39,771 bases of DNA from positions 1 to 39,771 of IMG/VR virus record IMGVR_UViG_3300035698_009079, one strand, 5' to 3'. The translations under genes and the position numbers were made by a program. A model generated the notes under the pieces. The model searched no databases, was not told the DNA's origin, and saw only the letters and a program-made list of their open reading frames with translations. The DNA is from a virus. Shown here piece by piece: positions 1 through 39,771 of this stretch; within the stretch, counting starts at the first letter, position 1; each line of letters begins with the position of its first letter.

Positions 1-63
1 AAATATAGCCAACTGATCTTCAATTTTATTTGTATATTTCAATATTCTGTTAAATAAAACCAT
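1..63 (-). CDS. N-terminal part of a truncated small gene
   Basis: This is the first 21 codons of a minus-strand gene that runs off the left edge; it begins M-V-L-F-N-R-I-L-K-Y and ends within the window at A-I-F. The ATG at 61-63 has a good ribosome binding site (AAAGGA) five bases upstream, which is why I accept it. It follows the exonuclease gene in the same direction after 84 bases that contain a small hairpin (82-103). If the window is a circular genome opened here, its continuation would be the cysteine-rich C-terminus at 39644-39771. A direct join is out of frame and would need 3n+1 extra bases. No function can be assigned. Confidence 0.55.
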   Translation of the reverse strand, partial: MVLFNRILKYTNKIEDQLAIF

Positions 64-147
64 TACTTATCCTTTGTTATGCACGATAAGAAACCTTATA
101 GTGCTATTAATTACTTATTATACTTCTTTAAATTCTTGGGCCATAAC

Positions 148-1083
148 TTACTCCTCTTTTTTAATAGTTATTTTTCTTGTAACGCTTGGCTTTCCAGTTT
201 TAATATAACTCACAGGTACAGTGTAGTTATTATCAGAAACAAATTTTTTAAAGTCTATAGTAGATCTTCCTTTTACGTCAATGGATTGAATGTGAACATT
301 ATTGCACATTACGTTTTTGTGATTAATGTTTTTAAATATCATTTTTTTAAGCTCATCTCTGTAAGCTGTTTTTTGTTCCAATTCCTTAGAAGCTACTTTA
401 TATTTTTCTACTAAACTTTCCATCATAACGTCTTCACTCATATCAAGTTTATCATCTTTAGTTAATTCAAGCGTAGGTTCATGGTCTTTGTTTTCTTTTA
501 AAGCAATAACTTCATCCCAAAATTTACTCATAGCAGGAATTAATTTATTGAAACAATAATCTTCATCAAATTTAACAGTGGTCATTGCATACTCTAATTT
601 TGATTCATCTTTATCTATGATTTTACATACAACTAAAATGTTTTCTAAAGATCCAGTTACCAACATTTGTTGTTGTAGTTGTGGAAAATATTGTTTTAAA
701 CACTCTCCAGACTTAACTACTTCATAATCACTAGCACCAACATATTTACACTCTAATACAGTTTTTGTTTTTTCATTATAACCATCAAGTGAAGCCATTA
801 AAAAATCAGCACCCTCAGATAGAGCAACAATAGCAGGAAAGTCTAGGCCAGTTTCTAATTCTGCATAAGCTCTCGTCTTCTCTTCTAGCCTATGCCCACG
901 ATCTGTAATAAATGTATTATCATTTCTAACTACAGTATCAGGATAAGCTTTGTTCATTGCTAGAGTAGAAGGTGTACAAAATTTACTTAATCCCATGACT
1001 ATATTAGCGTCTGATGCGCCTAGTCGTGACTGTCTTAATTCAAGCCATTCCTTACTGTTTTGTTCAACGGTAACTTCTTTCAT
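148..1083 (-). CDS. YqaJ-type viral recombinase / exonuclease
   Basis: This is a 311-residue nuclease of the PD-(D/E)XK superfamily, YqaJ/lambda-exonuclease type, which in this family degrades one strand of duplex ends to feed single-strand annealing. The N-terminus carries the family signature W-L-E-L-R-Q-S-R-L-G-A-S-D (about 13-25). Catalytic residues fit D100 in ASLDGYNE and E111-C-K113 in LECKYVG, followed by the glutamine-rich QYFPQLQQQM motif (131-140). The C-terminal third is charged and lysine-rich, unlike the core. It is transcribed divergently from the Sak4-like ATPase and SSB-like genes, its probable partners in recombination. A TTGACA-type promoter lies just upstream. Confidence in the family is high; polarity and substrate are inferred. 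Confidence 0.92.
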   Translation of the reverse strand: MKEVTVEQNSKEWLELRQSRLGASDANIVMGLSKFCTPSTLAMNKAYPDTVVRNDNTFITDRGHRLEEKTRAYAELETGLDFPAIVALSEGADFLMASLDGYNEKTKTVLECKYVGASDYEVVKSGECLKQYFPQLQQQMLVTGSLENILVVCKIIDKDESKLEYAMTTVKFDEDYCFNKLIPAMSKFWDEVIALKENKDHEPTLELTKDDKLDMSEDVMMESLVEKYKVASKELEQKTAYRDELKKMIFKNINHKNVMCNNVHIQSIDVKGRSTIDFKKFVSDNNYTVPVSYIKTGKPSVTRKITIKKEE

Positions 1084-1114
1084 AGTTTTTTTTCCTTTGT
1101 TTATGTTTTTTGTG

Positions 1115-1143
1115 TTGATATATAAATAACAGTAAGCTAAAAA
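1115..1143 (+). promoter_or_regulatory. Candidate sigma70-type promoter for the recombination operon
   Basis: TTGATA (1115-1120) and TAAAAA (1138-1143) are separated by 17 bases, upstream of the plus-strand operon that starts at 1176. It overlaps a divergent promoter on the other strand, so the two operons could be switched by one regulator; the HTH protein at 1331-1492 is a candidate. This is a match by eye only. Confidence 0.5.
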
Positions 1144-1151
1144 GATGTCAA
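1123..1151 (-). promoter_or_regulatory. Candidate divergent promoter for the exonuclease gene
   Basis: On the minus strand a perfect TTGACA (1146-1151) is followed after 17 bases by TATTTA (1123-1128), a weak -10. A leader of about 35 bases leads to the exonuclease ATG at 1083. The arrangement is face-to-face with the plus-strand promoter. Confidence 0.5.
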
Positions 1152-1175
1152 CAAAAAAAACAAAGGATAAAAAAA

Positions 1176-1334
1176 ATGAAAGAAATGCTTGAAAAGAGAA
1201 TTTTTGATCTTGAAAACATATTAAAAAATTCTAGCAAAAAAGAAACTATAGAGATACTAATAGATTTAAACAAGTCTATTTTTTTAAAAAGATACGGTTA
1301 TGAATATATATCAAAAAAGGAGGTATTACATTGA
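1176..1334 (+). CDS. Small charged helical protein, unknown function
   Basis: This 52-residue open frame (starting M-K-E-M-L-E-K-R, ending K-K-E-V-L-H) begins at an ATG with AAAGGA nine bases upstream. It looks almost entirely helical and charged, with no recognisable domain. Its last codons contain the AGGAGG ribosome binding site for the next gene, and its stop TGA (1332-1334) overlaps that gene's TTG start, so the two are translationally coupled. It opens the plus-strand recombination operon, a usual place for small regulatory or accessory proteins, but no function can be claimed. Confidence 0.65.
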   Translation: MKEMLEKRIFDLENILKNSSKKETIEILIDLNKSIFLKRYGYEYISKKEVLH

Positions 1335-1492
1335 AGTCTTATTTGAACAAATTAAAGAAGATGATTAAGCAGCACGACAAAGTTTATGTTGCTTACAAGC
1401 TAGGAGTGATTGACACAAGAACTATTGAGCGTTGGATAGAAAGAGAAATGATTCCATCTAAATATTTAGATAGAATAAAGGGGATGAAATAG
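1331..1492 (+). CDS. Small Cro/YdaS-like helix-turn-helix protein (TTG start)
   Basis: This 53-residue protein has a helix-turn-helix-like core, V-A-Y-K-L-G-V-I-D-T-R-T-I-E-R-W, followed by I-P-S-K-Y-L-D-R-I. That resembles small Cro/YdaS-type DNA-binding proteins, in which the recognition helix is followed by 'IPAKY'. The TTG start at 1331 is preferred because AGGAGG lies seven bases upstream and the first internal ATG would remove the N-terminal helix. The gene abuts the ATPase gene (TAG then ATG). Its position just inside an operon with overlapping divergent promoters suggests a transcription regulator, possibly autoregulatory. That role is inferred. Confidence 0.6.
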   Translation: MKSYLNKLKKMIKQHDKVYVAYKLGVIDTRTIERWIEREMIPSKYLDRIKGMK

Positions 1493-2425
1493 ATGAAAGT
1501 AACTAAAGGGAAAGTTTTAAAACCATTGAACATTATGGTTTACGGTGAACATGGATTAGGAAAAACTACATTGGCCAGTGAAACTGCAAAGCCAATTTAT
1601 ATTGGTAGTGAAGAAAATGATGAAATTGATTCTGACCGTCTACCAAGAATTGAAAGTTGGAAAATGTTAACGGATCAATTAGAGTGGATACTAATGAATA
1701 AAGATGCAAAATCTTATAAAACTTTAGTCATTGATACGCTAGACGGTTTACAAGAAATTGCTCAGAAGGACATACTAAAAGATCAAGGTGGAAAAAGTAT
1801 GGCCACTGCATTTGGTGGATACGGTAAAGCCTATGAAAAAATGTACACTATGTTCCATGAAATAAGAGAAAACTATCTTAAACCATTAAGAGATAGCAAT
1901 GGCATGAGCATCGTTATTTTAGGCCATTCTGAAAAGAGTAAACATGAAGACCCTATCACCAATACTAGTTATGACCATTACAGCACGACTCTCCACCGTA
2001 AAGTTAAGCCACTTTTTGAAGACTGGGTATCTGCCATTTTATTTATTACTTATAAAGTTTATAGCGTAGAAAATAACGATGGAAAAGAACATGCAGTAGG
2101 AGATGGATCTAGAGTTATTTTAACAGAGCAAAGACCGTCCCACGTTGCAAAAAATCGTTTTGAATTGGATTTTGAAATTGATTTTAATAAAACTGGCACA
2201 TGGAAAGTTATTACGGATCAAGTTAAAAAGCACTATGGAAAAGCACCTGCGTATAAAGGCCAGGCCACAGGCGAACAATCTCAGATATTAAAATCAATAA
2301 ATGAATTACTCCCTAAACTTGACGATGATATGAAAAAAAGAATTACCGTATCTTTGAAACGTGCAGGAAATAATGAAGCAGAATTAAACCGTATCTATGG
2401 AAAAATAGAAAAACTAACAAATTAA
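1493..2425 (+). CDS. Sak4-like RecA-fold ATPase (phage single-strand annealing/recombination)
   Basis: This is a 310-residue NTPase of the AAA_24/Sak4 type, phage proteins with a RecA core that act with SSB in homologous recombination. Walker A is GEHGLGKT (18-25) and Walker B is TLVID (77-81). The L-G-H-S-E-K segment near 143 matches the family's sensor strand. After the core is a linker and a helical C-terminal segment from about residue 260. The ATG directly follows the stop of the HTH gene. The neighbouring exonuclease (divergent) and SSB-like gene (downstream) make a recombination module. Family assignment is firm; ATP-dependent annealing is known for characterised Sak4 proteins and inferred here. 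Confidence 0.85.
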   Translation: MKVTKGKVLKPLNIMVYGEHGLGKTTLASETAKPIYIGSEENDEIDSDRLPRIESWKMLTDQLEWILMNKDAKSYKTLVIDTLDGLQEIAQKDILKDQGGKSMATAFGGYGKAYEKMYTMFHEIRENYLKPLRDSNGMSIVILGHSEKSKHEDPITNTSYDHYSTTLHRKVKPLFEDWVSAILFITYKVYSVENNDGKEHAVGDGSRVILTEQRPSHVAKNRFELDFEIDFNKTGTWKVITDQVKKHYGKAPAYKGQATGEQSQILKSINELLPKLDDDMKKRITVSLKRAGNNEAELNRIYGKIEKLTN

Positions 2426-2434
2426 AGGAAAACG

Positions 2435-2614
2435 ATGGAAGAAAAAAAAGAGAAAAGCGATAAAGAAGTTTTGATGGAAGTGTTAAATTCATTAGTTGAT
2501 GCTATAAACGGACTTCAAAAATTCTCTACCGATACCCAAGAATGTTTAAAACATATAAATGATAGATTAAAATTATTAGAAAAAAAAGAAACTAAACACG
2601 CATTTTCTTTATAA
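2435..2614 (+). CDS. Small acidic coiled-coil-like protein
   Basis: This 59-residue frame begins M-E-E-K-K-E-K-S-D and ends K-H-A-F-S-L. AAAGGA lies upstream of the ATG, and it fills the gap between the Sak4-like and SSB-like genes exactly, with ribosome binding sites at both borders. Leucine/isoleucine spacing (V-L-M-E-V-L-N-S-L, then I-N-D-R-L-K-L-L-E) suggests a coiled coil. No family was recognised. Its place suggests an accessory factor of the recombination module, which is inference only. Confidence 0.6.
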   Translation: MEEKKEKSDKEVLMEVLNSLVDAINGLQKFSTDTQECLKHINDRLKLLEKKETKHAFSL

Positions 2615-2625
2615 GGAGAAAAATT

Positions 2626-3156
2626 ATGAAAGTTGGAACGCACAAAAATGTTAGTATTGTAGGATTTTTAGTAGGAGAGTCAAAAGAAAAGAAAACACCT
2701 TATTACGAGATTGAATTTGAAAATAAAGAAGGGGATTCAATTTATTCTCAACATTATTATTCTGATAAAGAATTTACGAAAGGTAACACTACCTCCACTA
2801 TGAAAAAAGAGAATCAAAGACTTTTGATTGATATGGGATTTAAAGGAAAGTCTGAATCTGAAATGGCCGACGAAACTAAAACCGTTTCTGATTTATTTGA
2901 CCTAGTAGAAGGTGGAATTTCTTTAATTGTTGAAGCTGAAAGTTTCACTAATGACAAGGGAGAAACTGTAGTTTCTAATAAAGTAAAATATGTAAATGCC
3001 GGAGGTGGTCGTGCTAAACTTGATAAGTCTTCAGCAGTAAAAACTTTCTCAGGATTTGCAGGATCTTTACAGCAAGCACGACAATCAAGCAAAGTTGTAA
3101 TAGCAAAAGCACCAGTTGAAAGTTCAGAAGTGAGTGCAGATGACATACCGTTCTAA
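2626..3156 (+). CDS. Single-stranded DNA-binding protein with SSB-type acidic tail
   Basis: This 176-residue protein has a beta-rich N-terminal half, consistent with an OB-type fold. After a variable linker it ends in S-A-D-D-I-P-F, nearly identical to the DDIPF tip by which bacterial SSB recruits helicases, nucleases and recombination proteins. A strong AAGGAG site precedes the ATG at 2626. I did not recognise the core by a signature motif, so the call rests on the tail, the length and the context between the Sak4-like ATPase and two DNA enzymes. The next gene starts inside its last codons. Confidence 0.75.
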   Translation: MKVGTHKNVSIVGFLVGESKEKKTPYYEIEFENKEGDSIYSQHYYSDKEFTKGNTTSTMKKENQRLLIDMGFKGKSESEMADETKTVSDLFDLVEGGISLIVEAESFTNDKGETVVSNKVKYVNAGGGRAKLDKSSAVKTFSGFAGSLQQARQSSKVVIAKAPVESSEVSADDIPF

Positions 3157-3790
3157 TCTAACATTTTTTGATTTTGAAACAACAGACAAAAATCCTAGTG
3201 GGAATGAAATTCTCACTGGGTATTTTGTTACTCTTACTCAAGACGGTGAGCTTCTCGATAATTTATATGTCGAAATGAAGCCACTGAAATGGATAGAAGA
3301 AAGTTTTCCTATTCATGGTCTAAGTGAAAGACGGTGTGAAAGTTTTCCAGAGAGAATTATTGGCCTTAAAAAAATGATAGCGTATATGAAAAAACATAAG
3401 GATAGTATTTTTTGCTGTCACGCAAATCATTTAGTTTTTGGTGTGTACGGTTATTTTGATTGGCAATGCGTAGTGAATGAAATGTTCATGTATTCAGATA
3501 GTATGTACTATTGGTTTGGAGCAACTTTTGCAGAAACTAGGGTAATATCCACTCATACTATTGCTAAAAAATTACTTGGATTAAATAAGAATAAATTAAG
3601 CGATATAGCCACTTACTATGGTGTAAAATTCAAACACCATGACTGTAAAGAAGATACGCTGACCACAATGCACATTTATTTTGAGATGATTAAAAATCTT
3701 GGGATCTTAACAGACGATGAAATCTTTGATTTAGGGAATTACAATGGTGAAAAAATTTGGAGAAACGGTGGTGAATTTACCCTCGCTTAG
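3140..3790 (+). CDS. DnaQ-like 3'-5' exonuclease (DEDD superfamily)
   Basis: This 216-residue protein has the exonuclease motifs in order. Exo I is FFDFETTD (D11, E13) and is followed by F-P-I-H-G-L-S (about 56-62), typical of DnaQ proteins. A degenerate Exo II lies around Y-F-D-W (D107), and Exo III is H-H-D-C-K-E-D (H167, D172). The ATG at 3140 is preferred to an in-frame GTG at 3134; either start overlaps the SSB-like gene, indicating coupled translation. There is no polymerase in the window, so it may act in recombination or host DNA turnover rather than proofreading. The Exo II region is atypical. Confidence 0.8.
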   Translation: MTYRSNLTFFDFETTDKNPSGNEILTGYFVTLTQDGELLDNLYVEMKPLKWIEESFPIHGLSERRCESFPERIIGLKKMIAYMKKHKDSIFCCHANHLVFGVYGYFDWQCVVNEMFMYSDSMYYWFGATFAETRVISTHTIAKKLLGLNKNKLSDIATYYGVKFKHHDCKEDTLTTMHIYFEMIKNLGILTDDEIFDLGNYNGEKIWRNGGEFTLA

Positions 3791-5294
3791 AGACTATCAA
3801 GAAAAAGCAATAAACTTAACTCGTAAAGCATTTATAGATGGCCATAGAAGAATTATGATATTCTTGGCCACTGGTGGTGGAAAATCAATAATATTTCTTC
3901 ACTTAATAAACTCTCTACTGGGAAACAATAAAAAAGTTTTATTCATAGTAAAACGTAGACAATTAGTTTTCCAGGCCAAGGAACATTTTGACCGAGTTGG
4001 GATTGAATCTTCTGTTTTGATAGCAAACGATAAGCGTTATAGGCCCGACTTTAAATTTCAAATTTGCTCTGTAGATACTATAGCGAGAAGGGAAATTGAT
4101 TTTAGTAGTTATGATTTTTTTATTTTAGATGAGGCCCACGATGCCACCTCCAAAACTTATTCAGAGCTACTAGAATCATATCCTGATAAATACTTTATAG
4201 GACTTACAGCAACACCTTTTGCCGTTGGTAAAAAAGCTCATACTTTCTGGGATGCCTGTGTAAAGCCTATCGAAATGGAAGATCTAAAAGAGAGAGGATT
4301 TTTAGTACCTTGTGCTTTATACGTTCCGCATAAATTAAATTTAGAAAATATAAAAGTTGATGCAAAATCGAACGATTATCAGACTAAATCACTCAGCAAT
4401 GAAATGAGTAAACTGGAAATTGTTGGTGATATAATAAACGACTATATTGAAATCGGAAAAATGAAACCTGCACTATGTTTTTGTGTCGATAAAAATCACT
4501 CGATTAAAATGGCCCAAGAGTTTAATGAAGCAGGGATACCTGCCCTTCACTGTGATGAATCAACTAAACAAGTTGATCGTGATAACGCTATAAAAATGCT
4601 GAAAGATGGACGCATAAAAGTTCTATGTAATATTAATATTTTTTCCACTGGAGTAGACATACCTCAAGCTGAAGTTGGTATCATGGCCCGCCCTACAAGA
4701 TCCGAAATTTTATGGATACAACAAGTAGGCCGACTATTCAGACCATATAGAAAATGCGGAAAATGCCATAAGCAGTATGACAACTCTCCTGCGTGTCCAC
4801 ATTGCGGATACGATAAACCTTCCTACATCAAGACTACTGCAGTTATAATCGATTCTGGAGACAATCAATCACGACTGGGCCACCCTTATGACGAACGGTA
4901 TCCTATAATGAATGAAGAAGATAAGAAGGCCAGGAAAGAAAAAGAAAAGCCAATTTCTAAGACTTGTAAATTTTGCTATGCAGTATATCCAGTAACCGTA
5001 AAAAGTTGCCCCTATTGCAATAAAGAGATGGATTTACCAGAAAATTTATACGAGACTATAGACGGTAAAATCGTTCCTTATGATGAATTTACAGAGCTTG
5101 ATAAATATTTTAAAGATTTACAAAGATCCGAAATTCATAAGAACTTCAAGCCTAATAGAAAATATTTTGAAATGTATAAAAAATATGGTGATAAGTGCAT
5201 GAAGTATCAGAAAGAATTTGATATACCGTCATGGATACCAAAAATATATAAAAAACAGCAAAAAGAAAAACTGGAAGGAAAGTTATACCAATGA
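3744..5294 (+). CDS. Superfamily 2 DEAH-box DNA helicase with two C-terminal zinc ribbons
   Basis: This 516-residue protein has the SF2 motifs: L-R-D-Y-Q near residue 15, Walker A ATGGGKS (42-48), DEAH (129-132), T-A-T (155-157), the motif V region F-S-T-G-V-D and motif VI QQVGRLFRP (326-334). Two four-cysteine ribbons follow: C338/C341/C351/C354 and C408/C411/C422/C425. Such proteins resemble the RecG/UvsW/type III restriction helicase group used in branch migration or origin unwinding. The start is ambiguous: ATG 3744 overlaps the exonuclease gene by 47 bases, whereas GTG 3768 or 3771 has GGAG just upstream and begins next to the LRDYQ motif. Confidence 0.88.
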   Translation: MVKKFGETVVNLPSLRDYQEKAINLTRKAFIDGHRRIMIFLATGGGKSIIFLHLINSLLGNNKKVLFIVKRRQLVFQAKEHFDRVGIESSVLIANDKRYRPDFKFQICSVDTIARREIDFSSYDFFILDEAHDATSKTYSELLESYPDKYFIGLTATPFAVGKKAHTFWDACVKPIEMEDLKERGFLVPCALYVPHKLNLENIKVDAKSNDYQTKSLSNEMSKLEIVGDIINDYIEIGKMKPALCFCVDKNHSIKMAQEFNEAGIPALHCDESTKQVDRDNAIKMLKDGRIKVLCNINIFSTGVDIPQAEVGIMARPTRSEILWIQQVGRLFRPYRKCGKCHKQYDNSPACPHCGYDKPSYIKTTAVIIDSGDNQSRLGHPYDERYPIMNEEDKKARKEKEKPISKTCKFCYAVYPVTVKSCPYCNKEMDLPENLYETIDGKIVPYDEFTELDKYFKDLQRSEIHKNFKPNRKYFEMYKKYGDKCMKYQKEFDIPSWIPKIYKKQQKEKLEGKLYQ

Positions 5295-5833
5295 AAAATT
5301 TACTGATACTTATGGCCTTTATTTGCCTTGTCGCTTGCGCTTCTGCCCCCAGGCCTTCAAAACCACAAATTGCCCCTATAGAACCATCAATCTCAAAAGA
5401 GTTTTATACGGTATCGACTAAAAAAGAATTTGCTGTTGATTCTGCAAAAATTGCCAATTGTGTTACGGCCTTACCTCAATATCATTCAAAAATTTTAGCT
5501 GAAGAATATTATTCTCATTTTACAGGTAAAAATTCTGAAATTGTCGAATCTCTGTTGAGTGATAAAAAAGCAATAATAAAAACATATTTCAAAAGATTTA
5601 CTAAGGCCAAGGCATACCGTATCCCAGGCCAGTCCGAAATTTACATCAACATGGCAAAAATAAGCCCTAACACAGAAAGCATAATTGTAACTCTCATACA
5701 TGAAAGACTTCACGTTTTGGGATATTCTCACAGGGGAAATAACAGAAATAAATACAATAATATTAATTCTGTGCCATATAAAGCGTCTATGCTATCTAAA
5801 GGTTTTCTTTCCTACTGCGTAGACAATCAATAA
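5291..5833 (+). CDS. Lipoprotein with metzincin-type zinc protease motif
   Basis: This 180-residue protein starts with a lysine, a hydrophobic signal and the lipobox L-V-A-C (Cys16), so lipidation and export are expected. The C-terminal half carries H-E-R-L-H-V-L-G-Y-S-H (137-147), a full HExxHxxGxxH zinc site with glutamate E138 as general base; a methionine (M167) lies downstream where a Met-turn could be. It overlaps the helicase stop by four bases (ATGA) and closes an otherwise cytoplasmic DNA-enzyme operon, which is odd. Early expression of a membrane-anchored protease would suit envelope remodelling or superinfection exclusion. Both ideas are inference. Targets are unknown. Confidence 0.75.
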   Translation: MKNLLILMAFICLVACASAPRPSKPQIAPIEPSISKEFYTVSTKKEFAVDSAKIANCVTALPQYHSKILAEEYYSHFTGKNSEIVESLLSDKKAIIKTYFKRFTKAKAYRIPGQSEIYINMAKISPNTESIIVTLIHERLHVLGYSHRGNNRNKYNNINSVPYKASMLSKGFLSYCVDNQ

Positions 5834-5966
5834 TTTTTTTCAACATAGTTGCTTGTTTAGAATTACCTGATTTTTTTGCCTCTTCATAGCTGATACTTAG
5901 TCGCCCGATGGACGATTCTTTTTCGTGTTTTGGATCTTCTTTTTCTCGCTTGCCTTTTTTAGACAT
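5796..5966 (-). CDS. Small lysine-rich protein at the end of the late operon
   Basis: This is a 56-residue frame, beginning M-S-K-K-G-K-R-E-K-E and ending R-S-R-K-E-N-L. Its ATG overlaps the stop of the endolysin gene (ATGTCTAA), so it could be translated by coupling; there is no clear independent ribosome binding site. Its 3' end overlaps the end of the plus-strand lipoprotein gene tail-to-tail. It is highly charged and helical with no recognised domain. It may be a genuine last gene of the late operon, but the weak initiation signal leaves doubt. Confidence 0.4.
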   Translation of the reverse strand: MSKKGKREKEDPKHEKESSIGRLSISYEEAKKSGNSKQATMLKKIIDCLRSRKENL

Positions 5967-6360
5967 GGTGAATTTTCATATTTAACCTGTTGTCACAATG
6001 AATAAAAGTCTCATATCTCAAAACAAACTCGTAATGATCCCTAGCAACGTCCTCTAGGAAGTCAAGATCACCGTCCGAAGGAACTAAATCCAAACCGTCA
6101 CCCAAAGCATGATTAGATCTTGGAACTCCACCAATGGCCTTATTGTGTTGATTACACCTATAGCCCGAAGTGATATAGATAGGACTACCGTAGTCAAGTC
6201 TAGTCATTTTAAACGAATCATAATTGTCAGCGGTGAATAGAGTGTGTGTGCAAGTGGCCCTGTCACATTTACAGTCAATTTCACTTTGAGTCAGAAGTAC
6301 TTTTCCATCCTCTGACTTCACAATTACTTCATTAGCACCTTTAATGTATTTTTGGATCAT
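5959..6360 (-). CDS. Peptidase M15-type endolysin
   Basis: This 133-residue protein matches the M15 (D-Ala-D-Ala carboxypeptidase / L-Ala-D-Glu endopeptidase-like) fold used by many phage endolysins to cut peptidoglycan peptides. The zinc-site motifs are S-G-Y-R-C-N-Q-H-N-K followed by S-N-H-A-L-G-D-G-L-D (H84, D91) and F-I-H-C-D (H121, D123). It has no signal peptide or cell-wall-binding domain, so it should need a holin or similar for release. A cysteine cluster (C30, C32, C37) precedes the catalytic part. It lies at the distal end of the late operon beside a lipoprotein gene, as expected for a lysis cassette. Confidence 0.88.
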   Translation of the reverse strand: MIQKYIKGANEVIVKSEDGKVLLTQSEIDCKCDRATCTHTLFTADNYDSFKMTRLDYGSPIYITSGYRCNQHNKAIGGVPRSNHALGDGLDLVPSDGDLDFLEDVARDHYEFVLRYETFIHCDNRLNMKIHHV

Positions 6361-6380
6361 TTTTTTCCTGTGACATTAAA

Positions 6381-6716
6381 TCAGTAAAGCAAATCACTAG
6401 TTGATTTTATTTTTTCCAACTCAATTGCGATCAATTGCTCTACTCCGTTTTTTTTATTCGACCTTAGTCTTCTTTCAAGTTTGCCAATATAAAGCAACAC
6501 CAGGCCCCAATCGTCAGGAGAGAACATAATAAATTTATCAGTTTTTTCAATGGGAATTGTTTTAAAATTACCTGTCTGATTATTATAACATTCTACCTCA
6601 AACGATGGAGCATCGTGCGAGCATATATCTATGGATGGTTTTCTCGGAAGAGAACCGCAAGAGCTAAATAGAAAGATCCCTAATAGCATTACGAATTTCA
6701 TCTTTAGTTTTTGCAT
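6381..6716 (-). CDS. Phage lipoprotein, possible outer-membrane lysis component
   Basis: This 111-residue protein has an N-terminal lysine-rich segment, a hydrophobic stretch and a lipobox-like F-S-S-C at Cys20, so it is probably exported and lipid-anchored. It lies directly upstream of the endolysin, and its start is nested in the end of the preceding gene in another frame (53-base overlap), an arrangement that recalls Rz/Rz1 spanin pairs. It is longer than typical o-spanins and not proline-rich, so that role is only a suggestion. Two starts are possible, M1 or the ATG five codons later. No strong ribosome binding site is visible, which fits coupling. Confidence 0.6.
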   Translation of the reverse strand: MQKLKMKFVMLLGIFLFSSCGSLPRKPSIDICSHDAPSFEVECYNNQTGNFKTIPIEKTDKFIMFSPDDWGLVLLYIGKLERRLRSNKKNGVEQLIAIELEKIKSTSDLLY

Positions 6717-6855
6717 CTTTTATGGCCTTTACTTTTTTGGTTACTTCTTTTCTTTTGGTCTGGTCAACCTTATATTCCTCCCATTCCTTAGTGATAAAAC
6801 TAATTAGTTTTTCTATAAGAAACGAGAGGGCATATTGAGCTAATTTTTCAAGCAT
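6664..6855 (-). CDS. Small membrane-associating protein of the lysis region
   Basis: The protein has 63 residues. The N-terminus L-A-Q-Y-A-L-S-F-L-I-E-K-L-I-S-F-I is amphipathic or hydrophobic, and the rest is charged and helical (K-E-W-E-E-Y through I-R-D-L-S-I). The gene sits between a small acidic protein and the lipoprotein and overlaps both. The position would fit an inner-membrane partner of the lipoprotein or a holin-like protein. The hydrophobic part contains E and K, however, and is short for a confident membrane span, so no function is assigned. Confidence 0.55.
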   Translation of the reverse strand: MLEKLAQYALSFLIEKLISFITKEWEEYKVDQTKRKEVTKKVKAIKDAKTKDEIRNAIRDLSI

Positions 6856-7082
6856 TAAAGTTCAATCTCTAGATCGTTTACAAGATCCCTAGCTCTACCT
6901 TCAAGTGCAAGAACGATCATATCGTCATAAGGATTTTCAGTTTTCTTAGCTCCTAAAATTAGAATATCTAAAACTGAACCTCCAAGACCTTTTCCGAATT
7001 GCTCAAGAATACTTTCAGCATATTCCTCACCTACATTGTTTGCTTTTAAAATGTCTAAAATTTCTTGTTTACTAATTTTCAT
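6855..7082 (-). CDS. Small acidic protein, unknown, late operon
   Basis: This is a 75-residue protein starting M-K-I-S-K-Q-E-I-L. I chose the ATG at 7080-7082 because GGAGG lies five bases upstream; a longer frame from TTG 7094 would begin inside that binding site. The sequence is helical and acidic with a glycine-rich middle (F-G-K-G-L-G-G-S-V-L-D). Its stop overlaps the start of the next gene by one base. No family is recognised; the context is between the distal tail fibre and the lysis genes. Confidence 0.6.
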   Translation of the reverse strand: MKISKQEILDILKANNVGEEYAESILEQFGKGLGGSVLDILILGAKKTENPYDDMIVLALEGRARDLVNDLEIEL

Positions 7083-7115
7083 AAAACCCTCCAAGGCTAT
7101 TGTTTAAAATTATAA

Positions 7116-8537
7116 TTAATGAGCTGCCGACTGATAGTAACCATTATATACAAGGCCGATATTTCTTTTCATAGTCTCTGAATATTCCATATCTGTCCAA
7201 CCTCCAATTCCATCATTAATATAAGTGACTAACTCCCAAGTGATACCATCTTCTGAGATTGCACCTCTAGCACCTTCATCATCCCTATAGGTCATAAAAA
7301 ATCCATTACAAAATTTAATCTTAGATCCATTATTAAAATCATTATAATTTCCAGAACTAGTCACATCATCATAAGTTAAACCGTCATCATAAGAAATCAA
7401 AACTGAATCATTTGAACCTGCTAGTTTTGTTATTTGAACAATTATTCCGTTACCATAAGCTGAACTACTTTTACTATAGTTTCCTCTTGTCATAGACGAA
7501 TAATCTGCATAAGTCCAAGTAGCACCGTCATCGTCTGAGTAACATGAAGTAACATGGCCTGAAATCGGGCCTGCTGTAAAATATCCCGTAACTACAAATC
7601 TAGTCGAGTTATCTATATAGTGTATGTTATATGGATCAATGGTATTTGAACCGTCATCAGTAATAGTGACGTGTGAAACTGTAGCTAAACTTAACTCGTC
7701 TAGAATTGTTACTCTTGGAGTTTGAGTAAAGGCAATATTATAATTACCTGCCGATATAAAATGTCCATTTCCATAAGCTATTTGTCTAGAATAAAAATCA
7801 TCTCCATAAGTCGGGCCGACTTCCGTAAAAGCAGAACCAGTAGTGGTGTATGCCATCGTATAAGCACCAGAAGCACCAAAAGAAGAGACTACGGCCATTT
7901 CTGTAACTGGACTGTAAGCAATAGAGCAGGCCTTTGTTATAGTAGGAAAAGCTGTACCTGCAGACCAAGTACCAAATACGTTGGTGTAAAATTTCGACTG
8001 AGCAACGGCCATAACAAACTTATTACTACCGAAATAAACATCAGCTATTTTGGTAGAAGCTTTATCTGTACTTATTGGATTTCCTATATCTGTAACTGTG
8101 GCCCATTGACCTTCCCAACTTTTTATTGCCGCCTTAACACTATCTGTACCAGTAAGTTTTTTCCAGTATGCAATATTACCTACTGCGTTTCCAGTATTGG
8201 TATCTGTTTTAGATATATAAAGAACACCTGCAGAATTTATAACGCTACCTATATGATATTCCGTTCCTACTTGATATTCAGGTACTCCATGTTGGAATAA
8301 ATATGCAAGCTGATAAGTAGTAACATAATCTACTGCATTTCTATCTTCAATCGCAGGAGAGTTACTGCCTACTACTGCAGAGAACCAACCAGAACCCCAG
8401 TTTGCCAAAGATTGCATAACTGTCGGATCTGTAGTCGTTTCTGGCAACCCTGCCGCTAGAGATCCGAATTTTCCTACTTCATCTACTGAAGCCGACTCTC
8501 CAAATATTTTTTGTAATACTCTTGTTAATTTTGCCAT
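7116..8537 (-). CDS. Tail fibre / receptor-binding protein with Asp-box-like repeats
   Basis: The protein has 473 residues. The first 100 form an N-terminal attachment segment (S-L-A-N-W-G-S-G-W). From about 150 the sequence is beta-rich with repeated blades containing S-D-D-D-G-A-T-W, S-Y-D-D-G-L-T-Y and S-E-D-G-I-T-W. These match the S-x-D-x-G-x-T-W Asp-box of sialidase-type beta-propellers and are preceded by A-Y-G-N-G-type strands. Catalytic residues of sialidases are not evident, so a binding role is likelier than cleavage. It is the last structural gene after the baseplate block, where host-recognition proteins are usually encoded. AAGGGAGA lies upstream of the ATG. Confidence 0.75.
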   Translation of the reverse strand: MAKLTRVLQKIFGESASVDEVGKFGSLAAGLPETTTDPTVMQSLANWGSGWFSAVVGSNSPAIEDRNAVDYVTTYQLAYLFQHGVPEYQVGTEYHIGSVINSAGVLYISKTDTNTGNAVGNIAYWKKLTGTDSVKAAIKSWEGQWATVTDIGNPISTDKASTKIADVYFGSNKFVMAVAQSKFYTNVFGTWSAGTAFPTITKACSIAYSPVTEMAVVSSFGASGAYTMAYTTTGSAFTEVGPTYGDDFYSRQIAYGNGHFISAGNYNIAFTQTPRVTILDELSLATVSHVTITDDGSNTIDPYNIHYIDNSTRFVVTGYFTAGPISGHVTSCYSDDDGATWTYADYSSMTRGNYSKSSSAYGNGIIVQITKLAGSNDSVLISYDDGLTYDDVTSSGNYNDFNNGSKIKFCNGFFMTYRDDEGARGAISEDGITWELVTYINDGIGGWTDMEYSETMKRNIGLVYNGYYQSAAH

Positions 8538-8552
8538 TAAAAAATCTCCCTT

Positions 8553-9179
8553 TTAAACTGATATAGAATCTTTGTAACTCATCCAAGGAGAAGTCATAGA
8601 GTAAACATCATAAGTATTAAAACCACTATTATTATATGCAGGTATATCGTATGTCCTTCCACCAAAAAAAGTCAAAACATTATCCGAATAAATCAAAGAT
8701 GCTAACTGTACTCCCATAGGCTTTGGTAGTAAACCGTTTACTACAAACATTTCAGCTAAATCGACTGAACCTATAGATGAATCAAAGAAATAACTCATGG
8801 CCATTTCTTTAGTATCAAAAACTATTAAAGTATTCGCAAAGAAAGTATTTAATAAATCCTGTATGTCATAAAGTGAACTTTTTGAAGCATTACTTACAAT
8901 CCCTATTTTTATTAATTGTCTATAATCTGCATCGTCTAGAGTTATGGATCTGGTTAAAGTATTTCCTGACCTTGATACACCTACAATGCTTCCTAGCGTG
9001 TCGAGCTGAACACCTACGGCCGTATTGATATTAAAACCTTCTACGACTTCATTGTGAACTAAATCTGCGACCGCACCACCAATCAAAGTCTCTACGTGGG
9101 CGATGGCCTTGGGTTTATTGTTATATTGCAGAATTAGCATATCTACATAATATTGAATCGCATCGTCTTTTAAGGCCAT
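8553..9179 (-). CDS. Tail/baseplate protein, DUF2612 type
   Basis: This 208-residue protein resembles the DUF2612 family that follows the baseplate J gene in many myoviruses and probably forms the distal baseplate wedge that links fibres to gpJ. The diagnostic part is G-V-Q-L-D-T-L-G-S-I-V-G-V-S-R followed by D-D-A-D-Y-R-Q-L-I-K-I-G-I. The gene starts directly after the stop of the J-like gene (TAATATG) and lies before the fibre gene, matching the conserved order. The C-terminal 40 residues are Tyr/Asn/Ser-rich and probably specific to this phage. Confidence 0.75.
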   Translation of the reverse strand: MALKDDAIQYYVDMLILQYNNKPKAIAHVETLIGGAVADLVHNEVVEGFNINTAVGVQLDTLGSIVGVSRSGNTLTRSITLDDADYRQLIKIGIVSNASKSSLYDIQDLLNTFFANTLIVFDTKEMAMSYFFDSSIGSVDLAEMFVVNGLLPKPMGVQLASLIYSDNVLTFFGGRTYDIPAYNNSGFNTYDVYSMTSPWMSYKDSISV

Positions 9180-9180
9180 A

Positions 9181-10584
9181 TTAAACCACCGTGATTAGTA
9201 TATCAGTTGTATTTGAATCACCATCTGTGACTCGTATTGTATCTACTCCTGTACCTGCTCCTGCTGTATATATTCCCGTTCCTGAGTCTATGGATGCACC
9301 ACTGTTATCAACTAACAGACTCCAAACATAAACACCGTAACCACCCTTTGCAGAGAATGTTATTACTGCCAAAGAATTTACCGTTTGAGAAGGTGGGTTA
9401 ATTAAAATAGGAAGTAAAATTACGTTGGCATCAGTTATTACATATTGCCTGTCTTTAGTGCTTGGAGTCAGTAAAGTTGTATATGCACCTCCAAGAGTTT
9501 CTGAAAATCCAGAATTACTTATTAGTGCATTATTATCTAAGGCCAAAGTGACTGTAGAAAGTTTATTTATATTTAATGTTTCGTAAACTGAAGGTATATA
9601 ATTAACTGGTATCCCTGTCCTGATAGCATCATAATCTACTACTGCAGTTCCATTTATAGAGGCAACATCAAATTTAATAAATACAGGTACTGTCACTACA
9701 TCATCCCAACTTACTACGAATGGAGATCCATCAACTTGTGTTATGGTGAAATCTATATCACCTTTCATTCCTGCCCCTGCATTACGTTTTTGGTATATTG
9801 CATTTGCTACTGCAGAGGCATCATAAGTACCACTTACAATGGCCCAGATAGAATGAGCAGGTATTCCGTCTGCGTCTGTAGCTGATGTATTGTTTTCATA
9901 AACTGAAGTAGCTGTCACTCCAGTAACGTCTAGTAGTGAAGCTATTAAACTAGTTAAGAAACCTTGTGAAGAAAGTGAAACTGATTGTCTACGTCTTATT
10001 TTTAAATCAAAATCTGTTTCTTCATTCTCACCAATTAATGTTTGTACTGTTGGATTATTTACTGAGTCAACACCTAGAACAATTGTTACTGGAGTCGTTA
10101 TCGTATTTAGTGAAGTTAATTGTTGACCATTTTCTACGGCCTGGAAAGATAGTACATAAGTACCCGATGATGGTGCTGAGTAAGTGACTAGTAATTGCCA
10201 CTCATTTCCATCGTTATCTGAAACCGTATAAACAGGCTCTACTGTTTGATCTAGTCCATACATAGTTAATGCCCTAGAAGTAACTACCGTAATATCTGTC
10301 GTTGAAAAAGTTCCTGCTTGTCTTTCAATACCATTATAAGAAACTCTTTGATCTAAGACTACACCTACTGCGTTTTCAGGATCGAAAGAATTATAAATCT
10401 GAACTAGTAAATCTAAATTATCCACAATCGCAGTAATAAAAATATTTATCATTTGAGCGTCTGGTGAATCGGAATCTAAATTTATATCTGCACCATATAT
10501 TGATCTAAAGGCGGCCTCAAACTCTGCTAATAATTCAGGTGCAGTTTTTACTTCTAGCCCTGTGGCCGTTAATTGATTTGGCAT
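9181..10584 (-). CDS. Baseplate J-like protein with C-terminal Ig-like domain
   Basis: This 467-residue protein matches the gpJ family that builds the baseplate wedge ring around the hub. The N-terminal F-R-S-I-Y-G-A-D-I-N-L-D-S-D-S-P-D and the segment F-D-P-E-N-A-V-G-V-V-L-D are typical. The last 75 residues form a separate beta-sandwich-like module with K-G-G-Y-G-V-Y-V-W-S and G-T-G-I-Y-T-A-G, closely like the module at the N-terminus of the protein at 19960-20673. Such decorations usually bind carbohydrate or stabilise the virion surface. The gene lies between the gp25-like and DUF2612 genes, the standard order. Confidence 0.88.
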   Translation of the reverse strand: MPNQLTATGLEVKTAPELLAEFEAAFRSIYGADINLDSDSPDAQMINIFITAIVDNLDLLVQIYNSFDPENAVGVVLDQRVSYNGIERQAGTFSTTDITVVTSRALTMYGLDQTVEPVYTVSDNDGNEWQLLVTYSAPSSGTYVLSFQAVENGQQLTSLNTITTPVTIVLGVDSVNNPTVQTLIGENEETDFDLKIRRRQSVSLSSQGFLTSLIASLLDVTGVTATSVYENNTSATDADGIPAHSIWAIVSGTYDASAVANAIYQKRNAGAGMKGDIDFTITQVDGSPFVVSWDDVVTVPVFIKFDVASINGTAVVDYDAIRTGIPVNYIPSVYETLNINKLSTVTLALDNNALISNSGFSETLGGAYTTLLTPSTKDRQYVITDANVILLPILINPPSQTVNSLAVITFSAKGGYGVYVWSLLVDNSGASIDSGTGIYTAGAGTGVDTIRVTDGDSNTTDILITVV

Positions 10585-10585
10585 A

Positions 10586-10930
10586 TTAAACCTCTACTGT
10601 ATTTGTTATTTGACCATAAGCTGTATCGACTGAATACTGTATTAGTAATTGTCTGTTAGAACTTACAGAAACCAATGTTTCTTCTAAAATATTTACATTC
10701 TCAGTATTAAGTATAGTCGATGATATGACTAGTTTCAATTCTAATTCGCTCTTGCTGCCAAGTAGATTAAACCAATCAATACCTGCCTCAAGATCAAAAA
10801 AACAATCTCCCAAAAATGATTTCAGTCTAGTTTGTATGTTTTGAGCTACTGCGTTAATATCTTTCTTGTAGTTGTTTCGACCTTTTCCGAAAGTCCAATC
10901 TCCAACTCCGTCTATTGTTCTAACTCTCAT
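10586..10930 (-). CDS. Baseplate wedge protein, gp25/gpW-like
   Basis: The protein has 114 residues. The N-terminal D-W-T-F-G-K-G-R-N-N-Y and the D-L-E-A-G-I-D-W region resemble the small wedge protein that links sheath and baseplate (T4 gp25 and relatives). It lies directly upstream of the baseplate J gene, as in most contractile tails, and overlaps the spike gene by four bases. The assignment is supported mainly by synteny plus these motifs. Confidence 0.75.
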   Translation of the reverse strand: MRVRTIDGVGDWTFGKGRNNYKKDINAVAQNIQTRLKSFLGDCFFDLEAGIDWFNLLGSKSELELKLVISSTILNTENVNILEETLVSVSSNRQLLIQYSVDTAYGQITNTVEV

Positions 10931-11610
10931 TCTAATAACCCCTCTAGTTTGCTTGCAACGGCTATAAGTGCAGAGGGATCTATTATCCCCTGTGGTACAG
11001 TAGCTCCGTTAGGTAAAGTATCAAGTACTGTTATGGCCTTTATGGCATCAATTAATTCTTGCATCAATGCCCCTAGACTATTAGAGCTATTTTCTAATAA
11101 TACCGCACCACTTTTTACAGTTATTTTCGTATCACCATTATATAAAACTGGATTTTCCGCATCGTAACTTGGTATAGCTGATTCTAAATTTCTGACACCT
11201 ACAAATATCATTCCGTCTGATAAAGAGTGTAATCTATTTGAATTTAACTTTCCATCCTTAAGTCCAGAAAACCAATTATCAATATCTCTGTCGTTAAATA
11301 ATACTAGACAATCATCACCCGATTTTACTGGCATTGTGAGTCCTGCCACTCCTCCAGAAATCATCATCAATGGACATTGTAATAATAAAGGATATTCCAC
11401 CTGTTTATCTTCAAATATTCCACTTTCACTTTTTCTATAAAATGTTTTTGTATATGAAATTTTAACAGTACAAGTTTGTTCTGCTGAATTAAACGATTCG
11501 ACTCTACCTACGGCATGACAATTCAAAGTAAGCATAGTGCTTTTCTTATGATAATCCATTAAATCTTGTAGGCCTGGTTCTTCGACCGCTAAATTTATTT
11601 TATTGCTCAT
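10927..11610 (-). CDS. Baseplate spike / puncturing protein (Gp138 N-terminal-like)
   Basis: This 227-residue protein has an N-terminal OB-like half (V-G-R-V-E-S-F-N-S-A-E-Q-T-C-T-V-K-I) resembling the Gp138 N-terminal family of central spike proteins. Next are the G-D-D-C-L-V-L-F-N-D-R-D-I-D-N-W segment typical of gpV-like proteins and a beta-rich C-terminal half suited to a trimeric needle. It lies between the hub and the gp25-like gene, overlapping both by four bases. The function is to pierce the outer membrane at contraction, as known for this group. Confidence 0.78.
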   Translation of the reverse strand: MSNKINLAVEEPGLQDLMDYHKKSTMLTLNCHAVGRVESFNSAEQTCTVKISYTKTFYRKSESGIFEDKQVEYPLLLQCPLMMISGGVAGLTMPVKSGDDCLVLFNDRDIDNWFSGLKDGKLNSNRLHSLSDGMIFVGVRNLESAIPSYDAENPVLYNGDTKITVKSGAVLLENSSNSLGALMQELIDAIKAITVLDTLPNGATVPQGIIDPSALIAVASKLEGLLE

Positions 11611-12485
11611 CCTCTACCTTTTATGGCCAATCGTCTTGTAAGACCTAATCTAGTCGTGGCCTTGCCACCTACTGACTCTGAAATCATACCAGAATGATGT
11701 ATAGACATTATTTTATAAGTTCCATTATATTCTCTAGTAGTCTGACTCTCCAAAATTACTTGTTGACCAGAAAGATATCCTGCTTCAAATAAAAGCTCTA
11801 TATCAACAAACTCCTGGCCACGCACGGGAGTACCTAGTAACCCACTCGCTGAATTTATAATTTCAATATCGCCGTTTAAAGTTTCATTGTCATATAGGAC
11901 ATGTGCGATTCCATTTTCGATGAAAAAAGCACCCCCTGTAATCTCTTTTAAAATGTCTACTACGTTATCTGTGTAGGAAGTATCACGTCCAATTTCTCCG
12001 AATATAGTTCCTATTTCCCCACGCTTAATACCCTTGTTTCCAAGTTGTCTTATCATATCTAAAGCGATTGAATTATAAGTAGTTCCCTTTTTATAAGTCT
12101 GTCCATCTGCATCTAAGTTATTATATACCGACCCACTATCAAAACATTCTATAGTAGTAACGTAATCACTTCCTTGCCTTACAGAAGTGCATCGACTTAT
12201 TGTACCACTAATTATAGGACTTAAAGCTTTTCCATATCCTGCTTTTAAAACAATTTTTCTTGAAAGGTCTTGATCTCTCCAGTCTTTAAATATGCTGGCC
12301 CTATTATCTGCTGATAAGTTATATATAACTATCGTTCCAGTATTAGGTGAAGTCATAGTATTTCTTACAACATCAAAAGTAATCGTAAGCCTATTATTTA
12401 TCTCTAGCGTTGTGCTGTTTCCTGTGTCTATGAATAGAGTATAATTTCTATCAAATTTAGCCACGGAGAAATACCTCGTAGTCAT
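11607..12485 (-). CDS. Baseplate hub protein
   Basis: This 292-residue protein resembles hub proteins of the gpD/gp27/XkdQ group. It has repeated beta segments such as T-G-T-I-V-I-Y-N-L-S and I-V-L-K-A-G-Y-G, the central S-Y-T-D-N-V-V-D-I-L-K-E-I domain and a C-terminal R-E-Y-N-G-T-Y-K-I-M-S-I-H-H-S-G segment that is characteristic of hub barrels. It overlaps the plug-like gene by 29 bases and the spike gene by four. Order and motifs agree with a trimeric hub that carries the spike. Confidence 0.75.
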   Translation of the reverse strand: MTTRYFSVAKFDRNYTLFIDTGNSTTLEINNRLTITFDVVRNTMTSPNTGTIVIYNLSADNRASIFKDWRDQDLSRKIVLKAGYGKALSPIISGTISRCTSVRQGSDYVTTIECFDSGSVYNNLDADGQTYKKGTTYNSIALDMIRQLGNKGIKRGEIGTIFGEIGRDTSYTDNVVDILKEITGGAFFIENGIAHVLYDNETLNGDIEIINSASGLLGTPVRGQEFVDIELLFEAGYLSGQQVILESQTTREYNGTYKIMSIHHSGMISESVGGKATTRLGLTRRLAIKGRG

Positions 12486-12798
12486 CGACTTCTTGCTGAG
12501 TTAATAAATAAAATATTGATTGCCTATCTTCAAAGTCATCCAAGAAAGAAGGTTCTCTTTTATCAACGGATATACAGGCCAGGCCGAAAGGGAGTTGATT
12601 TCTAAATTGATGTAAAATATTTGGAGAGTTACAAACTCTCATATTATTTATTTCAAAATCTTCATACACTAATTTGGTTATAAACCATCCTGTCTGCATT
12701 TCTATAAATTTTATGGCCATAGTAAACTTAGTACCATCTTCAATTTCTATAGTGAGACTCTGTTTTGGTTCGTTTGATACTTGTTCTAATATATTCAT
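12457..12798 (-). CDS. Baseplate plug-like protein (DUF6983/Pam3-gp18 type)
   Basis: This 113-residue beta-rich protein contains F-E-I-N-N-M-R-V followed by L-P-F-G-L-A-C-I-S and F-L-D-D-F-E-D-R. That resembles a family of small baseplate plug proteins encoded just upstream of the hub gene in several myoviruses. The gene order (Dit-like protein, plug, hub, spike) fits. I am moderately sure of the family and less sure of the precise role. Confidence 0.6.
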   Translation of the reverse strand: MNILEQVSNEPKQSLTIEIEDGTKFTMAIKFIEMQTGWFITKLVYEDFEINNMRVCNSPNILHQFRNQLPFGLACISVDKREPSFLDDFEDRQSIFYLLTQQEVDDYEVFLRG

Positions 12799-12808
12799 TT
12801 TAACCTAC

Positions 12809-13642
12809 CTATGTGTAATTTGAAGAAGAAGGCAAAGAGGAAGTGAATCCACTTTCAGGACTTTTAAAAACCGTATCACTAAAAGCATTTTGACTTTTAA
12901 GTTCTCTGATAGGCTTTAAAGTACTCTGAGAAGAATCTGCAAATCTCAATAATTTAAAAGTAATTTCAAAATCACTTATAACGTCAGTCTGTTCACCTTG
13001 ACTAACTCTTAAGCTTTGTATTGCCATATTTTTAAATATTGCCCACGGTGTTTGTATAGTAAATAATTTTCTATCTCTCCAGTAGGTATAAAACTTTTGA
13101 AAAGCTATCTGTTGTTTATTTTGTATTTTTCCTGTAGTCGTAAGGCCGTTTGAATCTACTTCGTTAAAAGCACCTCCATCCGATAAAGAGTCAATTGTTT
13201 TGGTGATATTATCTTTAGCATTTATAGCTGTCCTATAAGCTCTGTCGGCCACGTTATAAAGTCTTAAAGCATCTAGTGTTAACTCTGGTGTGTATATGGA
13301 TAAGTTTATAAGTTTTTCTTTTGCCGTTCTTAGAACTGCCACCTTTGGAGGAACTACATCATTCAATTCACCTATGAAACCACCTACTGTGATTATCTCG
13401 GGCCTTAATCCTATATGATCGTTTATTACCGAATTATCCTCAACTATATGATCTGTAATGTCACTTGTAAGAGTTGCAGTATTTTCAGACTCATAATGAA
13501 AAAGAATAGAGTCCTCTAATTTATTGCTGGTATCATTTTGTGCCCTATATCCAGTATTCCCTTGAGGCGAAACCATTACAAGACTACTTATATTCGAGAC
13601 TGTGGACATTGCCCCCGATAGAGGCCCTAGGTCAATTGCCAT
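12809..13642 (-). CDS. Dit-like / baseplate assembly tail protein
   Basis: The 277-residue protein follows the tape measure gene directly (one-base contact with its stop) and precedes the plug and hub genes, which is where Dit-like or gp48/gp53-type initiator proteins are encoded. Recognisable features are the F-H-Y-E-S-E-N-T-A-T-L-T-S-D-I-T segment, then R-P-E-I-I-T-V-G-G-F-I-G-E, a known pattern in this phage family. The F-Y-T-Y-W-R-D-R-K-L-F-T-I-Q-T-P motif is followed by beta strands. The middle is helical. The family name is from memory of similar proteins; synteny is the stronger argument. Confidence 0.6.
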   Translation of the reverse strand: MAIDLGPLSGAMSTVSNISSLVMVSPQGNTGYRAQNDTSNKLEDSILFHYESENTATLTSDITDHIVEDNSVINDHIGLRPEIITVGGFIGELNDVVPPKVAVLRTAKEKLINLSIYTPELTLDALRLYNVADRAYRTAINAKDNITKTIDSLSDGGAFNEVDSNGLTTTGKIQNKQQIAFQKFYTYWRDRKLFTIQTPWAIFKNMAIQSLRVSQGEQTDVISDFEITFKLLRFADSSQSTLKPIRELKSQNAFSDTVFKSPESGFTSSLPSSSNYT

Positions 13643-14808
13643 TAATTCCCCCTAGTTGTTGATTCTTCTCTATTGATTATTTTAGAGACTTCTTTTCCAA
13701 TTGTACTTCCTTGCTGAATAGGATTATCACTTTTTGATTCGACTGTTATGTTAAACACAGAATTTTTGACTTGTTCAGCCCTGGCCTTTGCGGCCCCTTT
13801 TGCTGCAGGTGATAAGTTATATAAAGATTTTTGTATTTTTTCTTTAGCACTAATATCTTTATCTTCTCTTTCTTTAAGATTTTTATCTCTTACAAGATCA
13901 CCTTCTGCGGTCATATCTTTTATGAATTTACTAAAAAATCCACCTTCACTTTTTTCTTTTGAACCTATTCCCATTTTATCTAATATTCCAGATAACTCTT
14001 TAAATATAAGTGACCACCCTTGGATTATCGTATCTATAGCAGTAAATAATCCCAGTGAGTCAGACATTTTGGTAAATGCCTTTACAAGCTCTAGTCCAGA
14101 AGTAACTATCTTGGTTAAACCCTTCATAAGTTGTTCGCCATCTTCAGAGAAAATACGACTTATACCCATGTTCATTTTTTGTTGGATTTCTAACCAGGCC
14201 GCGTTCATTTTGGCAAGTTTCTTAGATTCTCCACCAGTGAAAGTATCTGCACCCTTCATTGACTTTTCATTGAAAGAATCTCTTCTAAGACCACCTACCA
14301 TTGTAGTGCTTAATCCGAAAGATCCTAAGTTACTATTTGCCCTTCCAATATCGCTTTCTGCTTTTGCGTATTCTTGGAGTTTTTTCATTACATATTCAGT
14401 ATCTTTTAATTTAGTTTTATCGATACCACCTGTAAGCTCACCTATTCTGTGCATACCAGATATTTCAGTAAGTCCATTTGCATAGTCTGACATTTTAGAT
14501 TGAAGACCTCTGAAAGATCCTTCAATTTCATCATTAGTCATATTTATAGCACGGCCAGCGTGTTGCCATCTCTGGAGCATCTTAACAGACATTCCAGTTT
14601 CACGGTTAAACTTCTCCAGGCCTGTACCAGTATCCATAGACCATGCCATCATCTTCTGAAGACCGTAAGCCATACCTGCGAGTGCGGCCTTAGTCTGCAT
14701 AGACGTTGACTTAACGTCCTTCATTGACTGACCGATACCCATAAGAGATTTTTTAGCTCTATCGCCGCCTTTTACAGCTAATCCTACAGTCAACTCACCT
14801 ATATTCAT
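13642..14808 (-). CDS. Tape measure protein (short)
   Basis: This 388-residue protein has the composition and features of a tape measure protein: a long helical region (N-terminal G-G-D-R-A-K-K-S-L-M-G-I-G-Q), a hydrophobic stretch near 240-275 and a glycine/lysine-rich C-terminus. It follows the frameshifted chaperone gene with an ATGA overlap, the classical position. The length is small for the family. At about 1.5 angstroms per residue it predicts a tail of about 58 nm. It may be cleaved or shorter still in the virion. Confidence is from synteny and architecture. Confidence 0.82.
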   Translation of the reverse strand: MNIGELTVGLAVKGGDRAKKSLMGIGQSMKDVKSTSMQTKAALAGMAYGLQKMMAWSMDTGTGLEKFNRETGMSVKMLQRWQHAGRAINMTNDEIEGSFRGLQSKMSDYANGLTEISGMHRIGELTGGIDKTKLKDTEYVMKKLQEYAKAESDIGRANSNLGSFGLSTTMVGGLRRDSFNEKSMKGADTFTGGESKKLAKMNAAWLEIQQKMNMGISRIFSEDGEQLMKGLTKIVTSGLELVKAFTKMSDSLGLFTAIDTIIQGWSLIFKELSGILDKMGIGSKEKSEGGFFSKFIKDMTAEGDLVRDKNLKEREDKDISAKEKIQKSLYNLSPAAKGAAKARAEQVKNSVFNITVESKSDNPIQQGSTIGKEVSKIINREESTTRGN

Positions 14809-15358
14809 TTATGCATCTCCATGTAAGCTGATTCGTAGTCACTAATAAAATCCTCGTAGTTTAGTGCTTGAAGTACTACTCTGGCATCTAATTCTATGAC
14901 TTCATTGTAACTACCAAACCCTAATTTTGTTAATCTAAACATTATAGGATAGTAATCATTTTCAATAACTACTTCAGGCCCTCTTTCACTTGATCGAATA
15001 GATGACCGTATTCTGATAGCAGGGCCTTCCCGAAAGGGAGAATATTTTCCTTTGCGACTAAAATCATAACTTCAAAATAATCCTGTCTAGCTTCTTCAAG
15101 TTCAAAAGTTTCTTCACCTATTCTCTGGCCGTTGTATAGACATTTTTCAAAACACTTTTCTAATTTTTCTTCTATATCTTTAGACGAAAATAAATAACAA
15201 GCTATGTTTTTAAAAAAGTTAGAATCAATTTCTTGACTTGAGTCTATGTCTATATCTTTGGCCTCTTTCAAAACGGCCTGGTATAATTCTCTTCCATCTC
15301 TAAAAGGTGCAAGACCTATCTTCAGAATTGCACCACTTGGCATTTTTACTTCTTTCAT
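14805..15358 (-). CDS. Tail assembly chaperone, frameshifted long form (gpGT-like)
   Basis: A -1 shift at the CCCTTTC heptamer (15032-15038) would fuse the first 109 residues of the short chaperone to a 75-residue extension read in the -1 frame. The product would be 184 residues, ending Y-M-E-M-H-K. The extension frame is open from codon 96 of the short form onward and has no convincing start of its own. It fills the otherwise empty 160 bases before the tape measure gene, and its TGA overlaps that gene's ATG. In phage lambda and many others the long form contacts tube subunits while the short form coats the tape measure protein. The frameshift is inferred, but open frame, heptamer and position agree. 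Confidence 0.78.
14969..15358 (-). CDS. Tail assembly chaperone, short form (gpG-like)
   Basis: This 129-residue, mostly helical acidic protein starts M-K-E-V-K-M-P-S-G-A and ends V-K-E-G-L-K. It lies between the tube gene and the tape measure gene, where nearly all long-tailed phages encode the two tail chaperones. The ordinary reading ends at TAG 14969-14971. The first lines are beta-like, then helices around K-E-A-K-D-I-D-I-D and E-E-K-L-E-K-C-F-E-K-C. It guides assembly of the tail around the tape measure protein and is not expected in the mature virion. Confidence 0.8.
   Translation of the reverse strand: MKEVKMPSGAILKIGLAPFRDGRELYQAVLKEAKDIDIDSSQEIDSNFFKNIACYLFSSKDIEEKLEKCFEKCLYNGQRIGEETFELEEARQDYFEVMILVAKENILPFGKALLSEYGHLFDQVKEGLK
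15032..15038 (-). promoter_or_regulatory. Programmed -1 frameshift site CCCTTTC
   Basis: In the chaperone frame the codons are CTC CCT TTC, so the sequence is C CCT TTC, a perfect X-XXY-YYZ heptamer. Re-pairing Pro and Phe tRNAs on CCC and TTT moves the ribosome to the extension frame. It is the only heptamer of this form in the overlap of the two frames (I checked each codon triplet from codon 96 to the stop). The bases TCCC and GGGA flank TTTC, so the site itself could pair in a small hairpin. Confidence 0.75.
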
Positions 15359-15359
15359 A

Positions 15360-15815
15360 TTAAGTCAACGCTCTAGGAGAGTTAGCAAACATGATTTCAT
15401 AAATTGAAACCGATTGCTCCGTATCACCTTCTACGTTATTTTTAGCATTAACTCTTTTTGTGAAGATCCCACCACTCATGATATATGTGTCGTTTGAAAC
15501 TGCACCTGCACCATCACCAATTTTTTTGATAAACTCTGCACTCATTAGAACGAATCCTGAAAAGTTAGAATCTTGAGATACTAAAAGGTTATTTAGAAAC
15601 TTATCGTCTGCACTTCCTCTCATTACTCTCATGGTCATAGTTGCCTGTTTACCTGTCTGGTTAAAAGCATAAATAGTATTTCCGTTCTTACCAGTTTTTA
15701 AACTAGCAAGCTCATTAGGGAAATCTAAAGTTATGCAATCTCCATCGGCCAAATCAGAAATTATTCTATCATTGATTAGTGCTACGTCTGCACCTGTTAA
15801 ACTTACTACACTCAT
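15360..15815 (-). CDS. Tail tube protein (DUF3277-like)
   Basis: This 151-residue protein resembles the small tube protein family found beside DUF3383 sheaths. The diagnostic pieces are V-A-L-I-N-D-R-I-I-S-D-L-A-D-G-D, the K-T-G-K-N-G-N-T-I-Y-A-F-N-Q-T-G strand and M-T-M-R-V-M-R-G-S-A-D-D-K-F-L-N. Many copies stack as the inner tube. It normally follows the sheath gene immediately, but here an HNH endonuclease gene intervenes and overlaps its start by one base. Confidence 0.82.
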   Translation of the reverse strand: MSVVSLTGADVALINDRIISDLADGDCITLDFPNELASLKTGKNGNTIYAFNQTGKQATMTMRVMRGSADDKFLNNLLVSQDSNFSGFVLMSAEFIKKIGDGAGAVSNDTYIMSGGIFTKRVNAKNNVEGDTEQSVSIYEIMFANSPRALT

Positions 15816-16321
15816 TATAAACTCCTTTCGTTTAAATATTTTATTGCTTTATTAAGTAAAAGTACATTATCTCCGAAGCCTCCTAGTGCAGCATTACAAG
15901 GAGAACAAAGTAGACCTCTAACTTTCTTTGTATCGTGGCAATGGTCTACTGCAAGCCTTCTGTTAATTTCTATTTGATGCTTTTCGCATATTAAACATTT
16001 TCCATCTTGAGCTAAAAACATTTCGTTATAATCTTCAAGAGTGATTCCGTATTTACCAATGTTAGATTTTAACAACGAATCTTGTCCTTTTTCTGTCAAT
16101 CTATATGCTCTCGATCTTTCTCTCGCATTGGTTTTAGTTGCACTTGTTTTTGGTCTTCTTTTTCCTGCCTCACTTGCTAACAACTTAACTCTAGGTAATT
16201 TTTTATAATCAGAAACACATTTTCTACATCTCGAATTTACACCAAACTTACCACTATTCTTTTTACAAAATAATGATAAGTCTTTTTCTATTAAACATGT
16301 AGCACACTTTTTAACTTCCAA
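15815..16321 (-). CDS. Free-standing endonuclease VII-like HNH nuclease
   Basis: This 168-residue protein has the recombination endonuclease VII fold in its C-terminal half: Y-G-I-T-L-E-D-Y-N-E-M-F (91-102), zinc cysteines C109/C112 and C139/C142, the catalytic D126-H127 and the N-A-A-L-G-G-F-G-D-N motif after the last cysteine pair. An N-terminal ribbon (C6/C9, C32/C35) precedes a lysine/arginine-rich linker suited to DNA binding. It is inserted between the sheath and tube genes and is not a structural component. Free-standing genes of this kind often behave as homing endonucleases, and a Holliday-junction-cleaving role at packaging is also possible. Confidence 0.88.
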   Translation of the reverse strand: MEVKKCATCLIEKDLSLFCKKNSGKFGVNSRCRKCVSDYKKLPRVKLLASEAGKRRPKTSATKTNARERSRAYRLTEKGQDSLLKSNIGKYGITLEDYNEMFLAQDGKCLICEKHQIEINRRLAVDHCHDTKKVRGLLCSPCNAALGGFGDNVLLLNKAIKYLNERSL

Positions 16322-16329
16322 AATTACCT

Positions 16330-17460
16330 CTATTGGTTAATATTTACGATCACAGAACTTGAGTGTATAGCTCCACTGAACTTAATTGCAAGTTGGATCA
16401 ACGGAGCATTTCTTTCTGCTCTGTCTGAAGGTAATTGTAAAGCTACTGGTTGTGAATAAATATAATAACCACGTTGAGTTATGTTATCAAAAAAGTCTTC
16501 TTGAACACCAAAAGTGTTAGCTGAAGTCCATCGACCTGCCGCTACAAATTCGTTAGTTACTGCCGCTTCACAAATTCTTCTGTAAGCAGATTTTAAACTA
16601 CTAACACCGTTTTCCGTTTGTGCTATTTTAGTTGAAGTTGTAGCTAGTACATTAAATCCTGCAATCTTAAGACTTCCAACAAACCATAGTAAGTTATAAA
16701 CATCATCAAAAAATTTATTCCCACCACTTGTAAATGTTTTTGGCACACCTTGGATACTGATGTAACAGTCTGCACCTGCATCTTGAGCTTTAGTAAGTAG
16801 CGTTTGAGTTATTGTAGGATCTGGTAAAATTCCTGCTAAATCTTTAAGGTGCATTGTTTGAGTAGTCTGACTTCCATTAAAATTTGTGCTTAGTGCTCGT
16901 CCTGCGTAAGCGGCAACAAATTTATGAACTGATAAGTCATCGGCCCCACCATAAAATAAACACCTTGCTTTATCTAAACTTGCAAGTCTGATATTATCAA
17001 ATTTTCCTGTAGCATCTAAATCAGCGGCCGTCCTAGATCCAAAGAATCCTATTTTACTTGTTACTGCCGCAACTGACCCTGCCGCTATGATTGCCGCTTC
17101 ATCTGAAAGATCCGTAGCAATAAACCCAAAATACTGAACTAATGATTCTGTTCTAGTTACTGCCTCTGAAATTTCTTCAGTTTCTAATAATGGAATTATT
17201 ACTAAATAACCTCCACCTGCTAAAATATTTGGTTGTTGTGAAAATACTGATAATGCCTGTGCGTAAGTAACAGATCCACTACCGAAATCCGTAGCGACAT
17301 CACTTGGTTCAAGATAAATTTTATATCCATCAGACCCAAAACTTGCCTCTGGAGTTTCACTTGTAATTATTGCCAAGTTACTTGTGTTATAAGCTCCTGC
17401 ACCTTGACCTACTGCTGAAACTGATACGTTTATTACGTTTTCAATTGATAAATTTGCCAT
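16330..17460 (-). CDS. Contractile tail sheath protein (DUF3383)
   Basis: This 376-residue protein matches the DUF3383 sheath family: N-terminal I-E-N-V-I-N-V-S-V, the Y-L-E-P-S-D-V-A-T-D-F-G-S-G-S segment, the A-A-Y-A-G-R-A-L-S-T-N-F strand and the C-terminal P-L-I-Q-L-A-I-K-F-S-G-A-I-H-S-S-S-V-I-V-N. It forms the outer contractile cylinder and is the clearest proof that this is a myovirus. It precedes the endonuclease and tube genes in the late operon. AGGAGA lies before the ATG. Confidence 0.88.
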   Translation of the reverse strand: MANLSIENVINVSVSAVGQGAGAYNTSNLAIITSETPEASFGSDGYKIYLEPSDVATDFGSGSVTYAQALSVFSQQPNILAGGGYLVIIPLLETEEISEAVTRTESLVQYFGFIATDLSDEAAIIAAGSVAAVTSKIGFFGSRTAADLDATGKFDNIRLASLDKARCLFYGGADDLSVHKFVAAYAGRALSTNFNGSQTTQTMHLKDLAGILPDPTITQTLLTKAQDAGADCYISIQGVPKTFTSGGNKFFDDVYNLLWFVGSLKIAGFNVLATTSTKIAQTENGVSSLKSAYRRICEAAVTNEFVAAGRWTSANTFGVQEDFFDNITQRGYYIYSQPVALQLPSDRAERNAPLIQLAIKFSGAIHSSSVIVNINQ

Positions 17461-17472
17461 CCTATTCTCCTG

Positions 17473-17793
17473 TTATAATTTTTTTAATAACTCTTCAATT
17501 TTTAACTCATTCATCCTAACTTGTGCTGTAATACTGTTTACTATTGCATGGTATTCTTGTCTTAGCGATTTTATTTCAACGTCTTGTTTGTCTATCAAAG
17601 AAGAGTGATCATCTAACCTTCTGTCTTTGTTTATGTCCTTCTCAAGCAATTTTACTATATTTAAGTTTAGATCACCAACTGACCTTTGTAAATTGTCTAG
17701 TACTCTTTTAAAACTACTTATTGTAAAAACCCCTAGAAAGAAGCATAGAGCCGAAACCCCTTGTAATATTAAGCTTATACTTATTCCATCCAT
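17473..17793 (-). CDS. Membrane protein with N-terminal TM segment and coiled coil
   Basis: This 106-residue protein has a single hydrophobic span at about 7-27 (I-L-Q-G-V-S-A-L-C-F-F-L-G-V-F) followed by a long charged coiled coil (L-D-N-L-Q-R-S-V-G-D-L through M-N-E-L-K-I-E-E-L-L-K-K-L). This topology is that of i-spanins (Rz) and also of some holin-associated proteins. It lies between the methyltransferase and the sheath genes, away from the lysis cassette at 5796-7082, so an i-spanin role is uncertain. Confidence 0.6.
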   Translation of the reverse strand: MDGISISLILQGVSALCFFLGVFTISSFKRVLDNLQRSVGDLNLNIVKLLEKDINKDRRLDDHSSLIDKQDVEIKSLRQEYHAIVNSITAQVRMNELKIEELLKKL

Positions 17794-17834
17794 TATTTTT
17801 CTCCGTTACCCTATTTAAACACAATTATTATTTC

Positions 17835-18416
17835 TTATAAAGGTAATTTCCTCATCAAAACTATATCGTCTTGATTGTATAGAATTTCAACTGAATCAGG
17901 TTTATGGTCTAATACTGTTAATTCCCTGTCTGCTGTGCATGTCTTCAAAGTTTCTAGCCAATAAGCCCCGACTTTCATATTTGCAAAAACATACGCATTA
18001 AATTCTAGGTATTTTTCCACTGTCATCATTGGATGAAAGCTATAAATAATATCCTTGTCACTAATATCGTAAGTTGAGTAATCAACATTTGTTATGGCCA
18101 CATCAACACTAGAATTATCAGAAAGAAGAGTAACCATATCAGCATAATAATCTGCATTCAATTCGCAACCACTTAAAACAGATCCATCAAAAAACGAACC
18201 TAAATAAAGTAAGTTCTCACAGTATCCACACCCTAGATCAGTTATTTTCGGACTAGTTACAGTCATAGCTTGAGTAATTAATTCAAATGGTGCTGTATAT
18301 TGAGCGATATATCCATAATAATCAGAACCGTTATCATTCATAGGATCACAAGCAATTGCATCTACAGCTTGAAAAAATGCGTTGTGATTCAATAATTTAT
18401 ATTCTTTTAAACTCAT
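17835..18416 (-). CDS. Class I SAM-dependent methyltransferase in the tail operon
   Basis: This 193-residue protein has motif I I-T-D-L-G-C-G-Y-C-E-N (58-68) and the acidic residue after strand 2 (G-C-E-L-N, E85), so it binds S-adenosylmethionine. The position that is (D/N)PP(Y/F) in DNA methyltransferases reads S-F-H-P-M, which argues against a DNA target. I start at ATG 18414-18416 because AGGAGA lies eight bases upstream and the ATG overlaps the fibre stop (ATGA); the longer frame would begin inside the fibre gene. A substrate in the virion, such as the fibre, is possible. That is inference. Confidence 0.75.
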   Translation of the reverse strand: MSLKEYKLLNHNAFFQAVDAIACDPMNDNGSDYYGYIAQYTAPFELITQAMTVTSPKITDLGCGYCENLLYLGSFFDGSVLSGCELNADYYADMVTLLSDNSSVDVAITNVDYSTYDISDKDIIYSFHPMMTVEKYLEFNAYVFANMKVGAYWLETLKTCTADRELTVLDHKPDSVEILYNQDDIVLMRKLPL

Positions 18417-19582
18417 TCGTAATTCTCCTGTATGTCGAAATAAATATCCCAAACATATGAATATTTTAATGTGCTTTCCATTCGACCGACTATGGCCGTT
18501 GTTTTAGCATTTGGTACTATAGTAAAGTTTAAATTTCCTAGTGCTTCATGTGAAACGGTTTCAGTTTTAAATTCGATTACGTGCTGCCCTTTTGATGAAG
18601 TATATCCACTAGCAACACCTTCGTAAACGTTTGTACCGCTTAGTGAAGTGTTTCTAACAACTACTTTATAAGCTACTGAGAATGACCCTTTGGAGCGCAT
18701 AGAGACTGCAAGTGATGTATCATCAGTTGTTATTGAAAGTGTTGTTTCCTGACTGTGATAAACACTACGAATATTTCCATCACGCGATATTGTAGCTTTA
18801 GTGTTAAACACTGTGAGAGGTACGTCTTTATCTGGTTTCTCTATATTTAATAGTCCGACTATAGTTGTGTTTCCTGCACCTATGGACATTCCAATAGTGT
18901 TAACTTCAGCCATTTGTGTGCCGTTACATGAGAAGCCAACCGTATGTGCTGCTCTCGCAAACATTCCTGTCCTACCACTCTTTAATCCGTATGCGACTGC
19001 TGATGATGTACCTAAATCCCTAGAGTAAAAAAGAGATGCGCAATAGATACCTAGTGCATCTGAATAATTATCAACACCTTGTTTAATTAATTTACCTGTA
19101 GTTCCATCAAAAAATGCTGTCTTATATGTTGTGACTGATGCAGGCCCTACAACATACGAGGATAAATCTTGATCACCTGTATTTGTTCCTGATTGATTAT
19201 CGAGATTACTTTCTTGAGCATCAGTCATAAATCTTTTGTTAGACGAATCAGATATATTTGAGGTCGTAGTAGTATCCGCATTCACAACATTACTTAAACC
19301 AACTTGAGTTTGCGTAACTCCATGTGGATTATCACTTGGTAAACTGTCGTGTCTTGATTCGGTTAAATATTGAGCATGACTATCAACTGATAAATTAGTT
19401 AACAGACTATGATCTGTAGTTCCTGCAGGCCCAGTGTCACCTTGAGAACCTTGCGCCCCTTGAGTACCTAAAGTTGAAACAATAACGCTTTTAGATTCTT
19501 CAGTAACAACCACTTTAGTAATTTCTTCCGTTACTGTTATAGCAGGTACGCAATCGCTAATTGTTATTGTTGGATTACTCAT
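18413..19582 (-). CDS. Tail fibre protein with short collagen-like stalk
   Basis: This 389-residue protein has an N-terminal region of valine-rich strands, a short collagen-like G-X-Y run (G-T-Q-G-A-Q-G-S-Q-G-D-T-G-P-A-G, about 40-55) and then a motif common in tail fibres (P-H-G-V-T-Q-T-Q-V-G-L-S-N-V-V-N-A-D-T). The C-terminal 230 residues are beta-rich and have no obvious peptidase or lyase motif. It overlaps the preceding small structural gene by four bases and the methyltransferase by four, so the set is translated together. It probably forms a fibre or a head/neck appendage, since it lies near neck genes. Confidence 0.75.
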   Translation of the reverse strand: MSNPTITISDCVPAITVTEEITKVVVTEESKSVIVSTLGTQGAQGSQGDTGPAGTTDHSLLTNLSVDSHAQYLTESRHDSLPSDNPHGVTQTQVGLSNVVNADTTTTSNISDSSNKRFMTDAQESNLDNQSGTNTGDQDLSSYVVGPASVTTYKTAFFDGTTGKLIKQGVDNYSDALGIYCASLFYSRDLGTSSAVAYGLKSGRTGMFARAAHTVGFSCNGTQMAEVNTIGMSIGAGNTTIVGLLNIEKPDKDVPLTVFNTKATISRDGNIRSVYHSQETTLSITTDDTSLAVSMRSKGSFSVAYKVVVRNTSLSGTNVYEGVASGYTSSKGQHVIEFKTETVSHEALGNLNFTIVPNAKTTAIVGRMESTLKYSYVWDIYFDIQENYE

Positions 19583-19950
19583 CTTGTAACCTCTGGACTC
19601 AATTCAACAACACCTTGAAGCCATCTTTGTATTACACCGCCATTATTACTTTCAATATCATAAGGGAATTTCACATTTGTTCTATCTATTGTTTTTTGAA
19701 CAGGTAATACAATAGCCGTAGAAGTTGCGTTGGATAAAGACACCTCGACTTCTCCAGTATTTGTAACTTGATTTAAAACACTGAATGAAAATGATGCAAC
19801 AATGTCAGGACTAGAAACATAAGCTCTAAATTGACCTGTGAATGTATATCCAGTTATATCTATTGGAGAGGAGTTTTCGTCCACGATAGTTAATAGAAGC
19901 TTGTAGTCTGTACCTTGGCATATTGTTATAGTATAATTACCTGCTGACAT
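19579..19950 (-). CDS. Beta-sandwich fibre-support protein, unknown family
   Basis: This 123-residue beta-rich protein contains T-I-T-I-C-Q-G-T-D-Y-K-L-L-L-T-I followed by P-I-D-I-T-G-Y-T-F-T-G-Q-F-R, a pattern seen in the small BppU-like N-terminal domains of phage baseplate or fibre proteins. It lies directly upstream of the fibre gene with an ATGA overlap, suggesting that it caps, anchors or trims that fibre. The family is guessed from pattern only. Confidence 0.6.
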   Translation of the reverse strand: MSAGNYTITICQGTDYKLLLTIVDENSSPIDITGYTFTGQFRAYVSSPDIVASFSFSVLNQVTNTGEVEVSLSNATSTAIVLPVQKTIDRTNVKFPYDIESNNGGVIQRWLQGVVELSPEVTR

Positions 19951-19959
19951 ATTATTATC

Positions 19960-20673
19960 CTAGTTTGTTGCAATTTCTACATCACTGAAATTTTCGTAGA
20001 AATCTGTATTTTGAATATTTTTATTACTGTAACTCATACTGAAAGTTATGTTAAATCTATAAGGTATTGCAGATCCCTCTACTTGAGAAAGATCATTAAA
20101 TGAAACTGGATTTAAACCAATACTCATACTGTTTGCGTCCTGGACTCTTTGTGAGTAAGCCGACCTTATTGCCATGACTACATTTTCTTTCATGTTATAT
20201 GCTGCAAGTGTCCTGCTCAATATGTCTATAGAAATATTTGCATTACTATTAGTGGAAAGAATTTCTGTTTCACCTGTATAGTCGCTACTCGATGATACTA
20301 TTTTAACACTATTAAATTTTATAGCTATATAAACTCTATTATCTCTTGGAATAGTTATTTTCTGATTATATATATAAATTTGATTATCGCTTACACCTGT
20401 GAATTTCTGTATTATTTTTGAGAGTACTTGCAGCTCATTAAATACATATATACTTATAGATTTTCTTGCTCCAACATCATCTGTCGCAATTATCACCTGG
20501 ACACCTGTGTCTATAGAATTAGGCCCTGTGTATAATCCACTTGCAGAATCAATACTTCCACCATCTCCACTTCCTAAAGAGTACACATAAGGTGCTGTGC
20601 CTCCTGATGCCTGTACTACTAATTTTCCACCAGGCCTTAAGAAATATGTGCTTGCATTTATTTCTAGTGCCAT
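19960..20673 (-). CDS. Neck/tail terminator-like protein with N-terminal Ig-like domain
   Basis: The protein has 237 residues in two parts. Residues 1-75 form an Ig-like module with S-G-G-T-A-P-Y-V-Y-S, G-S-I-D-S-A-S-G-L-Y-T and a D-D-V-G-A-R-K-S-I-S strand. From about 80, Q-V-L-S-K-I-I-Q-K-F-T-G through M-R-F/N-I-T-F-S-M-S-Y resembles the LIC_12616/gp12-like neck terminator family, which caps the tail before head joining. The gene order (DUF4054, a completion protein, another neck protein, this gene) supports the neck. The extra Ig module is not usual for terminators and would project from the neck. Moderate confidence. Confidence 0.65.
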   Translation of the reverse strand: MALEINASTYFLRPGGKLVVQASGGTAPYVYSLGSGDGGSIDSASGLYTGPNSIDTGVQVIIATDDVGARKSISIYVFNELQVLSKIIQKFTGVSDNQIYIYNQKITIPRDNRVYIAIKFNSVKIVSSSSDYTGETEILSTNSNANISIDILSRTLAAYNMKENVVMAIRSAYSQRVQDANSMSIGLNPVSFNDLSQVEGSAIPYRFNITFSMSYSNKNIQNTDFYENFSDVEIATN

Positions 20674-21053
20674 TATTGAAAGTCCTCTATTGCGTGATAT
20701 TCAAAATAACCGTATTTGTTATGATCCATTCTATCCATTACTCTGTACTCAATGCCAAGATAAGATAGCTTGTCATCTGGTTTTAATTCCAATGAAGGTT
20801 CTGAGTGAATAGTAAACCACTTTTCAACTCGCTGGCCTTCTGGCTTCATTCTAACGGCCTGGGGAGACATGGCCTGCCATACACCTTGGAAAGTAACGTT
20901 GGCCTCTGTCTCTACTACTTTATAATTTACTATAGTTTTAGTTATGGTAGTGAAGGTAATCTTTTGAAACCAATTTTTCATAGCGATAGAAACATTAGGG
21001 AGAGTTCCCGAATCTTGATCTAGCGTTCTGGACGATGCGTTTTTAAAAATCAT
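20673..21053 (-). CDS. Neck / head-closure protein
   Basis: This 126-residue protein has the pattern V-T-F-Q-G-V-W-Q-A-M-S-P-Q-A-V followed by M-K-P-E-G-Q-R-V-E-K-W and, near the end, Y-R-V-M-D-R-M-D-H-N-K-Y-G-Y-F-E-Y-H. I recognise it as a recurring phage neck family located between the minor tail completion protein and the terminator. It overlaps the previous gene by four bases and its stop touches the next start. The exact function (stopper or connector) cannot be told from sequence. Confidence 0.6.
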   Translation of the reverse strand: MIFKNASSRTLDQDSGTLPNVSIAMKNWFQKITFTTITKTIVNYKVVETEANVTFQGVWQAMSPQAVRMKPEGQRVEKWFTIHSEPSLELKPDDKLSYLGIEYRVMDRMDHNKYGYFEYHAIEDFQ

Positions 21054-21511
21054 GCCACCACCTTAGTTGTTATAGAATCTCTCAATTGCTGTGTCTCAAC
21101 TAATGTCTGCTGAACTTTCTTATTTTTCATATTAGAAGGAGGCCATTGTCCAAACCCACCTGTATCAAATGCGTCTAAGACAACTCTCTCTGCGATCAAT
21201 GCTAACTTCTTAGCGAGTGATTCCAGGCCACCTTCCTTAACAATCTCCTTTAAAGTATTTTTACTCATTATTCCAGACTTCTTTACATATTGGTCGAATT
21301 TTTCCTGAAGAGGTAACATTAAAAATGACCTCTGTGGAATATTCTCTGTACCAAACTCATGCACGAGGCCTATGTCTGCGTTAGTTAGTTTATCTTCATC
21401 TTTTCTTTGTGCTTTTTCACCCATGATACCAATGAGAATTTGAGGGAAATCCTGTCCGAACATTTTTTCGATCTTAACCATTGTTTTTGTATCTACGGTA
21501 TCTTGACTCAT
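21050..21511 (-). CDS. Tail completion / virion morphogenesis protein (HK97 gp10 or Mu gpG-like)
   Basis: This 153-residue protein contains D-I-G-L-V-H-E-F-G-T-E-N-I-P-Q-R-S-F-L, the hallmark of tail completion proteins of the HK97 gp10 and P2 gpS/Mu gpG groups, and near the end G-F-G-Q-W-P-P-S-N and L-V-E-T-Q-Q-L-R-D-S-I-T. It overlaps both neighbours by four bases. It is needed to finish the head-tail interface and lies between the DUF4054 protein and the next neck gene, as expected. Confidence 0.8.
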   Translation of the reverse strand: MSQDTVDTKTMVKIEKMFGQDFPQILIGIMGEKAQRKDEDKLTNADIGLVHEFGTENIPQRSFLMLPLQEKFDQYVKKSGIMSKNTLKEIVKEGGLESLAKKLALIAERVVLDAFDTGGFGQWPPSNMKNKKVQQTLVETQQLRDSITTKVVA

Positions 21512-21942
21512 GCTAATGTCGCCCCCGTAACTGTATAGATATTTCCTGCTAGTCTAGGGTATATCATCATCAAATACTGAGATCCGTAATTGGTTCTAGT
21601 AAGCCATGCGAAATTTGGATCGTTCGCTATACCTGTAGGTATTGACTGACTGACTGAAACAGATCCAACACTTTTGCTCGATGTATTCCATTCAAAACTT
21701 CCACTTATCCCTTGTGACGATGCTTGCAGGTTCATCGAGAGATAGTGTGCTGTCAATAAATAATATCCTATATTGTACTCGGCTTGGTCACAGAATAAAC
21801 TTTCTGCTATTTGGCAAACTGACATATCAAATGCTTTTTGAATATCTTCATCTAAAACATTTTTTGATATGTCATACCCGAAAGGAAAGTCACGAATAAA
21901 ATATGTCTTAAAATCATCAATACTCGGACTGACAAAAGCCAT
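21508..21942 (-). CDS. Head-tail connector protein (DUF4054)
   Basis: This 144-residue, mainly helical protein resembles the DUF4054 family of head-completion proteins. N-terminal F-V-S-P-S-I-D-D-F-K-T-Y-F is followed by D-E-D-I-Q-K-A-F-D-M-S, Y-Y-L-L-T-A-H-Y-L-S-M-N-L and C-terminal N-Y-G-S-Q-Y-L-M-M-I-Y-P. It is the first gene after the major capsid gene and the hairpin at 21964-21992, so it opens the neck block. AAGGAG precedes the ATG. Confidence 0.75.
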   Translation of the reverse strand: MAFVSPSIDDFKTYFIRDFPFGYDISKNVLDEDIQKAFDMSVCQIAESLFCDQAEYNIGYYLLTAHYLSMNLQASSQGISGSFEWNTSSKSVGSVSVSQSIPTGIANDPNFAWLTRTNYGSQYLMMIYPRLAGNIYTVTGATLA

Positions 21943-21954
21943 GTGTAACTCCTT

Positions 21955-21992
21955 ATTTTAGAAAAGGCCCCGAGCTTTTAAACTCAGGGCTT
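21955..21992 (-). terminator. Rho-independent terminator-like hairpin after the major capsid gene
   Basis: On the minus strand AAGCCCTGAG (21983-21992) pairs with CTCGGGGCCTT (21964-21974) around an 8-base loop with one bulge, followed by TTTTCTAAAAT. It begins 24 bases after the capsid stop. No promoter is visible behind it, so read-through must feed the neck and tail genes. This would lower their expression relative to the capsid. Confidence 0.7.
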
Positions 21993-22015
21993 ATTTTATT
22001 AGACTCTAAAACTAA

Positions 22016-23032
22016 TTAGAAATCAAAATAAAGAAGTTCTTGTGGTCTGTAAGCTAATGCTCCAGTGAACTGACCGTAACCTACGTTTTGGAAAGAAAAG
22101 TTATCAATAGAGTTAGCAAGTGTATTTGTATAATCCACTGGAATATCCATTCTTAAGCTTTCTTCTTCAGAGTTATAAAGTGCATATCTCTGAACACCTA
22201 AACCACTTATCGAGCTTTCAGCATAAGCACATGGCTTAATTTGGAAGCTTGGATTACCAGTCATTACTCTAAAAGTATCTTGAAGAACTTCTAAAGTTGA
22301 CTTGATATGGAAGTCAGCGTTTGAAGGTGATGCTAGTCCTAAGTAATCCGATTCAGGGATTACAAAGTGAGTAGGCATTGCCGTTCTATTACAGTTAGCT
22401 CTATATGCTTCAAGAACACCTGCAGTAAAAGCCTTAAGCTCTGTACCAGTCATTGAAGAAATTGCCTTAGTAATTAAAGCTGTGTTAGAAGTGATCCCTG
22501 CTTGGTTTAATAAACCTTTAACTGAAGCATTTCCTTCCATCCCAATAAATGCGATTTTTTGAATACCAAGATCCCAGTTTTTCTTTCTTGATTTTTCTTT
22601 AGCAGTAACTAGATCCCAGTTACCTGATTTTGAAGCATGTTCAAGATCAAATAAAGTCCATCCAATTTGCTTTGCCCAGTTGTTAACAGCAATGTCAACA
22701 GAATCAACACCTGCATCTCCAACAGCTAGTGAAGAATTGTTAGCACCAGTATTAAGCATACCAGTCTCAAAGCTATCAGCTAGTGAGAAGCTTCTATAAG
22801 TAGTAAGCTGAGTACTCCATGCACCTTCACCAACTCTTACTGGGAGATAGTCTGCAGGAGCAATTTCAAAAAACTTTTGCTCTGAAACTTTTTTCATAAT
22901 TGTAGTAAGAGAAGTAATATCTACTTGATACCCTAATGCGTTTACTGATTTTTCTAGGTTGTTTGCTATCTTAGCTTCACGGTTACTTAGTGTAATCGGT
23001 TGGCCTTGTGAATTTAAAATTACTTTTTTCAT
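22016..23032 (-). CDS. Major capsid protein (DUF2184, HK97 fold)
   Basis: This 338-residue protein matches the DUF2184 capsid family. Signature parts are F-F-E-I-A-P-A-D-Y-L-P-V-R-V-G-E-G-A-W, the W-A-K-Q-I-G-W-T-L-F-D-L-E strand, N-W-D-L-V-T-A-K-E-K-S-R-K-K-N-W-D and the C-terminal G-A-L-A-Y-R-P. It follows the decoration and DUF2213 genes, the standard order of this head type, and is followed by a terminator hairpin. AAGGAGA precedes the ATG. It has few GGCC sites, unlike most of the window. Confidence 0.9.
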   Translation of the reverse strand: MKKVILNSQGQPITLSNREAKIANNLEKSVNALGYQVDITSLTTIMKKVSEQKFFEIAPADYLPVRVGEGAWSTQLTTYRSFSLADSFETGMLNTGANNSSLAVGDAGVDSVDIAVNNWAKQIGWTLFDLEHASKSGNWDLVTAKEKSRKKNWDLGIQKIAFIGMEGNASVKGLLNQAGITSNTALITKAISSMTGTELKAFTAGVLEAYRANCNRTAMPTHFVIPESDYLGLASPSNADFHIKSTLEVLQDTFRVMTGNPSFQIKPCAYAESSISGLGVQRYALYNSEEESLRMDIPVDYTNTLANSIDNFSFQNVGYGQFTGALAYRPQELLYFDF

Positions 23033-23056
23033 TATATTCTCCTTAAGGTTTTTTAA

Positions 23057-23518
23057 TTATGCTACTGCAGCTTGGTTAAATCCGATTAATACTCTTATAA
23101 TATCTCCGTCGGCCGCTGCTTTATCTAAAGCTAAACCTAGAATTGATTTACCTGAAGTTGCAGTTGCTACTTTTTGACCTGCGATTACTGGCATAACTAA
23201 TCCACCTCTTGCGATTGCTGCACTTGCTTCCATATAAATTACAGAACCAACAGAAACAATTTCAAGATACTTATCTAAAGGAAAATTAACGTCCTTAATG
23301 TTGTAAGCTACTGCACCAAAAATGATTTCTGTATCTGCCGCTAGTGCAGTTACTCTAGGAACTGAACCTGCAACGTCTACCATCTTAACTAATTGGCCTG
23401 GAACTAATGCTGCTGCTTCATCGGATGCTACTTGACAAGGAATTGTGATCCCTGAAAAACGTAGGTCAACGATACCTTTTTCTACTGATTGACTAAATTG
23501 ATTTTGCGATTGTGCCAT
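23057..23518 (-). CDS. Capsid decoration / cement protein (DUF2190-like)
   Basis: This 153-residue protein is alanine/valine-rich and beta-structured. It contains C-Q-V-A-S-D-E-A-A-A-L-V-P-G-Q-L-V and, at the end, K-S-I-L-G-L-A-L-D-K-A-A-A-D-G-D-I-I-R-V-L-I-G-F, which is the pattern of small capsid-cement proteins that bind the outside of HK97-type shells. It lies between the DUF2213 gene and the capsid gene. GAGG just upstream of the ATG is the ribosome binding site. Confidence 0.75.
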   Translation of the reverse strand: MAQSQNQFSQSVEKGIVDLRFSGITIPCQVASDEAAALVPGQLVKMVDVAGSVPRVTALAADTEIIFGAVAYNIKDVNFPLDKYLEIVSVGSVIYMEASAAIARGGLVMPVIAGQKVATATSGKSILGLALDKAAADGDIIRVLIGFNQAAVA

Positions 23519-23545
23519 TTCGGCCTCCTTAATTCTTTGTTATTA

Positions 23546-24643
23546 TTAATTACTACCGTAACGGCTATTGCCTCTAGCTACTTTGTCTTCACTTGTCTCA
23601 ATAACCTGAACTGAATTTTTGTCGTTCAAGTGAGCATTTTTTAACTTGTCAAAACTATTCTTTTTCTTGTCTTCATCTTCGTCTTCATTTTCAAGGTCAT
23701 CTTCTTCATTTTCAAGGTCATCTTCTTCTTCGTTTTCTTTTTTCTCGATGTCGTCATCACCTTCGTTTTCTTTTTTATCTTCGTCTTCTTCATTTTCTTT
23801 TTTATCTTCGTCTTCGTTTTCTTTCTTTTCGTCTTCTTCGTTTTTTCTTTTCTCTTCATCTTCTATCATGTTCTTATATTTGTTTTTCATATCAGCAACA
23901 GAAATTGAATCACCGTTTTCTAATTCGATCATGTCTTCTTCGTTGCAATACTTATTCATTTCTTTTTCGTCCATTTCGTTAACCAGTACTTCTAACGTAA
24001 CTTCTCTTTTTGATTTTGGAAGAATTACACTCATTCCTTCAATATCGCTTGAATTTTCTACTTTCTCTTTCTTAAAAAATTTGAACATACCTACCCTCTT
24101 TGTTTTTGGTTTATTATTAGAATTTGATAATTTAATCAAGTCTTCTTGTTTCTTTGCATTATATTCTTTAAATTGTTCTGGTGTCAAAATAATTGACTCT
24201 TCGTATCTAGGATCATTAACGATAGCTAAATGTTCATACTCGCCTTCGATAATTTCCTGCTCGTAATCCATCCCGTGCCAACGTCCTCCTGCACCTGACT
24301 TCTTGATATGATAAGCATTAGATAAAGTCCATCCACTACGAATAGCTTCTTTTCCCTTATCAGTGATAACCATAAACTCTGACCAATGTTTTCCATCTGC
24401 AGGATTATAAAATGATTTTACTACATATCCGTCTGCAGTATCTTCGAGAGTGTTAACATCAACATCGTCAACATGACCTACGAATACAGGGCGACTTTGA
24501 AAAGTTGCGTCCATATTCTTAAGAGCTTTTTCGCCAATGAATATTTTCATCGAACCATCATCTCTAAGATATTCAGCACAGCCCTCGGCCATGTGAAGGC
24601 CATAAAATCTGTCTGGTAATGAAGTTGCGTTTTTTATTTTCAT
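23546..24643 (-). CDS. DUF2213 prohead protease/scaffold fusion with acidic repeat tail
   Basis: This 365-residue protein has an N-terminal DUF2213 domain (F-Y-G-L-H-M-A-E-G-C-A-E-Y, R-P-V-F-V-G-H-V, G-W-T-L-S-N-A-Y-H-I and E-Y-E-H-L-A-I-V-N-D-P-R-Y). This group replaces a separate prohead protease in DUF2184 capsid phages. A hinge rich in lysine follows near residue 175-190. Residues 255-325 are a low-complexity run of K-E-N-E, D-E-D-K and D-D-L-E-N-E-E units, consistent with a scaffold. The antisense frame is serine-rich and spurious. The repeat is a likely site of length variation. Confidence 0.82.
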   Translation of the reverse strand: MKIKNATSLPDRFYGLHMAEGCAEYLRDDGSMKIFIGEKALKNMDATFQSRPVFVGHVDDVDVNTLEDTADGYVVKSFYNPADGKHWSEFMVITDKGKEAIRSGWTLSNAYHIKKSGAGGRWHGMDYEQEIIEGEYEHLAIVNDPRYEESIILTPEQFKEYNAKKQEDLIKLSNSNNKPKTKRVGMFKFFKKEKVENSSDIEGMSVILPKSKREVTLEVLVNEMDEKEMNKYCNEEDMIELENGDSISVADMKNKYKNMIEDEEKRKNEEDEKKENEDEDKKENEEDEDKKENEGDDDIEKKENEEEDDLENEEDDLENEDEDEDKKKNSFDKLKNAHLNDKNSVQVIETSEDKVARGNSRYGSN

Positions 24644-24646
24644 AAT

Positions 24647-25606
24647 TTAAAATTCCAATACGGGATAAGCTTTACACCTGCAATTATAATCTTGGCCTGG
24701 GTTTTTCCTATCACCTTTATCATTAATGATAGGTGGATTGTCCCATGATTGCAAGCTACCGTTTAAATTTTTGTGGAAAGGCCTCACTGGATGATTGGGA
24801 GATCCTATAACATTTTTCCATATATATTTATTAACACCTGCGTCTAAATATCTTTCTTTCTGAAGCTCCGTAGTTAATAATCTAGTCTCTTGACGGGCCA
24901 GGAACTTGGCCTTAGATTTACTCACCCCGTATCTTTTGCTTATTTGTTCGGCAAGATGTTCTGACCTTATGCCAGTTTTTACATTTACCTCAACTTCTTC
25001 TCTTAGTTTTACAATCTCTTTCTCTGTCCACTCTTGAATATAGAGTTTCATGTTCTCGGTATAATTTTCTACTATTCTTTGTTTTTGTTCTGGAGTTAAT
25101 TCTACATATACTGTCACATCGCCTAGCTGATTACTGACTTGAATATCTATATTAGATACCTCTGTACGAACTATTTTCTCTATATTTAATTTGTCTGCGA
25201 TTTTCTTGGGGGAAAGTTTTGCCAAGTACTTTGATGCCTTTGAGGTTTTCTTCTCTAGTGCTATACTAGCTTTACTGATTTCCTCCCTAATTTCAGAAGG
25301 TAGACTAGAGGCCTGCAAATCCCAACTTCCATGTTTACGATTCCACGTGGCCCCTAGCTTTTTCAATTCTTTACTAAGAAAGGAATTGAATCTACCTTTA
25401 AATTGTCCACGATAGAATGTAATACGTCCACTTTTCAAAGCTTGCTTTAACTTACTGCGTGAGTTTTGAATAACATCATCACTGAAAGTAAGCTCCCTGA
25501 GAAGAGGCAGGTATATTTCGTCCTTGAATAACTTAGCAATTTTTGCCTCTATTAAATCGGCCGCATCATTATTCTCTGTTATCGGACTTAGTATTTTTTG
25601 AGCCAT
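24647..25606 (-). CDS. Minor head protein (phage Mu gpF-like)
   Basis: This 319-residue protein has the gpF/SPP1 gp7-like C-terminus: S-K-S-K-A-K-F-L-A-R-Q-E-T-R-L-L, then P-V-R-P-F-H-K-N-L-N-G-S and N-P-G-Q-D-Y-N-C-R-C-K-A-Y-P. The N-terminal 200 residues are helical and charged. A few copies attach to the portal and assist head assembly or DNA ejection. Its start overlaps the Fis-type gene by 38 bases, showing translational coupling, and the DUF2213 gene follows after three bases. Confidence 0.85.
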   Translation of the reverse strand: MAQKILSPITENNDAADLIEAKIAKLFKDEIYLPLLRELTFSDDVIQNSRSKLKQALKSGRITFYRGQFKGRFNSFLSKELKKLGATWNRKHGSWDLQASSLPSEIREEISKASIALEKKTSKASKYLAKLSPKKIADKLNIEKIVRTEVSNIDIQVSNQLGDVTVYVELTPEQKQRIVENYTENMKLYIQEWTEKEIVKLREEVEVNVKTGIRSEHLAEQISKRYGVSKSKAKFLARQETRLLTTELQKERYLDAGVNKYIWKNVIGSPNHPVRPFHKNLNGSLQSWDNPPIINDKGDRKNPGQDYNCRCKAYPVLEF

Positions 25607-25775
25607 ATCTAATAACCTCTATTTCAAAAGCTTTGATCTTGTTATCCATACCACGAACTGAAATCCCTAGAGATTTTGCTGTTGCAGTTTTATTATAATG
25701 ATAAAACTTTAAAGCTCTCTCAATAATAACTTTCTCTGCATCTTTGATTGTTTTTCCAATTGTCCATACGTCCAT
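25569..25775 (-). CDS. Fis-type helix-turn-helix protein inside the head operon
   Basis: This 68-residue protein contains E-R-A-L-K-F-Y-H-Y-N-K-T-A-T-A-K-S-L-G followed by I-S-V-R-G-M-D-N-K-I-K, the pattern of the Fis C-terminal HTH (HTH_8: 'N.TATA..LG.S...L..K'). Family members bind DNA as dimers and here the domain stands alone. AAAGGA nine bases before the ATG at 25775 supports the start. It lies between portal and minor head genes and overlaps the latter. A regulator made with the head proteins could feed back on late transcription or bend packaging DNA; both are inference. Confidence 0.75.
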   Translation of the reverse strand: MDVWTIGKTIKDAEKVIIERALKFYHYNKTATAKSLGISVRGMDNKIKAFEIEVIRYGSKNTKSDNRE

Positions 25776-25779
25776 TTCG

Positions 25780-27210
25780 TTATCCTTTTGCTACTGGTGG
25801 TGCTGTCTTAGATGCAGGTACGGCAGCAGGTTTAGTTACAGGCTTATCTATTGCATCTTTCTTCTGCTCTTTAAGTTCTTCTAATATACCTTTGTCATTT
25901 TCTAAATCGATAGAGAGTAATTGATCTTTATTACAAGCGTCCCTAAATTCTTCACTCGTCAACTCACCTGCTTGCTTGGCCTGAAGAAGTCTAGCAAATT
26001 TTTGAGACTTAACATTTTCTTCCTGCTCACTTGATAACATTCTTAGCGATTCAAATTCAATTCTTAAATCATCAGGTATGAACCCGAACATTTGTTGGCA
26101 TCGTATCTTAATCATCTTTAGGATATGAAATTTTACTTTAGCTCTTACTTCACCCTGAACCATAGAGTTATAATTCTCAATATCATCTTCACCTGAACTA
26201 AATCCTGCAGAACTGATACCGAATATTTTACTCATTGGCATCCTAAGATCTGAGGCCACTTGTTTTCTAATCCCTTCCATTGTTTCGGAGATACCTGCGA
26301 ACGATAATTGTTTTTGTGCGTAGTCGTCCTCTGCATCCATCGTGATAGCGTTTTGATAATTCTTTTGTCTGTTGGCCAGGGCAACACGTTCTTGAACTTT
26401 CGCTGCACCTTTAGGATTCATCAGTGTACTAGTTAATCCCTTGATCTTATAAATATCTATCTTAAATTCATCCAGTACCTCAAAAGTTAAGTCTGTTGCT
26501 TTTAAGTATTGGTTGATTGATCTAATTAAAGTCTCTACTACTGAAAATCCCCACCCACGTAACCTCGGACGTATAAAACTTGGAGCTTCAAGGCCCTTAA
26601 GCAGTAGAACTCTTGAGTGGTGTAGCTTATGTCCATAGTAGTTATAAAATTCTACGTTCTGATTTAACTCGGCCATATTGGCCGCTTGATCCCCTGTGTA
26701 TTGTTTGTCAGAGAACAACTCCCACATATCTACTGCACGGAAAGAAACCCTGTCCTCTTCTTTGATAGAGTCAATACTTAATGGAACTTCATAATCATCT
26801 TCATTAATTACAATGATACCTGCTCCACCAAATAAACGATTCCATTTCATCGCTTGTCCTGCAGTATTTATATCGTCTTGTTCTTCAATTTTTGACTGAA
26901 GATCTTCAATCTGTTCAGGTTCAAGTTGTGATGTTTGAATGATAATTGGATCTCTCAGTGCATCGTCTACTGGAATATCTATGACAGTTTTAATTAAACC
27001 ATGTTCAACATATATCTCTGAGAGTATTTGTCTCATGTTAGAAATCAGATACCATCTATTGTTTTGGAATAGTGTATCGACCTGACTTAGCTGACTTCCA
27101 TTCGCCTCTGGACTTCCCAGTAGTGCCTCGCTTAAACCATTATGAATGAAATCAAGGTTACTATTAGAAACCCTTTCCTTCGTTGGTGCTACTTTCTTTT
27201 TCCGTGCCAT
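25780..27210 (-). CDS. Portal protein (DUF1073)
   Basis: This 476-residue protein matches the DUF1073 portal family, which forms the dodecameric DNA gate. Signature parts are the N-terminal L-I-K-T-V-I-D-I-P-V-D-D-A-L-R-D-P, the A-M-K-W-N-R-L-F-G-G-A-G-I-I-V-I segment, R-G-W-G-F-S-V-V-E-T-L and P-M-S-K-I-F-G-I-S-S-A-G-F-S-S-G. The C-terminus is proline/alanine/lysine-rich and flexible. It follows the terminase and two small genes, with AGGAGA before the ATG. Confidence 0.88.
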   Translation of the reverse strand: MARKKKVAPTKERVSNSNLDFIHNGLSEALLGSPEANGSQLSQVDTLFQNNRWYLISNMRQILSEIYVEHGLIKTVIDIPVDDALRDPIIIQTSQLEPEQIEDLQSKIEEQDDINTAGQAMKWNRLFGGAGIIVINEDDYEVPLSIDSIKEEDRVSFRAVDMWELFSDKQYTGDQAANMAELNQNVEFYNYYGHKLHHSRVLLLKGLEAPSFIRPRLRGWGFSVVETLIRSINQYLKATDLTFEVLDEFKIDIYKIKGLTSTLMNPKGAAKVQERVALANRQKNYQNAITMDAEDDYAQKQLSFAGISETMEGIRKQVASDLRMPMSKIFGISSAGFSSGEDDIENYNSMVQGEVRAKVKFHILKMIKIRCQQMFGFIPDDLRIEFESLRMLSSEQEENVKSQKFARLLQAKQAGELTSEEFRDACNKDQLLSIDLENDKGILEELKEQKKDAIDKPVTKPAAVPASKTAPPVAKG

Positions 27211-27230
27211 TATATTCTCTCCTATAAAAA

Positions 27231-27473
27231 TTAATTAATTTTTTCCCAATCATCAGATAATAAGTCTGACTGGCTTGCTAACCAAGGTATCAAAGATCCG
27301 TCGGCAGTTTTCATGTAGATATAGTCATTTTGCATTTTAGAATGTTCATCTGGCTTCTGGATAGCAATAAACATATTTTTACCATTCCAACCCTTTCTTG
27401 CAAATTTATTCTCGTCAGTTTTCCCACTTTTCAAGGCTTCTAGTACTTGTCCAAAAACATAATAACTCTTCAT
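27231..27473 (-). CDS. Tad2-like anti-Thoeris protein (DUF2829)
   Basis: This 80-residue protein matches DUF2829, the family of Thoeris anti-defence protein 2. It has F-G-Q-V-L-E-A-L-K-S-G-K, A-R-K-G-W-N-G-K-N-M-F-I and the C-terminal I-Y-M-K-T-A-D-G-S-L-I-P-W-L-A-S-Q followed by D-D-W-E. Characterised Tad2 proteins form tetramers that sequester cyclic ADP-ribose-type signals and so block Thoeris. The gene lies between the terminase and the portal in the late operon rather than in an early accessory block. The insert D-E-N before K-F-A-R-K-G-W is unusual for the family. Family is confident; anti-Thoeris activity is not proven for this copy. Confidence 0.85.
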   Translation of the reverse strand: MKSYYVFGQVLEALKSGKTDENKFARKGWNGKNMFIAIQKPDEHSKMQNDYIYMKTADGSLIPWLASQSDLLSDDWEKIN

Positions 27474-27485
27474 ATATTTCTCCTA

Positions 27486-27791
27486 TTAATATTCTGCGTT
27501 TTCTAAATACCTTGCAACTTCGCCAGTCATAAATCCTGAAACAAATTCATCAATAACTGAAGCCTCAAAATCTTGATGAGGTTGAATATCCAATCTTGGA
27601 ATTTTTATTTTTATTGTTATTTCATCAACAACTTCACCCTCAGTACCGCATGAAAAAGTGTGCGCCCTAGTCTTCATGTCACTGTGAACTTCTAATCTAT
27701 CCATTAGCTCATAAGCATTGCTGTCTGACTTATATTTGGAATTTTTCAAACACCACTCTTGAGTTCTTTTTAAATCTTCATACTTTTTCAT
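27486..27791 (-). CDS. Unknown 101-residue protein next to the Tad2-like gene
   Basis: The protein begins M-K-K-Y-E-D-L-K-R-T-Q-E-W-C and ends A-R-Y-L-E-N-A-E-Y. It has an acidic helical C-terminus and a beta-strand middle (V-V-D-E-I-T-I-K-I-K-I-P-R). No family is recognised. It is tightly spaced between terminase and Tad2-like genes, each with its own TAGGAGA ribosome binding site. That location and its size make it a candidate accessory or anti-defence protein rather than a structural component, but there is no sequence evidence for function. Confidence 0.6.
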   Translation of the reverse strand: MKKYEDLKRTQEWCLKNSKYKSDSNAYELMDRLEVHSDMKTRAHTFSCGTEGEVVDEITIKIKIPRLDIQPHQDFEASVIDEFVSGFMTGEVARYLENAEY

Positions 27792-27800
27792 TATACTCTC

Positions 27801-28997
27801 CTATAAGTAATCTAATATTCCTAAGTTACCTGCTGATATTAATGGTTCAAGTCCGTATCTAACAGCATCCCAACAGTGATTATGATTGTCTACTATTTTT
27901 GTCGTTATGTCGCTTGTCAACCTATCGACCTTGTAACTATAGTTTTTTGCTTCATCTTTCATGTGTGGGCAATCAGTATGTATTATAATTCTATTCCATG
28001 ACTTAAGCCATTCAATTCCATCTTCTACCGATCCCGACCATTTTCTGGCCCCTTCAATTGAAAATCCCTGACGATCTATATAACTAATTGTTTCGGGCCT
28101 GGAGCAATCGGATCTTATCAGATACTCCCTAACTTCAGGTATCTTATCAAACATCGCAGGAAGATCATCAAGTTCTACATGAAGACCCCATTCCTCGTTC
28201 CTTATCATTATATTTCTATTTTCCATATCTATATATATTTTAACTATAACTGTAGGATCTACTGAGAAACCCCAGTCTGCTCCGAAGTAAGGCCCATCCC
28301 ATTTAGGATCTACCTCAAAATATTCGTAGCTCCACTTGTGTTTAAATATTTGTGCATCACTGTGCGATCTACATTCACCTTCCCAAACGTGCATGGCCAA
28401 GTCTGGATCTGATTTAAACATATGATCCTTCTCTTGAATTAATACATGAGGAAACCACCTGTTTTCTGTCCAGTTGACTTTCTGTATGAATGAGTCTTGA
28501 GGTGGGAACTCGGTGTTTACGAATTTTTTATGTGTTGGATCATCTTCATTATTAGGATTATAGCTAACCCAGATTTCACTACCAACATTACGGATTGTAG
28601 GTATGAGTATATCCCAAGAAACTTGAGAAACTGTATCGGCCTCCTCAAGCCATAATACGTCCACCCCCTGCATAGACTTGATCGACTGAACATTATGCCT
28701 TACTCCCTTGAATATAAATTCTGTTCCATTCTTACCTGATATATAAGCGTTCTTAACTGTATAGTGATTGTTAAATTCCATTTCATCAATTTGTTCTGTG
28801 AGTAAACTATGCACCGATTCTTGGATTGAATTTTGATACTCTCTCGCACATAAAACTTTTATAGGTCTATCCTTACCAATGATAAGTAATGCCTTGGCCA
28901 TTGAATAAGATTTACCTGATCCTCGTCCACCATATAGACATTTATATCTGTACGGAGCGAATAACTCTTGTGCATAAAAGGGGAGAGTTATATTCAT
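27801..28997 (-). CDS. terL: Terminase large subunit (ATPase/nuclease)
   Basis: This 398-residue protein has Walker A GGRGSGKS (23-30), Walker B V-L-W-L-E-E-A-D (114-121) and, in the C-terminal nuclease domain, G-A-D-W-G-F (D241) with downstream acidic residues around R-S-D-C-S-R and W-D-A-V-R-Y-G-L. It matches the PBSX/Terminase_3 group and pumps and cuts DNA at the portal. The stop codon of the small subunit overlaps its ATG by four bases. Length is usual for this group. Packaging mode (headful or site-specific) cannot be read from the sequence. Confidence 0.93.
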   Translation of the reverse strand: MNITLPFYAQELFAPYRYKCLYGGRGSGKSYSMAKALLIIGKDRPIKVLCAREYQNSIQESVHSLLTEQIDEMEFNNHYTVKNAYISGKNGTEFIFKGVRHNVQSIKSMQGVDVLWLEEADTVSQVSWDILIPTIRNVGSEIWVSYNPNNEDDPTHKKFVNTEFPPQDSFIQKVNWTENRWFPHVLIQEKDHMFKSDPDLAMHVWEGECRSHSDAQIFKHKWSYEYFEVDPKWDGPYFGADWGFSVDPTVIVKIYIDMENRNIMIRNEEWGLHVELDDLPAMFDKIPEVREYLIRSDCSRPETISYIDRQGFSIEGARKWSGSVEDGIEWLKSWNRIIIHTDCPHMKDEAKNYSYKVDRLTSDITTKIVDNHNHCWDAVRYGLEPLISAGNLGILDYL

Positions 28998-29419
28998 TCT
29001 TCTATTTTCTTTACTTCTCCAGGCTCGACAGGTATTGGATCATCGGGCTTAACAAAGTTTACTTGGATAGGCTCATTACTACCTGTGTTCTCGACTATAG
29101 AAATTTCTCCGTAGTCTTTATGAAATCTTGTCTTGAGTGCAAATATAACAGCACTTAGATTAATACCTTTACTTCCCATGTTTTTTAATTGTTCTGGCAA
29201 CATTCCCATGCTTGCCGACTGGAGTAACTGCTCATAGAACCTAAGTCCTGCAGCATATCCTTTCTCTTTGGCTATTCTGAACTCTTCATAGTCATTAACC
29301 CAGACATATAAATTACTTGACGCTACATCAATATCCACTCCAAAAGTCTTAAAAGAACCTCCCTTGGCCATGTGCTTAACTAGCATATCGCAATACTCTT
29401 TCTTATATTTTGTAGGCAT
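28994..29419 (-). CDS. terS: Terminase small subunit
   Basis: This 141-residue protein starts with a helix-turn-helix-like stretch (K-E-Y-C-D-M-L-V-K-H-M-A-K-G-G-S through V-D-I-D-V-A-S-S-N-L-Y-V-W) typical of small terminase subunits, and has a helical middle (G-L-R-F-Y-E-Q-L-L-Q-S-A). It ends in an acidic proline-rich tail. It is the first gene of the late operon and overlaps the large subunit. The ribosome binding site is an AGGAG about 12 bases upstream, rather distant. It should recognise the packaging site. Confidence 0.8.
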   Translation of the reverse strand: MPTKYKKEYCDMLVKHMAKGGSFKTFGVDIDVASSNLYVWVNDYEEFRIAKEKGYAAGLRFYEQLLQSASMGMLPEQLKNMGSKGINLSAVIFALKTRFHKDYGEISIVENTGSNEPIQVNFVKPDDPIPVEPGEVKKIEE

Positions 29420-29452
29420 CGGGATAATAGACTCCTGTTTCAGTTTTTTTTA

Positions 29453-29481
29453 AGTATGCAATTTTTTCTGGATTTATTCAA
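29453..29481 (-). promoter_or_regulatory. Candidate promoter of the late operon
   Basis: On the minus strand TTGAAT (29476-29481) and CATACT (29453-29458) are 17 bases apart. They are upstream of the first late gene at 29419, and no other good match was seen between the divergent ParB-like and terminase genes. A run of A residues lies just downstream. This is a match by eye. Confidence 0.45.
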
Positions 29482-29525
29482 TTAAATTCGCTATTTTAAA
29501 TGTAAAACCTCAACATAAGGATACC

Positions 29526-30245
29526 ATGAAAGTTAAAGATCTTAAGCCTAACAAGCGTAACCCAAGGAAAATATCAGATAAACAACTAGATGCCCTGAAA
29601 AAATCAGTAGCTAAGTTCGGGGATCTGTCAGGATTTATATTCAATAAGAGAACAGGGCAGTTAATCTCTGGCCATCAGAGAAGTAAAACTATTCCTGCAG
29701 ATGCAACCATAAAGAAAGAAATTAAACATGAAGAACCTACGTCATGCGGAACTATCGCTGAAGGATATGTCCTGCTAGGTGACGAGCGTTTCAAATATAG
29801 AGAAGTAGACTGGCCTGAGACTATGGAAGTTGAAGCTCTCCTGGCCGCAAACAAACATGGAGGTAGTTGGGATAATGACATTCTTAAACTTAATTTTGCT
29901 GATTTCCCTGACTTGGATATTGATGTTACTGGGTTTGATGTACCTGAACTTGAACGGATTGGTATAGACTTCGATGTACCTGAATTATCTGATGCTGCAT
30001 ATATGGCCCAAGATAGCGGGCCGCAGGCCGACTCTAAGAAAGAAATTATTGGAGAGTCAATATATACTATACCGCCTGAAGAACAGCTTGAACCTGCCGA
30101 GGTATTCGATAAAACTGAAGAGAAAACAGATATTGTGGGAAAACGGTATGTAATTATTATTGACTGTAAAGATGATGAACACAAGAAGAATATTAAAGAA
30201 TCCATCAAGCCCCTTGTTGAAGAGGCCGATGGAAAGTTTTTTTAG
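29526..30245 (+). CDS. ParB/Srx-like nuclease-domain protein
   Basis: This 239-residue protein has an N-terminal ParB/sulfiredoxin domain: L-K-P-N-K-R-N-P-R-K-I-S, then S-V-A-K-F-G-D-L-S-G-F-I and the core motif G-Q-L-I-S-G-H-Q-R-S-K (about 45-55). It lacks the long partner-binding region of chromosomal ParB. The remaining two-thirds are acidic and unlike known families, with the last 40 residues forming a compact alternating fold (Y-V-I-I-I-D-C-K-D-D-E). AAGGA lies before the ATG. Its 3' end faces a minus-strand cassette with a PP-loop enzyme, a pairing known from IbrA/IbrB-type loci. Function unknown. Confidence 0.72.
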   Translation: MKVKDLKPNKRNPRKISDKQLDALKKSVAKFGDLSGFIFNKRTGQLISGHQRSKTIPADATIKKEIKHEEPTSCGTIAEGYVLLGDERFKYREVDWPETMEVEALLAANKHGGSWDNDILKLNFADFPDLDIDVTGFDVPELERIGIDFDVPELSDAAYMAQDSGPQADSKKEIIGESIYTIPPEEQLEPAEVFDKTEEKTDIVGKRYVIIIDCKDDEHKKNIKESIKPLVEEADGKFF

Positions 30246-30346
30246 TCTGTTGCAGAAGCTTTTGCTTGTCTTTTAGTCGGCTTAACACCTGATAATTTTG
30301 AGATTTGCTTAAAAGCTCTTTTTTCTGCTGCTGTCATTTTTGCCAT
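30242..30346 (-). CDS. Very small basic protein
   Basis: This frame of 34 residues begins M-A-K-M-T-A-A-E-K-R and ends Q-A-K-A-S-A-T-D, with GGAGGA four bases upstream of the ATG at 30344-30346. It is rich in lysine, arginine and alanine and could be a nucleic-acid-binding peptide. A longer frame is open upstream, but the strong ribosome binding site favours the short one. It ends four bases into the convergent ParB-like gene. Its reality depends on this single signal. Confidence 0.5.
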   Translation of the reverse strand: MAKMTAAEKRAFKQISKLSGVKPTKRQAKASATD

Positions 30347-30368
30347 TGTATCCTCCATGGAAATTATA

Positions 30369-30905
30369 CTATAGAGATTCATTATCCATAATATACGGAC
30401 GCAAGTCAAGATTACCTGTTGGATAATTGCTTGACTTCTCACGCTCTAGTTTAACACCAAGTTTTTCTGCGAACTTAATACCGTTAATTATGCTTACTCT
30501 GCCCGATTCGTGATAATTCTCTGCATCCTCAAGATCCACTCCGAGCGAATCGATGAAATCTATTTTCTGTTCTGCAGATTCAAAGACCACTGAAAAGAAA
30601 AAATCGTTATCCATCCACAAGTTTTTATTCTCTTTCTTTTCGTATGCAATGCCCTCAAATTTATCTGTATCAATACGGCCGTGATATTTTTCGTTGTTCA
30701 TAACACGATTGACGTACTTCTTAACAAGTTCTTCTTCAGTAGGTGGATTTTCCCTCTTGATTCGACGGGCCTCTTTTTCTTCGTCACGTACACGTTTTTT
30801 TTCTGCACGTTCAAGCTTGCGTTGCTCTATCTCTGCTCTCTCACGTTCTTTCTCTGCTTGCCTGAGTAGTTTTTCCGATTCACTTAAGACTGGTTTTTTT
30901 GCCAT
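30369..30905 (-). CDS. Coiled-coil protein of the PP-loop cassette
   Basis: The 178-residue protein has a highly charged N-terminal coiled coil (E-R-E-R-A-E-I-E-Q-R-K-L-E-R-A-E-K-K, about 16-35) followed by a globular acidic part with W-M-D-N-D-F-F-F-S-V-V-F and G-V-D-L-E-D-A-E-N-Y. No family is recognised. It overlaps the PP-loop gene by 26 bases, so the two are coupled and may be partners. Confidence 0.65.
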   Translation of the reverse strand: MAKKPVLSESEKLLRQAEKERERAEIEQRKLERAEKKRVRDEEKEARRIKRENPPTEEELVKKYVNRVMNNEKYHGRIDTDKFEGIAYEKKENKNLWMDNDFFFSVVFESAEQKIDFIDSLGVDLEDAENYHESGRVSIINGIKFAEKLGVKLEREKSSNYPTGNLDLRPYIMDNESL

Positions 30906-31593
30906 TTAATAACACCTCAAATCTATATTCATCAAGCACCAATAAAGGAAATACTTTATAAACAGATTTTTTAAATTCTGGATCTGCAATAAAAGCAGAC
31001 CTCATTTTATAATAACTAGGGTAGTCGTGCGTTGTCTGAGATAGTTTATAACATGGGTGAAGTTTAAGACCAGTTTGAGATATTATTCCCATTACTTGTG
31101 CCTTAGTCATCATGCCTATTGGAAAAATCTCATGGTTAATCACCAGGCCTTTCTTATAAAAGTTAGTTGCTCTGGAAACTGATTCATATTTAGAGAAACC
31201 ACTACACGCATAATCAAGATTTAATTTCTTTAGAAGATCTTTGGAATATTTTTTGAAACTAAATTCGTGATGCTCAAAATTATTTATATTACTCATAACC
31301 ATATCTGGAGTTTGATAATGTCTCCTGCATATATTAGTTAACTCATGTGCATTTGGCTCACGGATAAATTCAACATTAGGATACCGCTTTTTTTGATACT
31401 CAAGATATTTTACATCGCTTGGGTGCTCACTCAAGAACTGATAATTAACCGATACAATTCGTTTTGGTTTTGCGTAATTGGCAAGCCATTCGAGACATGC
31501 TGCGGAATCTTTCCCAAGACTATTTAAGTGAAGAACAGAGCACGGTTTAATGTGCTCCGCTAGTTCTTTATGTGTTCTTAAATTTATAGACAT
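30880..31593 (-). CDS. PAPS reductase-like PP-loop enzyme
   Basis: This 237-residue protein has the PP-loop H-L-N-S-L-G-K-D-S-A-A (22-32; SLGKDS at 25-30), which binds ATP and adenylates a substrate in the adenine nucleotide alpha-hydrolase superfamily. Later conserved parts are W-L-A-N-Y-A-K-P-K-R-I-V-S-V and N-H-E-I-F-P-I-G-M-M-T-K. I begin at ATG 31591-31593; a longer frame to 31620 would lie inside the previous gene. In phages such enzymes occur beside ParB-like genes and are thought to modify nucleotides or tRNA, for instance by thiolation. Substrate unknown. Confidence 0.8.
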   Translation of the reverse strand: MSINLRTHKELAEHIKPCSVLHLNSLGKDSAACLEWLANYAKPKRIVSVNYQFLSEHPSDVKYLEYQKKRYPNVEFIREPNAHELTNICRRHYQTPDMVMSNINNFEHHEFSFKKYSKDLLKKLNLDYACSGFSKYESVSRATNFYKKGLVINHEIFPIGMMTKAQVMGIISQTGLKLHPCYKLSQTTHDYPSYYKMRSAFIADPEFKKSVYKVFPLLVLDEYRFEVLLNGKKTSLK

Positions 31594-32002
31594 AATTTCC
31601 ATCTTCGTTTTGAGTAACACTGGTTAATTTTACAGTTATATAATAAGTCTGATCGTATAGCTGAAACAACTGGCCACGTTTCCATTCTTTCTTATAATGC
31701 CTTACGGTCTGCATCTTTTCATTCATTAAAGTTTGTATCATATATTTTCTTTTATATAAAATTTTAGGCATCCCATAAACACAATTTAAGTCCAAACTAT
31801 CTAGATCATTTTTTATAGCATTATATCTAGTTAAAAATTTCTGGGCCTCTCTGGCCGTTTTAAACATTTTGAAATTGTAGTCATTCAATTCCATAGGCCG
31901 GGCCAGGCCTAGCTCGTTTAAATCATTTTTGAGCGTTTCTACTGTGTATACTCCGATTTCAGGCCGTTTAACGTCCAAATTAATAGCGTAGTGTTCTTTC
32001 AT
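31568..32002 (-). CDS. Unknown 144-residue protein, first gene of the PP-loop cassette
   Basis: It starts M-K-E-H-Y-A-I-N-L-D-V-K and ends Y-V-Y-K-F-K-N-T, with AAGGAGC before the ATG at 32000-32002. Basic helical segments (M-Q-T-V-R-H-Y-K-K-E-W-K-R-G-Q) alternate with strands. Its 3' end overlaps the PP-loop gene by 26 bases. GGCC sites are dense at its start. No family is recognised. Expression is probably controlled by the repeat region 32032-32156. Confidence 0.6.
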   Translation of the reverse strand: MKEHYAINLDVKRPEIGVYTVETLKNDLNELGLARPMELNDYNFKMFKTAREAQKFLTRYNAIKNDLDSLDLNCVYGMPKILYKRKYMIQTLMNEKMQTVRHYKKEWKRGQLFQLYDQTYYITVKLTSVTQNEDGNYVYKFKNT

Positions 32003-32031
32003 CTTAAAAGCTCCTTATATAGTGTTTAAAT

Positions 32032-32093
32032 TAGTCTTATATATAAGCAATTTATTCCGACTATTAAAGACGCATTAGGCCTATATAAGACTA
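32032..32093. promoter_or_regulatory. 12-base inverted repeat, possible operator
   Basis: TAGTCTTATATA (32032-32043) and TATATAAGACTA (32082-32093) are perfect inverted copies 50 bases apart in the intergenic region between the divergent PP-loop cassette and the tiny-gene operon. The left copy covers AT-rich bases close to the likely start of minus-strand transcription. Two half-sites about five helical turns apart would suit a dimeric regulator. Confidence 0.5.
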
Positions 32094-32101
32094 GTTTATA
32101 A

Positions 32102-32156
32102 AGAATATACGCAGCAATATAGCTATTTTAGGCCTGGATCTCATAGAATATACGCA
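32102..32156. repeat. Direct repeat AGAATATACGCA, two copies
   Basis: The 12-base sequence AGAATATACGCA occurs at 32102-32113 and 32145-32156, 43 bases apart, which is about four helical turns. It lies between the inverted repeat and the candidate promoter of the tiny-gene operon. The rest of 32003-32292 contains no gene. Confidence 0.6.
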
Positions 32157-32222
32157 CTATGTAATAATTACACTAATGATTTCAAGAACTTACATTTATT
32201 TTGAGTACACGGCATTTTTTTC

Positions 32223-32251
32223 TTGTACAATTGCACAATACATGAGACAAT
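32223..32251 (+). promoter_or_regulatory. Candidate promoter of the tiny-gene operon
   Basis: TTGTAC (32223-32228) and GACAAT (32246-32251) are 17 bases apart, about 40 bases before the first ATG at 32293. A leader with (CAA)n repeats and an AAAGGA ribosome binding site follows. Confidence 0.5.
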
Positions 32252-32292
32252 GATTTCAGACGAAAACAACAACAACAACAAAGGAAAACAAG

Positions 32293-32466
32293 ATGGACGC
32301 TATTAAAAAAATGATTGTTGAAAATACTGCTCACTATGAAGATGGATTAGGCTTTTCAATGGATGACTTAAAAAATTGGAATATGAAAATGCTTAAAGAA
32401 CAGCTTGATATTTCAATTCCTGCTCTTTCAAATGATTTTTTATATGATGAAGATGGAAATTTATAA
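32293..32466 (+). CDS. Tiny acidic protein 1 of the early-type operon
   Basis: This 57-residue frame (M-D-A-I-K-K-M-I-V-E, ending Y-D-E-D-G-N-L) starts after AAAGGA and an AAC-rich leader. Its stop overlaps the ATG of the next gene (TAATG). It is acidic with a Trp-containing helix and no recognised domain. It is the promoter-proximal gene of a run of eleven. Confidence 0.6.
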   Translation: MDAIKKMIVENTAHYEDGLGFSMDDLKNWNMKMLKEQLDISIPALSNDFLYDEDGNL

Positions 32467-32675
32467 TGGCCGTTTTATCAGCTTCAAAATTTATTAATCT
32501 AAGCCGTTTGATTGCTATACAAGAAAATAGTTATCGAACGGCCGATGGCCTAAAAGAGTATGAAAGAACTGAAATTGATAACGAGATAATTATTAAAGAA
32601 AATAAACTTACGGAATTAAAAATAATAAAACAATTAAAAGAGCGTGAATTGTATGAAAATACACCACCATTTTAA
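32466..32675 (+). CDS. Tiny charged protein 2
   Basis: This 69-residue protein begins M-A-V-L-S-A-S-K-F-I and has a long charged helix (E-I-D-N-E-I-I-I-K-E-N-K-L). Translation is coupled to the previous gene by the TAATG overlap. The ATG is followed directly by GGCC. No family is recognised. Confidence 0.6.
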   Translation: MAVLSASKFINLSRLIAIQENSYRTADGLKEYERTEIDNEIIIKENKLTELKIIKQLKERELYENTPPF

Positions 32676-32684
32676 AGGATAATT

Positions 32685-32882
32685 ATGAATATTTTAATAG
32701 CGAAAACAATCTTACAAAGTTGGATTAATGAAAATGATGTTTTGTTATATGAGAATGATGCTTACGAAAATTATTTTAATTTAATGAAAATATCGAGAAA
32801 AGAAAATAATCAAGAAATAAAAGAATGTTTAAAAATCATTAAAGACTTAGATATGATTAGCATACTGGAGAATAAATCATGA
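32685..32882 (+). CDS. Tiny helical protein 3
   Basis: This 65-residue protein begins M-N-I-L-I-A-K-T-I and ends M-I-S-I-L-E-N-K-S. AAAGGA lies before the ATG, and the stop overlaps the start of the membrane protein (ATGA). It appears wholly helical and has no known family. Confidence 0.6.
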   Translation: MNILIAKTILQSWINENDVLLYENDAYENYFNLMKISRKENNQEIKECLKIIKDLDMISILENKS

Positions 32883-33031
32883 AAGCTTTATTAATAAGTT
32901 TAAAGCAAAATGCTATTGCAAAATCTTTTTTTATATTTTTAAAATCATCTGAAATAGATTTAAGTTTTATTGCTAAACCATTCTGTATATTAATGTTAAT
33001 TGGATTTATTGTATATATATATATCAATTAA
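32879..33031 (+). CDS. Tiny membrane protein 4
   Basis: This 50-residue protein begins M-K-A-L-L-I-S-L-K-Q and carries a C-terminal transmembrane span (I-L-M-L-I-G-F-I-V-Y-I-Y-I) ending at N50. A second hydrophobic stretch (S-F-F-I-F-L) lies at 16-21. Its ATG overlaps the preceding stop by four bases. A small phage membrane protein in an early-type block could affect superinfection or host membranes; no sequence family supports this. Confidence 0.6.
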   Translation: MKALLISLKQNAIAKSFFIFLKSSEIDLSFIAKPFCILMLIGFIVYIYIN

Positions 33032-33067
33032 TAATAACTATATTAACAAAAATAAAGGAGTTAAAAA

Positions 33068-33271
33068 ATGTTTACTCGAATTGGAAAACACGACGCAGAA
33101 ATTAAAATTAATGAATACATTGAAAGATTCAGTGAGATAAAACCACACTTAGACGAATTGTTAGAATTACCAATTGTAAAAGTTAAAATAATAAATGATG
33201 GATGCAAGGCCGGCCCAACGCTGAAAATTTTTAGATACTTGCAAGCTCACGATATAAGGACATACAAATGA
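33068..33271 (+). CDS. Tiny protein 5
   Basis: This 67-residue protein begins M-F-T-R-I-G-K-H-D and contains the segment I-N-D-G-C-K-A-G-P-T-L-K. AAGGAG lies nine bases before the ATG. Its stop overlaps the next gene by four bases. It seems a compact alpha/beta protein without recognised family. Confidence 0.6.
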   Translation: MFTRIGKHDAEIKINEYIERFSEIKPHLDELLELPIVKVKIINDGCKAGPTLKIFRYLQAHDIRTYK

Positions 33272-33444
33272 AAGAAATAATTAATAAGGATAATAAAAAA
33301 GTTACCATAGAAAATTTAGGCAGTTTTATAAATATAAATTATGAAAATTATAGTCGAACGATTACATGGGAAAGATTGGAAGATCTTGAAAAGTATTTTA
33401 CTACTTTAGATCATAGAGAAACTATTAACGTAATTTTATCATAA
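33268..33444 (+). CDS. Tiny protein 6
   Basis: This 58-residue frame begins M-K-E-I-I-N-K-D-N-K and ends T-I-N-V-I-L-S. The ATG overlaps the previous stop (ATGA) and an AAGGA lies upstream. Strand-like N-terminal half followed by a helix containing W-E-R-L-E-D-L. No known family. Confidence 0.55.
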   Translation: MKEIINKDNKKVTIENLGSFININYENYSRTITWERLEDLEKYFTTLDHRETINVILS

Positions 33445-33456
33445 GGAAAAATTAAA

Positions 33457-33714
33457 ATGGAAGGATTAGAAAAGAGATTAAAAAAATTAACTAGTAATAA
33501 TAATCATAATGAAAGCTTATTAGAAATTACTAAACATTTTAAATTTTTTGGGCATCAAGAAATTATTGAGTGTATAAAAAAAATTCATGAAATCGAGGGC
33601 CACATGCCTAGAGATTTATATAATTATAGATACCAATTAATGAATGAAATTTTAGAATTAATAGAAAAAAATAACAACAAAGAAACTAGAGAAAGGATTG
33701 TATCATGTTTGTAA
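33457..33714 (+). CDS. Tiny helical protein 7
   Basis: This 85-residue protein begins M-E-G-L-E-K-R-L-K-K and is almost entirely helical (Y-Q-L-M-N-E-I-L-E-L-I-E-K-N). AAGGA lies before the ATG and the stop overlaps the next gene by ten bases. It includes C38-type scattered cysteines but no zinc pattern. Unknown function. Confidence 0.6.
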   Translation: MEGLEKRLKKLTSNNNHNESLLEITKHFKFFGHQEIIECIKKIHEIEGHMPRDLYNYRYQLMNEILELIEKNNNKETRERIVSCL

Positions 33715-33941
33715 TAATGAAAGATAATTTTATGAGTGGATGGGGAAAGGCTAAAGATATTACTAACCTTTACGAAGTTGAATGCGATGATTTGGATCAA
33801 GTAGAAATGATTGAAAGAAACGCAAATAACAGAACGGATATGTCAAATGTAAAATACAAAGTAAAAGAAACTAAAGATTATTACGGAGTTTTAATAACAC
33901 GAGTTCACTTTGATGATCTCGGAGGAGTTTGGAAGAAATGA
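33705..33941 (+). CDS. Tiny alpha/beta protein 8
   Basis: This 78-residue protein begins M-F-V-I-M-K-D-N-F-M-S-G-W-G and ends D-L-G-G-V-W-K-K. An acidic helix (C-D-D-L-D-Q-V-E-M-I-E) sits between strands, a plan seen in several unnamed phage proteins that I cannot place. It overlaps both neighbours, so it is translated by coupling. Confidence 0.6.
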   Translation: MFVIMKDNFMSGWGKAKDITNLYEVECDDLDQVEMIERNANNRTDMSNVKYKVKETKDYYGVLITRVHFDDLGGVWKK

Positions 33942-34102
33942 GAAATTTTACTAAAGCTGAATTACTTGCCTATGTACAATTAGAAATGAGTTATAAAACA
34001 ATTGATAAAATATCTATAAAATCATTGGCCGTAATAGCTGACATTTTGTGCATTGATTTATCTGATACAACTTTTAAGGAAAATAATGAAAAAACCAATT
34101 AA
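33938..34102 (+). CDS. Tiny protein 9
   Basis: This 54-residue frame begins M-R-N-F-T-K-A-E-L-L and ends N-N-E-K-T-N. Its ATG overlaps the previous stop by four bases, and GGAGG-like bases (33921-33925) lie upstream. The middle (I-S-I-K-S-L-A-V-I-A-D-I-L) could be part of a helix-turn-helix, but the match is weak. Confidence 0.5.
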   Translation: MRNFTKAELLAYVQLEMSYKTIDKISIKSLAVIADILCIDLSDTTFKENNEKTN

Positions 34103-34214
34103 TTTACACGTTGAAGAAAAAATGCACCAAACAATAAAAATATATTGTGCTGAAAATAATATCAGTATGACACAATACATTATTAAACTTATCGAAAAGG
34201 ATATAAAAAAATGA
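34086..34214 (+). CDS. Tiny ribbon-helix-helix DNA-binding protein
   Basis: This 42-residue protein matches the Arc/MetJ ribbon-helix-helix plan: a strand (P-I-N-L-H-V), helix A (M-H-Q-T-I-K-I-Y-C-A) and helix B after N-N-I-S-M-T (Q-Y-I-I-K-L-I-E-K). AAGGA lies six bases before the ATG, and it overlaps the preceding and following genes. RHH dimers repress promoters by inserting the strand into the major groove. It may regulate this operon. Confidence 0.65.
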   Translation: MKKPINLHVEEKMHQTIKIYCAENNISMTQYIIKLIEKDIKK

Positions 34215-34444
34215 ATCAATACGAGCAAGTAAAAATGTCATTCTATTTTAAACAATTTACACGCACGGCAGGATCGTTTGAAACGGCCCTCTGGAACTTG
34301 TTTGGCCTGGCCGATAGTGATAATCAAATACTACTCGGAAAGGCCTTCCCAACGCATTTATATGTCTATAATGAGTGGATGACATGGCCAGCAGGAGAGA
34401 GAGACTATTTTAAGGCCTATATAAGGCCAGAATCTTCGATTTAA
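34211..34444 (+). CDS. Protein 11, last gene of the block, unusually GGCC-dense
   Basis: This 77-residue protein begins M-N-Q-Y-E-Q-V-K-M-S-F and contains F-E-T-A-L-W-N-L-F-G-L-A-D-S-D-N and W-M-T-W-P-A-G-E-R-D-Y. It overlaps the RHH gene by four bases (ATGA). It has higher GC and many more GGCC sites (seven in 234 bases) than the AT-rich genes before it, so a different origin or constraint is possible. No known family. A perfect terminator follows within 20 bases. Confidence 0.65.
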   Translation: MNQYEQVKMSFYFKQFTRTAGSFETALWNLFGLADSDNQILLGKAFPTHLYVYNEWMTWPAGERDYFKAYIRPESSI

Positions 34445-34463
34445 GACGTTTTAGAGCAATATT

Positions 34464-34493
34464 AGGCCTATCATATCAGATAGGCCTTTTTTT
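34464..34493 (+). terminator. Rho-independent terminator of the tiny-gene operon
   Basis: AGGCCTATC (34464-34472), a 6-base loop and GATAGGCCT (34479-34487) form a perfect 9-bp stem followed by T7. Each arm contains AGGCCT, so the stem itself includes the GGCC motif. It ends plus-strand transcription. Confidence 0.9.
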
Positions 34494-34519
34494 GGCTTAA
34501 AATGGCCCGCATTGGCCCT

Positions 34520-34568
34520 AAAAAAGGGAGCATTAAGCTATTTAGTGAGTTTTTACTCTAATGCTCCC
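34520..34568 (-). terminator. Rho-independent terminator facing the tiny-gene operon
   Basis: GGGAGCATTA (34526-34535) and TAATGCTCCC (34559-34568) form a perfect 10-bp stem with a smaller inner GAGT/ACTC stem. On the minus strand it is followed by six T. It would end the gene at 34591-34812 and stop transcripts from the right arm from entering the operon from the other side. Confidence 0.85.
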
Positions 34569-34590
34569 CACACGATGCGTTAAAGACATA

Positions 34591-34812
34591 TTATGATAAA
34601 TTATTTCTTACTCTTAAAGCCTCTTCGTGTTCTTCTTGATTACTGCTTTCAATTTGTCCAACAACACTGTTTAGATGGCCTTTCGTTAAAATTATATAAT
34701 CCCATATAATTTTATTTGCTAAAATGTTAAATTCTTCTTGGCCTCCACCGCAAAGAATATTTAAACCAATTAAGTTTTCTTCGCTTACTTTTACTTCATT
34801 AAATTTTTTCAT
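34591..34812 (-). CDS. Unknown 73-residue protein
   Basis: It begins M-K-K-F-N-E-V-K-V-S-E-E-N and ends A-L-R-V-R-N-N-L-S. AAAGGA lies before the ATG. The middle is glycine-rich (I-L-C-G-G-G-Q-E-E-F) then helical. It is flanked on the left by a terminator and on the right by the repeat region. No family was recognised and no promoter was identified with confidence. Confidence 0.6.
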   Translation of the reverse strand: MKKFNEVKVSEENLIGLNILCGGGQEEFNILANKIIWDYIILTKGHLNSVVGQIESSNQEEHEEALRVRNNLS

Positions 34813-35046
34813 AAAATTATCCTTTGTTTTTTGATTCGCTACATTAATAATTTTTTTAACATGATAAGTACAGCAATTTTTGCCTACTAAATTTTGTAGT
34901 CCACCCTATAAAGTGAATTATATTATACACTTACACCGTTTACAACTACACCAACTACACTATGAACTACATTTGACGCATGGCAAAGCCTATAAAATTG
35001 TTGAGCTTTTTGTCTTTTGTAGTTATGTAGTTATTAATTAGAATAA

Positions 35047-35102
35047 TATATATATAAAGAGAGAGAGAGAGACTTTTTTTTTATATATCCTTTTATATAT
35101 CC
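35047..35102. repeat. AT/GA microsatellites and tandem TTTTATATATCC, possible DNA-unwinding element
   Basis: (TA)5 at 35047-35056 is followed by (GA)7 at 35059-35072, a T-run, and two tandem copies of TTTTATATATCC (35079-35090 and 35091-35102). Low-stability sequence placed between two groups of ACTACA/TGTAGT repeats would suit the melting site of an origin. Confidence 0.6.
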
Positions 35103-35138
35103 ATGTCGGAAAAACAGGACTACACGACTACAAAACGT

Positions 35139-35165
35139 CGAAAGCCCTTGTTAGAAGGGCTTTCG
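35139..35165 (-). terminator. 11-bp perfect hairpin after the primase-helicase gene
   Basis: CGAAAGCCCTT (35139-35149) and AAGGGCTTTCG (35155-35165) form a perfect stem with a GTTAG loop. On the minus strand it lies 38 bases after the primase-helicase stop and is followed by ACGTTTTG. The T-tract is weak, so it may be a terminator or part of the candidate origin. Confidence 0.55.
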
Positions 35166-35203
35166 AGCTGTAGGGCAGGACTACAAAGGGTACTACATGT
35201 AGT

Positions 35204-37720
35204 TCATATTTTTATAATTAGACCATTTTGAGGTATTTTTGAATATCCTGCGATGCGTTTACTAACGCTTGATGTTACAAGAAATTCCTTGTCACGTCGC
35301 AGCACTCTGGCATAATCTTCATTACCAGTACCTTTTAATTTTTTCTTAATTTTTTCTGACTCGGAGTGTATAAACATTTCTGTGCTACTTAATATCCTAA
35401 TGCCGTGCGATGCAATCCAAATATTTAGTGGATTATCTTTGTTTTTATACTCTTCATTTTTAGTTAGATGCTCCACGCAAAAGGTTAAAGTTTTCTGTTC
35501 TGAGGCAGAAATTTCCATATTCATTATAAGGTTTCTGCACTCTTTTGAAGCTTCAACCTTTGCTTCATTTATATATGAATTATCTTTAAGATTCAACGTG
35601 TCAATTATAGTATCCACTGTTTCTATGTCTATTTCATCATCGTGTATAAATTCATGTAGACAAGCAACCAAGACAGCCGTTAATTGTGAGGTTCTAGTTA
35701 CTTTGAATAATTTTAATTCCTTGATTCTTTTATATGCAATTTTTTCATTAGCAAGTATTTGAGGGATTCTATTGTAACACCGTGCAAAGAGTCTTGATTT
35801 ATTTTTTCTAAGCCACACGACCATTTCTTCAACTTCTGCAAAGTCAGAATCCTTTTGTCCTGAGTCTTCTTGAGGGACTATATCTACAAAGAAAAATCGG
35901 TTTTTATCCTGAGCTTCTAGTTTAGGTATTTGAACAGATCCAAAGGCAAAAGCTACCATGGCTTTAAATTCAATTCTTTCTTGATTTGCGTTTGTTCTCT
36001 GCTTTGATGCTCCATCTGCATCGGTGGCCTCCCTGGCCATTCTCACTATCTCGTCTATCCCTTTTTTGTCAGGTTCAGATTCATCAAATATATATGGAAC
36101 TGCATTATCTCCGACTATGGGATAAATTGAAGCTGCACTGGCATTTTTAGATCTTTGACAATTGTATATGCATTTCTCTAGTAATTCTTCCTGTACCCAT
36201 GACTTACCTGTAGAAGTTCCTCCAGTAATCCATATATGAAACCGTTTGTTGAATACGGAAACTAAATTAGCTTGAATCATCCAGGCCGCTAAATATCCAG
36301 ATGATTCTCTGTTTGCAAGTGATATTTTTTTTAAATTTTCCCAGATATATCTCATATCTTCAATTTCTAAAGGTTTTTCAATTTTAAAATGAGAATCGTC
36401 GCATTGTACTTCATTATAAAAATTTTCCAGTGAGTTTATAGGTCTGTTGGGATATATGGAGTCGCCGTTATTAAATATATACTCATCTTTGTCTTTCCAT
36501 ATACCGTATCCTTTAATATTCTTTTTATTAAAAAATCCTGCCTTTAAACTCTCCTGAGTGAAATCATTAACAACATCATCCCAAGCTATGCCAGATTGTT
36601 TTTTATTACCTGCATCGTCTTCTTCTATTTTTGCAGGAAAGTTTTTCTCATACCATTTCTTAGGTGCTATTTTGAACATCTTTGCGATAAACTTTAAATC
36701 ATTATCTTTATATTCCATTAGTTGTTTATTATTACTGGAGGTAAAATAATATGATCCTTTTTTGTCTGAGCATCCAAGAAATTTAATATTAAAGAAATCC
36801 TCTTCATTTACGGCCAGCTGAGACTTAACACCATTGAGTGAAACAAAACTATGAACATCATTAAAATCACTCCACTCTGAAGGTGAACTTGCAGGAAATT
36901 CTGCGACTTTATAAATTACATCTTTATAAGCATCGGCACATTTTTTTGCCGCAAACTCTCCGACACGTTTTTTATCGTTATCAGCAGCAATGACTATTTT
37001 ACAATCAGGGTTTACAAAGCGAATAGAATTTATAGCATGAAATAAATTACCAGAATCAAAACCACATATTACAGGTATTTTTGGGAAGGCCTCTTGAATA
37101 GAACATGCTGTTGCATATCCTTCGCATAGATATATAAACTCTGAAGTCCTGTAAGGTTTCAAATGGCAAAAAGATCCTTTTTTCTTAACTCCTGCAGAGA
37201 ATCTTTTTTCAAAGTCACCAGTAGCAGGATCTTTATAAATTTGCTGTACTCCGACTAGTTTTTTATGATCGTACATCGGTATTAATAACGCACCGTTATT
37301 ATTTACCCTGGCCGTATATAAAGTTTTGATATTTTTATATTCTAAGTATTCGTGAGATTTAGATACTGAACTTGAAAATATAGGTTTCCATTTTTCTGCA
37401 CAGGCCTTCCATTTTTTCTGTTTGTCAAGATCCATTTTAGCGTTAAATTCTCTATTTTTTTCGACATAGGCTTTTAAAAAGTTTTTATCTTTAAATTCAC
37501 TTTTATCAAATGAGTGCCATATAAATTGTTCATCACCTATTTTCCAGTTACCGTAAATTATAGTATATTGAACATTCCCTTTATATACTGACTCATTGCA
37601 AGCATACCAAATATCAGTTTGTTTTTCGGGTCTTTGAATCTTACCGTCGGAAATGATATTGTCTAAGCTAGATCCTAATTTAAGGTTGATTTCCTGTGTT
37701 GCGTCCTGTAGTGTTTTCAT
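35204..37720 (-). CDS. Bifunctional primase-helicase (Toprim plus P-loop helicase)
   Basis: This 838-residue protein has an N-terminal region with D5/RepE-like similarity and a Toprim domain (Y-L-C-E-G-Y-A-T-A, E200; I-V-I-A-A-D-N-D, D247/D249). A central linker follows, then a P-loop domain with I-T-G-G-T-S-T-G-K-S (Walker A 500-507) and Y-I-F-D-E-S-E (Walker B 543-549). The primase/helicase order resembles phage proteins that load and prime at a single origin. No zinc-binding motif is apparent at the N-terminus. The candidate origin lies at its 3' end. It is the only primase and replicative helicase candidate in the window. Confidence 0.85.
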   Translation of the reverse strand: MKTLQDATQEINLKLGSSLDNIISDGKIQRPEKQTDIWYACNESVYKGNVQYTIIYGNWKIGDEQFIWHSFDKSEFKDKNFLKAYVEKNREFNAKMDLDKQKKWKACAEKWKPIFSSSVSKSHEYLEYKNIKTLYTARVNNNGALLIPMYDHKKLVGVQQIYKDPATGDFEKRFSAGVKKKGSFCHLKPYRTSEFIYLCEGYATACSIQEAFPKIPVICGFDSGNLFHAINSIRFVNPDCKIVIAADNDKKRVGEFAAKKCADAYKDVIYKVAEFPASSPSEWSDFNDVHSFVSLNGVKSQLAVNEEDFFNIKFLGCSDKKGSYYFTSSNNKQLMEYKDNDLKFIAKMFKIAPKKWYEKNFPAKIEEDDAGNKKQSGIAWDDVVNDFTQESLKAGFFNKKNIKGYGIWKDKDEYIFNNGDSIYPNRPINSLENFYNEVQCDDSHFKIEKPLEIEDMRYIWENLKKISLANRESSGYLAAWMIQANLVSVFNKRFHIWITGGTSTGKSWVQEELLEKCIYNCQRSKNASAASIYPIVGDNAVPYIFDESEPDKKGIDEIVRMAREATDADGASKQRTNANQERIEFKAMVAFAFGSVQIPKLEAQDKNRFFFVDIVPQEDSGQKDSDFAEVEEMVVWLRKNKSRLFARCYNRIPQILANEKIAYKRIKELKLFKVTRTSQLTAVLVACLHEFIHDDEIDIETVDTIIDTLNLKDNSYINEAKVEASKECRNLIMNMEISASEQKTLTFCVEHLTKNEEYKNKDNPLNIWIASHGIRILSSTEMFIHSESEKIKKKLKGTGNEDYARVLRRDKEFLVTSSVSKRIAGYSKIPQNGLIIKI

Positions 37721-37765
37721 AACATATTCCTTTTCATCGGGGTTTAAGTTTCCTTTGGAAGTGGT

Positions 37766-38143
37766 CTAGATAATATCTGGCCACTTTTTTTGTATAATTT
37801 CTAATATATCTGTATCTTCTCTAACTACTATATAAATTCCATTCATAGATTCTATTTGTTCTTGCCAATTTTTTTGAAAAAGTGATTGTTTATCTCGTCC
37901 CACCTTAAACTCAATTTCAATATGTATTAACTCGCTGTCCAATGGCAATAGAAAATAAGCATCGGCCATGCCTTTTTTGTTAATCATCATCGGAGTGTTT
38001 CTGCGAGTATATAAAAGTCCAACATGTCTAGGAAAAAATCTACCTCTAGGAAATTTTTTTTGTAGTAGTAAAGATGTTTTCTGTAATAATTTTTCGTGTT
38101 TAGCACCCACTATAATTTCCCCATATAAACCAAAGTTTTCCAT
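37766..38143 (-). CDS. VRR-NUC domain nuclease
   Basis: This 125-residue protein matches the stand-alone VRR-NUC group: R-R-N-T-P-M-M-I-N-K-K-G-M-A-D (D61), I-E-I-E-F-K-V-G-R-D-K-Q-S (E78, K80) and N-W-Q-E-Q-I-E-S-M-N-G-I-Y. It is a PD-(D/E)XK nuclease likely to cut structured DNA in replication or recombination. It precedes the primase-helicase gene by 45 bases and overlaps a small gene at its start. Confidence 0.85.
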   Translation of the reverse strand: MENFGLYGEIIVGAKHEKLLQKTSLLLQKKFPRGRFFPRHVGLLYTRRNTPMMINKKGMADAYFLLPLDSELIHIEIEFKVGRDKQSLFQKNWQEQIESMNGIYIVVREDTDILEIIQKKWPDII

Positions 38144-38244
38144 ATACTACTTTTAATTAAAGAATAGAATCCCATATCTATATAAGGGTTTACTATTATT
38201 TTATCTTCCTTGGCACAATACCAAACCATTTCATCTGTTTTCAT
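38110..38244 (-). CDS. Small protein upstream of the VRR-NUC gene
   Basis: This 44-residue frame begins M-K-T-D-E-M-V-W-Y-C and ends T-L-V-Y-M-G-K-L. GGAAAG lies four to five bases upstream of the ATG at 38242-38244. It overlaps the VRR-NUC gene by 34 bases. No family recognised; the frame is short, and initiation is the only evidence. Confidence 0.45.
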   Translation of the reverse strand: MKTDEMVWYCAKEDKIIVNPYIDMGFYSLIKSSIWKTLVYMGKL

Positions 38245-38297
38245 ATCTTTCCTTACTCGTTAGTTTGAAACTATTTCTATATACTTTTAGTTTCATT

Positions 38298-38315
38298 CTC
38301 CATTGCCTTGTTAGA
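38298..38315 (-). repeat. Repeat copy C of an 18-base gene-boundary motif
   Basis: The plus-strand sequence here matches the copy at 39653-39670 at 15 of 18 positions and the copy at 38815-38832 at 14. It lies after the methylase stop and before the small gene at 38110-38244. Confidence 0.5.
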
Positions 38316-38323
38316 CTTTATTT

Positions 38324-38809
38324 TTATAAGATTATTAACTTTCCTTTTAATTCAGAATTAATAACGCTTTTAATGTTTTCCTTGCCGTATATAATTAAAC
38401 AACTTGGTGCGTTTGCTGTATTTCCTTGTTTTCCGCAGACGTAATGAAATTTTAATCTACCCTTAAAAAAGAAAATTGCATCCGCTTTATTCCATACCGA
38501 GTTGTGAAATCCTATCGTTTCAGTTCTTGCAAATATTAAAGCTATTCCATTGCCATGTGAGTGTAGCTTGTCTAGCCACTTAAAGGTTTCTCTTCCATAT
38601 GGAGGATTACACCAAACTCGCCCGAACAAATCCCAGTTTTTATCTAAGCCGTTGTCATTAATATTAAATCCCTCGCTAGCATGAAAAAAAGGGGGGTTTA
38701 TCGGCTGACAAGGATCTAAATCAAATACACCTAGAGACTTGACAAGCAAAGGTGGTGTTAACCATTCATCATTGTTTTTAGTGTTACTGTTAAAATTTTT
38801 AATACTCAT
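38324..38809 (-). CDS. Dam-type DNA N6-adenine methyltransferase (phage family)
   Basis: This 161-residue protein matches the phage Dam family (PF05869). It has D-E-W-L-T-P-P (14-20), F-D-L-D-P-C-Q-P (29-36), the catalytic W-C-N-P-P-Y-G (66-72) and G-I-A-L-I-F-A-R-T-E-T. It should transfer a methyl group from SAM to adenine, giving GATC-like or other adenine marks, and could protect DNA or regulate phage genes. The target sequence cannot be read; GGCC has no adenine, so this enzyme does not explain the GGCC excess. Its start overlaps a 14-codon frame (ATGA). Confidence 0.88.
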   Translation of the reverse strand: MSIKNFNSNTKNNDEWLTPPLLVKSLGVFDLDPCQPINPPFFHASEGFNINDNGLDKNWDLFGRVWCNPPYGRETFKWLDKLHSHGNGIALIFARTETIGFHNSVWNKADAIFFFKGRLKFHYVCGKQGNTANAPSCLIIYGKENIKSVINSELKGKLIIL

Positions 38810-38850
38810 TTCTTCTCCAGTGCCTTACTAGGTTTTTTATGTTTTACCAT
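38806..38850 (-). CDS. 14-residue leader-like open frame before the methylase gene
   Basis: The frame reads M-V-K-H-K-K-P-S-K-A-L-E-K-K and its TGA overlaps the methylase ATG. AAGGA lies six bases before its ATG. Its last eight residues echo the C-terminus K-P-S-K-A-M-E-K-E of the truncated gene at 39644-39771. It may be a relic of a duplicated gene end, kept because it contains the GGAG ribosome binding site of the methylase. Confidence 0.35.
   Translation of the reverse strand: MVKHKKPSKALEKK
38815..38832 (-). repeat. Repeat copy B of an 18-base gene-boundary motif
   Basis: The plus-strand sequence CTCCAGTGCCTTACTAGG differs from the copy at 39653-39670 by one base. On the minus strand it carries the GGAG ribosome binding site of the methylase gene and the end of the 14-codon frame. 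Confidence 0.65.
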
Positions 38851-38900
38851 CTTAATTCCTTGTTTTTATTACAATTCACAATAAGACATATTACCGTGCA

Positions 38901-39104
38901 TTAGAGTACATCAACTAACCTACTGTATTGCTCCTTAGTTATAGTTTCGCTGTTTATTAAGCATCTATCTGTATATTGCTCTTCACACTCAAAAACAGAA
39001 GGTTCGTTTATTGGATGTATAGTTGTGACATAACTATAAAAAGATGTGTCGTACGGATGCCTTGTACTTTTTTGTGACATTGTTATTAAATAGTATTCTC
39101 CCAC
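38901..39104 (-). CDS. Unknown 67-residue protein (GTG start)
   Basis: It starts with GTG at 39102-39104, reading M-G-E-Y-Y-L-I-T-M-S, because AAGGAG lies six bases upstream. A competing ATG six bases earlier would lie two bases after that site and give only 24 residues. It ends S-R-L-V-D-V-L. No family was recognised. It follows the hexamer tract gene in the minus-strand operon. Confidence 0.55.
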   Translation of the reverse strand: MGEYYLITMSQKSTRHPYDTSFYSYVTTIHPINEPSVFECEEQYTDRCLINSETITKEQYSRLVDVL

Positions 39105-39114
39105 GCATTTCTCC

Positions 39115-39357
39115 TTAGTTTAGTGTTTTGTTAATAATACCTAGACCCAGACCAAGACCAAGAACCAGACCCAGACCTAGACCCAGACCCAGACCCAGAC
39201 CAAGACCCAGACCAAGACCAAGAACCAGACCTAGACCCAGACCCAGACCAAGAACCAGACCTAGACCAAGACCAAGACCCAGACCAAGACGAAGACCCAG
39301 ACCCAGACCTAGACCCAGACCCAGACCCAGACCAAGACCCAGACCCATCTTTTCCAT
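39115..39357 (-). CDS. Possible Gly-Leu repeat protein translated across the hexamer tract
   Basis: This 80-residue frame starts M-E-K-M and then reads (Gly-Leu)n with a few Val and one Arg, ending G-I-I-N-K-T-L-N. The N-variation of the hexamer falls in the third position of the Leu codon (CTG, CTT or CTA), so it is silent here. The ATG has only a weakly placed AGAGG, and the gene spacing fits the operon. A second minus-strand frame (M-I-R-G-K-R-Y-G-K-D, then S-G-S-W) is also open and starts at 39376. Either, both or neither may be translated. A (GL)n chain would be very hydrophobic. Confidence 0.3.
   Translation of the reverse strand: MEKMGLGLGLGLGLGLGLGLGLRLGLGLGLGLGLVLGLGLGLGLVLGLGLGLGLGLGLGLGLGLVLGLGLGLGIINKTLN
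39140..39343. repeat. 34-unit hexamer tract CCNAGA
   Basis: From 39140 to 39343 the plus strand is an uninterrupted run of 34 hexamers of form CCNAGA. The variable base is C (15), A (10) or T (5), never G. Three units read ACCAGA, each directly after CCAAGA, and one reads CGAAGA. The order T-C-C-C-A-C occurs at units 7-12 and 29-34, suggesting segment duplication. On the minus strand the unit is TCTNGG. It contains no GGCC. Confidence 0.95.
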
Positions 39358-39368
39358 ACCTTTTACCT

Positions 39369-39647
39369 CTAATCATTTTTATTGCTCATTACACCAAAAG
39401 ATTCTATAGCTCCTGTTTGGATAAAAAACTCCTCGCAACCGAGAGATTGTGCGTCTTTAAATCCACTATCTGAAAACTTACCTGTTTCATAAACTAGCTT
39501 AGGATTCTTAATCAATATATTTTGCTCATTAACTCCTATCAACTCCCCATGATAAATATAGTTAAGACAAAAGATTGTCACTTGCTCACCCATTAAACTC
39601 TCAAAGGCTGATTTGTTTGTTTCTACTACTGTTACTAATTTTTTCAT
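39369..39647 (-). CDS. Unknown 92-residue phage protein, possible Sm-like fold
   Basis: It begins M-K-K-L-V-T-V-V-E-T and includes G-E-Q-V-T-I-F-C-L-N-Y-I-Y-H-G-E-L-I-G-V and L-V-Y-E-T-G-K-F, then the C-terminal A-I-E-S-F-G-V-M. I recall similar unnamed proteins in other phages; the V-T-I-F and G-E-L strand pattern resembles Sm-like beta barrels, but this is a guess. GGAG lies before the ATG, which overlaps the preceding stop by four bases. Confidence 0.6.
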   Translation of the reverse strand: MKKLVTVVETNKSAFESLMGEQVTIFCLNYIYHGELIGVNEQNILIKNPKLVYETGKFSDSGFKDAQSLGCEEFFIQTGAIESFGVMSNKND

Positions 39648-39771
39648 TCTTTCTCCATTGCCTTACTAGGCTTTAATTTCTTAGATTTATAGCACTCAAA
39701 ACAATGGCATTTCCAAACACCTTTAACTCTTTGAAGATAGGCTCTACCTTTTTCAAACCAATTTTTACACT
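39644..39771 (-). CDS. C-terminal part of a truncated cysteine-rich protein
   Basis: The frame enters from the right edge and ends K-P-S-K-A-M-E-K-E at TGA 39644-39646, overlapping the next ATG. It carries C-K-N-W-F near its visible start and C-H-C-F-E-C (about 21-26), a likely zinc-binding group. The visible part is basic. It could be the continuation of the gene at 1-63 if the window is circular, but the frames differ by one base. Confidence 0.6.
   Translation of the reverse strand, partial: CKNWFEKGRAYLQRVKGVWKCHCFECYKSKKLKPSKAMEKE
39653..39670 (-). repeat. Repeat copy A of an 18-base gene-boundary motif
   Basis: CTCCATTGCCTTACTAGG forms the end of the truncated cysteine-rich gene and holds the GGAG ribosome binding site of the 92-residue gene. 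It is nearly identical to the copy at 38815-38832. Confidence 0.65.

Follow-up and report, generated by a model that had tools for sequence, protein, structure and literature searches.

A lineage-specific, genome-wide excess of the palindrome GGCC in a phage related to Bdellovibrio phage phi1422

The tetranucleotide GGCC occurs 160 times in the viral DNA analyzed here (IMG/VR record IMGVR_UViG_3300035698_009079; the whole stretch of 39,771 bp is referred to as the window). A genome-wide pressure that acts on DNA, not on protein, favors this exact word and raises its odds approximately 8- to 26-fold at synonymous positions. The pressure acts alike in coding and intergenic DNA; it gives way where amino acids constrain the sequence and, apparently, where the capsid and sheath genes are under other constraints. 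The excess is confined to the species of the window, a sister phage, and two further relatives of low GC content, in which it is weaker. It is tentatively read as a phage-borne counterpart of the highly iterated palindromes (HIPs) of cyanobacteria, possibly driven by modification of GGCC in the host, and is classed as HIP-like, not as a proven HIP.

The excesses of HIP1 in cyanobacteria and of CCGG in Helicobacter have a long-disputed cause, with selection and biased repair as the contenders. A 40-kb phage that carries an excess, set beside relatives without it and relatives that avoid the same word, offers a natural comparison of small size, and whether such a phage genome is modified is directly readable. 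Restriction avoidance alone does not account for phage word usage.

GGCC abundance and null models

The direct count over the whole window matches exactly the figure of about 160 in the original prediction. CCGG (3) and GCGC (6) are each present as the handful that had been claimed, and CGCG occurs twice. Base composition leads one to expect 34 GGCC; the expectation rises to 40 under a dinucleotide model and to 67 under a Markov model of maximal order. The last value gives too mild a picture because the excess itself inflates the sub-words GGC and GCC. Karlin's tetranucleotide index (1.34) understates the effect likewise, since the sub-words in its divisor are inflated in the same manner.

A stricter expectation is obtained by permuting synonymous codons among the 47 ORFs, which preserves each protein and the overall codon usage. 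The ORFs contain 135 GGCC, as compared with 35±5 after shuffling and a maximum of 47 in any shuffle (n=100). In a second set (n=200), GGCC has the largest deviation among all tetramers (z ~22), while CCGG, GCGC, and CGCG are low. The Markov and codon-preserving comparisons had been named beforehand as the tests that could reduce the signal to composition, and both speak against that outcome. Explanations by composition, Markov structure, or codon usage are rejected by the counts and by the two shuffle sets. Abundance far beyond composition across a whole genome is a defining property of HIPs, and GGCC has it here.

Distribution of sites

GGCC is found in all three codon phases, as predicted, but the phases are used unequally: 83 sites are of the NNG/GCC type (18.5 expected), 35 of the GGC/C type (9.3 expected), and 17 of the NGG/CC type (7.9 expected; 200 shuffles). 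Before C, glycine is encoded by GGC in 35 of 100 cases, versus 38 of 619 elsewhere. Intergenic DNA, also named in the prediction, harbors 25 sites in approximately 6 kb, with 5.6 expected from the dinucleotide model or 10.6 from the maximal-order model. The individual sites cited near 1573, 1922, 5352, 32131, and 34465 are all present; the one placed at 32075 exists as well, its true position being 32078.

No position flanking GGCC holds more than 0.05 bit; the unit is thus the tetramer by itself, and an extended motif is rejected. Dipeptides that permit GGCC occur in expected numbers, with none enriched. Thus, the pressure leaves protein sequence unshaped, and selection at the protein level is rejected. 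GGCC density per gene is heterogeneous beyond synonymous opportunity (p 3e-6), with some small genes high, and the sites are mildly clustered, 22 gaps being at most 20 bp long versus 13 expected (Table 1). The capsid gene, rightly described as GGCC-poor, has 1 site versus 5.2 expected from its synonymous opportunities, and the reported absence of the word from about position 38,000 on holds for the final 1.8 kb.

Table 1. Coordinates of GGCC-related features and candidate genes in the window.
Feature	Coordinates	Strand	Description
Span of all GGCC sites	139..37967	none (palindromic)	160 sites; mean spacing 238 bp
Tail sheath-like gene	16330..17460	-	2 GGCC vs 6.9 expected; "sheath" named from gene order
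Major capsid protein gene	22016..23032	-	62% identity to phi1422 major head protein
ParB-like protein	29526..30245	+	phrog_620; 43% identical phi1422 homologue
PAPS-reductase-like protein	30880..31620	-	Pfam PF01507; 55% identical phi1422 homologue
Hypothetical gene	31568..32002	-	Highest GGCC load per opportunity, 7 vs 2.1 expected
Densest cluster	34285..34517		10 GGCC in ~230 bp; end of small-gene region
Terminator-like hairpin	within 34285..34517		Inverted repeat; GGCC in both arms, at 34465 and 34483
GGCC-free end of window	38000..39771		0 GGCC, 6 GGC, 9 GCC; holds methyltransferase gene and hexamer array
Dam-like DNA methyltransferase	38324..38809	-	PF05869, Pfam E 1e-10; phrog_111; orphan methyltransferase model match

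Relatives and lineage specificity

The effect was compared across approximately 150 related loci by means of the ratio P(C given GGC)/P(C given HGC). The ratio is 3.9 in the window, 4.0 and 3.7 in contigs of the same phage (L018 and L059), and 4.1 and 3.3 in fragments of a sister phage (L017 and L078). Weaker ratios of 2.2-2.3 are found in two relatives of low GC content, L061 and L070/L089 (the latter a single contig). For several tail proteins, no relative outside the species is closer than L061; therefore, shared ancestry and a shared host are both possible origins of its weaker excess. All remaining loci, which include low-GC members of the same family, have ratios no higher than 1.7 (median 0.8). 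One of these, L100, is a low-GC locus of the same family and from the same sample that lacks the excess and may have a different host. HIPs are lineage-specific, with relatives lacking the word, and the same pattern is found here.

When the 16 palindromic tetramers are examined in 88 relatives with 10 kb or more of sequence, no value attains that of GGCC in the window. Several relatives avoid GGCC strongly and all but completely, in line with the earlier argument that restriction avoidance would push in the direction opposite to an excess. A general trait of low-GC phages is rejected, as T4, P-SSM2, phiKZ, S-PM2, Flavobacterium phage 11b, and NrS-1 (all with GC below 41%) have ratios of 0-1.06.

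The closest named relative is the Bdellovibrio phage phi1422 (NC_019525), with 58% identity in TerL and 62% in the capsid protein. It has a GC content of 44% and no excess, containing 77 GGCC versus 93-109 expected. phi1422 is a dwarf myovirus of the phiPLPE group (PMC3391216). The window belongs with the phi1422-like dwarf myoviruses by its homologous TerL and capsid proteins, and portal, tube, sheath, and baseplate proteins are common to many of the loci. It is probably a small contractile-tailed phage of a Bdellovibrio-like predatory bacterium. Kinship to this one isolated phage is what points to a host that probably belongs to Bdellovibrionota.

Site turnover and mutational path

The sister phage, recovered from another sample, is 96% identical to the window over 11.8 kb. 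The two share 41 GGCC sites, while 4 are private to the window and 6 to the sister; hence, GGCC sites turn over. The changes involve both transitions and transversions. In a comparison of the sisters for extra conservation of GGCC, 22 of 23 versus 124 of 139 junctions are identical, with too little power for a conclusion.

At the variable position of the word, the A and G classes are reduced and not T alone. Because gains of GGCC are fed not by T alone but also by A and G, a repair bias limited to T-to-C changes is rejected. Among neighboring words, TGCC is high (165 observed versus 115 expected), as it also is in relatives free of the excess, while AGCC and CGCC are not. A pressure that favors the completed word accounts for the data better than any one mutational route does. 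These data do not distinguish selection from a repair process that retains whichever mutation completes the word.

Candidate causes within the phage

Of the phage proteins scanned, only the Dam-like enzyme (Table 1) contains a DNA methyltransferase domain. Five phages with close homologues of it have ratios of 0.45-1.0 and thus no excess, so this enzyme is not supported as the cause. However, methyltransferase families do not fix specificity (PMC4390886), which leaves the enzyme a formal place among the candidates. No homologue of it is found in phi1422.

The PAPS-reductase/ParB cluster is not supported either. phi1422 carries homologues of the PAPS-reductase-like protein, of its two neighbors (41% and 41% identity), and of the ParB-like protein, yet has no excess; the cluster is therefore not a sufficient cause. 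A scan for close relatives of the PAPS gene returned none. Among nine phage proteins scanned, a subset of the ORFs, none matched a model for DndC, DndD, DndE, SspD, or other Ssp proteins. No phage-encoded cause tested is supported, and a host-side cause is left. A genome scan for the host retrieved three contigs from MAGs labelled Bacteroidetes, Leptospiraceae, and Paraglaciecola, all three probably mis-binned, and the plasmid and phage collections yielded no suitable host DNA.

Possible origins of the excess

Selection, a mutational or host-genome signature, and a protein recognition site had all been put forward originally. A signature composed of T-to-C changes only has fallen (p ~2e-7), while a host-linked drive toward the word, or selection, stands.

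In the host-driven reading, which is preferred with reservation, the source of the pressure would be a low-GC bacterium, probably within Bdellovibrionota, that modifies GGCC as m4C or m5C by an orphan or restriction-modification methyltransferase. A process coupled to this modification, such as mismatch resolution biased to the strand whose word can be methylated (the GmeC model that Elhai put forward for HIP sequences, itself unproven), would then keep GGCC-creating mutations whatever the original base. The lack of a flanking consensus is what a 4-bp modification site predicts, and gains from A, G, and T alike fit a process that retains any completed word. Against this reading, a simple word model does not predict the extra deficit of GGCT (p 0.007), and L100 lacks the excess in spite of its shared sample, family, and low GC.

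Direct selection for the number of sites is the main alternative, conceivable but doubtful. GGCC modified by the host, through methylation or phosphorothioation, would be a mark of self on the phage DNA. The more marks, the better the protection against a nuclease of the host or prey would be, and a gain of sites would thus be adaptive. GGCC is a phosphorothioation context in some Dnd systems. Favor for the finished word over one mutational path agrees with such selection. Avoidance of CCGG, GCGC, and CGCG implies that the phage does face selection of the restriction type, and avoidance of GGCC by relatives in other hosts implies that the direction of the pressure depends on the lineage. However, no Dnd or SspD gene is found among the phage proteins scanned, the PAPS-reductase cluster is present in the excess-free phi1422, and the sisters do not conserve GGCC notably better than they do other words, albeit in a comparison of low power. 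That the phage accumulates a restriction-type palindrome because its modified form is protective, with the number of modified GGCC serving as a self mark in a (predatory) host, in an inverse of site avoidance, is a shade more doubtful still.

A role of GGCC as a binding site that acts through its density, for example for a nucleoid protein, a Chi-like recombination signal, or a partition factor of host or phage, is unlikely. The dense, roughly genome-wide spread with mild clustering, including the cluster near the end of the small-gene region, would suit such a role. However, a bare 4-bp palindrome without flank preference is unusual for proteins of this kind, individual sites turn over, and the ParB-like gene has its homologue in the excess-free phi1422.

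Very-short-patch (Vsr-like) repair, in which a T:G mismatch at methylated GGCC turns GGTC or GGCT into GGCC, is improbable. For E. coli, such repair has been proposed to change how often particular oligonucleotides occur (Bhagwat and McClelland 1992, cited in PMC4687349), and GGCT after G is indeed below expectation (13 observed versus 24.7). However, GGCT is low also in relatives without the excess, the synonymous Gly context shows no depletion of GGTC (25 versus 29.5 expected), and a transition-only (T-to-C) model fails at the Ala wobble position (G/GCN, p 1.6e-7) and at GGN/C (p 0.03). As a sole cause, it is largely refuted by this synonymous-position test.

Causes not listed here take up the remainder. 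Composition or codon usage alone, or an assembly artefact, can practically be dismissed: Ala GCC and Gly GGC codons do supply many sites, NNG/GCC accounting for most of those in the ORFs, but the codon shuffles reproduce merely a fraction of them, Ala is encoded by GCC in 82 of 150 cases after G versus 40 of 538 after other bases, and the same excess is present in sister contigs from another metagenome.

Comparison with known systems

phi1422 and the window phage have TerL, the capsid protein, and the PAPS-reductase/ParB cluster in common, and differ in the higher GC content of phi1422, its lack of a GGCC excess, and its lack of the methyltransferase homologue. In the literature searched, no phage is described as having an excess of GGCC. 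The sections of a virus survey considered here (PMC6286503) describe avoidance of orthodox Type II sites and no comparable excess. Such avoidance predicts the near-elimination of CCGG, GCGC, and CGCG observed in the window, while GGCC runs the opposite way.

In Helicobacter, CCGG is over-represented (Kr 1.4-1.5 in a genome of similar GC), an excess that was left unexplained (PMC4687349). As with GGCC in the phage, a 4-bp restriction-type palindrome is in excess without an accepted explanation. However, the word is a different one that the phage avoids, it is carried by a bacterial chromosome, and the effect is milder.

In cyanobacteria, the word in excess is HIP1 or an alternate, and it is accompanied by its cognate methyltransferase (Elhai 2015, PMC4390886); GmeC-directed mismatch repair has been proposed to explain the gain of HIP sites (PMC4390886). 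These systems resemble the phage in having a GC-rich palindrome in genome-wide, lineage-specific excess, with other words in relatives. They differ in that HIPs belong to host chromosomes, are mostly words of 5-8 bp, and have a known cognate methyltransferase, whereas the phage has a 4-bp word that is known from sequence alone.

Synechocystis 6803 shares the word itself. Its GGCC is m4C-modified by M.Ssp6803II and is the most frequent methylation motif, at one per 185 bp, and a GGCC-free stretch has been read as possibly foreign DNA (PMC6604393). Foreign-looking segments without GGCC thus occur there, in a host chromosome whose modification is proven, while the phage enters the comparison through its nucleotide sequence only. 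Because the GC content of Synechocystis is much higher, its GGCC density represents a far milder excess than that of the phage.

Occurrence of GGCC in related phages

Avoidance of GGCC is almost total in five loci related to the window phage (L145, L146, L147, L056, and L063), for which the ratio P(C|GGC)/P(C|HGC), a measure of GGCC excess, is 0.07-0.22. The same phage family therefore meets GGCC-directed restriction elsewhere. Three contigs of this family, L056, L057, and L058, lie inside MAGs labelled Bacteroidetes, Leptospiraceae, and Paraglaciecola, a placement that is probably the result of mis-binning.

Regional and word-level composition

GGCC is locally clustered in the intergenic and small-gene region harboring the terminator-like hairpin. 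Unlike the remainder of the window, the stretch 38000-39771 has a site count of zero; it may be a recent acquisition, the GGCC content of which is still unadjusted. The hexamer array close to the window end has a telomere-like appearance, and frames run through it on both strands, giving Leu-Gly, Arg-Pro, or Ser-Gly repeats. Tandem repeats also occur in the gene of the 23546-24643 protein, where they encode an acidic tail rich in Asp, Glu, Asn, and Lys.

Other palindromes are near-absent from the window (1-39771), i.e., CCGG (n = 3, of which the sites at 31898 and 33210 overlap GGCC), GCGC (n = 6), and CGCG (n = 2). GATATC (~1 site vs. 13 expected) and GCTGG/CCAGC (6 vs. 25) are likewise low. 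CACC/GGTG, CAGG/CCTG, and ACGG/CCGT are moderately enriched across the whole window (z of 4.9-6.3 against shuffles of synonymous codons among ORFs).

Features of the window
Feature	Position	Remark
Tandem repeats	23657-23880	Units of 15-48 bp
ParB-like gene, PAPS-reductase-like gene, two hypothetical genes	29526-32002	
Terminator-like hairpin	within 34000-34760	Arms AGGCCTATC; part of local GGCC cluster
Dam-like methyltransferase gene	within 38000-39771	GGCC-free stretch
Array of ~35 imperfect ACCCAG hexamers	39139-39347	

Relation to phi1422

All four genes of the ParB/PAPS-reductase group have homologues in the Bdellovibrio phage phi1422, with 41-55% identity.
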